In this document: positions 1 through 64,000 of the stretch, in pieces
Position numbering within the stretch: the stretch's first letter is position 1
How the letters are laid out: each line of letters opens with the position of its first letter
Assembly (NCBI RefSeq): GCF_007713685.1
Contig: NZ_VMRJ01000002.1
Location: 1 to 64,000 of the forward strand
From: Hymenobacter setariae
GTDB lineage: Bacteria > Bacteroidota > Bacteroidia > Cytophagales > Hymenobacteraceae
Direction of reading: 5' to 3'
DNA length: 64,000 nt
Notes under the pieces: model-generated
Seen by the model: the letters and a program-made list of their open reading frames with translations, nothing else
Databases searched by the model: none
Told to the model about the DNA's origin: nothing
Program-made: the position numbers and the translations under genes

Positions 1-83
<83 letters not shown>

Positions 84-320
84 AAATATTCCTACACCCA
101 TGCGAACATGGGCTGATGTCGAGTGCTATCCTTGCTCGTATTTGACGTTTGTTTGTCTAATTCGATTTTGCTTGTTTCCTGCTAGCCGAAGCTAGCAAGA
201 CACTTACTATTTTGTCTATTTCCGTCATTCAAAGAACGTGTGCTACACTCCATTAGTGTAACCGTGTGAGCCGTGTCTCAAGCTCCTTTCTTGCCGTTTG
301 CAAGCCCCGTTTGTGATTGG
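84..320 (-). promoter_or_regulatory. rRNA operon leader region
   Basis: Non-coding transcribed leader between the proximal rRNA promoter and the 16S gene. On the minus strand it contains ACGTTCTTTGAATG at 226-239, which resembles the boxA-type antitermination element found in rRNA leaders. A short GCTAGC-containing inverted pair lies near 181-197. No protein-coding gene is apparent. The leader assignment follows from position and orientation; the boxA reading is tentative. Confidence 0.4.
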
Positions 321-325
321 GAGTG

Positions 326-355
326 CAAAGGTAAGAAAACTTTTTTAATTTTCAA
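326..355 (-). promoter_or_regulatory. rRNA promoter, proximal copy (Bacteroidota type)
   Basis: On the minus strand, TTTG (TTG at 355-353), then exactly 19 bases, then TACCTTTG (333-326). This matches the Bacteroidota primary sigma consensus TTG-N19-TAnnTTTG. It is followed by CACTCCCAA, the same downstream sequence seen at the other two copies. It points toward the 16S gene about 240 bases away. Confidence 0.85.
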
Positions 356-440
356 ATTTTATTTTCGATTAAAATAAAATTCTTTGTCGGTGTAAAGGAT
401 GATTTGCTGTGAGCAAGTAACCCTTTTCGCTTTGGGAGTG

Positions 441-470
441 CAAAAGTACGAAGACTTTTTGACTTTCCAA
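441..470 (-). promoter_or_regulatory. rRNA promoter, middle copy
   Basis: On the minus strand, TTG (470-468), 19 bases, then TACTTTTG (448-441), followed by CACTCCCAAA. The spacer is the same length as in the other two copies, and the -7 box is identical to the distal copy. The -7 boxes of this copy and the proximal copy are 115 bases apart. Confidence 0.85.
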
Positions 471-545
471 GACTTTCTTCAAAAATCTTCGGTGGCGTTT
501 TCGAGTGAATCAGCTACCGAGCCAGTCCCTTTCGGATTGGGAGTG

Positions 546-575
546 CAAAAGTACGGTTTTTTCCTCACAAAGCAA
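546..575 (-). promoter_or_regulatory. rRNA promoter, distal copy
   Basis: On the minus strand, TTTG (TTG at 575-573), 19 bases, then TACTTTTG (553-546), followed by CACTCCCAATC. It is the outermost of three near-identical promoters that all face the 16S gene, 105 bases from the middle copy. Some open reading frame noise overlaps it (399-692) but has no coding character. Confidence 0.83.
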
Positions 576-680
576 ATCTAGCCCGCAAAAAGTCGCTTCA
601 AATTGGTGGAGCAAAGCATTAATAGATTGACTTACTGGCAATTTGTTTTTAATTGGCAGTATGGATTGCATTCCATGATA

Positions 681-716
681 GAAAAAGCCCACCTAGCGAT
701 AATGCTAGGTGGGCTT
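681..716 (-). terminator. Rho-independent terminator of ettA
   Basis: A perfect 13-bp stem (685-697 with 704-716, GCCCACCTAGC core) closes a 6-base loop. On the minus strand it is followed by a run of T. It lies just after the ettA stop codon and separates that gene from the rRNA promoters. Confidence 0.85.
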
Positions 717-740
717 CCTATACTGTATATACTGTTACGG

Positions 741-2408
741 CTAGCTTAGCTTCTTGTATCGAACGCGCTTAGGCTCTACGTCACCCAGGCGCTTGCGCTT
801 AGCTTCTTCGTAGTCGGAAAAATTACCTTCAAACCATACTACCTCGGAATCGCCTTCGAAAGCGAGGATATGGGTAGCCAGGCGGTCGAGAAACCAACGG
901 TCGTGGCTGATGATGACGGCGCAACCGGCGAAGTTTTCTAGGGCATCTTCTAATGCTCGAATAGCATTTACGTCGAGGTCGTTGGTGGGCTCATCTAATA
1001 GAAGCAGGTTGGCACCTTGCTTTAAAGTCATGGCGAGGTGCACCCTATTCTTCTCCCCGCCACTCAGCGTACCTACTTTCTTCTCTTGGTCGCCACCACC
1101 GAAGTTGAACTTGCTGACGTAAGCGCGCGAATTGACAGGGCGGCCGGCAAGCAGCATAGTTTCAGTGCCACCCGTGATGGTATCAAAAACCGATTTGGCG
1201 GGGTCGAGCGAATCGTGCTGCTGGTCGATATAAGCTGTCTGCACCGTGGGGCCAACTTCGAAGGTGCCTGCATCGGGCTGCATCTGGTCGGTTATCATAC
1301 GGAAGAGCGTAGTCTTACCCGCGCCGTTGGGCCCGATAATGCCGACGATACCGCCCTGTGGCAGTGCAAAGCTTAGGTTTTCAAACAGCAGTTTGTCGCC
1401 AAAGGCTTTGCGTAGGCCTTCGGCCTCGATAACTTGAGCACCTAGGCGCGGGCCGTCGGGAATGAAGAGCTCGAGCTTCTGCTCTTTGTCCTTGGCTTCT
1501 TCGCTGGCCAGCTTGTCATAGTTAGCGAGGCGGGCCTTGCCCTTGCTCTGGCGGGCTTTGGGCGACATGCGCACCCAGTCGAGCTCGCGCTGCAGGGTTT
1601 TGGCACGCTTGCTCTCGGCGTTTTCTTCTTTGGCTAGGCGGTCGGTTTTCTGCTCGAGCCAGCTGCTGTAGTTGCCTTTCCACGGAATACCGGTGCCGCG
1701 GTCAAGCTCCAGAATCCAGCCGGCTACATTGTCGAGGAAGTAGCGGTCGTGGGTTACGGCGATAACTGTTCCTTTATACTGTTGTAGGTGCTGCTCGAGC
1801 CAGAGCACGCTTTCGGCGTCTAGGTGATTGGTAGGCTCGTCGAGAAGCAACACGTCGGGCTCTTGCAGCAGCAGGCGGCATAAGGCCACGCGACGTTTCT
1901 CACCTCCCGAGAGATTACCAATAATGGCTTCTTGCGGCGGGGTACGCAGGGCATCCATGGCACGCTCCAGCTTGCTGTCGAGGTTCCAGGCGTCGAGCTG
2001 GTCGAGGCGCTCTTGCACGGTGCCTTGGCGCTCGAGCAGCTTGTCGAAGTCGGCATCTTCGGCGCCGAAGGCTTCGTTGATTTCGTCAAACTCCTTTAAT
2101 AAGGCTACCGTCTCGGCTACGCCCTCCTCTACTACTTCACGTACAGTTTTAGTAGGGTCAAGTTGGGGCTCCTGCTCTAGATAGCCCACTGAGTAGCCGG
2201 GCGAGAACACTACTTCGCCTTGAAACTGCTTATCGACCCCGGCAATAATTTTAAGTAGGCTCGACTTACCCGAACCGTTGAGGCCAAGCACGCCGATTTT
2301 AGCACCGTAAAAAAACGACAGGTAGATATTTTTAAGAACTTGCTTTTGAGGCGGGTAAATCTTGCTTACCCCGGCCATGCTGAAAATAATGGTGGGCTGG
2401 TCGGACAT
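741..2408 (-). CDS. ettA: Energy-dependent translational throttle protein EttA (ABC-F ATPase)
   Basis: EttA binds the ribosomal E site and gates entry into elongation according to ATP/ADP level. The protein has two ABC ATPase domains. The first has Walker A GLNGSGKS at residues 42-49 and signature LSGGEKRR. The second has Walker A GPNGAGKT near residue 357 and signature LSGGEKNR. A charged linker lies between them. I chose the ATG at 2408 (MSDQPTIIFSMAGVSK), not the upstream in-frame start near 2489. This start gives 555 residues, the same as E. coli EttA, and the N-terminus matches the family. No membrane domain is present, as expected for ABC-F. It is a monocistronic gene facing the rRNA operon and has its own terminator. 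Confidence 0.95.
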   Translation of the reverse strand: MSDQPTIIFSMAGVSKIYPPQKQVLKNIYLSFFYGAKIGVLGLNGSGKSSLLKIIAGVDKQFQGEVVFSPGYSVGYLEQEPQLDPTKTVREVVEEGVAETVALLKEFDEINEAFGAEDADFDKLLERQGTVQERLDQLDAWNLDSKLERAMDALRTPPQEAIIGNLSGGEKRRVALCRLLLQEPDVLLLDEPTNHLDAESVLWLEQHLQQYKGTVIAVTHDRYFLDNVAGWILELDRGTGIPWKGNYSSWLEQKTDRLAKEENAESKRAKTLQRELDWVRMSPKARQSKGKARLANYDKLASEEAKDKEQKLELFIPDGPRLGAQVIEAEGLRKAFGDKLLFENLSFALPQGGIVGIIGPNGAGKTTLFRMITDQMQPDAGTFEVGPTVQTAYIDQQHDSLDPAKSVFDTITGGTETMLLAGRPVNSRAYVSKFNFGGGDQEKKVGTLSGGEKNRVHLAMTLKQGANLLLLDEPTNDLDVNAIRALEDALENFAGCAVIISHDRWFLDRLATHILAFEGDSEVVWFEGNFSDYEEAKRKRLGDVEPKRVRYKKLS

Positions 2409-2651
2409 AGAAGTGCGTAAGAGAGTAAAAGCCAAAAATAAAGTGCACCTAGGAGCCGTTGCAGCTAGGCTAGGGCGTCGCGCGCGCACCTTACTGCAAA
2501 GAACGGCAACTGCCAGCTACGACCCGGCTCAGGCCAGTACAAAATATTAGGCGAATACGCCTTTTCCACGTAAACTTGTATTTCATTCTCTCCCTTTAGT
2601 TCGCTACTAAACCATCAGTAGCGGACTCCTTCCCGATTACACCGACTTTCA

Positions 2652-3983
2652 ATGGAACACCCCGACCACCCGCTCACGGAAGCCCGCCGCTATGGCTACG
2701 TGGAAGATGGGGGCGTGTGGCTGCGCCCAACTTTAGGCCAGCCTGCCCGCCGTATTGGCCAGGTGAAGGATACCGACGATGATGCACTGCGTTACTTTGC
2801 TCAGCGCTACGAGGCCTTCCGCACCAAAGTCGATGAGCTGCTTCAGCGCTTAGAAACCGCTGATAACCAAGGCTCTTATTTGATGAAGATTCTTCATCTG
2901 CAGGAGCAATGCAAGCAGCACGACGGCCTAGGCGACTACGAAACCCTACACCGCCGCCTCCGCGAAGCTGAAGACCAGCTAAAGGTTTCGGTGGCCCGCA
3001 ACCGCGAAAAGAACCTAGCTACGAAAATTAGCCTCATTCAGCAGGCCGAAGAGCTGAGCGATAGCATCGAATGGATTTCGGCTAGCGAAAAGGTAAAGGA
3101 ACTGCGCCAGGCTTGGCTCAAAACTGGCCCAGTCGACAAGGAACTGACCGAAGAACTGGAAAACCGCTTTCACGGGGCGGTACAACTATTCTTTGACCGG
3201 CGCAAAGCTTTCCAGACCGACCGCAAGGCCCTCGCTCGCCGCACTGTAGACCGCTACCGCGACTTGGTAAACCAAGCCGAGTCGCTGAAAAACTCCGACC
3301 AGTTCGAAGCTACTTCGCGCCAGCTCAAGCAATTGCAAACGGCGTGGCGCGACGTAAATGGTAACTTGCCCAAAAAGCAGGCTGCTGAGCTTTGGACTAA
3401 GTTTCGGGCCGCTAACAACCATTTTTTCGAGCGGCTCAAGCACCATATCGAAAGCCAGCGCGTGGCAGCAGTTACTGAAGGCCGCTCGGGCGTACCCTCT
3501 TCGGCAGAAGAAAGCTTAGTGCGCAAGCGTGAGCTGGCTAATCGTGCCGAGGCACTGCTCAGCGTACCGTCCAACCAAGCCGTTAACCAAGCCAAGGCCC
3601 TGCAGGCTGAATGGAAGCAGAGCGGCGCCGTACGCGGCCCCGAATCAGACCGTCTCTGGCAGCGCTTTATGCTAGCTTGCGACAAGGTGTTTGAAATGAG
3701 CGCCTTGGATTACTACTTGCGTAAGCGCCAAGCGGAGGGCACTACTGCCACTCCTACCGAGCGCGCTCAGGCAGCCACCGCAGCTCTGCGCAAGTTTATT
3801 GAAAACGACCGTCAAGAGCTGGACTTGCTGCGTGACAACCTAGACAAGCTCAGCTCAGCCCCAGCCAATGACCAGTTCCGACAGTTGCTACAAGGAAAAA
3901 TTCGCACCTTTGAGCGCAAGATTCAAACTAAGACTGAACTGATTGCGATTTTTAGCGCCGCAGTTTCTTCCCCTGGCCGTTAA
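2652..3983 (+). CDS. DUF349 domain-containing protein
   Basis: A 443-residue, highly charged, mostly helical cytoplasmic protein. It contains at least three DUF349-type repeats, each recognised by an (L)xxxW...F.....FF pattern. They lie at roughly residues 150-200 (LRQAWLKTGPVDKEL), 225-275 (LQTAWRDVNGNLP) and 310-365 (LQAEWKQSGAVRGPESDRLW). A coiled-coil-like N-terminal third precedes them. The family is widespread in Bacteroidota and has no firmly assigned function. The ATG at 2652 follows a pyrimidine-rich leader. It stands alone between divergent ettA and the downstream DUF2795 gene on the same strand. Confidence 0.88.
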   Translation: MEHPDHPLTEARRYGYVEDGGVWLRPTLGQPARRIGQVKDTDDDALRYFAQRYEAFRTKVDELLQRLETADNQGSYLMKILHLQEQCKQHDGLGDYETLHRRLREAEDQLKVSVARNREKNLATKISLIQQAEELSDSIEWISASEKVKELRQAWLKTGPVDKELTEELENRFHGAVQLFFDRRKAFQTDRKALARRTVDRYRDLVNQAESLKNSDQFEATSRQLKQLQTAWRDVNGNLPKKQAAELWTKFRAANNHFFERLKHHIESQRVAAVTEGRSGVPSSAEESLVRKRELANRAEALLSVPSNQAVNQAKALQAEWKQSGAVRGPESDRLWQRFMLACDKVFEMSALDYYLRKRQAEGTTATPTERAQAATAALRKFIENDRQELDLLRDNLDKLSSAPANDQFRQLLQGKIRTFERKIQTKTELIAIFSAAVSSPGR

Positions 3984-4066
3984 CCTCTGCTAGCTCGGTG
4001 CCGTTGTCACCTTGAAGGCTTACATTTACAAACCTTTTTTCACGCCACATCTTCCTTCTTCTTACT

Positions 4067-4288
4067 ATGTACTGGACTCTCGAACTTGCTTCCTACTTGG
4101 AAGATGCCCCTTGGCCCGCCACCAAAGACGAACTCATCGACTTTTCTATCCGCTCGGGCGCCCCGATGGAGGTAGTAGAAAACCTCCAAGGCTTGGAAGA
4201 CGATGGCCAGCCCTACGAGAACATTGAAGAAGTGTGGCCTGACTACCCCACCAAAGAAGATTTCATGTTTAACGAAGACGAGTACTAG
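4067..4288 (+). CDS. DUF2795 domain-containing small protein
   Basis: A 73-residue acidic protein beginning MYWTLELASYLEDAPWPATK and ending in KEDFMFNEDEY. This is the typical conserved small DUF2795 protein of Bacteroidota. The body (residues 18-50, DELIDFSIRSGAP...VVENLQGLED) is predicted helical. Function is unknown. It starts 83 bases after the DUF349 gene and may be co-transcribed with it. A terminator follows about 40 bases later. An overlapping frame at 4012-4227 is less plausible because it lacks this conservation. Confidence 0.9.
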   Translation: MYWTLELASYLEDAPWPATKDELIDFSIRSGAPMEVVENLQGLEDDGQPYENIEEVWPDYPTKEDFMFNEDEY

Positions 4289-4328
4289 GCTAGTATTTGT
4301 ACTTCGTAACTGGCCAAGAACCAGTGAA

Positions 4329-4365
4329 AAGGCGCGTACCCTACTAGGGCACGCGCCTTTTTATT
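4329..4365 (+). terminator. Terminator after DUF349-DUF2795
   Basis: The stem AAGGCGCGTaCCC pairs with GGGcACGCGCCTT (one mismatch) around a TACTA loop. It is followed by a T-rich tail on the plus strand. It may also serve the convergent lycopene cyclase gene, which ends at 4395. Confidence 0.85.
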
Positions 4366-4394
4366 TTACTTCCCTCCTACGTCCACAGGGCACA

Positions 4395-5597
4395 CTACTC
4401 ACGCTGGCTAGCGCGCTTCCGTAGCACCTGCCCAATAGAACGCAGAAACGGCCCAGCCGATACTGAGTTCATTATCCGCAAGTTGTCGGCCCAGGTAGTT
4501 TTCTCGTCTAGAAACTGGAAAATACGCTCGACTGGATTGCGCTGAAACAGCTGCGTAAAAATATCCCGGGTTTGCTCGCCGCGGCGCTGCATAATGTCGA
4601 GTAGCAGCGTGTCGAAGAGGTGAAACTGCCACTTGTCGCCAGTAGGGTCGGTGGGCGGCTGGCCGGTAGTAGCCAACGCTTTTACTAAGCGTGCCGACTG
4701 AGCCTGGATACGTTGGAAAGCGTAGCCTGTGCTAGGCTTGGCCCGGCCGGCTCGGGTGCCTAGGTTGATAATATGCGCGCCTGCACGAGCCGGCAGTGGG
4801 TGGTCGGTCATAGGGATAGCACCAACTTCTTCGGCTACTACCTGGTACTGGCTCGCTGATAGCCCTAGGGTATGCTGCAAGTACTCAGTAATATGAAACT
4901 CATAGGTTGCTTTCGCTAGTGGAGTGGCCGAGAAAAGTGTGTACTCGACCAATGCTCGCCGCGGGCTGTAAGGCAACACGTAAATAAAGCGAGCCTCGTG
5001 GTGCTGTGCGCCACGAAAATCCATGAACTCCATTACCTGGGGATTGAAAACATCGCAGGTGGTTTCGACCTCCCAACCCACGAAGTGCTGAAGCAAGTAA
5101 CGGTGCATAGCGGACTGCGGCTCGATGGCGGGCGGGCGACTGTCAAATGCGTAGCGGGCCGTGAAAACCTGCCCGGTGGCAGTGCGGGCCTCTACGCCTG
5201 TCGCGGTGTTTACTAGGTCTACTACTTCGTCGCGCACAAGTGTAAACTGTGCCGGGCGGACACCTAGGGCACGGTGCACAAACTGGTAAAAGTCCAGCCC
5301 ACGCAGGGTGCGGTAGGTATACTTTTCTAGGGTAAACGTTCGTTCAAAACCTGGACTACGAAACGCAATGGCACGCCACTCATGCGTAGCAATCTCATCG
5401 AACAGCCCGGGCTCATCGGCCCAGAACGACCAGGTGCGGTCATTCTGGTCTTTGGCAGCAGGTTCGATAAGTAACACACGCTTATCGGCCAAGCGCGGCT
5501 CGTGGGTCAAGTGATAGGCTAGGCTGAGGCCCGCCGCACCGCCCCCCACCAGTAGGTAGTCGTAGGCCGATGTGGGGGGGAGGGCAGGTGAGTTCAT
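4395..5597 (-). CDS. crtY: Lycopene cyclase (CrtY-type flavoprotein)
   Basis: A 400-residue protein of the lycopene beta-cyclase family, which closes the end rings of lycopene in carotenoid synthesis. An N-terminal dinucleotide-binding motif VGGGAAGLSLAY lies at residues 17-28. It is followed by the family motif NDRTWSFW near residue 55. The conserved PMTDHPLP region and a GTRAGRAKPSTGYAF-type segment appear in the second half. Length is normal. No other carotenoid genes are in the window, so the pathway must be completed elsewhere. This gene explains the likely pigmentation of the organism. The start at 5597 places the flavin-binding motif at the usual distance from the N-terminus. Confidence 0.92.
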   Translation of the reverse strand: MNSPALPPTSAYDYLLVGGGAAGLSLAYHLTHEPRLADKRVLLIEPAAKDQNDRTWSFWADEPGLFDEIATHEWRAIAFRSPGFERTFTLEKYTYRTLRGLDFYQFVHRALGVRPAQFTLVRDEVVDLVNTATGVEARTATGQVFTARYAFDSRPPAIEPQSAMHRYLLQHFVGWEVETTCDVFNPQVMEFMDFRGAQHHEARFIYVLPYSPRRALVEYTLFSATPLAKATYEFHITEYLQHTLGLSASQYQVVAEEVGAIPMTDHPLPARAGAHIINLGTRAGRAKPSTGYAFQRIQAQSARLVKALATTGQPPTDPTGDKWQFHLFDTLLLDIMQRRGEQTRDIFTQLFQRNPVERIFQFLDEKTTWADNLRIMNSVSAGPFLRSIGQVLRKRASQRE

Positions 5598-5746
5598 GAG
5601 GCAAAGATGCAGTAGCGGTGCTCGGTATTTGCACGCGCCGTAGTTTAGTAGTAGGTTCGTAACTACATCGCTGCATAGGACCTAATTATAGTATTATATT
5701 ATCTTGCAGCATTGTTTTAACAATTACTAGCCATTTATTCAGCATT

Positions 5747-7840
5747 ATGAAATTGTATTCTGTTCCTTTTTCTAAATTAGCTTTAGCGGCGGGCCTAAGC
5801 TTGGTAGGCTCCGCAGCGCAGGCTCAAACAGTGCTATGGGCAGCCAAGGTGGTAGATGTTTCTTCGCAGAAAGGCACGGGTAAAGCGCCTTTTTCGGCCG
5901 ACAAAGTACTGGGTGCGCCCAATGCCCTTCCCCTAGGTGAAAGCAATAACGAGGCTTGGGCACCTGGCAAGGATGGCTCTAGCGAATCTATCGAAGTGCG
6001 CTTTGCGCGGTCGGTAAAAGCCCAGCAGGTGACGGTGATAGAGAACTTCAATCCTGGCGCTATTACCAAGATTGAGCTTCTGGACACCAAGGGCGGGCGC
6101 CACGAAGTATATAAGAATGCAACCCCTGGCCCGATTCCGGTGGCGTTCCGCACGCTCCAGGTAAAGTTCAAACCCGAGAACTACCTCACCATTGGGGCAG
6201 TGGTAACAATGAACGCGGCCAAGGTGCCCGGCGACAACCAGATTGACGCTATTGGGGTAGCCAACGTGGACGTGCAGATTGTGAAGCAGGACTTCAAGAA
6301 TACTGCTTCGGAGGTAGAGACCGTGCAAATGGACTCTACTCTTAAAACCTTAGGTACCAACGTAAACAGCAAGTATACAGATACGCACCCAGTCATTTCA
6401 CCCGATGGTCGCACGCTGTTCTTTGCTCGCCAAGGCCACCCTGGTAACCGCGGCGGCACCCGTGACCCGCAAGACGTTTGGTATTCGCGTCTAGAAAGTG
6501 GCCAGCGTAAAACATGGGGATTGGCCAAGAACCTAGGTACCCCACCCAATAGCCCCGAGGACCCAAACGGCCTAGCATCGGTGTCGGCCAACGGGCAGGT
6601 GGCACTACTTATCGGTGTGTACGTGGATGGCCTGATGGAGCCGAAAGGCTTCAGCACCAGCCGCCACACACCAGGTGGGTGGAGCAAGCCACTGAAGGTG
6701 GAAATTGACAACTATTATAACAAAGACCCCGAGCACATCGACGCGTACCTCGCCACTTCTGGCAAGGCACTGCTCATGGCTGTGGAGCGCACCGATGGCC
6801 AAGGTGGCCAAGACCTATATGTGAGCTTTCCGAAGCCCGATGACATCGGTGTGCAGCCCGACCCCAACCGCCCCGTGACCTGGACCAAGCCGCTTAACCT
6901 AGGGCGCAAAATCAACACGCCAGGGTCAGATTTTGCGCCCTTCCTGGCCGCCGATGACAAGACCTTATACTTTGCTTCGGACGGGCACGGTGGATACGGT
7001 AAAAGCGATATTTTCTATTCTAAGCGCCTTGATGATACCTGGACCAATTGGAGCCCGCCACGCAACCTAGGTCCGGTTGTGAACTCGCCTGACTTCGACG
7101 CTTACTACACCCTGTCGGCAGCTGGCGAAGATGCCTATCTCGTGTCCTCACGCAATGGCATCGATGGGTCTAAAGACATTTTCCGCATTGCCCTGACGCC
7201 AGCTTTCAAGCCCGACGTGGTGACGCTAGTGCAAGGCAAGGTGCTAGATGCTGTAACTAAAAAGCCTATTCGGGCTATCATTCACTACGAAAACCTAATT
7301 ACGGGTGAGGAAATCGGGGTGGCGGAGAGCTCGCCCGTAGACGGCTCTTATACTATTGTGCTGCCGGCCGGCGTGCAGTACGGCTACCGCGCCGAAGCCC
7401 CGGAGTACATTGCTGAGAACGCCAACCTCGACGTTTCGGCAGCTGACAAGTACTCGGAAAAGACCCAAGACTTATTTCTGGTACCCTTCAAAGTGGGTCA
7501 GAAAGTGCGCCTCAATAACATCTTCTTCCCGCAGAGCAAGTTTTACTTGCAGCCTAGCTCCTTCCCCGAGCTATTGCGCCTCGTGAAGATTTTGAAACAG
7601 TACCCAACCGTAGAAATCCTCATCGGTGGGCACACCGACAACCAAGGCGACCCCGCCCTGAACGTGAAGCTGAGCGAAGACCGCGTGAACGAGGTGAAGA
7701 AGTACCTAGTAGGCAAAGGCATTGCGGCAGAGCGCCTCAAGACACAGGGCTTTGGTGGCACGCAGCCCATTTCGAGCAACGAGCAAGAAGAAACCCGCCG
7801 CTTCAACCGCCGGGTAGAGTTTACCATTACGAAGAAATAA
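5747..7840 (+). CDS. OmpA-family protein with PD40 beta-propeller repeats
   Basis: A 697-residue envelope protein with a signal peptide (residues 1-27, ending SAAQAQ). It has an N-terminal beta-rich domain (about 30-170) and WD40-like PD40 repeats. Examples are HPVISPDGRTLFFARQG near 208, APFLAADDKTLYFASDG near 395 and a third near 445. A carboxypeptidase-regulatory-like segment lies near 500-570. The C-terminal OmpA domain (590-697) has the peptidoglycan-binding pattern GGHTDNQGDPALN...LSEDR. Proteins of this shape accompany PorP/SprF proteins in T9SS and gliding loci. A PorP/SprF gene follows directly on the same strand. The exact partner function is inferred from context. Confidence 0.88.
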   Translation: MKLYSVPFSKLALAAGLSLVGSAAQAQTVLWAAKVVDVSSQKGTGKAPFSADKVLGAPNALPLGESNNEAWAPGKDGSSESIEVRFARSVKAQQVTVIENFNPGAITKIELLDTKGGRHEVYKNATPGPIPVAFRTLQVKFKPENYLTIGAVVTMNAAKVPGDNQIDAIGVANVDVQIVKQDFKNTASEVETVQMDSTLKTLGTNVNSKYTDTHPVISPDGRTLFFARQGHPGNRGGTRDPQDVWYSRLESGQRKTWGLAKNLGTPPNSPEDPNGLASVSANGQVALLIGVYVDGLMEPKGFSTSRHTPGGWSKPLKVEIDNYYNKDPEHIDAYLATSGKALLMAVERTDGQGGQDLYVSFPKPDDIGVQPDPNRPVTWTKPLNLGRKINTPGSDFAPFLAADDKTLYFASDGHGGYGKSDIFYSKRLDDTWTNWSPPRNLGPVVNSPDFDAYYTLSAAGEDAYLVSSRNGIDGSKDIFRIALTPAFKPDVVTLVQGKVLDAVTKKPIRAIIHYENLITGEEIGVAESSPVDGSYTIVLPAGVQYGYRAEAPEYIAENANLDVSAADKYSEKTQDLFLVPFKVGQKVRLNNIFFPQSKFYLQPSSFPELLRLVKILKQYPTVEILIGGHTDNQGDPALNVKLSEDRVNEVKKYLVGKGIAAERLKTQGFGGTQPISSNEQEETRRFNRRVEFTITKK

Positions 7841-7860
7841 TTTTCGAACTATAGCGTTTG

Positions 7861-7900
7861 CCGGGCGGGCTGCTGTTAAAAGCGGTCCGCCCGGTTGTTT
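7861..7900 (+). terminator. Terminator after OmpA/PD40 gene
   Basis: CCGGGCGG (7861-7868) pairs with CCGCCCGG (7887-7894), followed by TTGTTTTTTG. It separates the OmpA gene from the PorP/SprF gene, so the two are probably only partly coupled in transcription. Confidence 0.75.
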
Positions 7901-8017
7901 TTTGCCCCTACCCCTTGTTCTCGGATGCCCTGGTATCTTCACCGCTTTCTACTACCAGCGGCAAGGTCAGCTTGCTAGCCAGAGTTGAAAGCCGCTACTT
8001 TTTAACCTTTTGCTTTA

Positions 8018-9079
8018 GTGCCAGATACGTCTATTTACTGTATTCGTAATACGCCTTGTGTGCTGCTGGTACTGGCGCTGCTACTAGTGGCAAGGCCAGC
8101 GGCGTGGGCACAGGATGTGTATTTCTCGCAACCACTGGCCAATCGGCAGGCTCTGAACCCGGCATTTGTAGGGTTGCTAGACGACTATAGTGGCACGCTT
8201 AGCTTTCGCAACCAGCACCCCACGTTGGCGGGCACCTTTCAAACAACACAGCTGGCTGGGGAATGGCGCTTGCCTAGCGCGGGTCTGCACCATGCCCTAG
8301 GTTTGCTCGTGAACCAAGACCGCACCGGCGAGGTTGGCTACACGCGCTTCGAAGTGGCAGGCCAATATGCTTACCACACACGCCTCACACGCGAGCTAGC
8401 CCTAAGCGGGGGCGCCAACGTGGGCTACGGGCGTCAGCGAGTAGGGTATGACAACTTCGTATTCGGCGACCAACTCGCAGCAGATGGAAGTATTAGTGGG
8501 CCTTCTGCCGAGATTTTGTCGGCCTATCCCCCCAGTAATTACTTCACCTTAGGAGTAGGTGCCGTGCTATATGCCGAGCAGGCGTGGCTTAGCGTATCGG
8601 GGCAGCACCTCAACCGGCCGAGCCTTGGCTTTGGCACCCAAACCGAACTACCGCTGCGTTTGAACGTAAGCGGCGGTTATAAATTCTTTGTGCAACACCC
8701 CACTATAGGCCGAGGAACGAACGATGTTCGCGAAATAAGTTTTAGTCCTGTTGCTTCTTACACGCGCCAAGGTGGCTCGCAGCGCACGGAGGCCGGATTG
8801 TACTTTAACGCGCAGCCAGTAACACTTGGCGCGACCTATCGTAACCTAATTTTTGCAAATAAAGAAGGTACGCAGCATGTGTTAGCCGCAATAATTGGCC
8901 TCGAATTTGGGGACTTTCGCCTAGGGTATAGCTACGATGTTGGATTAAGTCAACTAGCTCAGGATTTGGGCGGTGCGCATGAAATAACTTTCACCATTCG
9001 CGCGTTTGATAAGGCCGAAAGCGCGTACCGGCGACTGCGAAGAAGAAATTATCCGCTTGCCGCTTGCCCGTTTTTCTGA
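8018..9079 (+). CDS. PorP/SprF family type IX secretion membrane protein
   Basis: A 353-residue outer-membrane beta-barrel-like protein. After a signal peptide (cleavage near AAWAQ, residues 27-31) the mature protein opens with the family hallmark DVYFSQPLANRQALNPAFVG. It ends in the characteristic ACPFF, like the CPxF end of many PorP/SprF proteins. Family members work with T9SS and gliding adhesins, for example in attaching or exporting SprB-like proteins. The start is the GTG at 8018, which leaves a complete signal peptide. It sits between an OmpA/PD40 gene and gldJ, an arrangement that fits a secretion/motility role. Which cargo it serves cannot be told. Confidence 0.9.
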   Translation: MPDTSIYCIRNTPCVLLVLALLLVARPAAWAQDVYFSQPLANRQALNPAFVGLLDDYSGTLSFRNQHPTLAGTFQTTQLAGEWRLPSAGLHHALGLLVNQDRTGEVGYTRFEVAGQYAYHTRLTRELALSGGANVGYGRQRVGYDNFVFGDQLAADGSISGPSAEILSAYPPSNYFTLGVGAVLYAEQAWLSVSGQHLNRPSLGFGTQTELPLRLNVSGGYKFFVQHPTIGRGTNDVREISFSPVASYTRQGGSQRTEAGLYFNAQPVTLGATYRNLIFANKEGTQHVLAAIIGLEFGDFRLGYSYDVGLSQLAQDLGGAHEITFTIRAFDKAESAYRRLRRRNYPLAACPFF

Positions 9080-9149
9080 TTTTTTGTAATATTGCAACCA
9101 AATAGCTAGTAATAAACTTTAGCGTCTAGACCAGAATCCTTTTTATCAT

Positions 9150-10421
9150 ATGAAATTTTCTCCAACTATTAGTCTACTGGCTATGGGGGCGCTGGCCCTC
9201 GCCAGCTGCAGCAGCAGCAAGAAAGGCACGGCCACAAACCCCGGCAAAAACTCTTCGACTACTGGCATCGAGTACAATACCGATGAGGGTATGAAAGTGT
9301 CAAGCTTCAAGAAAATCCCGACTGGTCCGGGCTTGGTGTACATCGAGGGGGGCCGCACTGTGCTGGGCACGATGGAGGAAGACGTGACCAACACGCACGA
9401 CAACATGGAGCGCACGGTTACTATTGCCTCGTTCTACATGGACGAAGCAGAAGTGGCCAACATCCACTGGCTCGAATACCTGCACTACCTGCGCAAGGAC
9501 TCGACCGAGGAGCAGTATAAAGCCGCCCTGCCCGACACTACCGTTTGGGCTCGCGACCTGTCGTTCAACGACCCTTATGTAACTTATTACCTGCGCTATC
9601 CTGGCTTCCGCTACTTCCCAGTAGTGGGTGTAAACTGGCTGCAAGCTGACCGCTACTGCACGTGGCGTACCGCCAAGGTGAATGAAAACCTTGCTAAAGG
9701 CGGAAGCTCGTCGAAAGGTGGTGGCCTATTTGGCAAAAAGAAGAAGAAAGGTGATGACGCCGGCGCTGCGGCCGCCGGCTCGGCCGAAGGCGCTGGTGCA
9801 CTTGCCAATGGCAAAGGTGGCCCGTCTATCGAGCAGGGCACTTCGCTGCCCAACTATCGCCTCCCCACCGAAGCTGAATGGGAGTACGCTGCCCAAGCAC
9901 TCGTAGGCACCCAGGAGGTGGGCAACGAGAACCAAGAAGTAAAGCGTATCTATCCTTGGGATGGTCGCTCGACTCGCAACGCTTATGGCCGCAAGCAGGG
10001 TCAGTTCTTGGCTAACTTCAAGCGTGGCCGTGGTGACTATGCCGGTATTGCAGGCAGCCTAAACGACGGCGCCATGATTACGGACTACGTGTACGCCTAC
10101 CCGCCCAACGACTACGGCCTGTATAACATGGCTGGCAACGTAAACGAGTGGGTACAAGACGTGTATCGTCCGCTCTCGTTCCAGGACGTAGAAGACTTGA
10201 ACCCCTTCCGCCGCAATGGCGTGAGTGACCCAGAGGGTAAGTACGACAAGAAAGGCTATCAGTCGCTCATTGACGACCACGTGCGTGTGTACAAAGGCGG
10301 TTCGTGGCGCGATGTGGCGTACTACCTCTCGCCTGGTACGCGTCGCTTCATGGCTGAAGATTCGGCTACGGCTACTATTGGTTTCCGCTGCGCGATGATT
10401 AACGCCGGTTCTAATAAATAA
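9150..10421 (+). CDS. gldJ: Gliding motility / T9SS lipoprotein GldJ
   Basis: A 423-residue lipoprotein with lipobox LASC (Cys20) and a SUMF1/formylglycine-generating-enzyme-like fold. Family-specific features are TGIEYN near 38, GPGLVYIEGGRTVLGTMEED, PDTTVW, VVGVNWLQADRYCTWRT, RLPTEAEWEYAA and the C-terminal GGSWRD and GFRCAM motifs. GldJ is required for gliding and for T9SS function and stabilises GldK. An unusual low-complexity insert (about residues 183-228) holds a Ser/Gly stretch, KKKKKGDD and an Ala/Gly-rich tract. It lies in the middle of the fold. The gene follows porP/sprF by 70 bases and ends at a strong terminator. Confidence 0.9.
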   Translation: MKFSPTISLLAMGALALASCSSSKKGTATNPGKNSSTTGIEYNTDEGMKVSSFKKIPTGPGLVYIEGGRTVLGTMEEDVTNTHDNMERTVTIASFYMDEAEVANIHWLEYLHYLRKDSTEEQYKAALPDTTVWARDLSFNDPYVTYYLRYPGFRYFPVVGVNWLQADRYCTWRTAKVNENLAKGGSSSKGGGLFGKKKKKGDDAGAAAAGSAEGAGALANGKGGPSIEQGTSLPNYRLPTEAEWEYAAQALVGTQEVGNENQEVKRIYPWDGRSTRNAYGRKQGQFLANFKRGRGDYAGIAGSLNDGAMITDYVYAYPPNDYGLYNMAGNVNEWVQDVYRPLSFQDVEDLNPFRRNGVSDPEGKYDKKGYQSLIDDHVRVYKGGSWRDVAYYLSPGTRRFMAEDSATATIGFRCAMINAGSNK

Positions 10422-10464
10422 ACGTAGAGTTATCTGCCAGTGGCAGGCTAACTGTGTAAGAATA

Positions 10465-10494
10465 AAAAAAGGATGCTCGAGAGCATCCTTTTTT
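10465..10494 (+). terminator. Terminator after gldJ
   Basis: A perfect 14-bp stem (10465-10478 with 10481-10494, core GGATGCTC/GAGCATCC) flanked by A-run and T-run, so it can act in both directions. It closes the OmpA-PorP-GldJ group. Confidence 0.92.
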
Positions 10495-10589
10495 GCTTTT
10501 AGCCTCTTTGCCTAGGCTAACTAACGGAACCAGCCTAGTGCCTCATCCTACTACCGTATGCAGCCTGCCCTTCAGCACGTGCACACAGC

Positions 10590-11288
10590 TTACTCGGCAC
10601 AAGCAATAGTGGCAATACTCAATTGGCGGGCGCCAGCAGCTAAGAGCGCTGCGCCGCAGGCCTCCAGTGTAGCACCGGTAGTTAGCACATCATCTACTAA
10701 TAAGATGTGACGGCCTACTACTTCTTGCGGCTGTGCCACCTCAAAGACCGTGGCTACATTTTGCCAGCGCTCGGTGCGGCTTTTGCGGGTTTGCGAGGCA
10801 GTGTGCTCGGTGCGGCGTAGGGCAGTGGCACTCCAGGAGCAGGGTAGTGCGGTAGCTAAGCCAGCCGCAAATGCGTCTGCTTGGTTATAGCCACGGCGAG
10901 CTAGCTTGCGGCGGTGCAATGGCACGGGCACGATGAGGTCAAACTCAGGACTTAAGCCGGCCGTAGCCAATTCGGCTCCGTAGAGCTGACCTAAGGCTTT
11001 GCCTACATCTTGCTGGCCTTGATACTTCAATTGATGCAGCAAATGCTGCACTTGACCATGACGCAAGAACCGTAAGTAACTGAGCGTATGAGTTACCGGT
11101 AGCTTGCCCCAAAAGCGACGGCTCAGTGGGTTGTGAGCAGCGGGTAGCTGGTGATAATTGGTATACGGGAGCTCGGCGCGGCACATCGTACACAGGTGCT
11201 GCTCGCCCGCTACTAGCGCGGCCTGGCAGGCCAAGCATGCTTGCGGGAAGAATAAGGCCAGAAAATCGGTGAGGCAGGCGCGCAGCAT
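10590..11288 (-). CDS. ComF family phosphoribosyltransferase-like protein
   Basis: A ComF/GntX-type protein linked in other bacteria to DNA uptake and processing. The N-terminus carries a zinc-ribbon-like set of cysteines (CLAC...CTMC). The C-terminal part holds the PRPP-binding loop LLVDDVLTTGATLEACG. The middle shows the family motif PVPLHRRKLARRGYNQA. I place the start at the ATG at 11288, giving 232 residues, because homologs begin shortly before the first CxxC. An in-frame start at 11381 would add 31 residues without family character and would leave only 12 bases before the divergent neighbour. Expression is likely constitutive and low; nothing regulatory is visible. Confidence 0.88.
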   Translation of the reverse strand: MLRACLTDFLALFFPQACLACQAALVAGEQHLCTMCRAELPYTNYHQLPAAHNPLSRRFWGKLPVTHTLSYLRFLRHGQVQHLLHQLKYQGQQDVGKALGQLYGAELATAGLSPEFDLIVPVPLHRRKLARRGYNQADAFAAGLATALPCSWSATALRRTEHTASQTRKSRTERWQNVATVFEVAQPQEVVGRHILLVDDVLTTGATLEACGAALLAAGARQLSIATIACAE

Positions 11289-11393
11289 GGGCGAGGTAGT
11301 GCCGAGTGGGGCGGTAACTTTGAAGCTTAAGCCGCTTGCCAATTGTAGCGGCTCCTTATTAGCGCTACAATAGTAGCTCATATCCTACTGATT

Positions 11394-11786
11394 ATGTCTC
11401 TTACCACTGATTTTAACGACTACCGCCAGCGCATGAACGAGCGGGTACTGTCGTATGACAACAAGGTTATCAAACGCTTTTTCAACCTTGATACCAATGC
11501 CTATGCCGAAGGTGCCCTGCCGGTGAAGGTAAAGGAAATGTTAGGCCTGGCATGCTCGCTGGTGCTGCGTTGCGACGATTGCGTGAAATACCACCTAGGC
11601 AAGTGCCATGAGGAGGGCTTGACCGACGACGAAATATTCGAGGTTTTCTCTATTGCCAACCTCATCGGTGGCAGCATCGTCATTCCGCACTTCCGTCGCG
11701 CCGTAGAGTACTGGGAAACACTGCGTGCTGAGGCCGCCCTAGGTGCTGCGCACCACTCTGCCACCCACCCACCGCATGAGCACTAG
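11394..11786 (+). CDS. Carboxymuconolactone decarboxylase / AhpD-like protein
   Basis: A 130-residue protein of the CMD family with the redox motif CDDCVKYH (Cys60, Cys63, His67). This is the AhpD-type active site, in which the two cysteines and histidine work in peroxide reduction. The helical layout (VKEMLGLACSLVLRC...GLTDDEIFEVFSIANLIGG) is typical. An alkylhydroperoxidase-type activity is likely, but the natural substrate is unknown. Its stop overlaps the start of the next gene (ATG at 11776), so the two are translationally coupled. Confidence 0.88.
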   Translation: MSLTTDFNDYRQRMNERVLSYDNKVIKRFFNLDTNAYAEGALPVKVKEMLGLACSLVLRCDDCVKYHLGKCHEEGLTDDEIFEVFSIANLIGGSIVIPHFRRAVEYWETLRAEAALGAAHHSATHPPHEH

Positions 11787-12162
11787 CAGCAACTTCCAGG
11801 ACGCGGCCGCGCACGAAACCGAGGCCGCATTCAATGCGCGCTGGGAAGCATTGCTGGCCACCATGCAGGAGCGGTTTGGCCGGCGGCCCGACCTCAATGC
11901 CCTGCTCCTGCTCATCGGAGTGCAGGAGCTAGGGCAAGGAGTAGCTGATTTTACCAAAGAGCAAAAGCAGGACCTCATGCACATTGCCACGTGCAAGCTC
12001 TTTAGCATCAGCGGCTACTACGAGCTAGAGCAGGTAGACGCCGAGGGCTGGCCGCACTATAAGCTACTGCATCCGGTGCCGTTTGCCAACCTCAAGGAAC
12101 AGGAGCGCATGCTGAAATGGCACATCCTGGAGTATTTCGATGCACTGGAAAACGAAGACTGA
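11776..12162 (+). CDS. Conserved hypothetical small protein
   Basis: A 128-residue acidic soluble protein beginning MSTSSNFQDAAAHETEAAF. I chose the ATG at 11776, which overlaps the end of the AhpD-like gene. An ORF start at 11743 lies deep inside that gene. Visible features are LLIGVQELGQGV, a helical DFTKEQKQDLMHIATCKLF segment and a tryptophan-containing C-terminal part. There is no signal peptide or membrane segment. I do not recognise an enzymatic motif. The tight coupling suggests a role with the AhpD-like protein. The pair precedes the exonuclease III gene by about 50 bases. Confidence 0.72.
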   Translation: MSTSSNFQDAAAHETEAAFNARWEALLATMQERFGRRPDLNALLLLIGVQELGQGVADFTKEQKQDLMHIATCKLFSISGYYELEQVDAEGWPHYKLLHPVPFANLKEQERMLKWHILEYFDALENED

Positions 12163-12213
12163 GTACGTCTTGGGTACTAGCTCGGTCCTAGGTTCCTCTT
12201 TTTCTTTCTTCGC

Positions 12214-12987
12214 TTGAAAATCGTTTCTTACAACGTCAATGGCCTGCGCTCGGCCCTAAGCAAAGGCTTGCTCGACTGGGTGACTGATACGCGGCCCGAC
12301 GTGCTGTGCCTACAGGAAATAAAAGCTGGCACTACGGCCCTCGACGTGAGCGGCCTCACCGACCTAGGGTACCATGCCTACCTGCACCCGGCCCAGAAGC
12401 CTGGCTACAGTGGCGTGGCCACCTTTAGCCGCGTGCAGCCCAAGGCCGTAGTGACGGGCTGCGGCGAGCCGCTATATGACAACGAAGGCCGGGTGCTGCG
12501 GCTCGACTTTGACGGGGTGTCGGTGCTGAACACCTACATGCCATCGGGCACGAGTGGGCCAGAACGCCAAGCATTCAAGGTGGCATGGCTGCACTACTTT
12601 CGAGCCTATGTGGCCCGGCTGCGGCAAGATGCGGCGATGGGCCCGCTGATAATTGGGGGCGACTACAACTGCTGCCAAACGCCCATTGACCTGCACAACC
12701 CCAAGGCTAATCAGAATAGCCCCGGCTATACTCCCGAGGAGCGGCAGTGGTTCCGCGACTTTCTAGCCGATGGCTTTATCGACTCCTTCCGGCACTTGCA
12801 TCCCGAGGCTACGGGCCATTATTCGTGGTGGAGCTACCGGGCAGGCTCGCGCAAGCGCAATGTTGGCTGGCGCCTTGACCACCTGTTGCTCGACCAAACC
12901 CTGCTGCCTCACCTGCGCGCCTCGGGTCTTTGGCCCGACGCTGTGCATTCCGACCACTGCCCTGCTTGGGTAGAGCTAGCCATTTAA
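12214..12987 (+). CDS. xth: Exodeoxyribonuclease III (AP endonuclease)
   Basis: A 257-residue member of the endonuclease/exonuclease/phosphatase fold that cuts DNA at abasic sites and trims 3' ends. The start is a TTG codon at 12214, fixed by the family N-terminus MKIVSYNVNGLRSAL. Catalytic-site motifs are LQEIK (metal-binding Glu35), GGDYNCC with the central Asp/Asn pair, and the C-terminal SDHCPAW with the catalytic His. Length is normal for bacterial Xth. It follows the AhpD-like pair on the same strand, so an oxidative-damage theme for this small cluster is plausible. Confidence 0.94.
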   Translation: MKIVSYNVNGLRSALSKGLLDWVTDTRPDVLCLQEIKAGTTALDVSGLTDLGYHAYLHPAQKPGYSGVATFSRVQPKAVVTGCGEPLYDNEGRVLRLDFDGVSVLNTYMPSGTSGPERQAFKVAWLHYFRAYVARLRQDAAMGPLIIGGDYNCCQTPIDLHNPKANQNSPGYTPEERQWFRDFLADGFIDSFRHLHPEATGHYSWWSYRAGSRKRNVGWRLDHLLLDQTLLPHLRASGLWPDAVHSDHCPAWVELAI

Positions 12988-13026
12988 GCCAAAAGAGCCG
13001 CCCAATAAGGACGGCTCTTTTGGCTT
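12986..13026 (+). terminator. Bidirectional terminator after xth
   Basis: A perfect 15-bp stem (12986-13000 with 13012-13026, core CCAAAAGAGCCG/CGGCTCTTTTGG). It starts inside the xth stop codon. Its T tract lies within the stem arm, and it is probably used by xth and by the convergent T9SS cargo gene. Confidence 0.75.
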
Positions 13027-13087
13027 AGTGCAAATAAAAGGACAACAATTAAGGACTATGAATGAAGGACTAACATAAGTGGACTTA

Positions 13088-15241
13088 CTAATGATTGAGC
13101 ACTAAGCGCTTGGCGGCTAGCCGCTGGCCCGCCGCGTTGTGCAGTACTACTTGGTAAATACCCACTGGCAAGCCGGCCGTAGTCAGCGTTGCGGGTTGCG
13201 CCTCGCTGCTGACGAGTTGCTGCCGGAGTAACTGGCCAATGGAAGAATAAATAGCGATGGTGCCGCCCGCCGCTACGGAGGCCGGCAAGCGCAGCGACAC
13301 AGGGCTGTCGCCGGCCGGGTTAGGGTACAGCGCAAAACTGTCGGCTAGGTCAGTGGCAGCCAGCGTAGCCACGGGTGATAGTTGCTCACGGCCATCGAGG
13401 TCTACTTGGCGCAAGCGGTAGTAAAGCACCGTGCCCGTGGGGGCAGCGGCATCGTGCAGCGTATACTGGTGCGCCGCCGTGCTAGTGCCAGCTGCCGCTA
13501 CCTGGCCCACCGCCCGGAAGTCCGCCTGCGGGTCGGTGGTCCGCTCGACTACGAAGTATGCACTGCGTTGCTCACTGGCCGTATTCCACGCTACCTCCAC
13601 CGCCGCAGCACCGGCCGGGCGGCTCGCCCCGAAGCTAGTGAGCACCACTGGCAACGGCCCAACCGGCGAAACGGCTTGCAAGGCCCCTAGGTCGTCGGCG
13701 AAGGCCGAATATACCCGCGCGTTGTTGAGCAGCGTCGCGGCCGATTTCAGCGTAATGCCTACCCGGGCAAAGTTGCGTGTCGTGCGAAAGCTTATTTCTT
13801 GCTTACCGCCGGGCAGTAGGCTGGCGGCCAGCAAAGAGCTACCAGTAGCGGTTTCGAGCACATTGCCCGCCGCATCGTGCGTCGAAACGATAATATTTGC
13901 TAGGACACTTGCATCGAGCACCGTGTTCTGGCCGAGTACAACTCCTGCCCGGTTGCCCACTACTCCTGTGCCAGTGAGCGGAAACTGCACTTGTATAGAG
14001 GAGAGCAGGCCTACCCCTTGGTCAAAGCGCAGGTAAGGCGAGCCCGTACTTGGCGTCGCAACACTGCTACCGCACAACGTGCAAACACCGCTCGTCTTCA
14101 CCGTATAGTTACCCTGGCTGAGCGGATAAGAGGTGGCAATGGGGCTAGTGGTGAAACCCGCATTTTCGAGACCAAAGCCGTAGTAGATGTTCAGGTTGTT
14201 AAGCAAATCAAGTACGGCCGTACGCTCGATGCTTACTTCATCAAAAGGAGCAGTGGCTGGGAAGCTGATAAATGCTTTGTCGTCGGAAAGCAGCGTTAGC
14301 TGCAGCAAGCTGGCACCGGTGGCTGTCTCCTGTAGCAGCCCATTACGGTAGGTGCGTAGGCGCAGGGCATTGAGCACACCTAGGTCGAGTAGGCCAGCAT
14401 TGCCAATCACAAACCCGGCACGGTAGCCGGGGGCAGGCACAGTGCCCGCTAGCTGAACCCGCAGCGTACCCCCGCAGCCTGTGCCAACCGATGTGAGGCT
14501 GCTAAAGGAAGCGTAGTTGGTGAGGTCGGCATCGACTGTGCGCTCAGGGTTAGTGATACCACTGTTGACACAAACCCCGCCCCCATCGGCGCTAGCCGTG
14601 CTGTAGCGGTCGGTCGAAGCCTGCGTAAACTGTGATAAAAAGCCTTTCACCTGCTTGGGGGTGTCGGGCCCAATGGCGTAGGCATAGTGAATCTTGGTTG
14701 CCACACCCAGCTGCAACGCTTGACCAAAAGTCACTTCCACTTGGTCGAAAGCGGCCCGACTGACAAACTCTAATTGTGTGGGCTGGCCGGGAGCCGCCAG
14801 CAACGCTAGCTGTGCTACCGAGGCATCCACTACTTGCTCTTGCTGCAGCGCACCCCCTAGGTAAGTGCGTAGGGTAATAGTGCCCAATGCTTGCAGCTGA
14901 AGCAATTGCGATAGCCCTAGCAGCGACGGAGCATTATCTGTAGAAACCAGTATCCCTGCCCGAAAGCCCACTTGGCCGGTGCCGGTGAGTGGTAGCCGCA
15001 CCGTGACGGCGCTGCTTGTAGATACTGTTACGGTAGCTGTCAACTGTTGCTGGGCCGCTTCGCTCGCGAGTGCTAGGCTCACGTTGGGCCCGCCAGCCGG
15101 CACCGATACATTCTGCCCATTGGAGTAGTAAGCTAGGTCGGCAGCTTGCCCTTGCCCAGCCACAAGCAGCATGAGCAGTAGCAATAGACTGAGCTGTCTA
15201 TGGCACTCAGCTACGCTATATGATAATGGTATTATTTTCAT
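13088..15241 (-). CDS. T9SS type A sorting domain protein with three tandem beta-rich modules
   Basis: A secreted protein of about 717 residues. The signal sequence is near residues 15-37 (LSLLLLLMLLVAGQGQAA). A C-terminal T9SS type A sorting domain holds FALYPNPAG, ending in a K-rich RLVLNH tail. Between them I see three related modules of roughly 150 residues. Each contains an AG(I/F/V)(L/V) start, a leucine-rich (L)xT(Y/H) strand, a (G)xSLL/SVAQL repeat and an NN(L/A)(N/R)(I/V)Y(Y/S)(G/A)F end. Function is unknown; a surface adhesin or matrix protein is likely. The ATG at 15241 (MKIIPLSYS) is preferred over the ATG at 15253. It is convergent with xth and divergent from the sigma54 activator. 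Confidence 0.85.
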   Translation of the reverse strand: MKIIPLSYSVAECHRQLSLLLLLMLLVAGQGQAADLAYYSNGQNVSVPAGGPNVSLALASEAAQQQLTATVTVSTSSAVTVRLPLTGTGQVGFRAGILVSTDNAPSLLGLSQLLQLQALGTITLRTYLGGALQQEQVVDASVAQLALLAAPGQPTQLEFVSRAAFDQVEVTFGQALQLGVATKIHYAYAIGPDTPKQVKGFLSQFTQASTDRYSTASADGGGVCVNSGITNPERTVDADLTNYASFSSLTSVGTGCGGTLRVQLAGTVPAPGYRAGFVIGNAGLLDLGVLNALRLRTYRNGLLQETATGASLLQLTLLSDDKAFISFPATAPFDEVSIERTAVLDLLNNLNIYYGFGLENAGFTTSPIATSYPLSQGNYTVKTSGVCTLCGSSVATPSTGSPYLRFDQGVGLLSSIQVQFPLTGTGVVGNRAGVVLGQNTVLDASVLANIIVSTHDAAGNVLETATGSSLLAASLLPGGKQEISFRTTRNFARVGITLKSAATLLNNARVYSAFADDLGALQAVSPVGPLPVVLTSFGASRPAGAAAVEVAWNTASEQRSAYFVVERTTDPQADFRAVGQVAAAGTSTAAHQYTLHDAAAPTGTVLYYRLRQVDLDGREQLSPVATLAATDLADSFALYPNPAGDSPVSLRLPASVAAGGTIAIYSSIGQLLRQQLVSSEAQPATLTTAGLPVGIYQVVLHNAAGQRLAAKRLVLNH

Positions 15242-15546
15242 AGTAGATGGCATTATGAGAAACAGAGAGCGAGGGTATCGCTGTTTTGCCCAAGTATATT
15301 GCCATCCAAATTATATCACTTATAATCAAATATTTAAAATAATATACAATATACTATATTATCCCAAAATGAAACCCCATTCTAATAAGTGGACAATTCC
15401 GAAACCTTTTTAGTAGATAAAGCCGTATTTTTGCCCAGATACTCTTGAGTTACATTACATTGCCTTATTATAAACTTTCCAATAATTTATTTCCTTCTTA
15501 ATTATCAGCAGCTAATCCTTTGGATTAGTTGTCGCATTACTCCTTT
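15242..15546. promoter_or_regulatory. AT-rich divergent intergenic region
   Basis: About 300 bases separate a T9SS cargo gene (leftward) from a sigma54 activator gene (rightward). The stretch is far richer in A+T than its surroundings. On the plus strand TATTTTTG at 15426-15433 fits a -7 box for the activator, but no TTG lies 19 bases upstream. I found no gene, and no clear sigma54 box, in it. Confidence 0.35.
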
Positions 15547-16926
15547 ATGATAGCAGCAGCTACTTTCGAAATATGGCTACTAGGAAACAATGAAGCATAC
15601 AGTAATTTGCTTAGCCATCAATTGGGCCGCAATCCAGATTACCGTATCCGGCGTTTTCCAACTATTGCGCTAGCCTTAGGTAGTGCTCAGGAGGGTGAGC
15701 AACCCGAAGCCATCATCTATGACTGCGGCCCTACTCCTGATGCTGCCGTGCACCGGGCCGTGCGCCAGCTGCGCGAACAGCTTCCGCAAACTGGCCTTTT
15801 TCTTATTTCGAGTCAATCGGATATCAGCACGGCTGTAGAACTGATGCGCCACGGCGCTTCGGACTACCTCGTGAAGGATGCCAGCACGCCCGACCGCCTA
15901 TGGCAGTTGCTGGCCCAAACTTGCCAGCCCCGGGCTACGCCGCCCAGCCCCAAAGGCACTTGCCCCGAGGCCGCCAGCCTACTCCTAGGTGAGCACGCCA
16001 GCATGCAGCGCGTGCGCGAGCTTATTGCAAAAGCTGCACGCACCGTTATCACTGTGTCGATAACTGGCGAAACGGGCACGGGCAAAGAACTAGTAGCGCA
16101 GGCTATACATGCGCAGTCGAGCCGAGCCAGCCAGCCCTTCGTAGCCGTGAACATGGCAGCCATTCCGCGCGAGCTGCTTGAGAGCGAGCTGTTTGGCCAC
16201 GAGAAAGGTGCTTTTACAGGTGCTACGGCCCGTCGCGTGGGCCATTTTGAGGCAGCCAATGGCGGCACCTTGTTTCTGGATGAGATAGGCGACCTAGAGC
16301 TGCCGCTGCAAGCCAAGCTGCTGCGCGTGCTGCAAGAGCGCGTAGTAACCCGCGTAGGTGGCTCCAAGCCCGTGCCTTTCGATGTGCGGCTGGTGGTAGC
16401 TACACACCGCGACCTAGCCGCCGAGGCGCGTGCCGGGCGCTTTCGCGAAGACCTTTACTATCGCTTGCTAGGGCTGCCCATCGAGTTGCCGCCCTTGCGC
16501 GCCCGCGGCAACGACCGGCTACTGCTGGCCGACCACTTTGTGCAAAACTTCAGCCACGCCAACCGGCTACCCATCCGCAGCTTCGATGCCGAAGCCAAGC
16601 GGCGCTTGCTAGCCTACCCCTTCCCGGGCAATGTGCGCGAGCTAAAGGCGGTGGTGGAGCTGGCGGCTGTGCTAGCCGATGGTGCCCATATTGTTGCCGC
16701 CGACCTGCCACCTCTGCAGGCGCCAGCTACTGGGCGCGATGCTAGCGCCATGCCCACTACCACTGGCACCATGCCCTCCCTCCGCGAGCAGACGCTGGCT
16801 ATTATGCAAAATGCGCTGCTTCAAACGCAGGGCGACGTGGTGGCGGCCGCTAGCCGCCTGCGCATCGGGCGCTCTACCATGTACCGGCTCTTGCAAAGTG
16901 GCCACCTGCGGTTACCGCAAGATTAA
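15547..16926 (+). CDS. Sigma54-dependent transcriptional activator (NtrC-like, atypical receiver)
   Basis: A 459-residue regulator in three parts. The receiver-like domain (about 1-120) keeps a central Asp (IIYDCG) and a Lys (YLVKDAS). However, the acidic pair that normally follows beta-1 is replaced by GNNEAY, so phosphorylation is doubtful. The AAA+ domain has Walker A GETGTGKE (174-181), the sigma54-contact loop GAFTGA (221-226), Walker B LFLDEIG and an arginine-finger region (REDLYYRL). A Fis-type helix-turn-helix closes the protein (about 425-455, GDVVAAASRLRIGRSTMYRLL). No histidine kinase is adjacent. The ATG at 15547 is chosen; an in-frame TTG at 15529 would add six residues. The targets are unknown. 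Confidence 0.9.
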   Translation: MIAAATFEIWLLGNNEAYSNLLSHQLGRNPDYRIRRFPTIALALGSAQEGEQPEAIIYDCGPTPDAAVHRAVRQLREQLPQTGLFLISSQSDISTAVELMRHGASDYLVKDASTPDRLWQLLAQTCQPRATPPSPKGTCPEAASLLLGEHASMQRVRELIAKAARTVITVSITGETGTGKELVAQAIHAQSSRASQPFVAVNMAAIPRELLESELFGHEKGAFTGATARRVGHFEAANGGTLFLDEIGDLELPLQAKLLRVLQERVVTRVGGSKPVPFDVRLVVATHRDLAAEARAGRFREDLYYRLLGLPIELPPLRARGNDRLLLADHFVQNFSHANRLPIRSFDAEAKRRLLAYPFPGNVRELKAVVELAAVLADGAHIVAADLPPLQAPATGRDASAMPTTTGTMPSLREQTLAIMQNALLQTQGDVVAAASRLRIGRSTMYRLLQSGHLRLPQD

Positions 16927-17134
16927 CCAGCTTTGGTAGCGCTCAGCTTTATTTTGAGTGTTGTACTAGATAGCAGTAGTGCTTCTTTTTGGTAGACAGC
17001 TCCTTTTAAGAAGCCTTACTGCTTAAATGCCTTAATTTTACACTAACCTTGACTGGCATTCTTGAGTTAAGTTTGTAGATGCTGCCTCGCTGCGGTGAAG
17101 CGCATATATTTCTTATCCTTTACCAGACTTTAGT

Positions 17135-17242
17135 ATGTGGTTTTTGCTTTTCGGCCTTATTGCGGCCACTGCCATTCTTGCTCTCGAAACGGCCCGCCGA
17201 GTACGTAACTTAGTAACTCCGGCTCCGGTAGCAGCGCGCTAG
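17135..17242 (+). CDS. Putative 35-residue single-pass membrane peptide
   Basis: A short ORF starting MWFLLFGLIAATAILALE, followed by a positively charged stretch TARRVRN and a Pro/Ala-rich tail. One hydrophobic helix with a basic cytoplasmic flank fits a small inner-membrane protein. A TAAGTTTG -7-like box lies at 17068-17075, with a TTG 16 bases before it. This is shorter than the usual 19-base spacer. A very strong hairpin begins 8 bases after the stop. It is too short for ordinary gene calling and I know no family for it, so coding status needs proof. Confidence 0.45.
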   Translation: MWFLLFGLIAATAILALETARRVRNLVTPAPVAAR

Positions 17243-17249
17243 CTTGTTG

Positions 17250-17312
17250 CCGAAGTCCTAAAACAAGAAAAGCAGCCTATTCTAGGCTGCTTTTCTTGTT
17301 TTAGGACTTCGG
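17250..17312. terminator. 30-bp perfect hairpin, bidirectional terminator
   Basis: A perfect 30-bp inverted repeat (17250-17279 with 17283-17312) closed by a 3-base loop TTC. It contains AAAACAAGAAAAGCAGCC and its complement, giving T-rich tracts in both directions. It lies between the small membrane ORF and the convergent small T9SS protein gene. It is much longer than an ordinary terminator. Confidence 0.75.
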
Positions 17313-17331
17313 GGCTGCCGCCTGGCAACCA

Positions 17332-17718
17332 TTAGCGAATAATGAGTTTGCAAAGCTGGCTAGAATTATCAGCCTCTAGCTTGACATAATATAACCCGTT
17401 AGCAAACTTGCTTAGGTCTAATGTTTTAGTGGCGTGTTCATTCAACTCGCTTAGCGTTTCGCGGTACATCACGGTACCAATCACGTTGAGCACGCTAACT
17501 TCGGCACGCCGACCTTCGAGGCCGCTAATGGTAAGGTGAATGATACCAGTGCTAGGGTTCGGATAAACTACCAGGGTGCGCTCCTCCGTTACACGGCCCG
17601 TAACGGCTTGGTGATGCACAGCGGGCATCGGAGCTGCCTCGGCGGGCAGCGCGAGGCTACCGCGCAGCAGCCCTAGGCTCGCTAACAGCATACCACAAAA
17701 TAGTACTCGTTTTTTCAT
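17332..17718 (-). CDS. Small T9SS type A sorting domain protein
   Basis: A 128-residue secreted protein. A signal peptide (MKKRVLFCGMLLASLGLL..., cleavage near residue 29) is followed by a short spacer. Almost all the rest of the protein is a T9SS type A C-terminal domain (VVYPNPSTG near residue 51, then a beta-sandwich ending CKLIIR). Because little remains besides the sorting domain, the mature product would be only a small anchored or released peptide. It may also have a structural role of its own. It is convergent with the small ORF at 17135 and divergent from the FAD oxidoreductase gene. Confidence 0.82.
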   Translation of the reverse strand: MKKRVLFCGMLLASLGLLRGSLALPAEAAPMPAVHHQAVTGRVTEERTLVVYPNPSTGIIHLTISGLEGRRAEVSVLNVIGTVMYRETLSELNEHATKTLDLSKFANGLYYVKLEADNSSQLCKLIIR

Positions 17719-17867
17719 AGCGATATCAACCAGAATAGCTTAGCTGGGTGGGATTAAAGTTACGGCTAGCTATGAATTTGGTTTTACAAAAGTACAGCAA
17801 CTTGCCTATATAAACTACCCTAAAATGCAATATAACGCTAGCAAGCAAGTTTAACCCAGTTTATCCA

Positions 17868-19022
17868 GTGCCATCATCCCAAAATTTTATTTCTGACACG
17901 GCCGATGTGGTACTAATTGGTGGCGGGCTAGCGGGATTGGCCGCGGCCCTCGACCTGGCTGGGCGTGGGCATCGGGTGCTGGTAGTAGAGCGCAAGCAGT
18001 ATCCCTTTCACCGGGTGTGCGGCGAGTACGTGAGCCATGAAGTGGGCCCCTACCTGCGCCGGCTCGGAGCCGACCCGGCACCGCTAGAGCCGGCCAGCCT
18101 CACAAAGTTCCGATTATCGTCACCGGCTGGGTGCGTGCTAGATAGCCCGCTCGACCTAGGCGGCTTTGGGGTGAGCCGCTACCGGCTCGACGACTACTTG
18201 TACCGGCTGGCGCTGGCGCGCGGTGTGGAGTTTGTGCTGCCCGCTACGGTGGCCGATGTCACCTTTGACGCCCCCCTAGGCCGCCACACCCTGACGTTGG
18301 CCGATGGCCGCCAGCTTACGGCCCGGCTGGTGCTAGGCGCCTATGGCAAGCGCAGTGCGCTCGACCGGCAGCTGGGCCGGCCGTTTTTTGCGCAGCGCTC
18401 GCCCTACCTCGGTGTCAAGCACCATTTGCGCTTGCCGGGCTTTGCACGAGACGTCATTGAACTGCACAATTTTCGGGACGGCTACGCCGGCATTTCGGCC
18501 ATCGAAGAAGACAAGCTGTGCTTTTGCTACCTCACCACCCGCGATAACCTCAAGCGCAGCGGGGGCACCATTGCGGCCCTAGAGGCGGGCGTGCTAGCCC
18601 AAAACCCGCACTTGGCCGACATCTTGCAGCATGCCGAGCGGCTGTATGCCCAGCCCGAGGTTATCAATGAAATCTCATTTGCCCCTAAGCAGCCCGTAGA
18701 GCAGCACCTGCTGCTGCTCGGCGATGCGGCCGGGCTCATTACGCCGCTGTGTGGCAATGGCATGGCGATGGCGCTGCACGGGGCCGCGCTAGCCGCGCCG
18801 CTAGCCGACCAGTTTTTGCGGGGGGAGCTACCTAGGCCGGCCTTAGAGGCGATGTATGCCCAGACTTGGCACCGCACCTTCGGGGCACGGCTGCGGGTGG
18901 GGCGAGCCGTGCAGCGCCTATTTGGCGGGCCCATGCTGAGCGAGCTAGTAGTGGGGGGCCTGCGCTACTGGCCGGCCGCCGTACGCGCCCTCATGCGCCA
19001 AACCCACGGCAAACCTTTCTGA
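17868..19022 (+). CDS. NAD(P)/FAD-dependent oxidoreductase (type III PKS partner)
   Basis: A 384-residue flavoprotein of the geranylgeranyl-reductase/UbiH-like superfamily. The N-terminal FAD-binding motif IGGGLAGLAAALDLAGRG lies near residues 17-34. A HRVCGEYVS motif and the second flavin motif LLLLGDAAGLITPLCGNG (near 283-300) follow. In many Bacteroidota an oxidoreductase of this kind is encoded with a type III polyketide synthase and a methyltransferase and is thought to act on the polyketide product. Here it lies 148 bases upstream of the PKS on the same strand. The start is the GTG at 17868. The product chemistry is not known. Confidence 0.88.
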   Translation: MPSSQNFISDTADVVLIGGGLAGLAAALDLAGRGHRVLVVERKQYPFHRVCGEYVSHEVGPYLRRLGADPAPLEPASLTKFRLSSPAGCVLDSPLDLGGFGVSRYRLDDYLYRLALARGVEFVLPATVADVTFDAPLGRHTLTLADGRQLTARLVLGAYGKRSALDRQLGRPFFAQRSPYLGVKHHLRLPGFARDVIELHNFRDGYAGISAIEEDKLCFCYLTTRDNLKRSGGTIAALEAGVLAQNPHLADILQHAERLYAQPEVINEISFAPKQPVEQHLLLLGDAAGLITPLCGNGMAMALHGAALAAPLADQFLRGELPRPALEAMYAQTWHRTFGARLRVGRAVQRLFGGPMLSELVVGGLRYWPAAVRALMRQTHGKPF

Positions 19023-19170
19023 AGGTACATTATTTGGAGATTAGCTTCCCGAAATCCCCTAGGTTGCGTAAGTAAAGCTTCTGCGAATGGTTACTTGTTA
19101 GCGGTTACTGGTTAATTCCTTATCCACAGCCGATTACTCCCTAACCCCTACCGATTAACTGTTATTCTGA

Positions 19171-20283
19171 ATGCCCAGCTACCTGGGTGCCATCGGCACC
19201 GCCCTCCCCACCTACCGCCTGGCCCAGCCCGTCATTGCCGATTTTATGGCGCGGGCGCTGGAGCTAGATGACTCAGGAGCGCGCAAGCTGCGGGCGCTGT
19301 ACCGGGTGTCGGGCATCGAGCATCGGTACTCGGTGCTCCCCGACTACGGGCGCACCCTAGGCGACTACGAGTTTTTCCCAAACACGCCGGGGCTTGAGCC
19401 CTTTCCGAGCGTGAGCCCTCGCATGGCGGCCTATCGGCGCGAGGCGCTGCCGCTGGCCCTAGCCGCGGCGCAAGACTCCTTGCGCCAAGCGCCGGGCGTG
19501 GCGGCCGATAGCCTCACGCACCTCATTACGGTGAGCTGCACGGGTATGTACGCGCCAGGGCTCGATATTGAGCTGGTGCAGGCCCTAGGGCTGCGCCCCA
19601 GCGTGCGCCGCACCTGCGTCAATTTTATGGGCTGCTACGCGGCCGTGAATGCCTTGCGGCTAGCCGACGGCATTGTGCGGGCCGACCCCGCCGCGCGCGT
19701 GCTGGTAGTGAGCGTGGAGCTGTGCACGCTGCACTTCCAGAAAAGCCACGCCGAAGACCATATCGTGAGCAACGCGTTGTTTAGCGACGGGGCAGCGGCC
19801 ACCCTGGTGCTGGGGCAGCCGCTGCCCGGCCCGGCCCCCTATCTAGCTATGCAGGCCTTTCACTGCGGCCTCGAGCCCAAGGGCACCCGAGATATGGCCT
19901 GGCACATCGGCGACACGGGCTTCGAAATGACGCTGTCGGGCTATGTGCCAGCGCTCATTGAGCGGGGCATCGGGCAATTGATTGCCGGGCTATTGCACGA
20001 GCTACCGGTACAATTGGCCGACATTCGGCAGTTTGCGCTGCACCCTGGTGGCCGTAAGATACTGGAAGCCATTGAGCAGGCCCTAGGGCTCAGCAAGGCC
20101 GACAACCGCTTTGCCTACCAAGTGCTACGCGACTACGGCAATATGTCTTCGGCCACGGTGCTGTTTGTGCTGCGCGAACTGCTAGCCGCCGCCACACCCG
20201 CCGATAACGGGGCGCCCGTGCTTAGCTGCGCCTTCGGGCCAGGGCTCACCCTAGAAGCCATGCTGCTAGAAGTGTGCGCATAA
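19171..20283 (+). CDS. Type III polyketide synthase (chalcone/stilbene synthase-like)
   Basis: A 370-residue homodimer-type ketosynthase that extends an acyl-CoA starter with malonyl-CoA without an acyl carrier protein. The catalytic triad is complete: Cys155 in FMGCYAAVNALR, His291 in ALHPGGRKILE and Asn324 in YGNMSSATVLFVL. The GVSG-like loop region near the C-terminus reads CAFGPGLTLEAMLL, as in the family. Product type (alkylpyrone, resorcinol or phloroglucinol) cannot be read from the sequence. The upstream FAD oxidoreductase is a usual partner. The usual third partner, a methyltransferase, is found only at 37969-38679 on the other strand. Confidence 0.95.
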   Translation: MPSYLGAIGTALPTYRLAQPVIADFMARALELDDSGARKLRALYRVSGIEHRYSVLPDYGRTLGDYEFFPNTPGLEPFPSVSPRMAAYRREALPLALAAAQDSLRQAPGVAADSLTHLITVSCTGMYAPGLDIELVQALGLRPSVRRTCVNFMGCYAAVNALRLADGIVRADPAARVLVVSVELCTLHFQKSHAEDHIVSNALFSDGAAATLVLGQPLPGPAPYLAMQAFHCGLEPKGTRDMAWHIGDTGFEMTLSGYVPALIERGIGQLIAGLLHELPVQLADIRQFALHPGGRKILEAIEQALGLSKADNRFAYQVLRDYGNMSSATVLFVLRELLAAATPADNGAPVLSCAFGPGLTLEAMLLEVCA

Positions 20284-20341
20284 TTGCTTGAAAGATTTTC
20301 TGACGCTTCTCCTAAGCCGCTCTACCCTTTTCTGCAAGCTG

Positions 20342-21247
20342 CTAGCGGTGCCGCTTATGTTGGCGCAAGTAGGCGAGCAGCTCGGCGGGGCGGTCGGTTT
20401 GGATGAGCGTGGCACCATGGGCTAGCAGCCAGCCCCAGCCGTCGGCAGGTTGGTTTTCTTCGAGGCTGCGCTCGTCGTCGTGGCCAGCGTCTAGGCTCGC
20501 CCACAGGCTATTGTACCAAATTTTAGAACCGGTGGTGGGAATGGTCTGGTAGGCCGAGTGCAGTAGCACGCTATCGGTGGGGAAGTTCAGCTCGTAGGCT
20601 ACGGGCCTGAGCTTGGTTTCGTACTCGCGAAGCAAGGCGGCGGCCTCGGGCTTGTGCAAATCCACAATGGGCATATACAGCAGCTGGCTGGTGAGCAAAG
20701 CGCCGTGCTCGGCCTTCACTTTTTCGTAGGGGTAGGCCGATTTGATAACCGCGTGGTCTACGGTGCCGGTTTTCACTAGCACGTCGTAGGCTTCTTGGAA
20801 GTAGTCGTAGCCTTTGTCGATGTTTACCATCACGCGGCCCTTGGCCGCCAGCATGCATTGCTCGAAGCTCGCGATACGCTGCCGGGTGGGACCACCATGC
20901 TGGTTTTTGAGGGTGAATTGCTGCAACTCGGCCCAGGTATAGTCGGCTGGGCGGCCTTTACCAGTGGTGGTGCGGTCGAGCAGGTTGTCGTGCATCAGGA
21001 TGAGCACACCATCCTTCGACTTCTTGAGGTCGATTTCGACCATATCCACTCCCATCTTGATGGCCGATTCGATGCCACGAATAGAATTTTCGGGCTCATT
21101 CCGCCAGTCGGCGCGGTGCGCCACCACCAACACTTGGTTGCTCTTAGGGTCTTTGAGCGTGCGAATGATGGCCTGCACCGGCCGCTGCGCTAGTGCTGGG
21201 CCACCTAGGAGCAGGCTAATGATGAAGGGCAGAACAAACTGTTTCAT
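20342..21247 (-). CDS. Secreted glycerophosphodiester phosphodiesterase family protein
   Basis: A 301-residue enzyme predicted to hydrolyse glycerophosphodiesters to glycerol-3-phosphate and an alcohol. The signal peptide is residues 1-21 (ending GGPALAQ). Catalytic and metal sites of the GDPD fold are visible: HR at 44-45, EPEN at 51-54, EID at 71-73 and MHD with His86, followed by LLDRTTTGKG. I chose the ATG at 21247; an in-frame extension to 21376 would run through a hairpin repeat and is spurious. It is the last gene of a leftward set: beta-propeller-like protein, SusC, SusD, GDPD. The export signal and SusCD neighbours suggest periplasmic use of imported phosphodiesters. Confidence 0.92.
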   Translation of the reverse strand: MKQFVLPFIISLLLGGPALAQRPVQAIIRTLKDPKSNQVLVVAHRADWRNEPENSIRGIESAIKMGVDMVEIDLKKSKDGVLILMHDNLLDRTTTGKGRPADYTWAELQQFTLKNQHGGPTRQRIASFEQCMLAAKGRVMVNIDKGYDYFQEAYDVLVKTGTVDHAVIKSAYPYEKVKAEHGALLTSQLLYMPIVDLHKPEAAALLREYETKLRPVAYELNFPTDSVLLHSAYQTIPTTGSKIWYNSLWASLDAGHDDERSLEENQPADGWGWLLAHGATLIQTDRPAELLAYLRQHKRHR

Positions 21248-21270
21248 AAGGGGTACTACTAAAATTAAGT

Positions 21271-21359
21271 CTGTCATACTGAGCTCTGCGAAGCATCTTC
21301 TCTGGTTAGAATTAGTAACTCTAGCGTGAGAAAATGCTTCGCAGAGCTCAGCATGGCAG
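21271..21359. repeat. Hairpin repeat family A, copy 1
   Basis: Inverted repeat with 26-base arms (21271-21296 and 21334-21359; 24 of 26 positions pair). The arms carry CTGTCATaCTGAGCTCTGCG and GAAGCAT. It lies between the SusD and GDPD genes. The outer TGTCATGCTGAGC and inner GAAGCATCTT blocks are shared with copies at 28826, 34378, 37369 and 59969. Confidence 0.85.
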
Positions 21360-21400
21360 ACGTGATGCGCGCGCATGGCGCTCAGGTGCCGATTAGCTTA

Positions 21401-22975
21401 TTAGTACCCTGGGTTCTGGTACATGCCCGTGGGGTTCAGCTTGGCCTCGTTGAACGGGATGGGGTAGTAATAGTCCTTCAGGCCGAAGTTGGTGAGCTGG
21501 GCGATGCCGAAGTTGGCTTGGCTTTTGGCCCGGAAGTAGTCGGTCAGCTGCTGCGGCGTGAAGGCGCGCTGCAAGTCAAACCAGCGCTGGTTTTCGAAAG
21601 CCAGTTCTACCCGGCGCTCGTGCAGGATGGCGAGCTTGAGGGTGGGATACTTGGCGCTGTAGCTGGCCGTGGCGCTAGCCACGGCGTAGCGCGGCAGGCC
21701 GGCACGCTCGCGCACTTGGTCGAGTTGGCTGATGGCGGTGGCCTCGTCGCCTAGGTAGAGGTTGGTTTCGGCCAGTAGCAGCAGCACGTCGGCGTAGCGC
21801 AGCAGCAGCCAGTCGTTGCCACCGTAGCCGGTGGTGCCGGCGGTGGCGCTGGCATCGCGGTACTTGGTAATGAAGTAGTCTTTCACCACGGCCGCGTTGG
21901 CGTACTTGATGGAGAAATCTTTGCGCACGTCGCCGGTTTCGTAGTCGAGCACGAGGTCGGGCGTCACGTTGCCGCCTACCCCGGTGTTGGGGCGCAGCGA
22001 GTTGATGATTTCGCCCTGGGCCTGGTAGTTAGCAGCGATGCGCGACGAGTAGTTGATGTCGCCCTGCCGGTACACGATGCGGAAGATGGCCTCGGGATTG
22101 TTCGTTTTCTTGGCCACTTCGAACACGTCGGCGTACGAGATTTCCTTCAGCAGCCCGAAGGTGCGCTTGCTGTAAGCCGTCGTGAGGTAGGTCTTGGCTT
22201 GGGTCAGGTTGGCACTGCGATTGGCTTGGTCGAGGGTGGTGGCCATGGTCAGGTACACCTTCCCCAAGAGAGCATTGGCCGCGATTTTGGAAGCGCGCCC
22301 GGTGTTGGCTGCCGACTGCGCATCGGGCAGCGGACTGGCGATAACATCCGTGAGGTCAGTCACTATTTGGGCGTATACCTTCTCCTTCTTCTCGCGGAAG
22401 GTGTTGGCCGCCACGGCATCGGGGGTAGTGAGCGGTTGGGTCACGAGCGGCACATCGCCCCATTCGCGCACCAGGTTGAAGTACGTGAGCGCCCGCAGGA
22501 ACTTGGCTTCGGCCTGGTACTGCGCCTTGGTGCTGGCTTGGGCGAAATTCACTTTTTCGGAGCCCGCCAGCATGTAGTTGGCCCGCGTGATAATCTGGTA
22601 CAGCGCCGTCCAGTGGTTTTGGAGGTAGGAGTTGCTGGGCAGCAGCGAAAATGCGTTGAATTGGAACGGTTCGCCGGCGTTCGACTGGTTGTCGTTGGTG
22701 CCAGTATTGTCCGAGCGCTGCTCACCGTAGAGGTCACTGCCCTCGGCCAGGCCACTGTTGTCGCGCAGGGCCGTGTACACGCCGTTGAGGGCCAGCAGCA
22801 CGTCGTTTTCCGACCGATAGTAGTTGTCGGCGGCTACGGCGTTGGGGTTGTTTTCGACCAGAAAATCCTTCTTGCACGAAGCCAGCAGTAAGCTGCCGAC
22901 CAAGCCCAGGCTCAGCAGCGCGGCCGGCCGACCTAGGGCCCCTAGGTGGGGTAAACGATTAGTTAAGAAACGCAT
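21401..22975 (-). CDS. SusD/RagB family nutrient-binding outer-membrane lipoprotein (pair 1)
   Basis: A 524-residue surface lipoprotein with lipobox LLASC (Cys near 34). The typical SusD opening is KKDFLVENNPNAV followed by a TPR-rich helical body (LNGVYTALRD, TRANYMLAG, AEAKFLRALTYFNLVREWG). The C-terminal half has LLLAETNLYLGDEATAISQLDQVRERAG and the closing PIPFNEAKLNPTGMYQNPGY. It caps the SusC channel encoded 29 bases upstream and binds the ligand. The family identity does not reveal the ligand; the neighbours (GDPD here, PI-PLC and GH92 in the second set) are the only clue. Confidence 0.94.
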   Translation of the reverse strand: MRFLTNRLPHLGALGRPAALLSLGLVGSLLLASCKKDFLVENNPNAVAADNYYRSENDVLLALNGVYTALRDNSGLAEGSDLYGEQRSDNTGTNDNQSNAGEPFQFNAFSLLPSNSYLQNHWTALYQIITRANYMLAGSEKVNFAQASTKAQYQAEAKFLRALTYFNLVREWGDVPLVTQPLTTPDAVAANTFREKKEKVYAQIVTDLTDVIASPLPDAQSAANTGRASKIAANALLGKVYLTMATTLDQANRSANLTQAKTYLTTAYSKRTFGLLKEISYADVFEVAKKTNNPEAIFRIVYRQGDINYSSRIAANYQAQGEIINSLRPNTGVGGNVTPDLVLDYETGDVRKDFSIKYANAAVVKDYFITKYRDASATAGTTGYGGNDWLLLRYADVLLLLAETNLYLGDEATAISQLDQVRERAGLPRYAVASATASYSAKYPTLKLAILHERRVELAFENQRWFDLQRAFTPQQLTDYFRAKSQANFGIAQLTNFGLKDYYYPIPFNEAKLNPTGMYQNPGY

Positions 22976-23004
22976 ATATAATGGCTATCTATGATGACGA
23001 ACGA

Positions 23005-26000
23005 CTAGAAGGAAAGGCGCACGCCCACGTTGTAGCCCCGCGCCAGCGGGTACTTGCCGTAGTCCACGCCGGGGGCTAGGTTGGCGCCGTTGTTGTAGTC
23101 TACCTCAGGGTTGTAGCCCTTGTATTTGGTGATGGTGAAGACGTTGTTGGCGTTGACATACACCCGCAGGCCGCTCACGTGCACCTTGCTGAGGAGAGTG
23201 GCGGGCAGGTTGTAGCCCAGCGTGAGGTTGGTGCAGCGCAGAAACGAGCCGCTCTGCAAGTAGAAGGTCGAGAGGCGGGTGCTGTTGCTCTGGGTGCCGC
23301 CGCGTGAGGCCCGGAATACCGTGCCGTCGCCGGGTTCGGCTTCCGAGCGGTAGCGGTTGGCTACGTTGGCATACTGATTGCCCGAGCCCTCCATGTTGTA
23401 CACGTAGTAGTCTTGCCCGTCGAGCACCTGGTTGCCGTACACGCCGTTGAAGCCAGCGTTGAAATCCAGGGCCTTGTAGTTGGCCGTCAGCGAGAAACCG
23501 TAGTTAAACTTGGGGTAGGGCGAGCCGATGACTTGCTTGTCGGCGTCGTTCACCACGCCGTCGTTATTCACGTCCTCAAAGTATAGGTCGCCGGGGCGCA
23601 GGGGGTTGGTGGAGGCTGTAGAGCGGGCGGGGCCCTTACGCACGTAGCCGGCCGGAAACGACTGAGTAGCGGCGTTGTACACGGCATTGTCGGCGGCAAT
23701 GTTATCTACGTCGGACTGCCGCACCATGCCCGCCACCCGGTAGCCGTAGAACATGCCCACCGGCTGCCCTTCCTGCGTGATGTGGGTGATGTACGAACGC
23801 TCGGCGCCGGCCGTCGTGATGGTATTAGCGCCACCCATATCCTGCACCAGGTTGCGGTTGAAGGATATGTTGCCGCTCAGACTCAGGTTAAAATCAGCTG
23901 TTTGAATGGCCTTGCCATCGAGTTGAAACTCTAGGCCCTGGTTGCGAATACGCGAGTCGCGTAGGTTAGTGAGGATGCTGGTGGTGCCCGAAATAGCCGA
24001 AATCGGCTGGTTGAACAGCAGGTTGTAAGAGTGGCTGAGGTAGACGTTGGAAATCAGCAGCAGGCGATTGTTGAACAAGCCTACGTCGAGTCCTAGGTTG
24101 AACTGCGAGGTCGATTCCCAACCTAGGCGCTGGTCTTTGAGCGCGCCGGCGTAGAAGGCCGTTTGGATGGTGCCCGGCCCGAATACGGCGCCGGTGGGGC
24201 TGGCCATGGTCTGCTGGTAGCCGTAGAGCGGAATGTTGTAATTGCCGGTGAGGCCCCAGCTGCCGCGCAGGCGCAACGTGGATGATTCGCCCACCATATC
24301 GCGGTAGAACGACTCATTCGAGATGGTCCAGCCCGCCGACAGCGAGGGGAAGCTGCCGTAGCGGTTCTCGGGCCCGAAGCGCGAAGAGCCATCGGTACGG
24401 AACGCGGCGGTCAGGTAGTAGCGCTCGTCGTAGCTGTACTGCACCCGCGCCAGGTACGAGAGCAGGGTTTCGGCCTGCTTGCCGGTGCCCGTAAAGCCCA
24501 CGCTGCTGGTGGCCGAGCTTTGGTAGAAGTTGGTTGGGTCGGCGCCTTTGGCCGTGATTTCCTGCACCGCATCATTCTGAAAACCCTGAGCCGACACGCT
24601 AATCTGGTCGAGGGTCGTGCGCTGGGCCGTGTAGCCGGCCAGGGCGTTCAGGTTATGCTTGCCAAACTGCTTGGTGTAGGTCGCCGTGAACTCCCCTAGG
24701 ATATTCTGCGTGTTGACGTTCAGGGCAGTAGCTGTAGCCGCCGCGATGGCCTGCGGCGAATAGGGCGCGTTGTTGCCGCTGCTCAGGCTGGTGGGCAGGT
24801 AGTACTCGTACTTCTCGTTGTAGGTCTGCAAGCCCACGTTGGCTTTGGCGATGAGACCGGGTAAGATTTCGTAGCTGGCGGTGCCGTTATAGGTGCCGCG
24901 TAGACCCTTGCGGGTGATGTTAGTTTCCTCGGCCAGCGCCACCGGGTTTTCGACGGTCTGATAGCCATAGGCCGACTGCTGGGCCGCCACCTCATTCTTG
25001 GCCAGGTTGCCGTTGTCGTCGTAGGCTCGGAAAGTCGGTGGGTAAATTAGCGCCCCTAGGATGGGGCCCTGGTTGAAGCGGCCTTCCTGCACCTCGCGGT
25101 TGCTGTTCGAAGTCACGAACAAGCTGCCACTGACGCGGAATTTCTTGCTCAGCTCAGCATCGAGGTTGGCCCGAAAGTTTATGCGCTCCTGCTTAGTCGC
25201 TACGATAATGCCTTGCTGCTGCTGGTAATCGCCGCTAATGAGGTAGCGCAGCCCGGCATTGCCGCCCGAGAAGGTCAGGTTGTGGCGGTTGAAGGGCGCG
25301 TTACGGTATAGTTCGTTTTGCCAGTCGGTGTTGTACTTGGGCGTGATGAGCTTCTGGTTAGCAAAGTCATATATGTCGGTCGGGATGCTGACCGAGCTGG
25401 CGTTGCCCACCCGCGCGATGCGCGTGGCGTTATCATCCGAAAACATGGCGTCGGTCCAGGGCTTGCCGCTATTCTGCACCAAGTCGCGGTAGGTGTTGTT
25501 GCGCCCATCAATGAGCAGCTGCGCAAAGCCGTTGGCGTCGAGCAGTTTTACCTTCTTGGCCAGTTGATTGATGCCGAATTGGTACTCGTAATCGACGCGG
25601 CCCTTGCCTTCCTTGCCGCGCTTGGTGGTGATAATCACTACCCCTCCCGATGCCCGCGAACCGTAGATGGCAGCCGAGGCGGCATCTTTCAGCACGTCGA
25701 TACTCTCAATGTCATTGGGATTAATAAACACGTCGTTAGCGGCCGGGAAACCGTCAATCACGTAGAGCGGGTCCGAGCTGGCGTTGATGGAGCCCACGCC
25801 CCGCACCCGAATTTTGGTGCTCACGTAGGGCGCGCCGCTCACCTGGGTGGCTTGCACGCCGGCCAGCTTGCCCACTAGGGCCTGCCCTAGGGTGGGCGCC
25901 GCGAGGTTCAGTTCCTTGGCCTTCACATCGGCTACGGCACCGGTCAGGTCGCTTTTGCGGGCGGTTTGGTAGCCTACGGCCACCACTTCGTTGAGCTCGT

Positions 26001-26349
26001 TGGCGCTGCCTTTTAGTTGGATGTTGATGGTGGTTTGGGTACTCACGACCACCTCCTGGCTTACGAAGCCAATGGCCGAAAACACCAACGTCGCGCCGGG
26101 ATTCACCTCGATGCTGAACCGGCCTGTGCCATCGGCAGCGGTACCGTTCGAGGTTTGTTTTTCAATCACGTTGGCGCCCGGCACCGGCTGGTTTTGCTCG
26201 TCGGTGATGGTGCCCGTGATACGCACGGCCTGCGGCGCCACCCGCGTCGGCAGCGGCCGGCCGGCTTGGGCCACGTGCGCCGCCGGCAAGCTACCGGCCA
26301 GCAGCAGGCCCGCCAACCACCGGCGTAGCGTTGTAGAGTATTGCGTCAT
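23005..26349 (-). CDS. SusC/RagA family TonB-linked outer-membrane receptor (pair 1)
   Basis: A 1114-residue TonB-dependent transporter. The order is signal peptide, carboxypeptidase-D-regulatory-like N-terminal domain (RITGTITDEQNQPVPGANV... near residues 43-125), and a plug domain with SusC signatures. The signatures are LNEVVAVGYQT, VRGVGSINASSDPLYVIDG and SIDVLKDAASAAIYGSRA. A long beta-barrel follows, ending in VGVRLSF with the terminal aromatic residue used for barrel insertion. The ATG at 26349 (MTQYSTTL) is preferred over an upstream TTG. It lies between a beta-propeller-like gene and its SusD partner, all transcribed leftward. Confidence 0.95.
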   Translation of the reverse strand: MTQYSTTLRRWLAGLLLAGSLPAAHVAQAGRPLPTRVAPQAVRITGTITDEQNQPVPGANVIEKQTSNGTAADGTGRFSIEVNPGATLVFSAIGFVSQEVVVSTQTTINIQLKGSANELNEVVAVGYQTARKSDLTGAVADVKAKELNLAAPTLGQALVGKLAGVQATQVSGAPYVSTKIRVRGVGSINASSDPLYVIDGFPAANDVFINPNDIESIDVLKDAASAAIYGSRASGGVVIITTKRGKEGKGRVDYEYQFGINQLAKKVKLLDANGFAQLLIDGRNNTYRDLVQNSGKPWTDAMFSDDNATRIARVGNASSVSIPTDIYDFANQKLITPKYNTDWQNELYRNAPFNRHNLTFSGGNAGLRYLISGDYQQQQGIIVATKQERINFRANLDAELSKKFRVSGSLFVTSNSNREVQEGRFNQGPILGALIYPPTFRAYDDNGNLAKNEVAAQQSAYGYQTVENPVALAEETNITRKGLRGTYNGTASYEILPGLIAKANVGLQTYNEKYEYYLPTSLSSGNNAPYSPQAIAAATATALNVNTQNILGEFTATYTKQFGKHNLNALAGYTAQRTTLDQISVSAQGFQNDAVQEITAKGADPTNFYQSSATSSVGFTGTGKQAETLLSYLARVQYSYDERYYLTAAFRTDGSSRFGPENRYGSFPSLSAGWTISNESFYRDMVGESSTLRLRGSWGLTGNYNIPLYGYQQTMASPTGAVFGPGTIQTAFYAGALKDQRLGWESTSQFNLGLDVGLFNNRLLLISNVYLSHSYNLLFNQPISAISGTTSILTNLRDSRIRNQGLEFQLDGKAIQTADFNLSLSGNISFNRNLVQDMGGANTITTAGAERSYITHITQEGQPVGMFYGYRVAGMVRQSDVDNIAADNAVYNAATQSFPAGYVRKGPARSTASTNPLRPGDLYFEDVNNDGVVNDADKQVIGSPYPKFNYGFSLTANYKALDFNAGFNGVYGNQVLDGQDYYVYNMEGSGNQYANVANRYRSEAEPGDGTVFRASRGGTQSNSTRLSTFYLQSGSFLRCTNLTLGYNLPATLLSKVHVSGLRVYVNANNVFTITKYKGYNPEVDYNNGANLAPGVDYGKYPLARGYNVGVRLSF

Positions 26350-26409
26350 AGTTGTAACCCTCAAGTTGTTGGAGGTGAAAAAAGTAGTCGGTAGGTGTGC
26401 CCTAGGTGG

Positions 26410-27276
26410 CTACCAGGCCAGGCGCACGGCGTGCACGTTGTCGCGGCGCGAGGAGGTGACGGCCAGCCCTTTGGCCACATCGCCGAGCAGCGTAAAACCT
26501 TCCAGCTCGTCGGCCTTGTCCACGTCGATGACTCGGCGCACGACTTCGTGGCCAGCGGCCAGCGACTGATTTAAATCGAGCAGCGTGAAGCGCCAGCGGC
26601 GACCTTGCTCCTGGTTTTGGATGAGCACCAGCGTGCCCTTACTGGACACCCACAGCAGGTTTTGCACCCAGGGCGAGCAGGTAAATTTTTTGACCAGCAC
26701 GCCCGGCTCGCTGGTCTTGTGGGCCTTGGCTAGCTTAGCTGGGTCATAGAGCCGCACTTCGTTGCCCTGAGGGCCGTAGTCGGCTGTGGCCACGTACCAC
26801 TTGCCTTGGGACTGCACGTACTCGGGGCGGGTGCCCTGCACGCAAGCATCGTCCTCGATAGTGTTGAGCAGGTGCCCGTCGAGGGTGCCGCCCTGCAGCA
26901 AGCCCGCCCAATCAACGGCGTAGATGACGGCCCGCCACTTGGTGCCTTCGGCGTTCAGCCGGATGCTGTTGCCGATGAAGGTGGGGCCGGTGCCGTTCCA
27001 AGCCACGCCGGTGGGGTGGTTGATGACGTCCTGGCCTTTTTCAGTCAGCTTCACTTCCTGTCCTAGGTAGGTCAGCGAGTCGGCTCCGGGCCGATACGCC
27101 CGAATGACGCCCACCTCGCGGTCGCCGTAGAGGTACAGCCGCCCTTGCTGGTAGCTGGCGCCCTGGCAGGCACCTAGGGCGCTGGCCGTGGAGGTGGCCG
27201 TGATGGCTAGCTCTACCGAGGTCGGCTGGGCAAGGGCGCTGGTCAAGCCAATACCTAGTAGCAGTAATTTATTCAT
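26410..27276 (-). CDS. Secreted beta-propeller-like protein of unknown function
   Basis: A 288-residue protein with a signal peptide (MNKLLLLGIGLTSALAQ). The rest is rich in short beta strands with repeated aromatic/aspartate patterns (GRLYLYGDREVGVIRAYR, HPTGVAWNGTGPTFIGNS, GKWYVATADYGPQGNEVRLYD, VSSKGTLVLIQNQEQG), which suggest a small propeller. I do not recognise the family; a phytase-like or lactonase-like propeller is possible but unproven. The ATG at 27276 is used; the codon two residues earlier is TTG. It is the first gene of the leftward SusCD-GDPD set, so a role in binding or cutting the same substrate is inferred. Confidence 0.7.
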   Translation of the reverse strand: MNKLLLLGIGLTSALAQPTSVELAITATSTASALGACQGASYQQGRLYLYGDREVGVIRAYRPGADSLTYLGQEVKLTEKGQDVINHPTGVAWNGTGPTFIGNSIRLNAEGTKWRAVIYAVDWAGLLQGGTLDGHLLNTIEDDACVQGTRPEYVQSQGKWYVATADYGPQGNEVRLYDPAKLAKAHKTSEPGVLVKKFTCSPWVQNLLWVSSKGTLVLIQNQEQGRRWRFTLLDLNQSLAAGHEVVRRVIDVDKADELEGFTLLGDVAKGLAVTSSRRDNVHAVRLAW

Positions 27277-27545
27277 AATCAACCCCTACACTTGAGTAAC
27301 CACTTGCACAGCCTGCTTGTGCTAGGTGCCGTTGCTACTCGCTACTTCATCTGCGCGTTTAGGCGGTTTTTGCGACTGCAAAGGACGTTTTCTAGAATTA
27401 CTAGCACTTTACAGCAGTGTTGCCGGGATATTATGTTTGCGTTGGAGGGGTCAAAAAGCCAGGATTGGTGCAGCCTGGACCCGTAGAAAGCGGTTAGCTC
27501 ATCGCAAGCTGGAAGACCAGTTCGCTTCACCGCACCTTTTTTTGC

Positions 27546-28787
27546 ATGACCCAGCGCTTACTCCTACTGCTGTGCCGCTCGCTGTTGAGCTTTGCCAGCA
27601 TAGGGCAGCCCGCAGCCGCCCGGCCTACTGCCGCCCGCACCGATTCCATTATTCTGGCCAAAACATTCCCGCTGCTAGCGCTTTTCGAGGCCAAACCCGC
27701 CCTGCGGCAAGCGTTGCGGGCATCGCCCGAGCTGCAACGCCTGGCACAGCGGCAGGCCCGGCGCAGTGCACCGCTCCTCGCCCAGGCAGTAGTACCGTTG
27801 CGGCGCTACGCAGATTCACTAGCGTGGCAGCCGCGCGAAATCCAGCAGGTAGGTCAGCTTTTGCAGCAGGCTTATGTCAGCAATGCGGCCTTTCGGGCGG
27901 GAGCAAGGCCACTATTTGCCAAGTCCGGACCCTACCCTCGCTACGCTGGCCAACCCGACACCGCAGCCCTGCGCCTAGCTTGGCAAGATGCCGCGGCGGG
28001 CATCAACCGCATCTTGCGGGTGTACCTGGCCAGTGCCAAGCCGCGTTACCCGGCCATCGACTCCATCAGCTTTCGACGCGGCGATGCTGGGCTGGCGCCG
28101 CAGCTACGCCAGCAGCTGCCCACCAAGGCCAGCAAGACCGCCGCTTTCTACACCTTGCCCCTGCAAGCAGCCCTAGGTGCCCTGCGCCTTAACGGCCGCG
28201 ACGAAGCCGCCCGCTACGAGCCGCTGACCGGCGGCCTCAATGCTGCCCCTACCGCTGCTGTAGCCCGCACCGACTGGGCGCGCTACCCTTATACTGTGAT
28301 ACTAGTGCCCGGCAGCGGCCCCGAGCAGCCCGGCGTGGCGCTTGACTCGGCCGGGGCCCAGCGTTGCCGGTTGGCAGCGGCTCGCTACCGAGCAGGGCAG
28401 GCGCCGTTTGTGGTAGTATCAGGCGGGCACGTGCACCCGTTTCGCACGCCGGTTTGTGAGGCGGTCGAGATGAAAAAGTACCTGGTCGAACACCTAGGCG
28501 TGCCCGCGGCGGCAGTGTTTATTGAGCCCCACGCCCGCCACACCACCACCAACCTACGCAACACGGCCCGGCTACTAGAATTTGCTAAGTTTCCGGCGGG
28601 CCGGCCTCTGCTCATCGTGACCGACGCGGCCCAGAGTCGCTACATCCTAGGCATGGCCGAGCGCTGCCGCCGCGAGCTAGGCTATGTGCCCTATCGCGAC
28701 TTGGAGCGTATTTCGGAAACGGAAAATAGCTGCTACCCTGTACCCGAAGCCAGGCAGCCCGACCCATTTGACCCACTCGACCCCTAG
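27546..28787 (+). CDS. YdcF/ElyC/SanA family (DUF218) protein
   Basis: A 413-residue protein. The N-terminal half is Ala/Arg/Gln-rich and helical after a leader (residues 1-25). The C-terminal half is a DUF218 domain: VILVPGSGPEQPGVALDSAGAQR, FVVVSGGHVHPF, VEMKKYLVEHLGVP, FIEPHARHTTTNLRNTARL and IVTDAAQSRYILGMAERC. These carry the conserved Gly-rich loop, Glu and His/Thr/Asn positions. Family members are tied to envelope metabolism, but the reaction is not well defined. It heads the rightward half of the accessory block, divergent from the beta-propeller gene. A family A hairpin follows it. Confidence 0.85.
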   Translation: MTQRLLLLLCRSLLSFASIGQPAAARPTAARTDSIILAKTFPLLALFEAKPALRQALRASPELQRLAQRQARRSAPLLAQAVVPLRRYADSLAWQPREIQQVGQLLQQAYVSNAAFRAGARPLFAKSGPYPRYAGQPDTAALRLAWQDAAAGINRILRVYLASAKPRYPAIDSISFRRGDAGLAPQLRQQLPTKASKTAAFYTLPLQAALGALRLNGRDEAARYEPLTGGLNAAPTAAVARTDWARYPYTVILVPGSGPEQPGVALDSAGAQRCRLAAARYRAGQAPFVVVSGGHVHPFRTPVCEAVEMKKYLVEHLGVPAAAVFIEPHARHTTTNLRNTARLLEFAKFPAGRPLLIVTDAAQSRYILGMAERCRRELGYVPYRDLERISETENSCYPVPEARQPDPFDPLDP

Positions 28788-28825
28788 GGGCCGGGGTTTA
28801 GGAGTCGTTCACAAGTATTACTTCT

Positions 28826-28918
28826 CACCTGTCATGCTAAGCTTGCGAAGCATCTTTTCCTGTTGAAGCAGGTCATTCGGCAGTGATAAGACGCTTCGCT
28901 AGCCTAGCATGACGGGTG
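28826..28918. repeat. Hairpin repeat family A, copy 2
   Basis: Inverted repeat whose 31-base arms pair at 27 positions. The left arm contains CACCTGTCATGCTAAGC and GCGAAGCATCTT; the right arm contains AAGACGCTTCGCTAG and CATGACGGGTG. It lies between the YdcF and GH92 genes. Confidence 0.85.
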
Positions 28919-28967
28919 ATATTTTATCAGCTAAATCGTTTTTTCAAGCACCTTCTTGAGCAGCCAC

Positions 28968-31070
28968 GTGATTAGTAGCATAAAGAGATATCTAGGTTAT
29001 TTCCTCGTAGCCGGGCTTACCCTCCCGGCCTTGGCCCAAAGCCCAGCCGAGCAAGTCAATGTATTCCTAGGTTCTTCCGGCGACCATGGGCAGCTGTCGC
29101 CGGCCGCGTCCTATCCGTTTAGTATGCTGAGTTTGGGGCCGCAGACCTACCCCAATCTACACACTGGCTACGAGCACCTAGCACGCACATTTCTAGGGTT
29201 CACGCACACGCGCTTTGAGGGGGTAGGCTGCCAGGGCGCGGGCGGCAACCTGCTCGTGAAACCCCTCCTGGGTACTGACCCTGCGCAAACTACACTACTC
29301 AAGAAGACTGAGCGCGCTACGCCGGGCTACTACGGCGTCACGTTTGAGAATGGCATTGGGGCCGAGCTAACGGCGGCGCAGCGCTTCGGGCTGCACCGCT
29401 ACCACTTTCCGGCCAGCGGGGCGCGGGGGCTGTTTATGGACATCAGCTATTCTTTCGCCAACGGCTTCAAGCACGAGGAGCACGCCACGACTGACAACAC
29501 GCTGAGCGGCTGGCTAGAAGCAGGCACCACCTGCGGCGCGGGCACTTACCGGCTTTATTACTACCTCGAAACCAGCCAGCCAGTGCAGTGGGAGCCCGCG
29601 GGCGCGCACAAACTGGTAGCCCGCCTACCCACCACCGGCGCGCCCGATGTGGAAGTGCGCGTGGCCTTTTCGTCAGTGAGCCTGGCCGATGCGCAGGCCA
29701 CGCTGAAGCAGCAGGCGGCCGCCGATTTTGCGGCGGTGCGGCAGGCGAGCGCGCAGGCCTGGAATGCGCTGCTCGGCCGTGTGCAAGTGCAGGGCGCGCC
29801 CGACCGCGAGCGCCTGTTTTACTCGCTGCTGTACCGCACCTTGCAATCGCCCTACGTGGTGTCGGAGCCCGATGGGCGCTACCAGGCTACCAATGGCTCG
29901 TTGCAACATTCCACCCGCCCCGTCTACAATGGCTGGGCAATATGGGACAATTACCACACGCAGCTACCGCTGCTGTCGCTGGCCTACCCTACCGAGTTTC
30001 AGGACATCGCCACCTCGCTCGCCAACTTGTATCGCTTCGGCAAAAAAGACTACGCGACCCAGCACGAGCCCTCGCCCACAGTGCGCACCGAGCACGCCAG
30101 CGTAGTGCTGCTCGATGCCGCCCGCAAAGGCTACACCGTAGACCTGCGCGGCATCCGCGACTCACTCGTAAGCCAGGCCCGGCGCCTCGACTACTCGCAC
30201 CCCGACAAAGCCCTCGAATCGTCGTACGATGCCTGGGCACTGGGCGAAATCCTAGGTAGGCTAAAAGAGTCTAAAGAAGCAGCAGTCTGGCACACCAAAG
30301 CGCTGGACTATAAACGCTATTGGCAGAAGGACTTCCAGGACATGACTAAGCCCGATGTGGACCGCCTCCCGGCCCGTGGCCTCTACCAAGGCACCATCTG
30401 GCAGTACCGCTGGAATGTGCCCTATGACATTCGCGGCTTGCAGGAATTGATGGGCGGCGAGGCGGCCTTCCGGCAGCAACTCGATGCCTTTTTTGGCGGC
30501 GACTACTACAACCACGCCAACGAAACCGACTTGCAGGCCCCTACCCTCTACAACGCCACCCGGCAGCCCTGGCTTTCGCAGGCGCTGGTGCACCACCTAG
30601 CCGTCGATACGGTGGTGCAGCACTACTTCAACGACAATAGCCGCGGCATCGACCCCTACGTGGGCCGCATCTACCAAAACCAGCCCCAGGCCTACCTCCG
30701 CACCATGGACGACGACGCGGGCGCCATGTCGGCCTGGTTTGTGCTCGCGGGCTGCGGGCTGCTTCCCGCCTGCGTGGGCGAGCCGGTGTACTACCTCAAC
30801 CTACCCCTCTTTCAGCAGCTTACGCTGCAAACGGGGGGGCGCAAGCCGCTCACGATTAAGGTGGAAAACTATGGACCAAACCGCATGTACATTCAAGCGG
30901 CGCGGCTGAATGGCAAGCCGCTGAATCGCAACTGGCTCACGCACCAAGAGCTAGCTGCTGGTGGCACGCTAGAGTTTGTGGCCGCCGATGTGCCCAATAA
31001 GGCCTGGGGCACGCAGCAGCTTTGGGTAGCAGGCGAGCCAACTAGCAACGCTCCAGCTAAAGCAAAGTAG
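28968..31070 (+). CDS. Glycoside hydrolase family 92-like alpha-mannosidase
   Basis: A 700-residue secreted enzyme resembling GH92, a Ca-dependent exo-alpha-mannosidase family. It has a signal peptide (ends LPALAQ) and the N-terminal beta-sandwich start VNVFLGSSGDHGQLSPAASYPF. The helical barrel includes WAIWDNYHTQLPLL. The catalytic segment HANETDLQAPTLYN keeps the candidate acid Glu519. The segment MDDDAGAMSAWFVLAGCGL (near 580) is equivalent to the DNGQMSAW motif of classic members. Both motifs differ from the usual GNEPDH and DNGQMSAW forms, so substrate preference may be altered. The start is uncertain: GTG at 28968 is used, TTG at 28956 is the alternative. Next downstream is SusC pair 2. 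Confidence 0.85.
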   Translation: MISSIKRYLGYFLVAGLTLPALAQSPAEQVNVFLGSSGDHGQLSPAASYPFSMLSLGPQTYPNLHTGYEHLARTFLGFTHTRFEGVGCQGAGGNLLVKPLLGTDPAQTTLLKKTERATPGYYGVTFENGIGAELTAAQRFGLHRYHFPASGARGLFMDISYSFANGFKHEEHATTDNTLSGWLEAGTTCGAGTYRLYYYLETSQPVQWEPAGAHKLVARLPTTGAPDVEVRVAFSSVSLADAQATLKQQAAADFAAVRQASAQAWNALLGRVQVQGAPDRERLFYSLLYRTLQSPYVVSEPDGRYQATNGSLQHSTRPVYNGWAIWDNYHTQLPLLSLAYPTEFQDIATSLANLYRFGKKDYATQHEPSPTVRTEHASVVLLDAARKGYTVDLRGIRDSLVSQARRLDYSHPDKALESSYDAWALGEILGRLKESKEAAVWHTKALDYKRYWQKDFQDMTKPDVDRLPARGLYQGTIWQYRWNVPYDIRGLQELMGGEAAFRQQLDAFFGGDYYNHANETDLQAPTLYNATRQPWLSQALVHHLAVDTVVQHYFNDNSRGIDPYVGRIYQNQPQAYLRTMDDDAGAMSAWFVLAGCGLLPACVGEPVYYLNLPLFQQLTLQTGGRKPLTIKVENYGPNRMYIQAARLNGKPLNRNWLTHQELAAGGTLEFVAADVPNKAWGTQQLWVAGEPTSNAPAKAK

Positions 31071-31348
31071 TGCCCGTACCTGCCGGCCATAACCATCTGC
31101 TTAGTGCGTGTTAATAGCGCGGGGCGCAGTTGCGTGCCATCAACAATAACTTAACCGTTTTTCAAGAACTTAACGCTCGCCAAGTCAACGAATTACCCTG
31201 CTCATCTACCTGAGCGGTGGTACCAGCATATGTTTTATTATTTAACGTAGAAATGCAAACTGTAATATTAAAATGACATTCTGATAATAGGCGCGGCGGT
31301 GCTTTGTGGTGCTCAAAAACAGCCCTTTCCACATTGCCCTAGGCGCTT

Positions 31349-34300
31349 ATGAAAAAGAAGTACTTTGCCCACCGTATAGAGCCGCCAGCCGGCGGGCTTC
31401 GCACCAGCAGCCTAGGGCTGGCGCTGCTCCTGTGCCCCATGCTAGCCGCTGCGCAGCAAACCATTAAGGGCACGGTAACGGATGAGAAAAACGCGCCCCT
31501 GCCCGGCGTGACGGTGCGCCTCAAGGATGGCAGCACGGCCGTAGGCACTGCCCCCGATGGTACCTACAGCATCAAAACCAACGGCCCGACCGATATTCTG
31601 GTGTTTTCCTTCCTAGGTACCGAGCCCAAGGAAGTAATTGCGGGCACCCAAACCAGCCTCAATGTGACGCTGCTGCCCGATGCGCAAAAGCTGAAGGACG
31701 TGGTAGTTATCGGCTACGGCACGGCTACCCGCGAGGATATTATCGGGTCGGTGACTTCTGTAAAAGCCGGCGAGTTTAACCAGGGTGTGCTGACCACGCC
31801 CGCTGAGCTGCTGCAAGGCAAAGTAGCCGGCCTCAACATCACTAAGAGCGGCGACCCCAACCAGCGGCCCTCGGTGGTGCTGCGCGGCCCCAGCACCATC
31901 CGCACTCTCAATGGCGGCGTGACGGAGCCATTTTATGTGATTGACGGCGTGCCCGGCGCCAGCATCGACCTGTTGGCCCCCGACGATATTGCCACCATCG
32001 ACGTGCTCAAGGATGCATCGTCCACGGCCATTTACGGTACGCGAGCGGCTAATGGTGTTATTATCATCACGACCAAGCGAGCCAAGTCGGGCCAAACGCG
32101 CCTGACTTACAGCGCCTACGGCGCGGTGGCCAACGTGTCGAAGAAAGTAGACATGCTGAGCGGTGACGAGCTGCGCCAATACCTAGTAGCTAATAAGACC
32201 CGACCGCTGGCCCAGCCCACCGACGACGATGGCTCGAACACCGACTGGCAAAAGCTAGTGGAACGCACCAGCTACTCTACCAACCACAACCTCTCGTTCA
32301 ACGGCTCGGCTAATGCTACGGACTACGGCGCCAGCGTCAACTACCTGAAGAATAACGGCATCCTGAACCGCACCTCGCTGGAGCGCATCATCTACCGAGG
32401 CTTCATCAACCAGCGCTTTTTCAATAATCGCCTGAAGCTGGGCGTGAACATCATCAACAGCTCGACCACCCAGAACGACCTGCCGCAGACCCAGGTACTG
32501 CAAAACATGCTGTTCTATCTGCCCACGGTGAGCCCCTACAACGCCGATGGCAGCTACAAGGAAAACTACACGCGTACTGGCAGCGGCCCACTGAACCCGC
32601 TCTCGCTGGTGAATAACAACACCTACGTGACCAAGGACAGCAAAACGCTGGTCAATGGCTTGGTGCAGCTCGACATCATTACGGGCCTGAAACTCACGCT
32701 TAGCGGCTCGAACCAGCGCACCCAAACCAACTTTAACAGCTACCTCAACAGCCAGTCGGGCCTGGCCGTGAACCTAGGCGGCGTGGCCCGCCGCAACGAG
32801 TACGAAACCACTAACGATGTGGTGGAGCTGTACGCCAACTACGACCGCACCTTTGGCCAGCACAACTTGCAGCTCCTAGGTGGCTACTCGTACCAGCAAG
32901 ACCGCACCAACGACGGCTTCGGCATCACGACCCAGGGCTTTGCCAACGACGCCCTAGGGTACAATAACTTATATCTGTCTAACCCGTCGTCGCTGGCGCA
33001 GATTGCCTTCGACAACAACCCCATTTCGACGCTGCGCCTCATCTCGCAGTATGCCCGGGCGCAGTACCAATACGGCGACCGCTACCTGGCGCAGGTGTCG
33101 GTGCGGCGCGATGGCTCGTCGGCCTTCGGCGTGAACAACCGCTACGGCTACTTCCCCACGGCGGCCCTCGGGTGGCGCCTTATCAATGAGGAGTTTATGC
33201 GCGGGTTGCCCGCTTTCAGCGACCTCAAGCTGCGCGCTGGCTACGGCGTATCGGGCAATAGCCAGGGCTTCGACGCCTTCTCGTCCATCCTCATCTACGG
33301 CACGCCGCCCGGCAGCAGCAAGTATCTGAACAACGGTGTTATCTCGAACGTGGTGAACGCCGTGCGTAATGAAAACCCCGACCTGAAGTGGGAAAGCACC
33401 GCCACCACTAACGTGGGCTTGGACATTGGCTTCTTCAAAAACCGCCTCACGGCCTCGGTCGATTTTTACATTAAAAAGACCCGCGACCTCATCGACGACG
33501 TGCTGCCGGTGTCGAGCACCGAGTTTCAGTACACCACCTACACCGCCAACGTGGGCAGCATGACCAACCGCGGCATCGAGGTGGTGCTGAGCGCGGTGCC
33601 CGTGCAAACGGCCGCTTTCACCTGGCGCTCGTCGCTCAACTTCTCGCACAATACTAACCGCATCGACAACCTGAGCACCGACCGGTTCACGATTCCTTAC
33701 ATCCAGACCGCGCAGCTCGGCGGCAAGGGCCAGAGCGGCAACTACAGCCAGATTATCCAGCCCGGCTCGGCGGTGGGCACCTTCACGCTGTGGCACTACC
33801 TCGGCAAAAATGAGCGGGGCGTGAGCACCTTCCAGAAGGCCGACGGCAGCACCACCGCCACCCAGCCCCTCACCACCGACCAGCAAGTGGTGGGCAATGC
33901 CCAGCCCAAGCTTATCTACGGCTGGGTCAACAACTTTACCTACAAAGCCTTCGACCTCAACTTCTTGGTGCGCGGCGTGTACGGCAATAAAATTCTGAAC
34001 GCCACCCTAGCCGGCCTCAACAACCCGGCCGATGCGCGCCTGCAAAACATCCCGCGCTTCACCCTAGGCGAGTCGTTCAACGACATCAACGCCTACCTCA
34101 TCTCCGACCGCTTCCTAGAAAGCGGCTCCTACCTGCGCCTCGACAACGCCACCCTAGGTTACACCCTGCGCCCCAATACGCCCTACGTGAAGGCCTTGCG
34201 CTTCTACGTGAACACCAATAACCTGTTCATCATCACCAAGTACCGCGGCATCGACCCCGAAATCAACATCGGCGGCCTCACGCCGGGCATCGACAACAAC

Positions 34301-34354
34301 AACTATTACCCCAAAACCCGGACGTTCACGCTGGGGCTAACGGCTTCGTTTTAA
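31349..34354 (+). CDS. SusC/RagA family TonB-linked outer-membrane receptor (pair 2)
   Basis: A 1001-residue transporter, shorter than its paralog at 23005. Signal peptide to about residue 36. A carboxypeptidase-D-regulatory-like domain follows (TIKGTVTDEKNAPLPGVTV). Then comes a plug with LKDVVVIGYGTATREDIIGS, PFYVIDGVPGAS, TIDVLKDASSTAIYGTRAANG, and a barrel ending in LGLTASF. It is the second importer in the block and is followed by its own SusD. The upstream 278 bases (31071-31348) contain no gene and are A+T-rich around 31220-31290, so a promoter is likely there although I see no perfect consensus. Divergence from pair 1 suggests a different ligand or fragment size. Confidence 0.95.
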   Translation: MKKKYFAHRIEPPAGGLRTSSLGLALLLCPMLAAAQQTIKGTVTDEKNAPLPGVTVRLKDGSTAVGTAPDGTYSIKTNGPTDILVFSFLGTEPKEVIAGTQTSLNVTLLPDAQKLKDVVVIGYGTATREDIIGSVTSVKAGEFNQGVLTTPAELLQGKVAGLNITKSGDPNQRPSVVLRGPSTIRTLNGGVTEPFYVIDGVPGASIDLLAPDDIATIDVLKDASSTAIYGTRAANGVIIITTKRAKSGQTRLTYSAYGAVANVSKKVDMLSGDELRQYLVANKTRPLAQPTDDDGSNTDWQKLVERTSYSTNHNLSFNGSANATDYGASVNYLKNNGILNRTSLERIIYRGFINQRFFNNRLKLGVNIINSSTTQNDLPQTQVLQNMLFYLPTVSPYNADGSYKENYTRTGSGPLNPLSLVNNNTYVTKDSKTLVNGLVQLDIITGLKLTLSGSNQRTQTNFNSYLNSQSGLAVNLGGVARRNEYETTNDVVELYANYDRTFGQHNLQLLGGYSYQQDRTNDGFGITTQGFANDALGYNNLYLSNPSSLAQIAFDNNPISTLRLISQYARAQYQYGDRYLAQVSVRRDGSSAFGVNNRYGYFPTAALGWRLINEEFMRGLPAFSDLKLRAGYGVSGNSQGFDAFSSILIYGTPPGSSKYLNNGVISNVVNAVRNENPDLKWESTATTNVGLDIGFFKNRLTASVDFYIKKTRDLIDDVLPVSSTEFQYTTYTANVGSMTNRGIEVVLSAVPVQTAAFTWRSSLNFSHNTNRIDNLSTDRFTIPYIQTAQLGGKGQSGNYSQIIQPGSAVGTFTLWHYLGKNERGVSTFQKADGSTTATQPLTTDQQVVGNAQPKLIYGWVNNFTYKAFDLNFLVRGVYGNKILNATLAGLNNPADARLQNIPRFTLGESFNDINAYLISDRFLESGSYLRLDNATLGYTLRPNTPYVKALRFYVNTNNLFIITKYRGIDPEINIGGLTPGIDNNNYYPKTRTFTLGLTASF

Positions 34355-34377
34355 GGGCTTTTATTCGATAATATCAT

Positions 34378-34497
34378 TTGTCATGCTGAGCACAGCGCAG
34401 CGGAGTCGAAGCATCTCTACCAGTGAACTAACTCCTGACGCCAACAACGGTGCGATAGAGATGCTTCGGCTCCGCTGCGCTGCGCTCAGCATGACAA
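34378..34497. repeat. Hairpin repeat family A, copy 3
   Basis: Inverted repeat with 42-base arms (34378-34419 and 34456-34497) that pair at 40 positions, the longest arms of the family. The arms start TTGTCATGCTGAGC and end GAAGCATCTCTA, with a GCAGCGCAGCGGAG block between. It is placed between SusC and SusD of pair 2, where it could set relative expression or RNA stability. Confidence 0.88.
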
Positions 34498-34517
34498 GGA
34501 CAACCTAGGAATTACTT

Positions 34518-36110
34518 ATGAAAAGCAAAGCTATTCTCCTTGCTCTGAGCGCGCTAGCTACCGTCACGTACTCCTGCAAAAAGCTGGACGTGCCGGTCGA
34601 GTCGCAGTTTGTAGAGTCCAACTTTCCCAAGACCATCAGCGACTACAACGCTTCGGTGGGGGCTATGTATTCTAACCTGTCGTCGCAGTTTGCGGTGCCC
34701 TACTGGCGCATGCAAACCATGAGCACCGACGAGGCCATCATCCCGGCCCGCGACGGCAACTTCGACGACGGTGGGCAGTATCGCCAGCTGCACTACCACA
34801 CCTGGACGCCCGACCACCCCAACGTGCTCACCATCTGGCAGTGGGCGTATAGCGGCATCCAAACCTGTAACCGCCTGCTCAACGTTACGAGCGCCTTCAA
34901 CTTCTCGGACCAGGAAAAGGCTAACCGGCTGGCTGAAATCCGGGCCATGCGGGCGCTGTACTACTACTTTTTGATGGACCTGTACGGCAACGTGCCCCTC
35001 ATCACGGACTATCCGGCGCCCGCCTCGCCCGCCACCAAGCCGCGCGCCGAGGTATATAAGTTTATTGAAAGCGAACTGACCGGCATCACCGGCAAGCTAC
35101 CGGCCAAGACCAATAACGCTGCCACCAATACCCAGCAGTATGGCCGCCCCACCAAGGGCATGGTGTATGCGCTGCTGGCTAAGCTCTACCTCAACTCGGA
35201 GGTGTACGTGGGCACCACCCGCTACCCCGACGTGGTGCGCATGGCCGACAGCGTGCAGGCCAATACCAACTACGCCCTCGATACCCGCTACCGCGATATT
35301 TTCCTGCCCAACAACGGCCCGCAGATTCGCGAGACCATCTTCGCCGTGCCCTACGACCAGCAGATTCCGGGCAACCAGTTTACGCGCTTTGGCTTTTTCT
35401 ACTACCTCACGCAGGCCTACGGCTTCAACGTGAACCTAAGCATCGCCATGAGCACCACGCCCGAGTTCTACGCGCGCTTCAACCTGCCCGGCGACTTCCG
35501 CACCACCACCTGGCTGGCCGGCCCACAGTACGCGCCCGATGGCAACGGCGGCTTCACCACCACGCCAGTCTACTACCCCAATTCGACCACCCAAATTAAC
35601 ATCAACCCGGTGCTGACGCTGGTGCCGCCCAAGCCCATGGACCTAGGCAACACTCAAGCCAGCCAGGCCTCGGGCGCGCGCTCCATCAAATACTACCCCG
35701 ACCCCACCATCATCCAGGGCACCCGCCTCAACGGCAACGACGTGCCCCTGCTGCGCCTCGCCGACGTGCTACTGATGAAGGCCGAAGCCATCTTGCGGGG
35801 CGCCACCGCCACGAGTGTCAACGGCGAACTGCAAACCCCGCTAGTGCTTGTCAATAAAATCCGCGCCCGCGCCGGAGCTCAGCAGGCCATCAGCATCACC
35901 CTCAGCGGCATGCTCGATGAGCGCGCCCGCGAGCTGAGTTGGGAAGCCTGGCGCCGCAACGACCTCATCCGCTTCGGCCAGTTTGAAACCGAATACCCCC
36001 TGCCCAACGACGTGCTAAAGATGGATAAGAGCGAGTTTCGCCGCCTCTATCCCGTGCCGACTATTGAGCTGCGGCTGAATAGCAATTTGGTGCAGAACAA
36101 GGGGTATTAA
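34518..36110 (+). CDS. SusD/RagB family nutrient-binding outer-membrane lipoprotein (pair 2)
   Basis: A 530-residue surface lipoprotein (lipobox VTYSCKK, Cys near 20) with the SusD helical body: NRLLNVTSAFNFSDQ, RAMRALYYYFLMDLYGNVPL, GMVYALLAKLYLNSEVYVG and the C-terminal LLMKAEAILRGATAT, ARELSWEAWRRNDLIRFG and LVQNKGY. It pairs with the SusC encoded 163 bases upstream; a family A hairpin occupies most of that gap. Sequence similarity to pair 1 is low outside family motifs. The ligand is unknown. PI-PLC is the next gene. Confidence 0.94.
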   Translation: MKSKAILLALSALATVTYSCKKLDVPVESQFVESNFPKTISDYNASVGAMYSNLSSQFAVPYWRMQTMSTDEAIIPARDGNFDDGGQYRQLHYHTWTPDHPNVLTIWQWAYSGIQTCNRLLNVTSAFNFSDQEKANRLAEIRAMRALYYYFLMDLYGNVPLITDYPAPASPATKPRAEVYKFIESELTGITGKLPAKTNNAATNTQQYGRPTKGMVYALLAKLYLNSEVYVGTTRYPDVVRMADSVQANTNYALDTRYRDIFLPNNGPQIRETIFAVPYDQQIPGNQFTRFGFFYYLTQAYGFNVNLSIAMSTTPEFYARFNLPGDFRTTTWLAGPQYAPDGNGGFTTTPVYYPNSTTQININPVLTLVPPKPMDLGNTQASQASGARSIKYYPDPTIIQGTRLNGNDVPLLRLADVLLMKAEAILRGATATSVNGELQTPLVLVNKIRARAGAQQAISITLSGMLDERARELSWEAWRRNDLIRFGQFETEYPLPNDVLKMDKSEFRRLYPVPTIELRLNSNLVQNKGY

Positions 36111-36120
36111 GAGGCCCTAT

Positions 36121-36248
36121 CGTAGAACCCCACCCCCGGCCCCTCCCCTCCGGGAGAGGGGTGCCGACCGCAAGCAGGTATAAGCGAGCGCTAGTAGTCG
36201 TTTGGCACCCCTCTCCCGGAGGGGAGGGGCCGGGGGTGGGGTCCTACG
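36121..36248. repeat. Hairpin repeat family B (C-rich)
   Basis: Two 45-base arms (36121-36165 and 36204-36248) pair at 44 positions. The left arm is rich in C (CCCCACCCCCGGCCCCTCCC), the right arm is its G-rich complement. The loop is about 38 bases. It differs completely from family A. It lies between SusD pair 2 and the PI-PLC gene. Confidence 0.85.
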
Positions 36249-36278
36249 CAAGCACCAGACTACCAATACAACTGTCCT

Positions 36279-37340
36279 ATGAAACTACTCCTTATCCCCA
36301 TTAGCATCCTCACCCTAGGTTCGCTTGCCTTCACTAAGCCTGCTGAGCCACTAATGAATCAAATCCAGGTCATTGGCTCGCACAACAGCTACAAGCAAGC
36401 TATTGACCCCAAGCTGTTTGCTATACTGCACAAAGCCGATTCGGCTACTTTTAATAAGATTGACTACGAGCACGCCACTCTTACCGAGCAGCTCGACCTA
36501 GGGCTGCTGGCATTGGAAATCGACGTGTATGCCGACACCCAGGGCGGCAAGTACGCCCACCCTAAGGGCCTCGACTTGGCCCCTGGCCAGCCGCCCTACG
36601 ACCCGGCTGGACTGATGAAAGAGCCGGGGTTTAAGGTGTTTCACATTCAGGACCTCGACTACCGCAGCAATGCACCCACCTTCAAGCTGGCCTTGCAGGA
36701 GCTAAAAAAATGGTCGCTGGCCCACCCCACGCACAACCCGGTGTTCATTACCATGAACGCTAAGAGCGAGGCGCTACCCCGGCCGGGCCTCACGGTGCCC
36801 GAGCCCTTCACGCCGGCCGTGTTCGATGCCTTAGATAAGGAAATCCGTGACTACCTAGGGGCTGACCAGCTCATCACCCCAGACCAGGTTCGTGGCCAGT
36901 ACGCCACCCTCGAAAGCGCCGTGCTGCATCGCAATTGGCCCACCTTGCGCGCCGCGCAGGGCAAGTTCGTATTCGTGCTCGATGAGGTGGGCGAGAAGCG
37001 CGCCACCTATATCCAGGGGCATCCCTCGCTGAAAGGCCGGGTGCTATTTGCCGATGCCGAACCGGGCACGCCTGAGGCGGCCATCCACATCCTAAATAAT
37101 GCCAAGAAGGACCTAGGGGCTATTAAAGGCTTGGTGCAGAAGGGCTACATCATTCGCACCCGCGCCGACAGCGACACCCAGGAGGCCCGCCGCAACGACA
37201 AGAGCAGCTTTGAAGCCGCCATGCAGTCGGGCGCCCAAATCATCAGCACCGACTATTACCGCCCGAGCACGCACTTCAAGTCGGACTACGCCATCAGCTT
37301 CCCCGGCGGCAGGTATTTCCGGCCCGACCCAGTGCTGTAG
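36279..37340 (+). CDS. Secreted Ca-dependent phosphoinositide phospholipase C-type protein
   Basis: A 353-residue enzyme of the PI-PLC superfamily (Ca-dependent PI-PLC-C1-like). Signal peptide in the first 20 or so residues. Active-site motifs are GSHNSYK with catalytic His35, LEIDVYAD with metal ligands Glu80 and Asp82, and FHIQDLDY with second catalytic His122. A later RTRADSD...STDYYRP segment fits the closing part of the barrel. Such enzymes cleave phosphatidylinositol or related phosphodiesters between diacylglycerol and phosphate. It is the last gene of the rightward GH92-SusC-SusD set, flanked by hairpin repeats on both sides. Confidence 0.88.
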   Translation: MKLLLIPISILTLGSLAFTKPAEPLMNQIQVIGSHNSYKQAIDPKLFAILHKADSATFNKIDYEHATLTEQLDLGLLALEIDVYADTQGGKYAHPKGLDLAPGQPPYDPAGLMKEPGFKVFHIQDLDYRSNAPTFKLALQELKKWSLAHPTHNPVFITMNAKSEALPRPGLTVPEPFTPAVFDALDKEIRDYLGADQLITPDQVRGQYATLESAVLHRNWPTLRAAQGKFVFVLDEVGEKRATYIQGHPSLKGRVLFADAEPGTPEAAIHILNNAKKDLGAIKGLVQKGYIIRTRADSDTQEARRNDKSSFEAAMQSGAQIISTDYYRPSTHFKSDYAISFPGGRYFRPDPVL

Positions 37341-37368
37341 AAACCGTTTCTAACCTCTGTTCCACCAT

Positions 37369-37451
37369 CTGTCATGCTGAGCTTGCGAAGCATCTTATTA
37401 CGCTAGGTCGTTTCTACCGTGATAAGATGCTTCGCAAGCTCAGCATGACAG
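37369..37451. repeat. Hairpin repeat family A, copy 4
   Basis: A perfect 30-bp inverted repeat (37369-37398 and 37422-37451) with arms CTGTCATGCTGAGCTTGCG and GAAGCATCTTAT. It follows the PI-PLC stop by about 28 bases and marks the right end of the accessory block. The 237 bases that follow, up to 37688, hold no gene that I can support. Confidence 0.9.
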
Positions 37452-37688
37452 GTGGATGGTGCAGCCACTTAGAATAACCATTGGCGTTGAGAGCGTTGTG
37501 AAAGGCACTTAGGCACGCGACGCCTCCAATTTATTATTCGCAACTTCTTCAAACACGGCACTTAGTACGGAGCCAATCCATGGCTCTGCTTCCATGCGCA
37601 AACCAGAATATGGAGATGAAACAGTGCCTTCACACAAATATAATTTTTTAAAGCTTCGGGAGCATGCTACCTATCGGAACTTTGCGGC

Positions 37689-37889
37689 ATGAAAAACGAA
37701 CAGGCGCAACGCAGAATTATCGCGGCAGCCCTCTTTCCTGCCAATAGCTACAGCACGGTGCCCAGCGCGTACGAACAGCTTCTGACTGATAAGTACATCG
37801 ACGGCAGCCTCACCATCTATCAGTCAATTGAACTACTAGAAGAATATCACCGCACCAACGCGGCTCCTACCCAACGGCCGCACCGCTAA
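37689..37889 (+). CDS. Small hypothetical protein
   Basis: A 66-residue basic soluble protein, MKNEQAQRRIIAAALFPANS followed by a YEQLLTDKYIDGSLTIYQSIELLEEYHR helical segment. The DKYIDGSLTIYQSIELLEEYH part, with its short helix, turn and helix, resembles the antitoxin-VbhA-like fold only in outline, and I would not assign that. No toxin-like partner is adjacent. It stands alone between the accessory block and a methyltransferase gene of opposite direction. Coding potential is moderate: normal start, clear helical pattern, no membrane segment. Confidence 0.6.
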   Translation: MKNEQAQRRIIAAALFPANSYSTVPSAYEQLLTDKYIDGSLTIYQSIELLEEYHRTNAAPTQRPHR

Positions 37890-37968
37890 GCAGCGCTGTG
37901 GCGCGGGGCTAGCCTAGCCGCTCGAGCCGATTAAGTTGCTTAGGCTGTCACTCGCCACAGACCAACTA

Positions 37969-38679
37969 TTAGGCTCCGGCCAAAATCACTACCTGCCACC
38001 GGAAGGCCCAGCACCAGCGCAGTGAATAGCGCGTGATGCCCGCCGCGGCTAGCAGCCGCTGCCAGTCGGCGCGCGAAAAGGCGCGGGCCACCGAGAGCGG
38101 CGCATCGTGCTGCACCAGGCGCGAGCCACCTAGGAGCTTGGTTAGGTACTTGATGCTGTAGTAAGCCAGCGGGTGGCGATGCAGGTCATTAATAATGACC
38201 CCTAGACTGGCCTGCTGGTGCCAGCGGCGTAGCAGGTCCACCAGCTCGGCATCGGTGAAGTGGTGGCAAAACAGGCTGGCCGTGAGCACATCGTAGGGCT
38301 GGGCGGCAAACTCGGCCGCGAAAATATCCAGCTGCCGGTAGCTGATTTCGGGATAAGCCTGACTTTTGGCGGCGGCGTAGTCGAGCATGAACGCATTGGC
38401 ATCGACGCCGGTGAGGGCCACCGGCACCCGCTGCCGCCGGGCCCAGGCGGCCACGTGGCGCAGGGTATCGCCGCCACCGCTGCCTAAGTCGGCCAGGCGC
38501 AGGGGGCGGCCGGCTGGGAAGCGCGGCCGCAGCCGAGCCAGCGCCGCCAACACCGGCCGATAGCCCCCGAGCCAGGTATTGATGGTTTCGAGCTCATCGA
38601 GGTTCTGGCGCAGTTCCTCGGTGGCGAGGTGCAGGTCGTCCATCAGCTCGGGCGTGGTGGCGCGGGTGGCAAAATTCAT
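37969..38679 (-). CDS. SAM-dependent methyltransferase (type III PKS-associated type)
   Basis: A 236-residue class I methyltransferase with SAM motif LADLGSGGGDTLRH near residue 69, the acidic loop GVDANAFMLDYA and the post-motif LFCHHFTD. The N-terminal RATTPELMDD...INTWLGG, the IINDLHRHPLAYY segment and the aromatic end (SLRWCWAFRWQVVIL) match the methyltransferases encoded beside type III PKS genes in many Bacteroidota. Here it is 17.7 kb from the PKS at 19171 and on the opposite strand, with the SusCD block between them. The ATG at 38679 is preferred over the GTG at 38685. Confidence 0.87.
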   Translation of the reverse strand: MNFATRATTPELMDDLHLATEELRQNLDELETINTWLGGYRPVLAALARLRPRFPAGRPLRLADLGSGGGDTLRHVAAWARRQRVPVALTGVDANAFMLDYAAAKSQAYPEISYRQLDIFAAEFAAQPYDVLTASLFCHHFTDAELVDLLRRWHQQASLGVIINDLHRHPLAYYSIKYLTKLLGGSRLVQHDAPLSVARAFSRADWQRLLAAAGITRYSLRWCWAFRWQVVILAGA

Positions 38680-38812
38680 AGGCACAAAGGTGCACTAGGG
38701 TACGGGGGCGGCCCTAGGGTGGCTGGGCGGCACGACTGCGCTGCAAGCGTTACGCAACAAAGCAGTATGCATTCCAGTATCTTTCAAACTTCTCCCACCC
38801 TCATCTCTTATA

Positions 38813-39721
38813 ATGAGAGCAGCTTTACTTGCACTTACGCTGCCCCTACTGCTGAGCCTATCTTATTGGCTTAGCTTGCCCGCAAGCTGGGCTGGCCGGC
38901 ACTCCGCAGTGACCCAGCCAGTAGTGGTGGCACCTATGCTCAGCTATCCCGACGGGGTGGCAGTGGGCCCGCACAGCACGGTGTATGTAATTGATACCGA
39001 CAACGCCACGGTGCTGAAAGTAAACGCAGCGGGTACTATTTCGAGCCTAGCTAGCACTGGTCTCACCTACCCCACGGGCATTGCGGTAGACAGTAGCGGC
39101 ACCGTATACGTAGCCGATGCTGGCGCGCACAGCCTCAAGAAAATCAGCACTCAAGGCGAAGTTTCTGTATTAGTAGCTGATGCCTTTACGTATCCGGCGG
39201 GTGTGGCCGTGGCTACCGATGGCACGGTGTACGTAGCCGATGCCGGCAGCGACGCGGCGGCAGGCGTCGTCAAAAAAATCAGTCCCTCGGGCCGCGTATC
39301 GACCTTGGCCCGAGGCTTTAATAAGCCTAGCGGCGTAGCTGTGGCCGCCGACGGCACCGTGTACGTAGCCGATACCGACAACAACAGCATTAAGAAAATC
39401 AGCCCCGACGGCAGCGTGGCATTGGTAGCTACTGAGGGCCTAAACAAGCCCCACGGCGTAGCCGTAGATGCTGCTGGCACGCTTTACCTCACTGATACCT
39501 ACAACAATAGCGTACGCAAGATTTTGCCGGCGGGCACGGCAGTGCCCTTGGCCCAGCACCTGGCTTACCCGTCGGGCATAGCTGTAGACGGGGCTGGGAT
39601 AGTATACGTGACCGATACAGGGCACGCCGCCCTCAAGAAAATCAGTCCAGAAGGCGCTATTTCGACGCTGGCCGATAGCACCACTGCCACGGTAGCCAGC
39701 ATGAACCTAGGCAAAAACTAG
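38813..39721 (+). CDS. NHL-repeat beta-propeller protein, exported
   Basis: A 302-residue protein with a hydrophobic N-terminal signal (residues 1-27). About six NHL repeats of roughly 42 residues follow. Each repeat carries a YPxGVAVdxxGTVYVaDT.N..(I/L)KKIsp.G pattern, for example YPDGVAVGPHSTVYVIDTDN and KPSGVAVAADGTVYVADTDN. Such propellers usually bind protein or carbohydrate outside the cytoplasm. No catalytic residues are evident. It is divergent from the PKS-type methyltransferase and convergent with the dehydrogenase gene. Regular repeats in the DNA make it a possible site of recombination. Confidence 0.9.
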   Translation: MRAALLALTLPLLLSLSYWLSLPASWAGRHSAVTQPVVVAPMLSYPDGVAVGPHSTVYVIDTDNATVLKVNAAGTISSLASTGLTYPTGIAVDSSGTVYVADAGAHSLKKISTQGEVSVLVADAFTYPAGVAVATDGTVYVADAGSDAAAGVVKKISPSGRVSTLARGFNKPSGVAVAADGTVYVADTDNNSIKKISPDGSVALVATEGLNKPHGVAVDAAGTLYLTDTYNNSVRKILPAGTAVPLAQHLAYPSGIAVDGAGIVYVTDTGHAALKKISPEGAISTLADSTTATVASMNLGKN

Positions 39722-39786
39722 CTACCTTAGCTATAATTCACTCGCGACCAGTTACCTAGGCCAGCTTGAAACCTGCTCTAGGTAAC

Positions 39787-41001
39787 TCACGCCACGTAGT
39801 CGGAGAGGTAAGCGTAGCGGGGCATTAGCTGCCCATTTTGAGCAATGGTGGCCCGGGCTACTACGCCAGCCGCATCGCCGCCCAGCAGGTGTGGGAACAC
39901 TTGGTCGAGCAGCTGCCGGCCAAAGTCACGGCTGGCGTTGCGCGGCAGCTCGCAGGGCAGGTTGTCCACGGCCATGAGGGTGATATTGGCCGGCCGGGCG
40001 TAAGGTGTTTCCAGCTCCCCGGTAGCAGGGTTGTAATCGAAGGCCGGGTCAGCGATAGTGCTGCTGCGCTTGGTGAGCGGAATAGAGCCATCGACGTCAC
40101 ACGTCACGTCAGCGATGGTATTTATTTTAAAGTCAGGCTCCTGCGTATCAGCTTCCGTGAACAGGCGCGGCGCCGCCGGGTGCCAATAGGCGCAGGCAAT
40201 GAGCAACTCGGTGAGCGGCAGGAAGCGCGCAAAATTAGAATCATACGCCTCGGGGTGCTCGTGGAAGTGGGCTGTATCCCAGGCTAGGCCGTCGCGGCGG
40301 CGGTGGTAGTCTCTGGAGCGCAGCTGTACATACACGGGCGTGCGAAAATCGCGGTGCAGATAGTCGTGCACGCTCACTTGGCGCAGGCCCATCTTATCGA
40401 GCACTTCGAGCGCACCGCCAGCCACTCGGCCCGAGCCCGTCACGGCTATCTTAATGGCCGGCAGGCGCTTTATCTTGAAAAACTCTTCCTGCATGTCGTC
40501 CATGTCCAGGCACTGGTGGGCGGGCTTAAGGTCGTAGAGGCCGTGCTTGTGGCCGTAGGTGAGCAGGCCGTTGTAGGCGCCCACAATGCCCGCGTAGCGC
40601 CCAAAGGCCACGATGCGCTCACCGGCTGCATTGGTCAGCAGCTCGTAGTCGATGAGCGTGATACCTAGGCGCAGCACGGTGCGCAGCAACTCACGGTTGC
40701 GGGGCTGCTGCTTCACGGTGTGCGAAAAAAACAGGTAGGTTTTGCCAGGCAGCAGTTGGTCTACGGGCACTTCCTTCACGCCCATTAGCAGGTCGCAGGT
40801 TTGCATATCCTCGGCCACCTCAATACCTAGGTCGCGGTACTCCTGGTCGGTGTAGGCACGGTGGGCGCTGGGCTGCACGCGCACCCGCACGCCGGGGTAG
40901 GTAGTTTGCAGCTCCACGCATTTTTTGGGGGTGAGAGCCACGCGGCGGTCGGGCGTCGGGCGGCCTTCGCGTAGCAGGCCAATGAGGTAGGGGGTGGGCA
41001 T
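39787..41001 (-). CDS. Saccharopine dehydrogenase-like / alanine dehydrogenase superfamily oxidoreductase
   Basis: A 404-residue NAD(P)-dependent enzyme with the two-domain layout of the alanine dehydrogenase/PNT N-terminal family. The N-terminus is IGLLREGRPTPDRRVALTP. A Rossmann motif VTGSGRVAGGALEVLDKMG lies near residue 205, and a conserved IADVTCDVDGSIPLT follows near 310. It resembles lysine-forming saccharopine dehydrogenase (Lys1) more than alanine dehydrogenase, especially in KKCVELQTTYPGV and the C-terminal DNLPCELPRNASRDFG. The exact substrate needs testing. It is convergent with the NHL gene, with a short hairpin between the stops. Confidence 0.8.
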   Translation of the reverse strand: MPTPYLIGLLREGRPTPDRRVALTPKKCVELQTTYPGVRVRVQPSAHRAYTDQEYRDLGIEVAEDMQTCDLLMGVKEVPVDQLLPGKTYLFFSHTVKQQPRNRELLRTVLRLGITLIDYELLTNAAGERIVAFGRYAGIVGAYNGLLTYGHKHGLYDLKPAHQCLDMDDMQEEFFKIKRLPAIKIAVTGSGRVAGGALEVLDKMGLRQVSVHDYLHRDFRTPVYVQLRSRDYHRRRDGLAWDTAHFHEHPEAYDSNFARFLPLTELLIACAYWHPAAPRLFTEADTQEPDFKINTIADVTCDVDGSIPLTKRSSTIADPAFDYNPATGELETPYARPANITLMAVDNLPCELPRNASRDFGRQLLDQVFPHLLGGDAAGVVARATIAQNGQLMPRYAYLSDYVA

Positions 41002-41106
41002 GGGCAGATATAAATAACCGGCAGGGGCACAACAAGCTGCTCGCTATATAGAGGCAAGCTACGCACCTAGCAGTTGGCGCGGGCCAAACCAGTGTTGCGG
41101 TTACTC

Positions 41107-41829
41107 ATGTCTATAACACCCCGCTGCCCCTACCTTGGCACCGTGAATGCTCCTGTTCTTTCGTGGCCACTGTTGCGCTCGGTGGCCCGTATGCCCTCGG
41201 CGCTGCGCCTGCTTGTTGGCTTGGCGGCTGGCGCGGCGGCGTGGCTGCTTTGCCCAGCCAGCCTTACCACCATCAGCCGCGCTGTGGCGGCCTGGGACGC
41301 TTTCGGCGTAGTCACGCTGCTGCTACTGTGGGCGGCCATTGCCACAGCCGATGCCGAGCGCATTCGCGTGGTGGCCGCTAGCGAAGACCTTAGCCGGGCG
41401 GTCAGCTTTATTTTCGTGCTGGTAGCCGCCTCGGCAAGCCTGCTAGCAGTGGTGGCGTTGCTGCGCACCTTTCATAACTTGAACGCCCCAACCTTAGCCT
41501 GGCACATTGGGCTTAGCGCGGTAGCCGTGGGGGCAGCTTGGCTGCTGGTGCACACGGTGTTCACGCTGCGCTATGCGCACGCCTATTACGATGCCGACGA
41601 CGAGGGTGCCGATAGGGGCGGACTAGACTTCCCGGGCAATGACCCCGAGCCCGACTACCTCGACATTGCCTACTTCGCCTTCGTTGTAGGCATGACGGCC
41701 CAAACCGCTGACGTTAGTATTAGCAGCCGCACTCAACGTCGGCTGGCCCTACTGCACGGTCTTATTTCCTTTATATTCAATACTACGCTGGTCGCGCTGG
41801 TTATCAGCGGCATAGCCGGCGTACTTTGA
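41107..41829 (+). CDS. DUF1345 family membrane protein
   Basis: A 240-residue inner-membrane protein with about five hydrophobic helices. The conserved family features are WLLVHTVFTLRYAHAYYDAD, GGLDFPGNDPEPDYLDIAYFAFVVGMTAQTADVSISS and LLHGLISFIFNTTLVALVI. Function is unknown. I use the ATG at 41107 (MSITPRCPYLG); an in-frame TTG at 41074 is possible. The N-terminal 30 residues are poorly conserved, so the true start may be even later, for example at 41191. It stands between the dehydrogenase gene (divergent) and a methyltransferase gene on the same strand. Confidence 0.88.
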   Translation: MSITPRCPYLGTVNAPVLSWPLLRSVARMPSALRLLVGLAAGAAAWLLCPASLTTISRAVAAWDAFGVVTLLLLWAAIATADAERIRVVAASEDLSRAVSFIFVLVAASASLLAVVALLRTFHNLNAPTLAWHIGLSAVAVGAAWLLVHTVFTLRYAHAYYDADDEGADRGGLDFPGNDPEPDYLDIAYFAFVVGMTAQTADVSISSRTQRRLALLHGLISFIFNTTLVALVISGIAGVL

Positions 41830-41964
41830 GTGACAGCCTTAAGGCCCTGTATGCCTAGCGCGCGGGCCCTTAGAACCTGGGGCCGCCGTGCGTCTTTTTG
41901 CCAAATACGCTACGCGTACTTTTGGCCTCCTTCCGTGGCCAGCACCTTTGGCTACCCCTCTTAC

Positions 41965-42585
41965 ATGCACAACCCCCTAGGTCCATGGCTCGATACGGCG
42001 GCCATTCTACGCTACCACCGGCAGCGCATCCGCGAGTATGGGCCGGGCGGCGCTGAAGCATTGGGCTGGGCTCGCTCGGAAGGCCAGCAAGTGCGCTTTC
42101 AGACCTTGACCCAAATCGGAGACCTTGCCTACCACTCGGTGCTCGACGCAGGCTGCGGCTATGCCGACCTCTACCCCTATTTGCGGGCGCGCTTTGCGGG
42201 CGTGCAGTACCACGGCATCGAGCACATGCCCGAACTGCTAGCAGTGGCCCAAGCTCGCTACCACGGCGCCGCTGACATTACCCTGAGTGAGGGGGATTTT
42301 TTGCGCACCCCGCCGCCCCCTGCCGACTACGTGCTAGCAAGTGGCGCTCTCAATTACCGTCCGCGCAATCCGCAGTTTATCTACCGTTCTATTGAGAAGC
42401 TGTTTGGCAGCTGCCGCTTAGGGTTTGGGTTTAACCTGCTGAGTTGGGAACCGGCCGGTGGGGGCCCGCTAGCTTCCTACGAGCCGGCAGTAATACTGGC
42501 TTTTTGCGAGCAGCTAGCGCCGCGCGTCGAGTTACTGGAAGGCTACTGGGAGGGCGACTTCACGATATTCATGTACCGCCAGTAG
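41965..42585 (+). CDS. Class I SAM-dependent methyltransferase
   Basis: A 206-residue enzyme with SAM motif VLDAGCGYADLYPYL near residue 59, the acidic loop YHGIEHMPELLAVAQARY and the downstream ADYVLASGALNYRP. The end GDFTIFMYRQ fits the final strand of the Rossmann fold. The substrate is unknown. The chosen ATG at 41965 (MHNPLGPWLDTAAILRYH) gives a standard length. The frame stays open upstream to 41830 but lacks family-like sequence. A terminator follows it, so it is probably a single gene or a two-gene unit with DUF1345. Confidence 0.83.
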   Translation: MHNPLGPWLDTAAILRYHRQRIREYGPGGAEALGWARSEGQQVRFQTLTQIGDLAYHSVLDAGCGYADLYPYLRARFAGVQYHGIEHMPELLAVAQARYHGAADITLSEGDFLRTPPPPADYVLASGALNYRPRNPQFIYRSIEKLFGSCRLGFGFNLLSWEPAGGGPLASYEPAVILAFCEQLAPRVELLEGYWEGDFTIFMYRQ

Positions 42586-42599
42586 CTGGCTCGCCCATC

Positions 42600-42647
42600 A
42601 GCGGGTAGCCCAAGCTGCAACGCCCAGGCTACCCGCTACCACTTTTT
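42600..42647. terminator. Terminator between methyltransferase and metF
   Basis: GCGGGTAGCC (42601-42610) pairs with GGCTACCCGC (42627-42636), followed on the plus strand by ACCACTTTTT. The T run touches the metF stop codon, so it lies exactly between the convergent genes. Confidence 0.75.
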
Positions 42648-43623
42648 AAAACAAGCCAGCGGCCACGCGGCGAATGGCTTCCGACTTGCCCATGCTGTAG
42701 TAGTGCAGGCAGGGCACGCCGTGGGCCATTAGCTCGCGGCTTTGGTTGAGGCACCACTCGATGCCCACCTCGCGGGCGGCGGCGTTGTCTTTGGCGCCGT
42801 GAATGGCCTCGGCCAAGGTCTCGGGAATGTTGAGGAAGAAGGCCCTAGGTAAGGCGGTGAGCTGACTCTTTGTAGTAAGCGGCTTGAGGCCGGGGATGAT
42901 AGGCACCGTGATGCCCGCGTCGCGGCAACGGCGCTCAAACTTGAAAAACTCTTCGTTGTCGAAGAACATCTGGGTCACGATGTAATCGGCGCCGCGGTCT
43001 ACTTTTTCCTTGAGAAAGCGGATGTCCGAGCCGAAGTTGGGTGCCTCAAAGTGCTTTTCGGGGTAGCCAGCCGTACCGATGCAGAAGTCAGTGCTGAGGA
43101 TGGGCTCGGCGCCGGCGGGCTGGTACTGCTCGTCGTGGTCGTGGTAGCGGCCGTGGTTGAGTTCACTTATCTGCCCGATGAGGTCGCAGGCGTAGCGGTG
43201 GCCATCGGGGTGGGGCTGGAAGTGACCCTCGCTCTTAATGGGGTCACCGCGCAGTGCCAGCACGTTATCAATACCTAGGAAGTGCAAGTCAATCAGCGCG
43301 TTCTCGGTTTCTTCTTTGGCAAAGCCGCCGCAGATGAGGTGCGGCACGGTGTCCACGTCGAAGCGGTTTTTGATGGCCGCGCAGATGCCTACCGTACCCG
43401 GCCGCTTGCGCACGGCCTTGCGCTGCAAGAGGCCGCCCGGCCGCTCGCGCAGCACGAACTCCTCGCGGTGGTAGGTCACGTCGATAAACGGCGGCTTGAA
43501 CTCCATCAACGGCTCGATATTCGAGAACAGCGTGTGGATGTTTTCGCCTTTGCGGGGCGGCAGCACTTCGAAGGAAAACAGCGTTTTGCCTTCGGCACGA
43601 CGCAGGTGTTCAGTTACTTTCAT
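42646..43623 (-). CDS. metF: Methylenetetrahydrofolate reductase
   Basis: A 325-residue flavoprotein that reduces 5,10-methylene-THF to 5-methyl-THF, the methyl donor used by MetH next door. Family features are FSFEVLPPRKGENI near residue 16, IDVTYHREEF, ALRGDP near 137, FGSDIRFLKEKVDRGADYIVTQMFFDN and PIIPGLKPL. Length is typical for a bacterial MetF without the C-terminal regulatory domain. It is transcribed from the same strand as metH, 87 bases downstream. A palindromic repeat sits in the gap, so co-transcription under the SAM riboswitch is plausible. Confidence 0.96.
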   Translation of the reverse strand: MKVTEHLRRAEGKTLFSFEVLPPRKGENIHTLFSNIEPLMEFKPPFIDVTYHREEFVLRERPGGLLQRKAVRKRPGTVGICAAIKNRFDVDTVPHLICGGFAKEETENALIDLHFLGIDNVLALRGDPIKSEGHFQPHPDGHRYACDLIGQISELNHGRYHDHDEQYQPAGAEPILSTDFCIGTAGYPEKHFEAPNFGSDIRFLKEKVDRGADYIVTQMFFDNEEFFKFERRCRDAGITVPIIPGLKPLTTKSQLTALPRAFFLNIPETLAEAIHGAKDNAAAREVGIEWCLNQSRELMAHGVPCLHYYSMGKSEAIRRVAAGLF

Positions 43624-43627
43624 GGAT

Positions 43628-43709
43628 TGTACCGTGGACCCTGCGGGTCCGCGAGTTTTAGCAGCTTCTTAAACGATAACACGCGCGGACCCATAGGGTC
43701 CACGGTACA
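43628..43709. repeat. Hairpin repeat family C between metH and metF
   Basis: Arms of 26 bases (43628-43653 and 43684-43709) pair at 24 positions. The left arm reads TGTACCGTGGACCC plus GGGTCCGCG, itself partly palindromic, so a cruciform with inner hairpins is possible. The loop is about 30 bases. The repeat abuts the metH stop codon. Confidence 0.82.
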
Positions 43710-47462
<3,753 letters not shown>

Positions 47463-47497
47463 AGTCTTTCGGGAAAGCAAAAGCGACGGCAAAAACC

Positions 47498-47538
47498 GCT
47501 ATCCAGAAAGAAAGCCGCGCCGAGCGGTGCGGGTTCCG
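47498..47538 (-). promoter_or_regulatory. Expression platform of the metH riboswitch
   Basis: Directly 3' of the aptamer on the minus strand comes a G+C-rich hairpin (CCGCaCCG...CGGcGCGG) followed by CTTTCTTTCTGG, which resembles a terminator. The last part, CTTTCTGGATAGC (47510-47498), is perfectly complementary to the GCTATCCAGAAAG region (47647-47635), which includes the aptamer P1 strand. Formation of one structure excludes the other, as expected for a switch. Whether it acts on transcription or translation cannot be decided by eye. Confidence 0.55.
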
Positions 47539-47650
47539 GCTGATATCTTCTTTGGTCGTAAGCACTTGACCAAACAGGAGTTGGCACCAGCCCTAGGGCG
47601 GTTGCCAAGACGTCATCGGGCCTGGTCCCTCAGTCTTTCTGGATAGCAGC
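47539..47650 (-). promoter_or_regulatory. SAM-I (S-box) riboswitch aptamer upstream of metH
   Basis: Conserved S-box core read on the minus strand, in order: GAGGGACCAGGCCCGATGA, then TTGGCAACC, then GGTGCCAACTCC, then a perfect P4-like hairpin (TTTGGTC...GACCAAA). P1 closes it: GCTGCTATC (47650-47642) pairs with GATATCAGC (47547-47539) with one mismatch. SAM binding normally lowers expression of methionine genes. The 77 bases between aptamer and the metH ATG hold the expression platform. Confidence 0.92.
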
Positions 47651-47725
47651 ATCACGAAGATACAACTGCCAGCCGCACTTTAACTAAAACCTGAACTAGT
47701 TGAACCTAGGCCGCTTGCCAGACGC

Positions 47726-47760
47726 AAAAAGCGCCTTCCCGGGGGGGAAAGGCGCTTTTT
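47726..47760 (-). terminator. Terminator after GDSL lipoprotein gene
   Basis: AAAAAGCGCCTT (47726-47737) pairs with AAGGCGCTTTTT (47749-47760). On the minus strand the stem is followed by T-rich sequence. It closes the FadL-GDSL transcription unit. Confidence 0.88.
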
Positions 47761-47784
47761 CAAAAAACCAAGGGCCGGAGCTAC

Positions 47785-49275
47785 CTAGGGGAAGAGCACG
47801 CCGCGGTAGCTAGTGGGGTTCACCTGTGGTACCGACGAGCCGTATTTGGCATTAATAGCCTTAATCATCTCATTGGCTACCAAGGCGTAGCCGCGTGGCG
47901 TGGGGTGCACGCCGTCGAGGCTGAAGAGGTTACCGGTGATGAAGCCGGCCGAGTTATTCACCCCATTGATTACCGAGGGACCGGCTGCGACCGAGCGGAA
48001 GTAAGTGTAGGCATCGAAGAAAGCCAGGCCTTTGGCCGAAGCGGCCGCTTGCAGCGAATTGTTGAAGGCCGTAGTGGCCGCCGACACGTTGGCTTGCTCC
48101 GTGGCATCGAGCACCAGCGTGCTCGGGAAGGGGTTGCCGCTACTGGCGCCGAAAGCCTGGGTAGTATCTACCTGCAGGGTAGCCAGGAAAACCGACAAGT
48201 TTGGAATGGCAGCGGGCAGGCCGGGCCGGGCCTGGGCGTAGAAATCGCGCCAGTACTTGCCGGTACGCTGGCCATATAGGCTCACGTAGGGCGCGGCGGT
48301 GAGCGTGAGTAGCAGTGGCTCGCTACCCCCAGCGCTGCGCACGCTGGCCAGCGTCGTATTCACGCGGGTATTGGGCTGCAAGGGGGCCAGGATGCCCGTA
48401 GTATACACAAAGGGCGCCGCCGTCGGGACGTTAGCCGCCGCTAACAAAGCGCGGGCTGAGGGGCCCACCGTGTTGAAAAACGGAATACCTGCTACATCCG
48501 GGATATTGCTCACAATGCCCTTGGCGCCGTTGGCTGTGAGGGCATTGATAATGCGTACTGCCTTGAGGTTGAAGGTATCGGTGCGGGTAATAGCTCGGGT
48601 AGCCACCGCGCCACCACCCGTGGCGTAGGCTAGCACGTCGTTGTTGCCTAGCCAGCACGAAAAGAAAGTAGCGGCGGGCGTGTTGGTGGTGCCAGCTACT
48701 TCTGCTTTCACACGCTGAAAATAGGTTTGGCTACTGCCGTCTGGCGTAATGCGCTCGAAATAAGCGTTGAAGTTGGCGTCGCTGTAGGCCCTAGCCGGAC
48801 TTACATTACCAAAGTTAGCCGTTTGAATATCAGCCAATTTGATACCATCCATACCTAGGTTATCAACCCGGTCTAGGTACTTGGTATACACTACTGTGGG
48901 CGTAACGGCCCGAATAGCCAAATTGGTAGTGACTGCAGACGTAATGGGGGTACCCGTAGCCGTGAAGCCGGCCAAACGCAAGTAGCCCGAGCCGTTAGCC
49001 TGCGCTTCTGTAAAGAGCGGCTGGTTGAATGCACCGCCACCAGCCAGTGCAAACTGCTGCGCCAGCATGCTGGGGTAGGAATTGAGCTGACCTTCGCGAT
49101 AAACGCCGCCATCTTCCGTGCCGCCAGTGAGCGAATTGCCAATGGCGATGTAACGGCTAAAATTGGCTGAACCCGCCGAAGCGCTGGGGGCGTCGATGTC
49201 GGCTTGGCAGCCGGCCAGGCCTAGCAGCGCCAGCGCAGGAAAGGCCTTCACTGCAAAAGAAGAAATAGTAGTCAT
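47785..49275 (-). CDS. SGNH/GDSL-type hydrolase lipoprotein
   Basis: A 496-residue lipoprotein (lipobox GLAGC, Cys23). The GDSL block I motif is AIGNSLTGG (Ser48), an Asn block is WLGNND, and block V DGVHPTPRGYALVANEM supplies the Asp/His pair. Such enzymes are esterases or lipases acting at the cell surface or in the periplasm. It is longer than minimal SGNH hydrolases because of a large middle region (about 90-400). It is encoded 30 bases after a FadL-type channel on the same strand. The pair would release and import a fatty acid or similar hydrophobic product. Confidence 0.87.
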   Translation of the reverse strand: MTTISSFAVKAFPALALLGLAGCQADIDAPSASAGSANFSRYIAIGNSLTGGTEDGGVYREGQLNSYPSMLAQQFALAGGGAFNQPLFTEAQANGSGYLRLAGFTATGTPITSAVTTNLAIRAVTPTVVYTKYLDRVDNLGMDGIKLADIQTANFGNVSPARAYSDANFNAYFERITPDGSSQTYFQRVKAEVAGTTNTPAATFFSCWLGNNDVLAYATGGGAVATRAITRTDTFNLKAVRIINALTANGAKGIVSNIPDVAGIPFFNTVGPSARALLAAANVPTAAPFVYTTGILAPLQPNTRVNTTLASVRSAGGSEPLLLTLTAAPYVSLYGQRTGKYWRDFYAQARPGLPAAIPNLSVFLATLQVDTTQAFGASSGNPFPSTLVLDATEQANVSAATTAFNNSLQAAASAKGLAFFDAYTYFRSVAAGPSVINGVNNSAGFITGNLFSLDGVHPTPRGYALVANEMIKAINAKYGSSVPQVNPTSYRGVLFP

Positions 49276-49305
49276 GAGAATATGCAGGTGGGAAAAAGGT
49301 CGGCC

Positions 49306-50577
49306 TTAGAATTTGACGTACACCCCGATGCCGGGCACGCTGATGGTCGTCTTGTAGGTACCAGCCACGCGGTCGGTGGTGCCGTTGGCCACTAGGTCGG
49401 CCTGGCTCTGGCTGCGTTGGCGGAAGTCTTCGAACAGGAACGAACCGTCGATGCCGAAGCGCTGGCTAAACTCGTAGGTGAAGCCCGCTGTGAGGCCCAC
49501 GCGGTCGGCGTCGGGGGTTTCGGGAGTCAGGTAGCCATCGCGCACGCAGGCAAAATCATAGAAGCCGCCCGCCCGCACACTTAGGCCGCTCGTGACCTTG
49601 TACTGGCCACCTAGGCGCAAGGCCACGGCGTCTTTGTAGTTGCGCACCGAGCTGGAGGAGGTCACGCCCGCCCCACCCAGCACCCCGCCGGTGTAGGTGA
49701 AGTTGAGCGCCTGGTATTTGCTCCAGCGCACGAGGTTGGCGTCGAAGGCCAGGGTCAGCTTATCGTTGGGGCGCACGCCCACCCCGAAGCTGTACACGTC
49801 GGGCAGCGGCAGCGTGGCGCTGAAGTTGGTAGCCGTGAAGCTGCTGGCCGCAGCGGCTGGAATACCCGATACCCGCACATCGCCACCCGACACGTGCGCG
49901 TCGATGGCCGAGCGGTAGCTGGCCCCGAAGCTCAGCTTATCGCTAGGCTTGTACATGATGCCCACGTTGTAGCCAAACTTGTGGTCGGCCTTGCCCGAAA
50001 GCGTAGCGTGGGCCGTGGTGCCGTTCTGCGATTGCAGCGGAATGTCGCGCTGCAGGTCTACATCGCCGTAGGCCAGCATGACGAGGCCGGCTCCGATGCC
50101 CAGCTGCGGCGTGATGGCGTAGGCCGCCGTGGCTTGCACGTACACCGAAGTCAGCTTGATGTCGGTGAGGGTGTAGCGGCCCGTCCAGCCGTGGCCGTAG
50201 TGTAGCTCGCTGCCGAAGGGCACGTAGGCCCCTAGGCCCACCTGAAACTTGTCGTTGACCTTAAAGCCCGCGTAGCCATTGAAGGGGAAGACGTTCTTGT
50301 TCTGCAGGGTTTCCTGGCCGGTGCCCCCACCTTCGGGGCGGAACGTGATGCGCGGCACGGCCATGTTGATGCCGGCCTGAAAGCTGCTGTAGCCTACAAA
50401 AGCAAACGCGCCGGGATTGTAGAACTGCGCGGCCTGGTCAAGATATAGGCCGGTGCCCGTGCCACCCATGCCGATGTTCTTCTGGCCGGAGAGGCCTATT
50501 TGAAAGCCGCTGGCGAGCGCGCCCGAGGTGGCGGCCAGCAGCGCTCCTCCCGTGAGGAGTAAAGATTTTGCCTGCAT
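49306..50577 (-). CDS. FadL/OmpP1/TodX family outer-membrane transport protein
   Basis: A 423-residue outer-membrane beta-barrel. Signal peptide from MQAKSLLLTGGALLAATSGALA, then the mature start SGFQIGLSGQKNIGMGGTGTGLYLDQAAQFYNPGAFAF. This is the FadL hatch pattern with its NPA(G)-like segment (YNPGAFAF). The barrel ends in a Phe (GIGVYVKF). Members move long-chain fatty acids and other hydrophobic compounds. The ATG at 50577 is used; the frame is open upstream to 50646 but adds no signal. The next gene is a GDSL esterase-like lipoprotein, supporting a lipid-scavenging unit. Confidence 0.92.
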   Translation of the reverse strand: MQAKSLLLTGGALLAATSGALASGFQIGLSGQKNIGMGGTGTGLYLDQAAQFYNPGAFAFVGYSSFQAGINMAVPRITFRPEGGGTGQETLQNKNVFPFNGYAGFKVNDKFQVGLGAYVPFGSELHYGHGWTGRYTLTDIKLTSVYVQATAAYAITPQLGIGAGLVMLAYGDVDLQRDIPLQSQNGTTAHATLSGKADHKFGYNVGIMYKPSDKLSFGASYRSAIDAHVSGGDVRVSGIPAAAASSFTATNFSATLPLPDVYSFGVGVRPNDKLTLAFDANLVRWSKYQALNFTYTGGVLGGAGVTSSSSVRNYKDAVALRLGGQYKVTSGLSVRAGGFYDFACVRDGYLTPETPDADRVGLTAGFTYEFSQRFGIDGSFLFEDFRQRSQSQADLVANGTTDRVAGTYKTTISVPGIGVYVKF

Positions 50578-50800
50578 ACGTAGAATGAGGGTGGGTGAGA
50601 AAGATGGGAATAAAGGTATTGTGCTTTTTGCAAAAAAAGTAGGCACGCCTACTATATCCCAGCCATTATTTTCTGCAAAGCTATTGCCTACCCGCGGTGA
50701 ATGAATTTGAGCCTAGGTGCGTGCGGACGCGGAGCCATACCACCCACGCGCTACCTCATTTCAAAACATTAACTTAACAGCATTAGCTTTACCTGTATGG

Positions 50801-50808
50801 TAGTTTTG
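50801..50808 (+). promoter_or_regulatory. Candidate -7 box of the T9SS nuclease gene
   Basis: TAGTTTTG fits the Bacteroidota TAnnTTTG box and lies 30 bases before the ATG at 50838, which leaves a short leader. No TTG is found at the expected -33 position, so this is a partial match only. Confidence 0.4.
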
Positions 50809-50837
50809 TACTACTATTTCCCCACAGCTTCCACTAT

Positions 50838-53800
50838 ATGACAAAACCATTCCTCAAACTGGGTTGGACTAGCTTGCTGGCGCTAGCCACGCTGGGCGCG
50901 CACGCCCAAGCGACGGCGCCGCTTACTGGTACTTCCTACGCGCAAGACTTTAACGAGCTAGCCGCTACCGGCACGGCTAATACAAAGACCACGCTGCCCC
51001 TAGGGTGGGATTTTGTAGAAACCGGTACCAATGGCGACCAAACCTACGCCACCAGCACTGGCTCAAGCACGGCCGGCAATACCTACAGCTTCGGCGCCAG
51101 CGGCAGCACCAACCGCGCCTTTGGCTCGCTGCAAAGCGGCTCGGTTGTGCCCACCATCGGGGGCGGATTTGTGAACAACACGGGGGCTACGCTCACTAGC
51201 ATCACCGTTGCTTACACAGGTCAGACTTGGCGCGTCGGCACCATCAACCGTACCGACCGGCTCGACTTTCAATACAGCACCGACGCTACGTCCATCAGCA
51301 CAGGCACGTGGACGAGCGTAGCCGCGCTCAGCTACACCAACACGGCCGCCACCACCGTGGGGGTAGCTACTCCTACTCAAACGGCCGCTATCTCGAATAC
51401 TATTACGGGGCTTAACCTAGCGGCCGGCGACACGTTTTGGGTGCGCTGGAACGACTTCAACGCTAGCGGAGCCGACGATGGCATGGCTGTCGACGACTTC
51501 TCGCTGAGCTGGAGCGCGCCCACGGCTGCCCAGCTCATAGCGGCTCCTAGCCCGCTCGCCTTCGGCAGCACGGCCGTTGGCAGCACCTCGGCCGCCAAAA
51601 CCTACACCTTAACGGGTGCCAACCTCAGCAACCCGACTACGCTCACGGCCACGGGTCCGTTTGTGCTTTCGAAGGATGGCAGCAGTGGCTCGTATGGCAC
51701 CTCGCTTACCTACACGGTGGCCGAGTTGGCCGCCCCCGCCACGGTGTACGTGCTGTTTGTGCCCACCGCTGGTGGTGCGGCTACGGGCCGCATCAGCCAC
51801 AGCAGCGGCACGGCATCGGCCACGGTGGTGCTGAGTGGTGCGGGCTACGACCCCAACCAAACCAGCTTTAGCTTCGATGCCTGCACCGGCACTACCGACC
51901 TCTCGGATGGCTGGCTGCAATACAGCGTGGCCGGTGCCCAAACCTGGGCCTGCACCACCTTTGGCCGCAACAAGGCCACGAACTCGCCCACGGCCTCGGC
52001 GCCTTATGGCGTGCAAATCAACGGCTTTGCTAATGGCAGCAACGTTGAAAACCAAGATTGGCTCATTTCGCCTAGCCTGAACCTAAGCGCTACCAACTTC
52101 CCCGCCCTCACGTTCTGGGCGCGCTCGGCATTCACGGGCCCGAGCCTGGCCGTGCGTGTTTCGACCAACTACACGGGCAGCGGCGACCCTAGCCTCGCTA
52201 CCTGGACTACGATTAGCGCGATTCTGCCCACGGCCGGCTCCGACGTTTGGACGCAGGTGGGTGGCCTCGACCTGAGCGCTTTCAAAGCGCCCAAGGTATA
52301 TGTGGCCCTGGTGTACACCTCGGGCCCCAGCACCGGCGCCTCGCGCTGGACGGTCGATGATATTGCCATCACCAACGGCAATGCCGCCCCAGCCCCGGTG
52401 CTGGCCGCAACCCCAGCTACGTTGTTCCTAGGCAACCAGTCGGTAGGCAATAGCACCATTCAGACCTTCAACCTCAGCGTAGCCAACCTCACGGGCAACG
52501 TAACGCTGACGACCTCGGCTGCCGACTACCAAGTGGCAAAAGCTGGCGGCGCATTCGCCCGCACCATCAGCCTAACTCCTGCCGAACTAGCTGGCCCGAC
52601 TACCATTCAAGTAAAGTTTGCGCCCCTCACGGCTGGCTTGGCCTACGCTGGCAATGTCAGCATCGCTACGGCTGGCGCCTCTACGGCTACAGTGCAGCTG
52701 GTTGGCAATTCGTACGACCTGAACAGCTCGCTGGAAGTGGTGGACTGGAACATGGAGTGGTTTGGGTCGGCTCCCTCGGCCAACGTAGGCCCGACCAACA
52801 AAGACCTGCAGCAAGCCAATGCCTTGAAGGTGATGGCCAGCCTGCGGGCCGACGTTTTCATTTTGCAAGAAGTGGTGAGTGTTGACCGCCTCAAGCAAGT
52901 AGTGGCCGACCTGTCGGCCGCCACGGGCATCACCTACGGCTACCAGGCCTCGGATTTTGGCTCTTATGCCGACGACCCCACCACCGACGCCGCCGACTAC
53001 GCCAGCGCCCAGAAGTTGGCCTTCGTGTACAACACGGCCGTGGTGACCAACCCTACATTCCAGGGCCTGCTGCGGTGCAGCGAAGCCGACAACTGCCCCG
53101 CGTATAACGCCTGGGCCGGTGGTCGCTTCCCGTACATGATGACCGCCACGGTGACCCTGAATGGGGTGGCCAAGCAGGTACGGTTTATCGACATCCACGC
53201 CAAGGCTAACAGCACTGCCACGTCGGCCAACGACTACCAGCGCCGCAAAGTAGGTGCCGACCTGCTGAAAGCCTACCTAGACGCCAACTACCCGAACGAC
53301 AATATCCTCATTGCGGGCGACTACAACGACGTACTCAATGGTACCATTGCCACGGGCGTATCGCCGGCCGTGAGCTCGTACAGCTCCTTCCTGAACGATG
53401 CGGCTGGCTACGTACCCCTGACGCTGGCCCTGGCCAACGCGGGCGCCCAGTCGACAGCTGGCTACCCCACCGTAATCGACAACAGCATCGCTTCTAATGA
53501 GCTAGCGGCCTACTACCTGCCGGGCTCGGCTGCCGTGCGCACCGATATCGCCAGCCAGATTGAGAGCTACGCCACCACTACCACCGACCACTACCCAGTG
53601 TTCACGCGCTACTCGTTCTCAACGCCTGACCTGGTCATCAGCACTCCCAACCAGCTGGTGCTCAATGGCATTTACAACAGCATCACCGTTACGGGTACTG
53701 GCTCGGCTCGGGTACAGGCGCCGGTGGCAGTCAATACGTCGCTGACCGTGCAAGGCGGCGGCCGCCTCGACACCGACTGCCAGCCCCTGACGGGCCCCGG

Positions 53801-55541
53801 CACCTTCACAGTGGCCGATGGCGGTACGCTGGGCATCTGCGATGCGGCGGGTATTACCACCACCGGTAGCACGGGCGCTATTCAGGTTACGGGCACGCGC
53901 TCGTTCTCGATAGCTGCCAACTACGTCTACAATGGCACGGCTGCCCAGGTAACGGGCCTAGGTCTGCCTAGCCAAGTGCGCGAGCTGACGACCACCAACG
54001 CCAGCAACCTGACCCTGAGCCAGCCCCTGACCGTGGCCCAGACTCTGACTGTGGCCAGCAGCGGCAACGTGCTGCTAAACAACCAAGCCCTGACGCTGCG
54101 CTCTGACGCCGCGGGCACGGCCCTCGTCGTGAACAGCGGCACCGGCACCGTGCAAGGCGCCACGGCTGCCGTGCAGCGCTACTTCGATGGCAGCCTCAAT
54201 GGCGGCTTAGGCTATCGCCAGCTGTCGGCGCCGGTGAGCGGCTCGACCGTGGCCGACCTGGCCACGGCTAGCTTCACGCCCGTTGTGAACTCAACGTATA
54301 ACGGTAGCGCCATGCCCGGCTCGGTGCAGCCCTACCCCACGGTGTACGGCTACGACGAAAGTCGCCTCACGACTACGACCAATAACTTATCGGCCTTCGA
54401 CAAAGGCTGGTACTCACCGGCTGACCTGCGCAGCGCGCTGGTAGTAGGCAAAGGCTACACCGTGAACCTAGGTGCTAGGCAGGCAGTAGACTTCGTGGGT
54501 GCCCTCAACAATGGCGACTACACCCAGAATCTGACGCGCCAAGACCAAACTGCCGATGGCGGCTGGCAGCTGCTGGGCAACCCCTACCCCGCCCCCCTTG
54601 ACTGGAGCCAGGTGATGCCCGCCGACCGCCCCGGCCTCGAAGCGGCCGTGTACGTGAGCCAGAGCACCGGCCAGTATGCCAACACTTACCGTAGCTACGT
54701 TAACAAAATCGGTGTTCCCGTGCTGCCAGTTGGCCAAGGCTTCTTTGTGCGGGTAGCCGAAAACCAGATCAGCGCCACCCTATCACTGCACAACAGCCAG
54801 CGCGTGACCAGCTACGCCACCCAAGTGAGCGTGCAGCGCACCACCGGCGAAACCCGCCCCCTGCTGAACCTAACCCTTGGTACCGCCAGCGGCAGCGCCG
54901 ACGCACTGTATGTATATGCTGAAAGCGGCGCTACCGCCGGCTTCGACGTGCAGCAAGACGCCGCCAAGCTCCCCAATGCCACTGGCCTGAACCTAGCTGC
55001 TCTCACCAGCACGGGCCAGCCCCTGAGCATCCAAGGCCTGGCTACCCTGACTGGCCGCGTGGCTTTGCGCGTGCAAGTGCCGGTCGCTGGCACCTACTCG
55101 CTCACCGCTGCCGAATTGCTGAACCTGCCTGTTGGCACTCAAGTCGTGCTAGAAGATACTAAAACCGGCCAGCGCACTCCGCTCACGGCTGCGGGCAATG
55201 CCTACACCTTCTCGGTAGCCGCTGGCGAGCCCGTAGACGGCCGCTTCTGGCTGCGCCTCAATGGCGTGGATAGCCCGCTGGCCACTACTAGCCCGCTGCA
55301 AACTGAGCTAGCTCTGTACCCCAACCCCACGCAGAATGGCCAGGCTACGCTGCTCGTGCCCACTGGCACGGGTGCTGGCCAAGTGCGGGTACTCGACGCC
55401 CTAGGTCGTCTGGTGCGCGAGCAAGCGCTCGTGGTAGGTGGTGCTACTACGCTGAAGCTGGCTGGTCTGCCAGCCGGCGTGTATATGGTGCGCGTGCAAG
55501 CTGGTAGCGAGCAGGCTACCCGTCGCCTCACTATTAACTAA
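50838..55541 (+). CDS. Very large T9SS-exported protein with endonuclease/exonuclease/phosphatase domain
   Basis: A 1567-residue secreted protein. Order: signal peptide (ends AHAQ, about residue 24), a jelly-roll-like N-terminal domain, an Ig-like repeat (LAFGSTAVGSTSAAKTYTL), a choice-of-anchor-type domain with WTVDDIAI, and a second Ig-like repeat. An endonuclease/exonuclease/phosphatase domain spans about 630-927 (VVDWNMEWFG, VFILQEVV, RFIDIHAKA, LIAGDYNDVLNG, TTDHYPVF). A long beta-rich stretch follows, then a T9SS type A sorting domain (LALYPNPTQ near 1491). The nuclease-domain Glu, Asp/Asn and His positions are present. It is likely a surface or released nuclease or phosphodiesterase. 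A terminator follows it. Confidence 0.88.
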   Translation: MTKPFLKLGWTSLLALATLGAHAQATAPLTGTSYAQDFNELAATGTANTKTTLPLGWDFVETGTNGDQTYATSTGSSTAGNTYSFGASGSTNRAFGSLQSGSVVPTIGGGFVNNTGATLTSITVAYTGQTWRVGTINRTDRLDFQYSTDATSISTGTWTSVAALSYTNTAATTVGVATPTQTAAISNTITGLNLAAGDTFWVRWNDFNASGADDGMAVDDFSLSWSAPTAAQLIAAPSPLAFGSTAVGSTSAAKTYTLTGANLSNPTTLTATGPFVLSKDGSSGSYGTSLTYTVAELAAPATVYVLFVPTAGGAATGRISHSSGTASATVVLSGAGYDPNQTSFSFDACTGTTDLSDGWLQYSVAGAQTWACTTFGRNKATNSPTASAPYGVQINGFANGSNVENQDWLISPSLNLSATNFPALTFWARSAFTGPSLAVRVSTNYTGSGDPSLATWTTISAILPTAGSDVWTQVGGLDLSAFKAPKVYVALVYTSGPSTGASRWTVDDIAITNGNAAPAPVLAATPATLFLGNQSVGNSTIQTFNLSVANLTGNVTLTTSAADYQVAKAGGAFARTISLTPAELAGPTTIQVKFAPLTAGLAYAGNVSIATAGASTATVQLVGNSYDLNSSLEVVDWNMEWFGSAPSANVGPTNKDLQQANALKVMASLRADVFILQEVVSVDRLKQVVADLSAATGITYGYQASDFGSYADDPTTDAADYASAQKLAFVYNTAVVTNPTFQGLLRCSEADNCPAYNAWAGGRFPYMMTATVTLNGVAKQVRFIDIHAKANSTATSANDYQRRKVGADLLKAYLDANYPNDNILIAGDYNDVLNGTIATGVSPAVSSYSSFLNDAAGYVPLTLALANAGAQSTAGYPTVIDNSIASNELAAYYLPGSAAVRTDIASQIESYATTTTDHYPVFTRYSFSTPDLVISTPNQLVLNGIYNSITVTGTGSARVQAPVAVNTSLTVQGGGRLDTDCQPLTGPGTFTVADGGTLGICDAAGITTTGSTGAIQVTGTRSFSIAANYVYNGTAAQVTGLGLPSQVRELTTTNASNLTLSQPLTVAQTLTVASSGNVLLNNQALTLRSDAAGTALVVNSGTGTVQGATAAVQRYFDGSLNGGLGYRQLSAPVSGSTVADLATASFTPVVNSTYNGSAMPGSVQPYPTVYGYDESRLTTTTNNLSAFDKGWYSPADLRSALVVGKGYTVNLGARQAVDFVGALNNGDYTQNLTRQDQTADGGWQLLGNPYPAPLDWSQVMPADRPGLEAAVYVSQSTGQYANTYRSYVNKIGVPVLPVGQGFFVRVAENQISATLSLHNSQRVTSYATQVSVQRTTGETRPLLNLTLGTASGSADALYVYAESGATAGFDVQQDAAKLPNATGLNLAALTSTGQPLSIQGLATLTGRVALRVQVPVAGTYSLTAAELLNLPVGTQVVLEDTKTGQRTPLTAAGNAYTFSVAAGEPVDGRFWLRLNGVDSPLATTSPLQTELALYPNPTQNGQATLLVPTGTGAGQVRVLDALGRLVREQALVVGGATTLKLAGLPAGVYMVRVQAGSEQATRRLTIN

Positions 55542-55615
55542 CGTAGCGCGCCGCTTAGCCTTTTGGCTGGCGCGCCGCTGCACATAGGGACTAGCCCTTC
55601 GCTGGTTTCTTCTTT

Positions 55616-55650
55616 AAAAACGCTCGTTGGCTCGGCCAGCGAGCGTTTTT
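55616..55650 (+). terminator. Terminator after the T9SS nuclease gene
   Basis: A 16-bp stem (55616-55631 with 55635-55650, core ACGCTCGTTGGC/GCCAGCGAGCGT, one mismatched pair at most) ends in a T run. It lies about 75 bases after the stop codon. Confidence 0.9.
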
Positions 55651-55725
55651 TAGTTTAGAACGCTACCTAGGAAATCTTGCACATTGCTGCGCAACTTGCC
55701 ACGGCTTACGTTCTCCCTCTTGCTC

Positions 55726-56469
55726 ATGCGCCCAGCCGACACGCGCCACCGTGGCCCGCACCCCGCCGATGACCAGCTATTTGCGCCCAAGTGGGTGCCG
55801 GTGCTGCGCCGCGCCACCGCCGAGCTGTCGTGGCTGCTCACGCGCGGGTACCCGCCCAGCGCCACCCTAAAGCTAGTGGGCGACCGCTACGCCCTCACCG
55901 AGCGCCAGCGCTGGGCCGTGGGCCGCGCTGCCTGCCCCGATGAGCTACGCACCGGCCGGGCATCTAAGCAACTACTGCCCAGCGACCTAGGTGGCCGGCC
56001 TATATCCATCGACGGCTTCAACCTACTTATTACCCTCGAAACCGCTTTGAGCGGCGGTGTGGTGCTACGGGGCCGCGACGGAGCCCTGCGCGACTTGTCG
56101 AGCATTCATGGCACCTACCGGGCGGTGCAGGAAACCGACCGGGCCATTCAGCTGGCCGCCACCGCGCTGCTTGCGCTCAGGCCCGGCCCCGTGCGGTGGC
56201 TGCTCGACCAGCCCGTGTCAAATAGTGGCCGACTGGCGGCGCGCCTACGCGAGTTGGGGCCCGCCCTAGGTCTGCCCTGGACGGCCGAAGTAGTCATGAA
56301 CCCCGACCGCGAGCTAGCCGAAACCACCGACGTGGTCGTTACCTCTGACTCGGTTGTGCTTGACCGCGCCGGCGCCTGGCTCAACCTCGCCGCGCTAGCC
56401 TTGGAAGCCGCCCCGCCGCGCTGGCTGCTCGACCTAGGCGAGGACTACGCAGAGGCTGACGCAGGCTAG
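55726..56469 (+). CDS. DUF434 domain-containing protein
   Basis: A 247-residue soluble protein. The DUF434 part (about 20-80: RGYPPSATLKLVGDRYALTERQR) is followed by a DUF5616-like domain (SIDGFNLLITLETALSGG, LRDLSSIHGTYRAVQETDRAI). The second half has NSGRLAARLREL and VVTSDSVVLDRAGAWLNLA, which look PIN/NYN-like in layout, with spaced Asp residues. A nucleic-acid-related role is therefore possible but unproven. The ATG at 55726 is used rather than the TTG at 55684, which lies close behind the terminator of the previous gene. It is followed by the tricorn-like gene on the same strand. Confidence 0.86.
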   Translation: MRPADTRHRGPHPADDQLFAPKWVPVLRRATAELSWLLTRGYPPSATLKLVGDRYALTERQRWAVGRAACPDELRTGRASKQLLPSDLGGRPISIDGFNLLITLETALSGGVVLRGRDGALRDLSSIHGTYRAVQETDRAIQLAATALLALRPGPVRWLLDQPVSNSGRLAARLRELGPALGLPWTAEVVMNPDRELAETTDVVVTSDSVVLDRAGAWLNLAALALEAAPPRWLLDLGEDYAEADAG

Positions 56470-56588
56470 GAACGACTGCGTTTTACAGTCTAAACTGGCT
56501 TTACTGATTCCAGCCTAGTTTCCTAGGTTCCTGATGCAGCGCGGCGACTTAGTTACCGACCTTTCTCCTTAGTCTTTTATGAAAACCT

Positions 56589-59500
56589 ATGCGTCTTAAC
56601 CCTTTACTGAAGCCCGTCCTAGCCCTACCACTACTGGCAGCCCTGCCAGTGGTGGCCGCGCCGCCCGTAGCTACGCCCTACTTTTCGGAGCCCGCCGTGT
56701 CGCCCGACCGCCAGGAAATCGCCTTCGTATCGGGCGGCGATGTGTGGACGGTGCCGGTGGCGGGCGGCGAGGCCCGGCTGCTGGTGGCCCACCCCGCCAC
56801 TGAGAGCCGCCCACTGTACTCGCCCGATGGCAAAACGCTGGCTTTCACCTCCACGCGCAGCGGCAACGGCGATATTTATCTCCTGAATTTTGAGAGCGGT
56901 GAGTTGAAGCGCCTGACTTTCGACGACGGGCTCGACCAGCTCGACGCGTGGTCGGCCGATGGCAAGTACCTCTACTTTTCCTCGACCAGCCGCGACATCG
57001 CGGGCATGAACGACATCTACCGCGTGCCGGTGGGTGGCGGCACGCCCACCGCCGTATCGGCCGACCGCTACGCCAACGAGTTTTTCGCCGCGCCCAGCCC
57101 CGATGGCAAAACGCTAGCCCTGGTCGCCCGCGGCATCGCCTCCAACCAGTGGTGGCGCCACGGCCACAGCCACTTAGACGAATCTGAAATCTTGCTGCGG
57201 CAGGACGACAAAAGCGGCCCTAGGTATACCAGCCTCACCAGCGGCGGGGCCAAGGCCCTGTGGCCCATGTGGGGGCCGGGCGGCCAAAAGCTGTTTTACA
57301 CCAGCGACCAGGGCGGCCCCGAAAACATCTGGACCACCGGCCTCACCAAGGGCACGCCCCAGCAAGTCACCAACTTCAAGGATGGCCGGGTACTGTGGCC
57401 CAGCGCCTCCTACGATGGCAAGCTCATTGTATTTGAGCGCGACTTCAGCATCTGGACCTTGGACACCCAGAACGGCCAAGCCAAGCAGATAGCCATTCGG
57501 CGGCGCGGGGCGCCGGCCAGCCCCACCGTGGAGCGCCAGCGCTTCACCGACCGCTTGCAGGAAATGGCGCTCTCGCCCGATGGCAAGAAGGTGGCCTTCA
57601 TCGTGCACGGCGAGGTGTTTGCTGCCTCGGCTGCCGATGGCGGCGACGCTACCCGCCTCTCGGTGACCACCGCCGCCGAAAGCGACCTAGCCTGGGCGCC
57701 CGACAGCCGCCGGCTGGTATACGTGTCGGCCCGCGACGGCGCCAAGCACCTCTACAGCTACACCTTCGCCACCGGCAAGGAGACGCGCCTGACCAACGCG
57801 GCCACCAACGACGCTGCCCCGCGCTTCTCGCCCGATGGAAAGCTGCTGGCGTTTCAGCGCGATGCTAAAGAGCTGCGTGTGCTCGACCTAGGCAGCAACC
57901 AAGAGCGCATAGTGGGCACCGGCCGCCTCGACCGGCCGCCGCTGGCTGCCGAGCGCTCGGCCGTGTGGAGCCCCGATGGCAAGTGGCTGGCCTTTGCCCC
58001 GGCCGGCGCCCGCGGCTTTACCAACGTGCAGGTGGTGCCCGCCGCGGGTGGCGCGGCCCGGCCAGTGAGCTTCCTGGCCAACTCCAACAGCAACACCCTG
58101 TCGTGGAGCCCCGATGGCAAATACCTGCTCTTCGACACCGGCCAACGCACCGAAGACGCCGAAGTAGCCCGCGTCGATTTGCAGCTGCGCACGCCGCGCT
58201 TCCGCGAGGACCAGTTCCGCGACTTGTTTAAGGAAACGACACCCGGCCCGGTGTCGCCCGACAAAAACCAGAACCCGCCACAAAAGCCCGCCTCCCCGGC
58301 CACGCCAGCACCACTGCCCGTAGCCGCCGCCGACTCGGTCCGCACTAAAACGCGCACGACGGCCAAAACCAAGAAGTCGGGCAAAGGCAAAAAGGGGACT
58401 GACACTGCTGCCACCGCTACAGCGGCCAAGCCGCCGGTCAACATCAACTTCGAGGATATTCGGCGGCGCCTGAGCTTGGTGCCGGTGGGCATCGACGTGC
58501 GCGCCCAAACCATCAGCCCCGATGGCAAGTGGCTGCTGCTCACTGGCAGCGTCTTGAATCAGACTAACTTGTACATCTACCCGCTCGATGAGCTGAGCAA
58601 GGACCCCGCTACCGCCCGGCAGATTACCTCCACGTCGGGTGCCAAGCGCGAAGCCCAGTTTTCGCCCGATAGCAAGGAAGTGTATTTCCTCGACCAAGGC
58701 CGCATTCAGGTGATGCCGGTAGAGGCGGGCAAGGGTGCCTCGCGTAGCGTACCCGTGGCCGCCGAGCTCGACGTAGACTTCGAGCAGGAGAAGATGGTAG
58801 TCTTCGACGAAGCCTGGGCCTACCTGCGCGACTTCTTCAACGACCCTACCTTCAATGGTGCCGACTGGCCGGCCCAGCACGACAAATTTGCGCCCTACAT
58901 CGCCGGCGCCCGCACCCCCGACGAAGCCCGCCGCCTCACTAACCTCATGATTGGCGAGCTCAACGCCTCGCACTCGGGCATGGGCCCGGCGCCCACCACC
59001 AATGGCACGGTGGCACCCTCCACGGGCCGCCTAGGTGTGCGCTTCGACCCCATCGAATACGAGCAAAAGGGCCGCCTGCGCGTGACCTCGGTGCTGCCCC
59101 TAGGCGCCGGCGCGCTGGCCGGCCTCAAGCCCGGCGATGTGCTGCTGGCCGTAGATGGCCGCCCCATCAACGGCAGCACCAACCTCGACGAGGTGCTGCA
59201 ATACAAGGTGGGCCGCCGCACCACGCTCCGCGTTTCTTCTGATACCAGGGAGCGCGAGGTAGTGGTGCGTCCCCTCAGCCGCGACACCGAAAAGGCCCTC
59301 GACTACCGCCAGTGGGTAGAGGAGCGCCGTGCCTACGTGGCCAAGGCCAGCGGTGGCAAGCTCGGCTACGTGCATATGTTCGACATGTCGGCCGCCTCGC
59401 TCTCACAGCTTTACCTCGACCTTGACGCCGAAAACATGAGCCGCGACGGCGTGGTAGTAGACGTGCGCAACAACAACGGCGGCTTCGTAAACGTGTACGC

Positions 59501-59927
59501 CATCGACGTGCTGGCCCGCCGCAGCTACCTCACTATGGCCGACCGCGGCACGCCCACTCCGGTACCCGCCCGCAGCGCCCTAGGTCAGCGCAGCCTCGAA
59601 ATCCCGACGGTGCTCGTCACCAACCAGCATTCGCTCTCCGATGCCGAAGACTTTAGCGAAGGCTATCGCGCCTCCAAGCTCGGCAAAATAGTGGGTGAGC
59701 CCACCGGCGGCTGGATTATCTTCACCTCAGGCACCACCCTGCTCGACGGCTCCAGCCTGCGCCTGCCCACCAGCACCATCCGCTCGACCCGCGACGGCAA
59801 GGTGATGGAGATGAACCCCCGCCCCGTGGACGTACCCGTGACGCGCCCCATCGGCGAGAGCTACACCGACCGCGACATCCAGCTCGACACCGCCGTGAAG
59901 GAGCTACTGGGGCAGCTAGGCAAGTAG
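56589..59927 (+). CDS. Tricorn-like S41 family protease with PD40 propellers and PDZ domain
   Basis: A 1112-residue exported protease. Signal peptide ends near PVVAAP. A PD40 beta-propeller (25-560) holds repeats such as SPDRQEIAFVSGGDVW, YSPDGKTLAFTSTRSG, APDSRRLVYVSARDG and SPDGKWLAFAPAG. A linker rich in Pro, Thr and Lys follows (about 555-620, TKKSGKGKKGTD). Next come a short second propeller segment, the core domain (DEAWAYLRDFFNDPTFNGADW) and a PDZ domain (near 815-900, LAGLKPGDVLLAVDGRPI). The S41 catalytic region has LVTNQHSLSDAEDFSEG with the Ser near 1015. It degrades peptides after larger proteases. The ATG at 56589 is used. Confidence 0.93.
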   Translation: MRLNPLLKPVLALPLLAALPVVAAPPVATPYFSEPAVSPDRQEIAFVSGGDVWTVPVAGGEARLLVAHPATESRPLYSPDGKTLAFTSTRSGNGDIYLLNFESGELKRLTFDDGLDQLDAWSADGKYLYFSSTSRDIAGMNDIYRVPVGGGTPTAVSADRYANEFFAAPSPDGKTLALVARGIASNQWWRHGHSHLDESEILLRQDDKSGPRYTSLTSGGAKALWPMWGPGGQKLFYTSDQGGPENIWTTGLTKGTPQQVTNFKDGRVLWPSASYDGKLIVFERDFSIWTLDTQNGQAKQIAIRRRGAPASPTVERQRFTDRLQEMALSPDGKKVAFIVHGEVFAASAADGGDATRLSVTTAAESDLAWAPDSRRLVYVSARDGAKHLYSYTFATGKETRLTNAATNDAAPRFSPDGKLLAFQRDAKELRVLDLGSNQERIVGTGRLDRPPLAAERSAVWSPDGKWLAFAPAGARGFTNVQVVPAAGGAARPVSFLANSNSNTLSWSPDGKYLLFDTGQRTEDAEVARVDLQLRTPRFREDQFRDLFKETTPGPVSPDKNQNPPQKPASPATPAPLPVAAADSVRTKTRTTAKTKKSGKGKKGTDTAATATAAKPPVNINFEDIRRRLSLVPVGIDVRAQTISPDGKWLLLTGSVLNQTNLYIYPLDELSKDPATARQITSTSGAKREAQFSPDSKEVYFLDQGRIQVMPVEAGKGASRSVPVAAELDVDFEQEKMVVFDEAWAYLRDFFNDPTFNGADWPAQHDKFAPYIAGARTPDEARRLTNLMIGELNASHSGMGPAPTTNGTVAPSTGRLGVRFDPIEYEQKGRLRVTSVLPLGAGALAGLKPGDVLLAVDGRPINGSTNLDEVLQYKVGRRTTLRVSSDTREREVVVRPLSRDTEKALDYRQWVEERRAYVAKASGGKLGYVHMFDMSAASLSQLYLDLDAENMSRDGVVVDVRNNNGGFVNVYAIDVLARRSYLTMADRGTPTPVPARSALGQRSLEIPTVLVTNQHSLSDAEDFSEGYRASKLGKIVGEPTGGWIIFTSGTTLLDGSSLRLPTSTIRSTRDGKVMEMNPRPVDVPVTRPIGESYTDRDIQLDTAVKELLGQLGK

Positions 59928-59968
59928 CCTGTAGTACCGTTATAAAACGGTTATAAAAAGGCCCATCT

Positions 59969-60058
59969 AAACCGGCTGTCATGCTGACGAAGGAAGCATC
60001 TTATCCGGTCAGAACAACCTTGATAAGATGCTTCCTCCGTCAGCATGACAGCCGGTTT
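59969..60058. repeat. Hairpin repeat family A, copy 5 (probable bidirectional terminator)
   Basis: Arms start AAACCGGCTGTCATGCTGACG and include GGAAGCATCTTATC; the right arm mirrors them and ends in GCCGGTTTTTTT on the plus strand. It lies between convergent genes (tricorn-like protease and DUF5694), so it can serve as a terminator. It is outside the accessory block, showing that the family is genomic rather than tied to that block. Confidence 0.87.
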
Positions 60059-60071
60059 TTTTATATGTTCT

Positions 60072-60974
60072 TTATTTAGACTCTAGCAGCGGCAGCACCT
60101 CGGCTACTTCAAACAATGAGTTGTAGCGCAGGATAGATTTTAGCAAGGATAAGTGCCCTTGCCCGATGATGAGCACGATGGATTTGTCATGCTGCACATC
60201 CACGGCACGCAGCAAGTTGGTGTAGATGCGCACGTTGCGTTTGAAATAATCGCCACCTAGGTCAGCGCCGGCGTAGTCGGTGCCACTACCTACGCGGTTC
60301 AGGTAGAGCAGGTAAGAGTCCATGTTGCCACGGTCGGAGGCTTCGGTATTCATTCGCTTAAAATGAGTTAATAAGCTCTCGCCGCTATACTTGGGTGCTG
60401 GGGCTTGGCGGGCGCTGATGGCTTTGGTGCGCGCCTTGATGAGCAGGCCCATGCTGTCGCTAACCGGCGCTTCGAAGCCGCCCTTCAGAATGGCTTCCTG
60501 GCCGTGCTGCTTGGCCGAGGCCTGCGCGGCCTCGTAGTCGAATACGCCGTCGGCATCGGCGCAGTACACTTTGGGGCGGTTCAGCTTTTTGGACAAGCGG
60601 TAGCCTACTTGCACTACCTCGTTGTTGTTGTCGCGCTGGTTGCCCACCTCGCGCTGCCCCTTGCGGTAGAGCGCATACGTGCTATCCACGAAGCGCTGGC
60701 GGTACTCCTGCTTCCACTCCACAAATACCTTGTCGGCCTGGGTTTTCTGGAGCTTGCTCACCAGCTCGTCGAGCTCGCGCTGTTTGTCGGGCGTGCTCAT
60801 GTCCACCTTAGTACCTTTTATAACGTCGCTGTCCGAGGCATTGAAGTGGAACGTGCCCACCAGATACACCTTGATTTTAGTGTTGAGCGGAGCAGCCGTT
60901 TGGGCCACGGCGGGGCGGGCGGCGGCAAGGAGCCCTAGGGCGAGCAGGGAGCGGAAGTAGGTGGCGAGCGACAT
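60072..60974 (-). CDS. DUF5694 domain-containing exported protein
   Basis: A 300-residue protein with a signal peptide (about residues 1-25, ends AVAQ). Motifs are YLVGTFHFNASDSD near 38, the KVFVEWKQEYRQRFVDSTY segment with a conserved Glu, and IIGQGHLSLLKSILRYN near the C-terminus. This layout is like that of the TraB/PrgY-type GTFHF...GxGH families, suggesting a metal-dependent fold. The reaction is unknown. It is divergent from the LytS-like kinase gene; the shared 211-base intergenic region carries repeated TTATCCCAACCC sites. Confidence 0.86.
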   Translation of the reverse strand: MSLATYFRSLLALGLLAAARPAVAQTAAPLNTKIKVYLVGTFHFNASDSDVIKGTKVDMSTPDKQRELDELVSKLQKTQADKVFVEWKQEYRQRFVDSTYALYRKGQREVGNQRDNNNEVVQVGYRLSKKLNRPKVYCADADGVFDYEAAQASAKQHGQEAILKGGFEAPVSDSMGLLIKARTKAISARQAPAPKYSGESLLTHFKRMNTEASDRGNMDSYLLYLNRVGSGTDYAGADLGGDYFKRNVRIYTNLLRAVDVQHDKSIVLIIGQGHLSLLKSILRYNSLFEVAEVLPLLESK

Positions 60975-61039
60975 GGCGGTGCGGTGGTTGAGAAGTGATG
61001 TTGCAAAGGTGCCCGACCCACTTAGGGCCCGAAATTTTA

Positions 61040-61144
61040 TTATCCCAACCCTTCAGGCTTTTATCCCAACCCGCGGACTGCGCCACCGGCCGGGTCGTCC
61101 GGGCCTGGGCGGCGTTGGCCCCGCCTAGGTGGGGGTTGGGATAA
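61040..61144. promoter_or_regulatory. Candidate LytTR-type operator (repeated TTATCCCAACCC)
   Basis: TTATCCCAACCC occurs at 61040-61051 and again at 61061-61072. The starts are 21 bases apart, two turns of the helix. Its inverted copy GGGTTGGGATAA is at 61133-61144. Direct repeats with about 21-base periodicity are the usual target form of LytTR regulators, and this spot lies just before the LytS-like kinase gene. The link to the LytT-like regulator at 63011 is inference. Confidence 0.5.
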
Positions 61145-61185
61145 TAGGTTAGCACTGGCGCAGACCCCGCGCCTACTTTTAGCGC

Positions 61186-62244
61186 ATGAACCGCAACCGC
61201 ATTCACTTGTACCAGGGCTTGGCCTGGGGACTGATTATTGGCTACCAGCTGCTTTTTATCAGCCTCAACTACAGCCCTTCCGACAAGGTCAGCCTCGACA
61301 AGCAGCTCTTATTACAGCTTACGTTTATGCTGGCCAATATGAGCCTGTTTTACTACTGCTTCCTAGGGGTGTTTCCGCTGAGCCTACGGCGCAAAAGCTG
61401 GCCGCTGCTCGTGCTGGGGCTGCTGGGCACGCCACTGGTATTTGCGGGCAGCCGCTATGTGCTGCAAGAAATGCTGCTGCCGCTACTGTTCGGGTTTCGC
61501 AATTATTATCCCGGCACCACGCTGCTCTATTATTTACAGGACAACGCCTACTTTCTGCCGCCCACTATTGTGCTGGCGGGCGCGGCTGTGCTAGTGCGCG
61601 ACGCCTTTGTGCGCGAAAAGGAGCGCGAAAACCAATTGCTCGTGCAGGTGCTAGAACAGCAAAAAACCCAGGCCGAGCTGGCCTTTCTGCGCACCCAGAT
61701 AAACCCGCACTTTCTTTATAACACCCTCAACTACCTCTACGCCCAGGCCTACCCCGTGTCGGAGCCGCTGGCCGAGGCCGTGCTGCGCCTCTCCGACCTC
61801 ATGCGCTACCTGCTGCACGACAGCCACGATGGCCAGATAGACCTAGGCCGCGAGGCGGAGTACGTGGAGAACTACCTTGCCATTCACCGGCTGCGCTTCG
61901 AAGAGAATTTCTGCGTCGAATTTGCCCAGACCGGCCAGCCGGTGGGCGGGCAGCGCGTGGCCACGCTGCTACTCATCCCGTTTGTGGAGAATGCGCTGAA
62001 GCACGGCGTCGTGAACCAAGCCGCGCACCCCGTGCGTATTCGACTGCACCTGCCGGCACCTAATCAACTAGAGTTCAGCGTCGAAAACCGCATCAGCCAG
62101 CATCACAAGGATGCTACTACCGGCGTGGGCCTACCCAATATCAGGCGGCGGCTGGCGCTGCTCTACCCCGACCGCCACACCCTGCACGTGCACGACGATG
62201 GACACACCTATCGCACCCAGCTTACGCTATTGCTCGGTGCTTAG
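61186..62244 (+). CDS. LytS/YehU-type sensor histidine kinase
   Basis: A 352-residue membrane kinase. Four hydrophobic helices occupy about residues 10-145. A short coiled coil (REKERENQLLVQVLEQQKTQAEL) leads to the His_kinase domain with INPHFLYNTLNYLY (phospho-acceptor His175). The ATP-binding part has PFVENALKHG and GVGLPNIRRRLALLYP. This is the class paired with LytTR regulators; the likely partner is encoded at 63011, about 770 bases downstream. Its last 18 bases overlap the end of the opposite-strand lipoprotein gene. The sensed signal is unknown. Repeated TTATCCCAACCC sites precede the gene. Confidence 0.93.
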   Translation: MNRNRIHLYQGLAWGLIIGYQLLFISLNYSPSDKVSLDKQLLLQLTFMLANMSLFYYCFLGVFPLSLRRKSWPLLVLGLLGTPLVFAGSRYVLQEMLLPLLFGFRNYYPGTTLLYYLQDNAYFLPPTIVLAGAAVLVRDAFVREKERENQLLVQVLEQQKTQAELAFLRTQINPHFLYNTLNYLYAQAYPVSEPLAEAVLRLSDLMRYLLHDSHDGQIDLGREAEYVENYLAIHRLRFEENFCVEFAQTGQPVGGQRVATLLLIPFVENALKHGVVNQAAHPVRIRLHLPAPNQLEFSVENRISQHHKDATTGVGLPNIRRRLALLYPDRHTLHVHDDGHTYRTQLTLLLGA

Positions 62245-62724
62245 GCTGAGCGCTTTGCTATCGAGGGCCGGCAGCTGCACCTCAAAATCGACCTTGGCTG
62301 TGGGCAAGATTTTGGGCACCACCACGTAGTACACCACACTGGCGGCTTTGTGGCCGCTGGCTGCCTCCAGCTTCACAGTGTAGGTATAGCCAGTGCAGGT
62401 TTGCAATACCTCCTGGGCTAGCACGCGGGTAGCGGTAGCAGTTTTAGTTTTGCCAGCCAGCAGCGTGTGGGTCATGAAGTTAACCATGGTTGGCGGCGCA
62501 CAGTCAAACAGCTCGCGGTACTCGCTGATGGAGTTGACGATATAGTGGTTGGACTGCCCCACGTTGGGGATGGGCTCGGTGATGTGCGCTTGCAAGCCGG
62601 GTACTTGGGCCGTTTCTACCGGACTAGGGCCTGGGCAGGGCACCGTATCATCCTCTTTTTTGCAGCTATTGTTCATCGCCAGCAAGCCGCCGGCCACGAT
62701 AGTGAGTAAACGAGTAAAACGCAT
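62227..62724 (-). CDS. Hypothetical lipoprotein between kinase and regulator genes
   Basis: A 165-residue exported protein with lipobox-like NNSC (Cys21) after a hydrophobic leader (LLTIVAGGLLAM). The mature part begins KKEDDTVPCPGPSP and contains two more cysteines (FDCAPP and LQTCTG) that may form a disulfide. A beta-rich protease-complex-inhibitor-like layout is possible, but I recognise no family. It is transcribed against the kinase gene, overlapping its 3' end by 18 bases. It splits a two-component pair that is usually adjacent. It may be part of the signal pathway or a later insertion. Confidence 0.7.
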   Translation of the reverse strand: MRFTRLLTIVAGGLLAMNNSCKKEDDTVPCPGPSPVETAQVPGLQAHITEPIPNVGQSNHYIVNSISEYRELFDCAPPTMVNFMTHTLLAGKTKTATATRVLAQEVLQTCTGYTYTVKLEAASGHKAASVVYYVVVPKILPTAKVDFEVQLPALDSKALSLSTEQ

Positions 62725-63010
62725 TCAGAGAGCAGGTTGGGTGGGAAAGGAGGAGTGGCCGAACAGACTGGCAAAGAGTTGCTCAGCCAGCACCGACCTA
62801 GGGTAAGTAGCGCAGCGCAGCCCGAAAACCGCTGCTTCATTGAGCGCCCGCATTAGGTCGTGGCAACGACCTAGGAGCGCCCTTAGCAAACTTAGCTGTA
62901 ATTCTTTGAAAATCATAGGGCCGCGCCTCGCTTTTGAGCGCCCGCCGGCCGTTTCGCCTAGTAGCCCGCGCTTTTGAGGCTACATTTCCACTTTCTCTAC
63001 TTCCTTTTCT

Positions 63011-63754
63011 ATGCTCCGCTGCATTGCCGTTGATGACGAGGCGTTTGCTACTCGGCTGCTTGCCAGCTACATCCAGAAGATTCCGACCCTAGAGCTAGTT
63101 GGCACCACTACCAACCCGCTCGAAGCCTTACAATGGGTGCAGGAGGGCCGCGCCGACCTAGTATTTCTTGACATCCAGATGCCCGAGCTCACGGGCCTAC
63201 AGTTCCTCAAGATTTGTGGTACCCGCTGCAAGGTGGTGCTCACCACCGCCTACCCCGAGTACGCCCTCGACGGCTACGAGCACGACGTGGTAGACTACCT
63301 GCTCAAGCCCATTGCGTTCGACCGGTTTTTGCGCGCCGTGCAGAAAGCGCAGGCGCTTTTTCCAAGTCCCGCGCCCGCGGCGCTGTCCCCGCCGCCTGCC
63401 CCAGTAGCAAGTGCGCCGCTGGTCGCGGCCAGCGCGGACTACCTCTTTGTAAAGGGTGAGAGCAAGAATAAGTATCTCAAGCTCAACTACGCTGATATTC
63501 TGTACATTCAGGGTCTCAAGAACTACGTTTCTATCTACGTACCTGGCCAGCGCGTGGTCACGTACCAGACCCTACGCGACCTAGAAGCGCAGCTGCCACA
63601 GCCGCCCTTCGTGCGGGTGCACAAGTCGTTTATTATCTCGCTCGACCACCTGCGCATGGTGGAGGGCAATACGCTGCTCGTGGGCACTGAAAGCATCACG
63701 GTAGGCGAAACGTACCGCGAGGACTTCTTCAAGCTAATTCGGGAGAAAGGATAG
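63011..63754 (+). CDS. LytTR family response regulator
   Basis: A 247-residue regulator. Receiver: acidic residues in CIAVDDEAF, phospho-acceptor Asp54 in FLDIQMPEL, and Lys99 in LLKPIAFDRF. A Pro/Ala-rich linker (about 117-140) leads to a LytTR DNA-binding domain (DYLFVKGESKNKYLKLNYADILYIQ, FVRVHKSFIISLDH, ITVGETYREDFF). It is likely the partner of the kinase at 61186. The 286 bases before it hold no gene that I can support; a short minus-strand ORF at 62725-62916 looks incidental. Targets may include its own kinase promoter (see repeats at 61040). Confidence 0.94.
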   Translation: MLRCIAVDDEAFATRLLASYIQKIPTLELVGTTTNPLEALQWVQEGRADLVFLDIQMPELTGLQFLKICGTRCKVVLTTAYPEYALDGYEHDVVDYLLKPIAFDRFLRAVQKAQALFPSPAPAALSPPPAPVASAPLVAASADYLFVKGESKNKYLKLNYADILYIQGLKNYVSIYVPGQRVVTYQTLRDLEAQLPQPPFVRVHKSFIISLDHLRMVEGNTLLVGTESITVGETYREDFFKLIREKG

Positions 63755-63820
63755 GCGTGCTGCAACGCTGGCGCTGTTATTGCCACCTTCTTGCACCATC
63801 CTTCATTCTTGTTGCTTTTG

Positions 63821-64000
63821 ATGAAACTGACTACCTCCCCTCTTCCTTACCTGGGCCTGGCCCTAGGTCTATTAACCGGCTGCGGCCGCGATGAAACGCC
63901 GGCCCCTGCTGCCGAAGCCACCTATAGCCGCACCGTCACTTATTCAGATACGGCCAGCCCAAGCCGGCTCGATTCTACTTTTAAGTCGCCTGTTATCAAG
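63821..64000 (+). CDS. Lipoprotein, truncated by the window edge
   Basis: The first 60 codons of a lipoprotein gene: MKLTTSPLPYLGLALGLLTG followed by Cys21 (LTGC lipobox), then a charged and Ala/Pro-rich spacer and Ser/Thr-rich sequence. The frame is open at the window edge, so length and function are unknown. It begins 66 bases after the LytTR regulator on the same strand and may be in its operon or under its control. Confidence 0.78.
   Translation, partial: MKLTTSPLPYLGLALGLLTGCGRDETPAPAAEATYSRTVTYSDTASPSRLDSTFKSPVIK

Follow-up and report, generated by a model that had tools for sequence, protein, structure and literature searches.

A 17-kb block of nine genes in Hymenobacter setariae, in which two SusC/SusD pairs stand together with a GH92 protein, a phosphatidylinositol phospholipase C (PI-PLC) and a GDPD-type phosphodiesterase, raises the question of what such a locus would import and cleave. 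The original prediction read it as a locus for mannosylated phosphoinositides. In the window, that is, the 64,000-nucleotide stretch analysed, all nine open reading frames were found, arranged as two divergent sets lying 263 bp apart (20342-27282 on the minus strand and 27546-37340 on the plus strand; Table 1). Domains were assigned by Pfam and NCBIfam profile searches, and export of the GDPD, the DUF218 protein and the PI-PLC was judged by eye from their N-termini. Every component originally listed (two SusC/SusD pairs, GDPD, PI-PLC, GH92, YdcF and a propeller-like protein) was present, the propeller being recognised from a structure model. For the GDPD, the ATG at 21247 (MKQF..., signal-peptide-like by eye) is a more likely start than 21376, since the additional 43 codons run through a short palindromic repeat. 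Pfam searches revealed neither a phosphatase of known family in the block, which does contain the GDPD, nor an endo-mannanase family in the locus. The sole CAZy-type enzyme identified was the GH92 protein, which lacks the acid required for glycosidic bonds (see below).

Table 1. Genes of the island and of its two flanks, in positions of the window.
Feature	Position	Strand	Evidence
Chalcone-synthase-type PKS gene, flanking the block	19171-20283		PF00195/PF02797
GDPD-type phosphodiesterase with C-terminal DUF4996	20342..21247	-	PF03009 and PF16387; ORF open to 21376
SusD1 surface lipoprotein	21401..22975	-	PF07980/PF14322
SusC1 TonB-dependent transporter	23005..26364	-	TIGR04056, 848 bits (cut-off 368)
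Beta-propeller, partner of SusC1/SusD1, 290 aa	26410..27282	-	Structure model
DUF218 (YdcF/SanA/ElyC-like) protein	27546..28787	+	PF02698, E 1e-17
Gln-type GH92 with Gln478 at the general-acid site; predicted to act as a mannosyl-phosphodiesterase	28956..31070	+	PF07971/PF17678
SusC2 TonB-dependent transporter	31349..34354	+	TIGR04056, 709 bits (cut-off 368)
SusD2 surface lipoprotein	34518..36110	+	PF07980/PF14322
PI-PLC of the Ca2+-dependent type (PI-PLC-C1)	36279..37340	+	PF16670, E 1e-127
Methyltransferase gene, flanking the block on the other side	37969-38685		PF13649

Judged from gene order, the nine genes are one island inserted in this lineage, because homologues of the flanking PKS and methyltransferase genes are neighbours, at most 1.4 kb apart, in every one of the 18 other genus members compared. 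Their arrival in a single insertion supports, short of proving, a joint function.

The GH92 protein had been regarded as an alpha-mannosidase that trims mannose, and this part of the original prediction did not hold. Both GH92 domains were recognised (PF07971, E 2e-83; PF17678, E 4e-38), and the best solved matches were structures of CcMan5 from Cellulosimicrobium cellulans (4aq0, 2xsg), which is described as a GH92 enzyme cleaving Man-phosphate-Man (PMC5930347). In the alignment, the general-acid site is occupied by Gln478 within the motif YQGTIWQYRW, and CcMan5 shows YQGTLWQYHW at the same site, whereas the Bacteroides GH92 alpha-mannosidases BT3990 (2wzs), BT3130 and 7zgm, which share the GH92 fold, carry Glu there in the motif EGN.W.Y. 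Gln occupied this position in 120/120 homologues among the matches listed (1516 found; 121/121 with the window protein) and in 82/82 genome loci checked; a lone degenerate copy was therefore rejected as an explanation. In a tree of 33 sequences, CcMan5 and 13 Gln-type proteins were separated from 19 Glu-type ones with a UFBoot value of 100. The columns of Gln478 and Asp525 were conserved in 14/14 sequences on the Gln-type side, CcMan5 included, and in 0/19 of the Glu-types, while Asp587 in the base-side motif was common to 33/33, the Bacteroides alpha-mannosidases among them.

The corresponding exchange in AnGH92A from Aspergillus, E598Q, is reported to leave that enzyme inactive on alpha-mannosides (PMC12858847), and Glu533 variants of BT3990 are described as substantially impaired, not completely inactive (PMC10167667). 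As read from its sequence, the window GH92 is not an ordinary alpha-mannosidase, the general acid Glu of the family being replaced by Gln478. The Gln signature, the grouping with CcMan5 and the work on the Glu-to-Gln mutants led us to infer that it cuts mannose-1-phosphodiesters, as CcMan5 does. Phosphate is a good leaving group, and on chemical grounds a Gln-type GH92 acting on such bonds would need no general acid. Two observations count against this assignment: identity to CcMan5, a protein from another phylum, is only about 31%, and scores in a fold library search did not separate Gln-type from Glu-type GH92.

Since the GH92 acid site is Gln, as in CcMan5, all three enzymes of the island look like phosphodiester cutters. 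For the GDPD, the catalytic HR, EPEN, EID and HD motifs named in the original prediction were borne out, with H87/R88, E96/N97, E114/D116 and H129 invariant in 18/18 aligned sequences (including those of the window and of Hymenobacter sp. BT559), and a solved homologue, 3i10, matched over nearly the whole length (E 2e-74). Pairing of this protein with SusCD is found elsewhere: SusD directly adjoins the gene in 6 of the 10 other DUF4996 genomes of a phylum-wide draw and lies two genes off in a seventh, but the window copy is accompanied by the propeller and shares one island with the Gln-type GH92 and the PI-PLC. The proposed PI-PLC residues were sustained in part. H122 and D82 were invariant in 36/36 aligned sequences and H35 was conserved in at least 95% of them (window and BT559 included), but E80 was not conserved among these 36; the solved relative was 3h4w (E 8e-7).

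The two remaining proteins belong to less familiar families. In the DUF218 protein, H332, T333-T335, E305 and E308 were invariant in 33 aligned relatives (window included); for its relatives SanA and ElyC, a conserved Thr/His/Glu triad and a possible, still unproven role as enzymes of envelope glycan metabolism are described (PMC12176290, PMC8609368). The 290-aa open reading frame gave no Pfam or NCBIfam match at E 0.001. Its structure model folds as a beta-propeller, with glutaminyl cyclases and YjiK as best fold matches, followed by many other propellers.

The neighbours of GH92-Gln genes were then compared across genomes. The genome scan yielded 198 relatives, of which 80 were kept (80/80 with Gln); by their titles these 80 were from Bacteroidota, bar one MAG labelled Thalassovita (L061). 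Adding L087 and L088, from members of the genus, gave 82 loci, with L089, a duplicate of L004, left out, and the partner-presence count covered 83. The search for partner genes covered at most 10 kb of flank, some contigs ending earlier, and open reading frames in fetched loci were called by a greedy script rather than a gene finder. In 41/82 loci SusC and SusD shared the strand of GH92-Gln and were no more than three genes away from it, and a DUF218 gene was inside the fetched flank in 35/82, adjacent in 19. The propeller was near GH92-Gln in 13/82 loci, and a GDPD was directly adjacent in 13/82. YdcF, propeller, SusCD1, GDPD and GH92-Gln occurred together in 13/82, comprising BT559 and 12 Mucilaginibacter/Sphingobacteriaceae loci, in which they are all on one strand. 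Close relatives of SusC1 (1220-1444 bits, phmmer) were present in 18 GH92-Gln loci besides BT559, and SusCD1 accompanied GH92-Gln in 19/82. Among these, in addition to the 13 with the full cluster, six had a SusC1-type transporter with GH92-Gln and neither GDPD nor propeller, and four of these six had YdcF. One locus (L152) carried YdcF, propeller, SusCD1 and GDPD without GH92, and 15/83 GH92-Gln loci showed no partner of the kinds looked for.

These neighbourhoods bear on the proposal that GH92-Gln removes mannose-1-phosphate caps from fungal mannan, clearing phosphomannan for other mannanases, with the phospholipid enzymes incidental. In two Rufibacter loci (L010 and L018), GH92-Gln does have Glu-type GH92s and a protein of the GH76 family nearby (the GH76 of L018 by BLAST cluster only), which would be expected for fungal mannan. 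The H. setariae genome encodes nine GH92 proteins, and on the island's contig two of the GH92 genes flank a GH76. That GH76, however, is about 650 kb away, the locus has no endo-mannanase family, and in the fuller clusters the partners of GH92-Gln are GDPD, DUF218 and the propeller, not mannanases. We consider this clearing role, with incidental phospholipid enzymes, improbable for the island.

PI-PLC was near GH92-Gln in a single locus of the 83, that of BT559. In a draw of 395 Bacteroidota genomes, PI-PLC-C1 was present in 29, DUF4996 in 11 and GH92-Gln in 5 (for the latter, scoring was limited to two candidates from each genome, at E 1e-150). Of the 28 PI-PLC-C1 loci fetched from this draw, 20 had SusC and SusD in the flank and one (L134) had a GH92. 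The SusC2-SusD2-PI-PLC module recurred in four other Hymenobacter loci (L082-L085), apart from the SusCD1 cluster. A relative of the PF04185 phosphoesterases was nearby in 4/4 of them (Pfam having been run on L085 only), and three encoded a 485-aa protein with a weak resemblance (54-57 bits) to the PHP-domain proteins of L123 and L139 and no Pfam match of its own.

Three of these Hymenobacter loci (L082-L084) also have a GH92 near the PI-PLC, and, like L134, they combine PI-PLC-C1 with a small partner gene common to all four and with a Glu-type GH92 from a single clade. This recurrence favours the view that the island is a carbon-utilization locus for mannosylated phosphoinositides (GPI anchors, PI-mannosides), where mannose would be trimmed by GH92 and inositol phosphate freed by the PI-PLC before the GDPD finishes the process, and so does the presence of all nine genes within one insertion. 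The phosphoinositide link of the original prediction survives insofar as the enzyme set is phosphodiester-centred and PI-PLC-C1 does occur near GH92, but in the tree the GH92s beside PI-PLC elsewhere are Glu-types from other clades than the window protein, which itself is missing the acid that cleavage of glycosidic bonds requires. Moreover, iolE, the only inositol gene sought, gave four matches in the H. setariae genome, all below the cut-off (best 62.6 bits, cut-off 290). We therefore give the carbon-utilization view little credence.

All nine genes together were found only in the H. setariae island and in BT559. Besides the genome of the window, only one genome of the 395, that of a Pedobacter (G195), had PI-PLC-C1, DUF4996 and GH92-Gln. 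There, SusCD1-GDPD and SusCD2-PI-PLC are immediate neighbours (L139), and next to them come an alkaline phosphatase, a PHP protein and a fusion of GDPD_2 with alkaline phosphatase; GH92-Gln is on another contig (L159). The sub-modules also occur apart from one another. For that reason one ancestral nine-gene system was rejected. On its gene content, the island is a composite of a SusCD1-propeller-GDPD-YdcF-GH92-Gln cluster and a SusCD2-PI-PLC module, and because the set splits in this way, a single shared substrate can only be inferred.

The split could also mean that two unrelated operons happen to be neighbours, one for mannosyl phosphates and glycerophosphodiesters and a PUSI-like one with PI-PLC, with no common substrate or regulation. 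The first half stands alone in the 12 Mucilaginibacter/Sphingobacteriaceae loci and the second in the four other Hymenobacter loci, as that explanation would have it. However, the halves diverge from a 263-bp interval within the same insertion, and SusCD1-GDPD adjoins SusCD2-PI-PLC in L139, in another family, although only there among the fetched loci. Independent operons are accordingly an unlikely explanation.

The layout of the composite island resembles phosphate utilization systems (PUS) of Flavobacterium johnsoniae, whose PusCD clusters are reported to be induced by phosphate depletion (PMC8115612, ISME J 2020). PUSI is described there as PusCD with PF16670 and PF00149 genes (Fjoh_4172/4173) and PUSII as PusCD with PF00245/PF13653, and the paper sets PUS against PULs, the latter with CAZy enzymes. 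In its Table 1, name and Pfam seem exchanged between the Fjoh_4172 and Fjoh_4173 rows. SusC2, SusD2 and PI-PLC, on one strand, reproduce the PUSI layout of a SusCD pair adjoining PI-PLC-C1. In PUSII the SusCD-like pair instead adjoins an alkaline phosphatase that includes a GDPD-like domain, and both systems, like the island, arrange organophosphorus enzymes in a PUL-like layout; L139 joins PUSI- and PUSII-like parts. The island differs in having two SusCD pairs, the DUF4996-GDPD, the propeller, the DUF218 protein and GH92, and no known phosphatase family. The pairing of SusCD with PI-PLC-C1 is thus already known from PUSI (PMC8115612); what is new is the addition of a Gln-type member of a CAZy family, DUF218 and the propeller to a PUS-like locus. 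The claim that no locus with this enzyme set had been described remains accurate for the whole set, for which no paper was found, but not for the half that corresponds to PUSI. In the library searched, the wording used brought up no paper that combined GH92 and phosphatidylinositol with polysaccharide utilization, none on PI-PLC with SusD in Bacteroidetes and none that linked phosphomannan to polysaccharide utilization loci of Bacteroides; other wording can reach related work.

As for phosphate control, the Pho-type direct repeat TAACN7TAAC had no match in the island and one elsewhere in the window, against 1.17 expected. Across loci, it was present upstream of 9/26 SusC1/SusC2-type genes, 10/63 other SusC genes and 3/78 other long open reading frames, the rows being related and the first contrast weak, for which reason these counts were given no weight. 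A scan for period-11 repeats, using a crude block shuffle, gave in the window only two overlapping matches, of another sequence, inside the 45 bp that precede SusC1. No literature on Bacteroidota Pho boxes was found, judging by titles.

Several substrates could fit. In phospholipomannan, a phosphodiester with an alpha-mannose is described as linking the mannose chains to a mannosylated sphingolipid, and phosphomannan is described as bearing a phosphodiester-linked mannose cap (PMC4112839); that the lipid is inositol-phosphoceramide follows from an enzyme name in the same source. These two compounds would offer bonds for GH92-Gln and perhaps for the PI-PLC, which is a fit and not evidence, and mannosylated phosphoinositides, GPI, phosphomannan and phospholipomannan are each possible substrates.

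The explanation that we favour, with moderate confidence, is an inserted composite PUS-like locus for scavenging organic phosphodiesters, to which a CcMan5-like mannosyl-phosphodiesterase has been added. It is built on what the sequence shows (the identity of the genes, Gln at the acid site, sub-modules that recur and the place of insertion) and would further involve phosphodiester specificity of GH92, ligand import and control by low phosphate. SusC2/SusD2 would import phosphoinositide-type ligands, and PI-PLC-C1 would cut the inositol phosphodiester. SusC1/SusD1 would import ligands feeding the DUF4996-GDPD, which would cut glycerophosphodiester-type bonds, and GH92, which would cut mannose-1-phosphate diesters into mannose and a phosphomonoester; DUF218 and the propeller would be conserved partners. 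The probable targets of the island are phosphate-linked lipids and mannose phosphates, not plain chains of mannose. More tentatively, it may be a dedicated system for mannose- and inositol-phosphodiester glycolipids or phosphomannans, for example of the phospholipomannan or GPI type: a PUS-like locus with a GH92 turned phosphodiesterase, regularly accompanied by DUF218 and a new propeller family.

Gln at the acid site together with Asp525 would provide a sequence rule for re-annotating this GH92 branch, some members of which carry the source-database name 'putative alpha-1,2-mannosidase'. If the favoured reading is true, two orphan families, DUF218 and the new propeller, would be tied to mannose-phosphate chemistry, and SusCD phosphate-scavenging loci would also recruit a member of a CAZyme family turned phosphodiesterase. 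On the more tentative reading of a dedicated glycolipid or phosphomannan system, GH92-Gln would mark a widespread Bacteroidota route to phosphorus and mannose from fungal surfaces.

In the window, the 17-kb block separates a chalcone-synthase-type PKS gene from a methyltransferase gene, and the gap between these two genes is at most 1.4 kb in all 18 other genomes of the genus that were examined. An imperfect palindromic repeat occurs in two copies in the window and in three at the locus of Hymenobacter sp. BT559 (L081); the sequence resembles short palindromic elements of the dispersed kind.

Among the relatives, a separate deep clade of GH92 enzymes that keep Glu at the general-acid position (motifs YEATSWEY and ANEPSF) was found near PI-PLC-C1 in the Hymenobacter loci L082, L083 and L084 and in L134, a locus from the phylum-wide draw, accompanied by a small conserved protein. 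In L083, the SusC2 homologue is split into four ORFs (14725-17727) and the phosphoesterase homologue into three (4659-7474), reflecting either sequence errors or decay.

In seven Pedobacter loci whose GH92 has Gln at that position (L080, L054, L058, L067, L069, L072 and L076), upstream genes were grouped by protein cluster, and Pfam was run on one representative per cluster. These loci have three upstream genes in common: one encodes a large PIG-L-domain protein that also matches ThuA weakly, and the others encode an SSF symporter and a DUF2911 protein. L139 (G195:C12) is a large organophosphate cluster containing two SusCD pairs, a DUF4996-GDPD, PI-PLC-C1, an alkaline phosphatase, a PHP protein, a GDPD_2/alkaline-phosphatase fusion and an MFS transporter.

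No period-11 TAAC direct repeats were found in the window's island. They lie upstream of a SusC or PF04185 gene in several relatives, where they possibly represent a Pho-type site.

Features in the window and in loci of relatives
Feature	Locus	Position	Remark
PKS, chalcone-synthase-type	window	19171-20283	flanks block
Palindromic repeat (~90 bp), copy 1	window	21269-21361	within 5' end of GDPD ORF
Palindromic repeat (~90 bp), copy 2	window	37368-37451	directly past PI-PLC
Methyltransferase	window	37969-38685	flanks block
NHL-repeat protein	window	38813-39721	PF01436, E 1e-44; right of block
Glu-type GH92	L082	9159-11432	
Glu-type GH92	L083	8077-10350	
Glu-type GH92	L084	7531-9819	
Glu-type GH92	L134	3599-5878	
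Upstream gene set	L080	3690-9335	Pedobacter
TAAC repeat	L085	1289-1319	
TAAC repeat	L008	4943	
TAAC repeat	L152	15873	
TAAC repeat	L139	15246	
TAAC repeat	L133	4659
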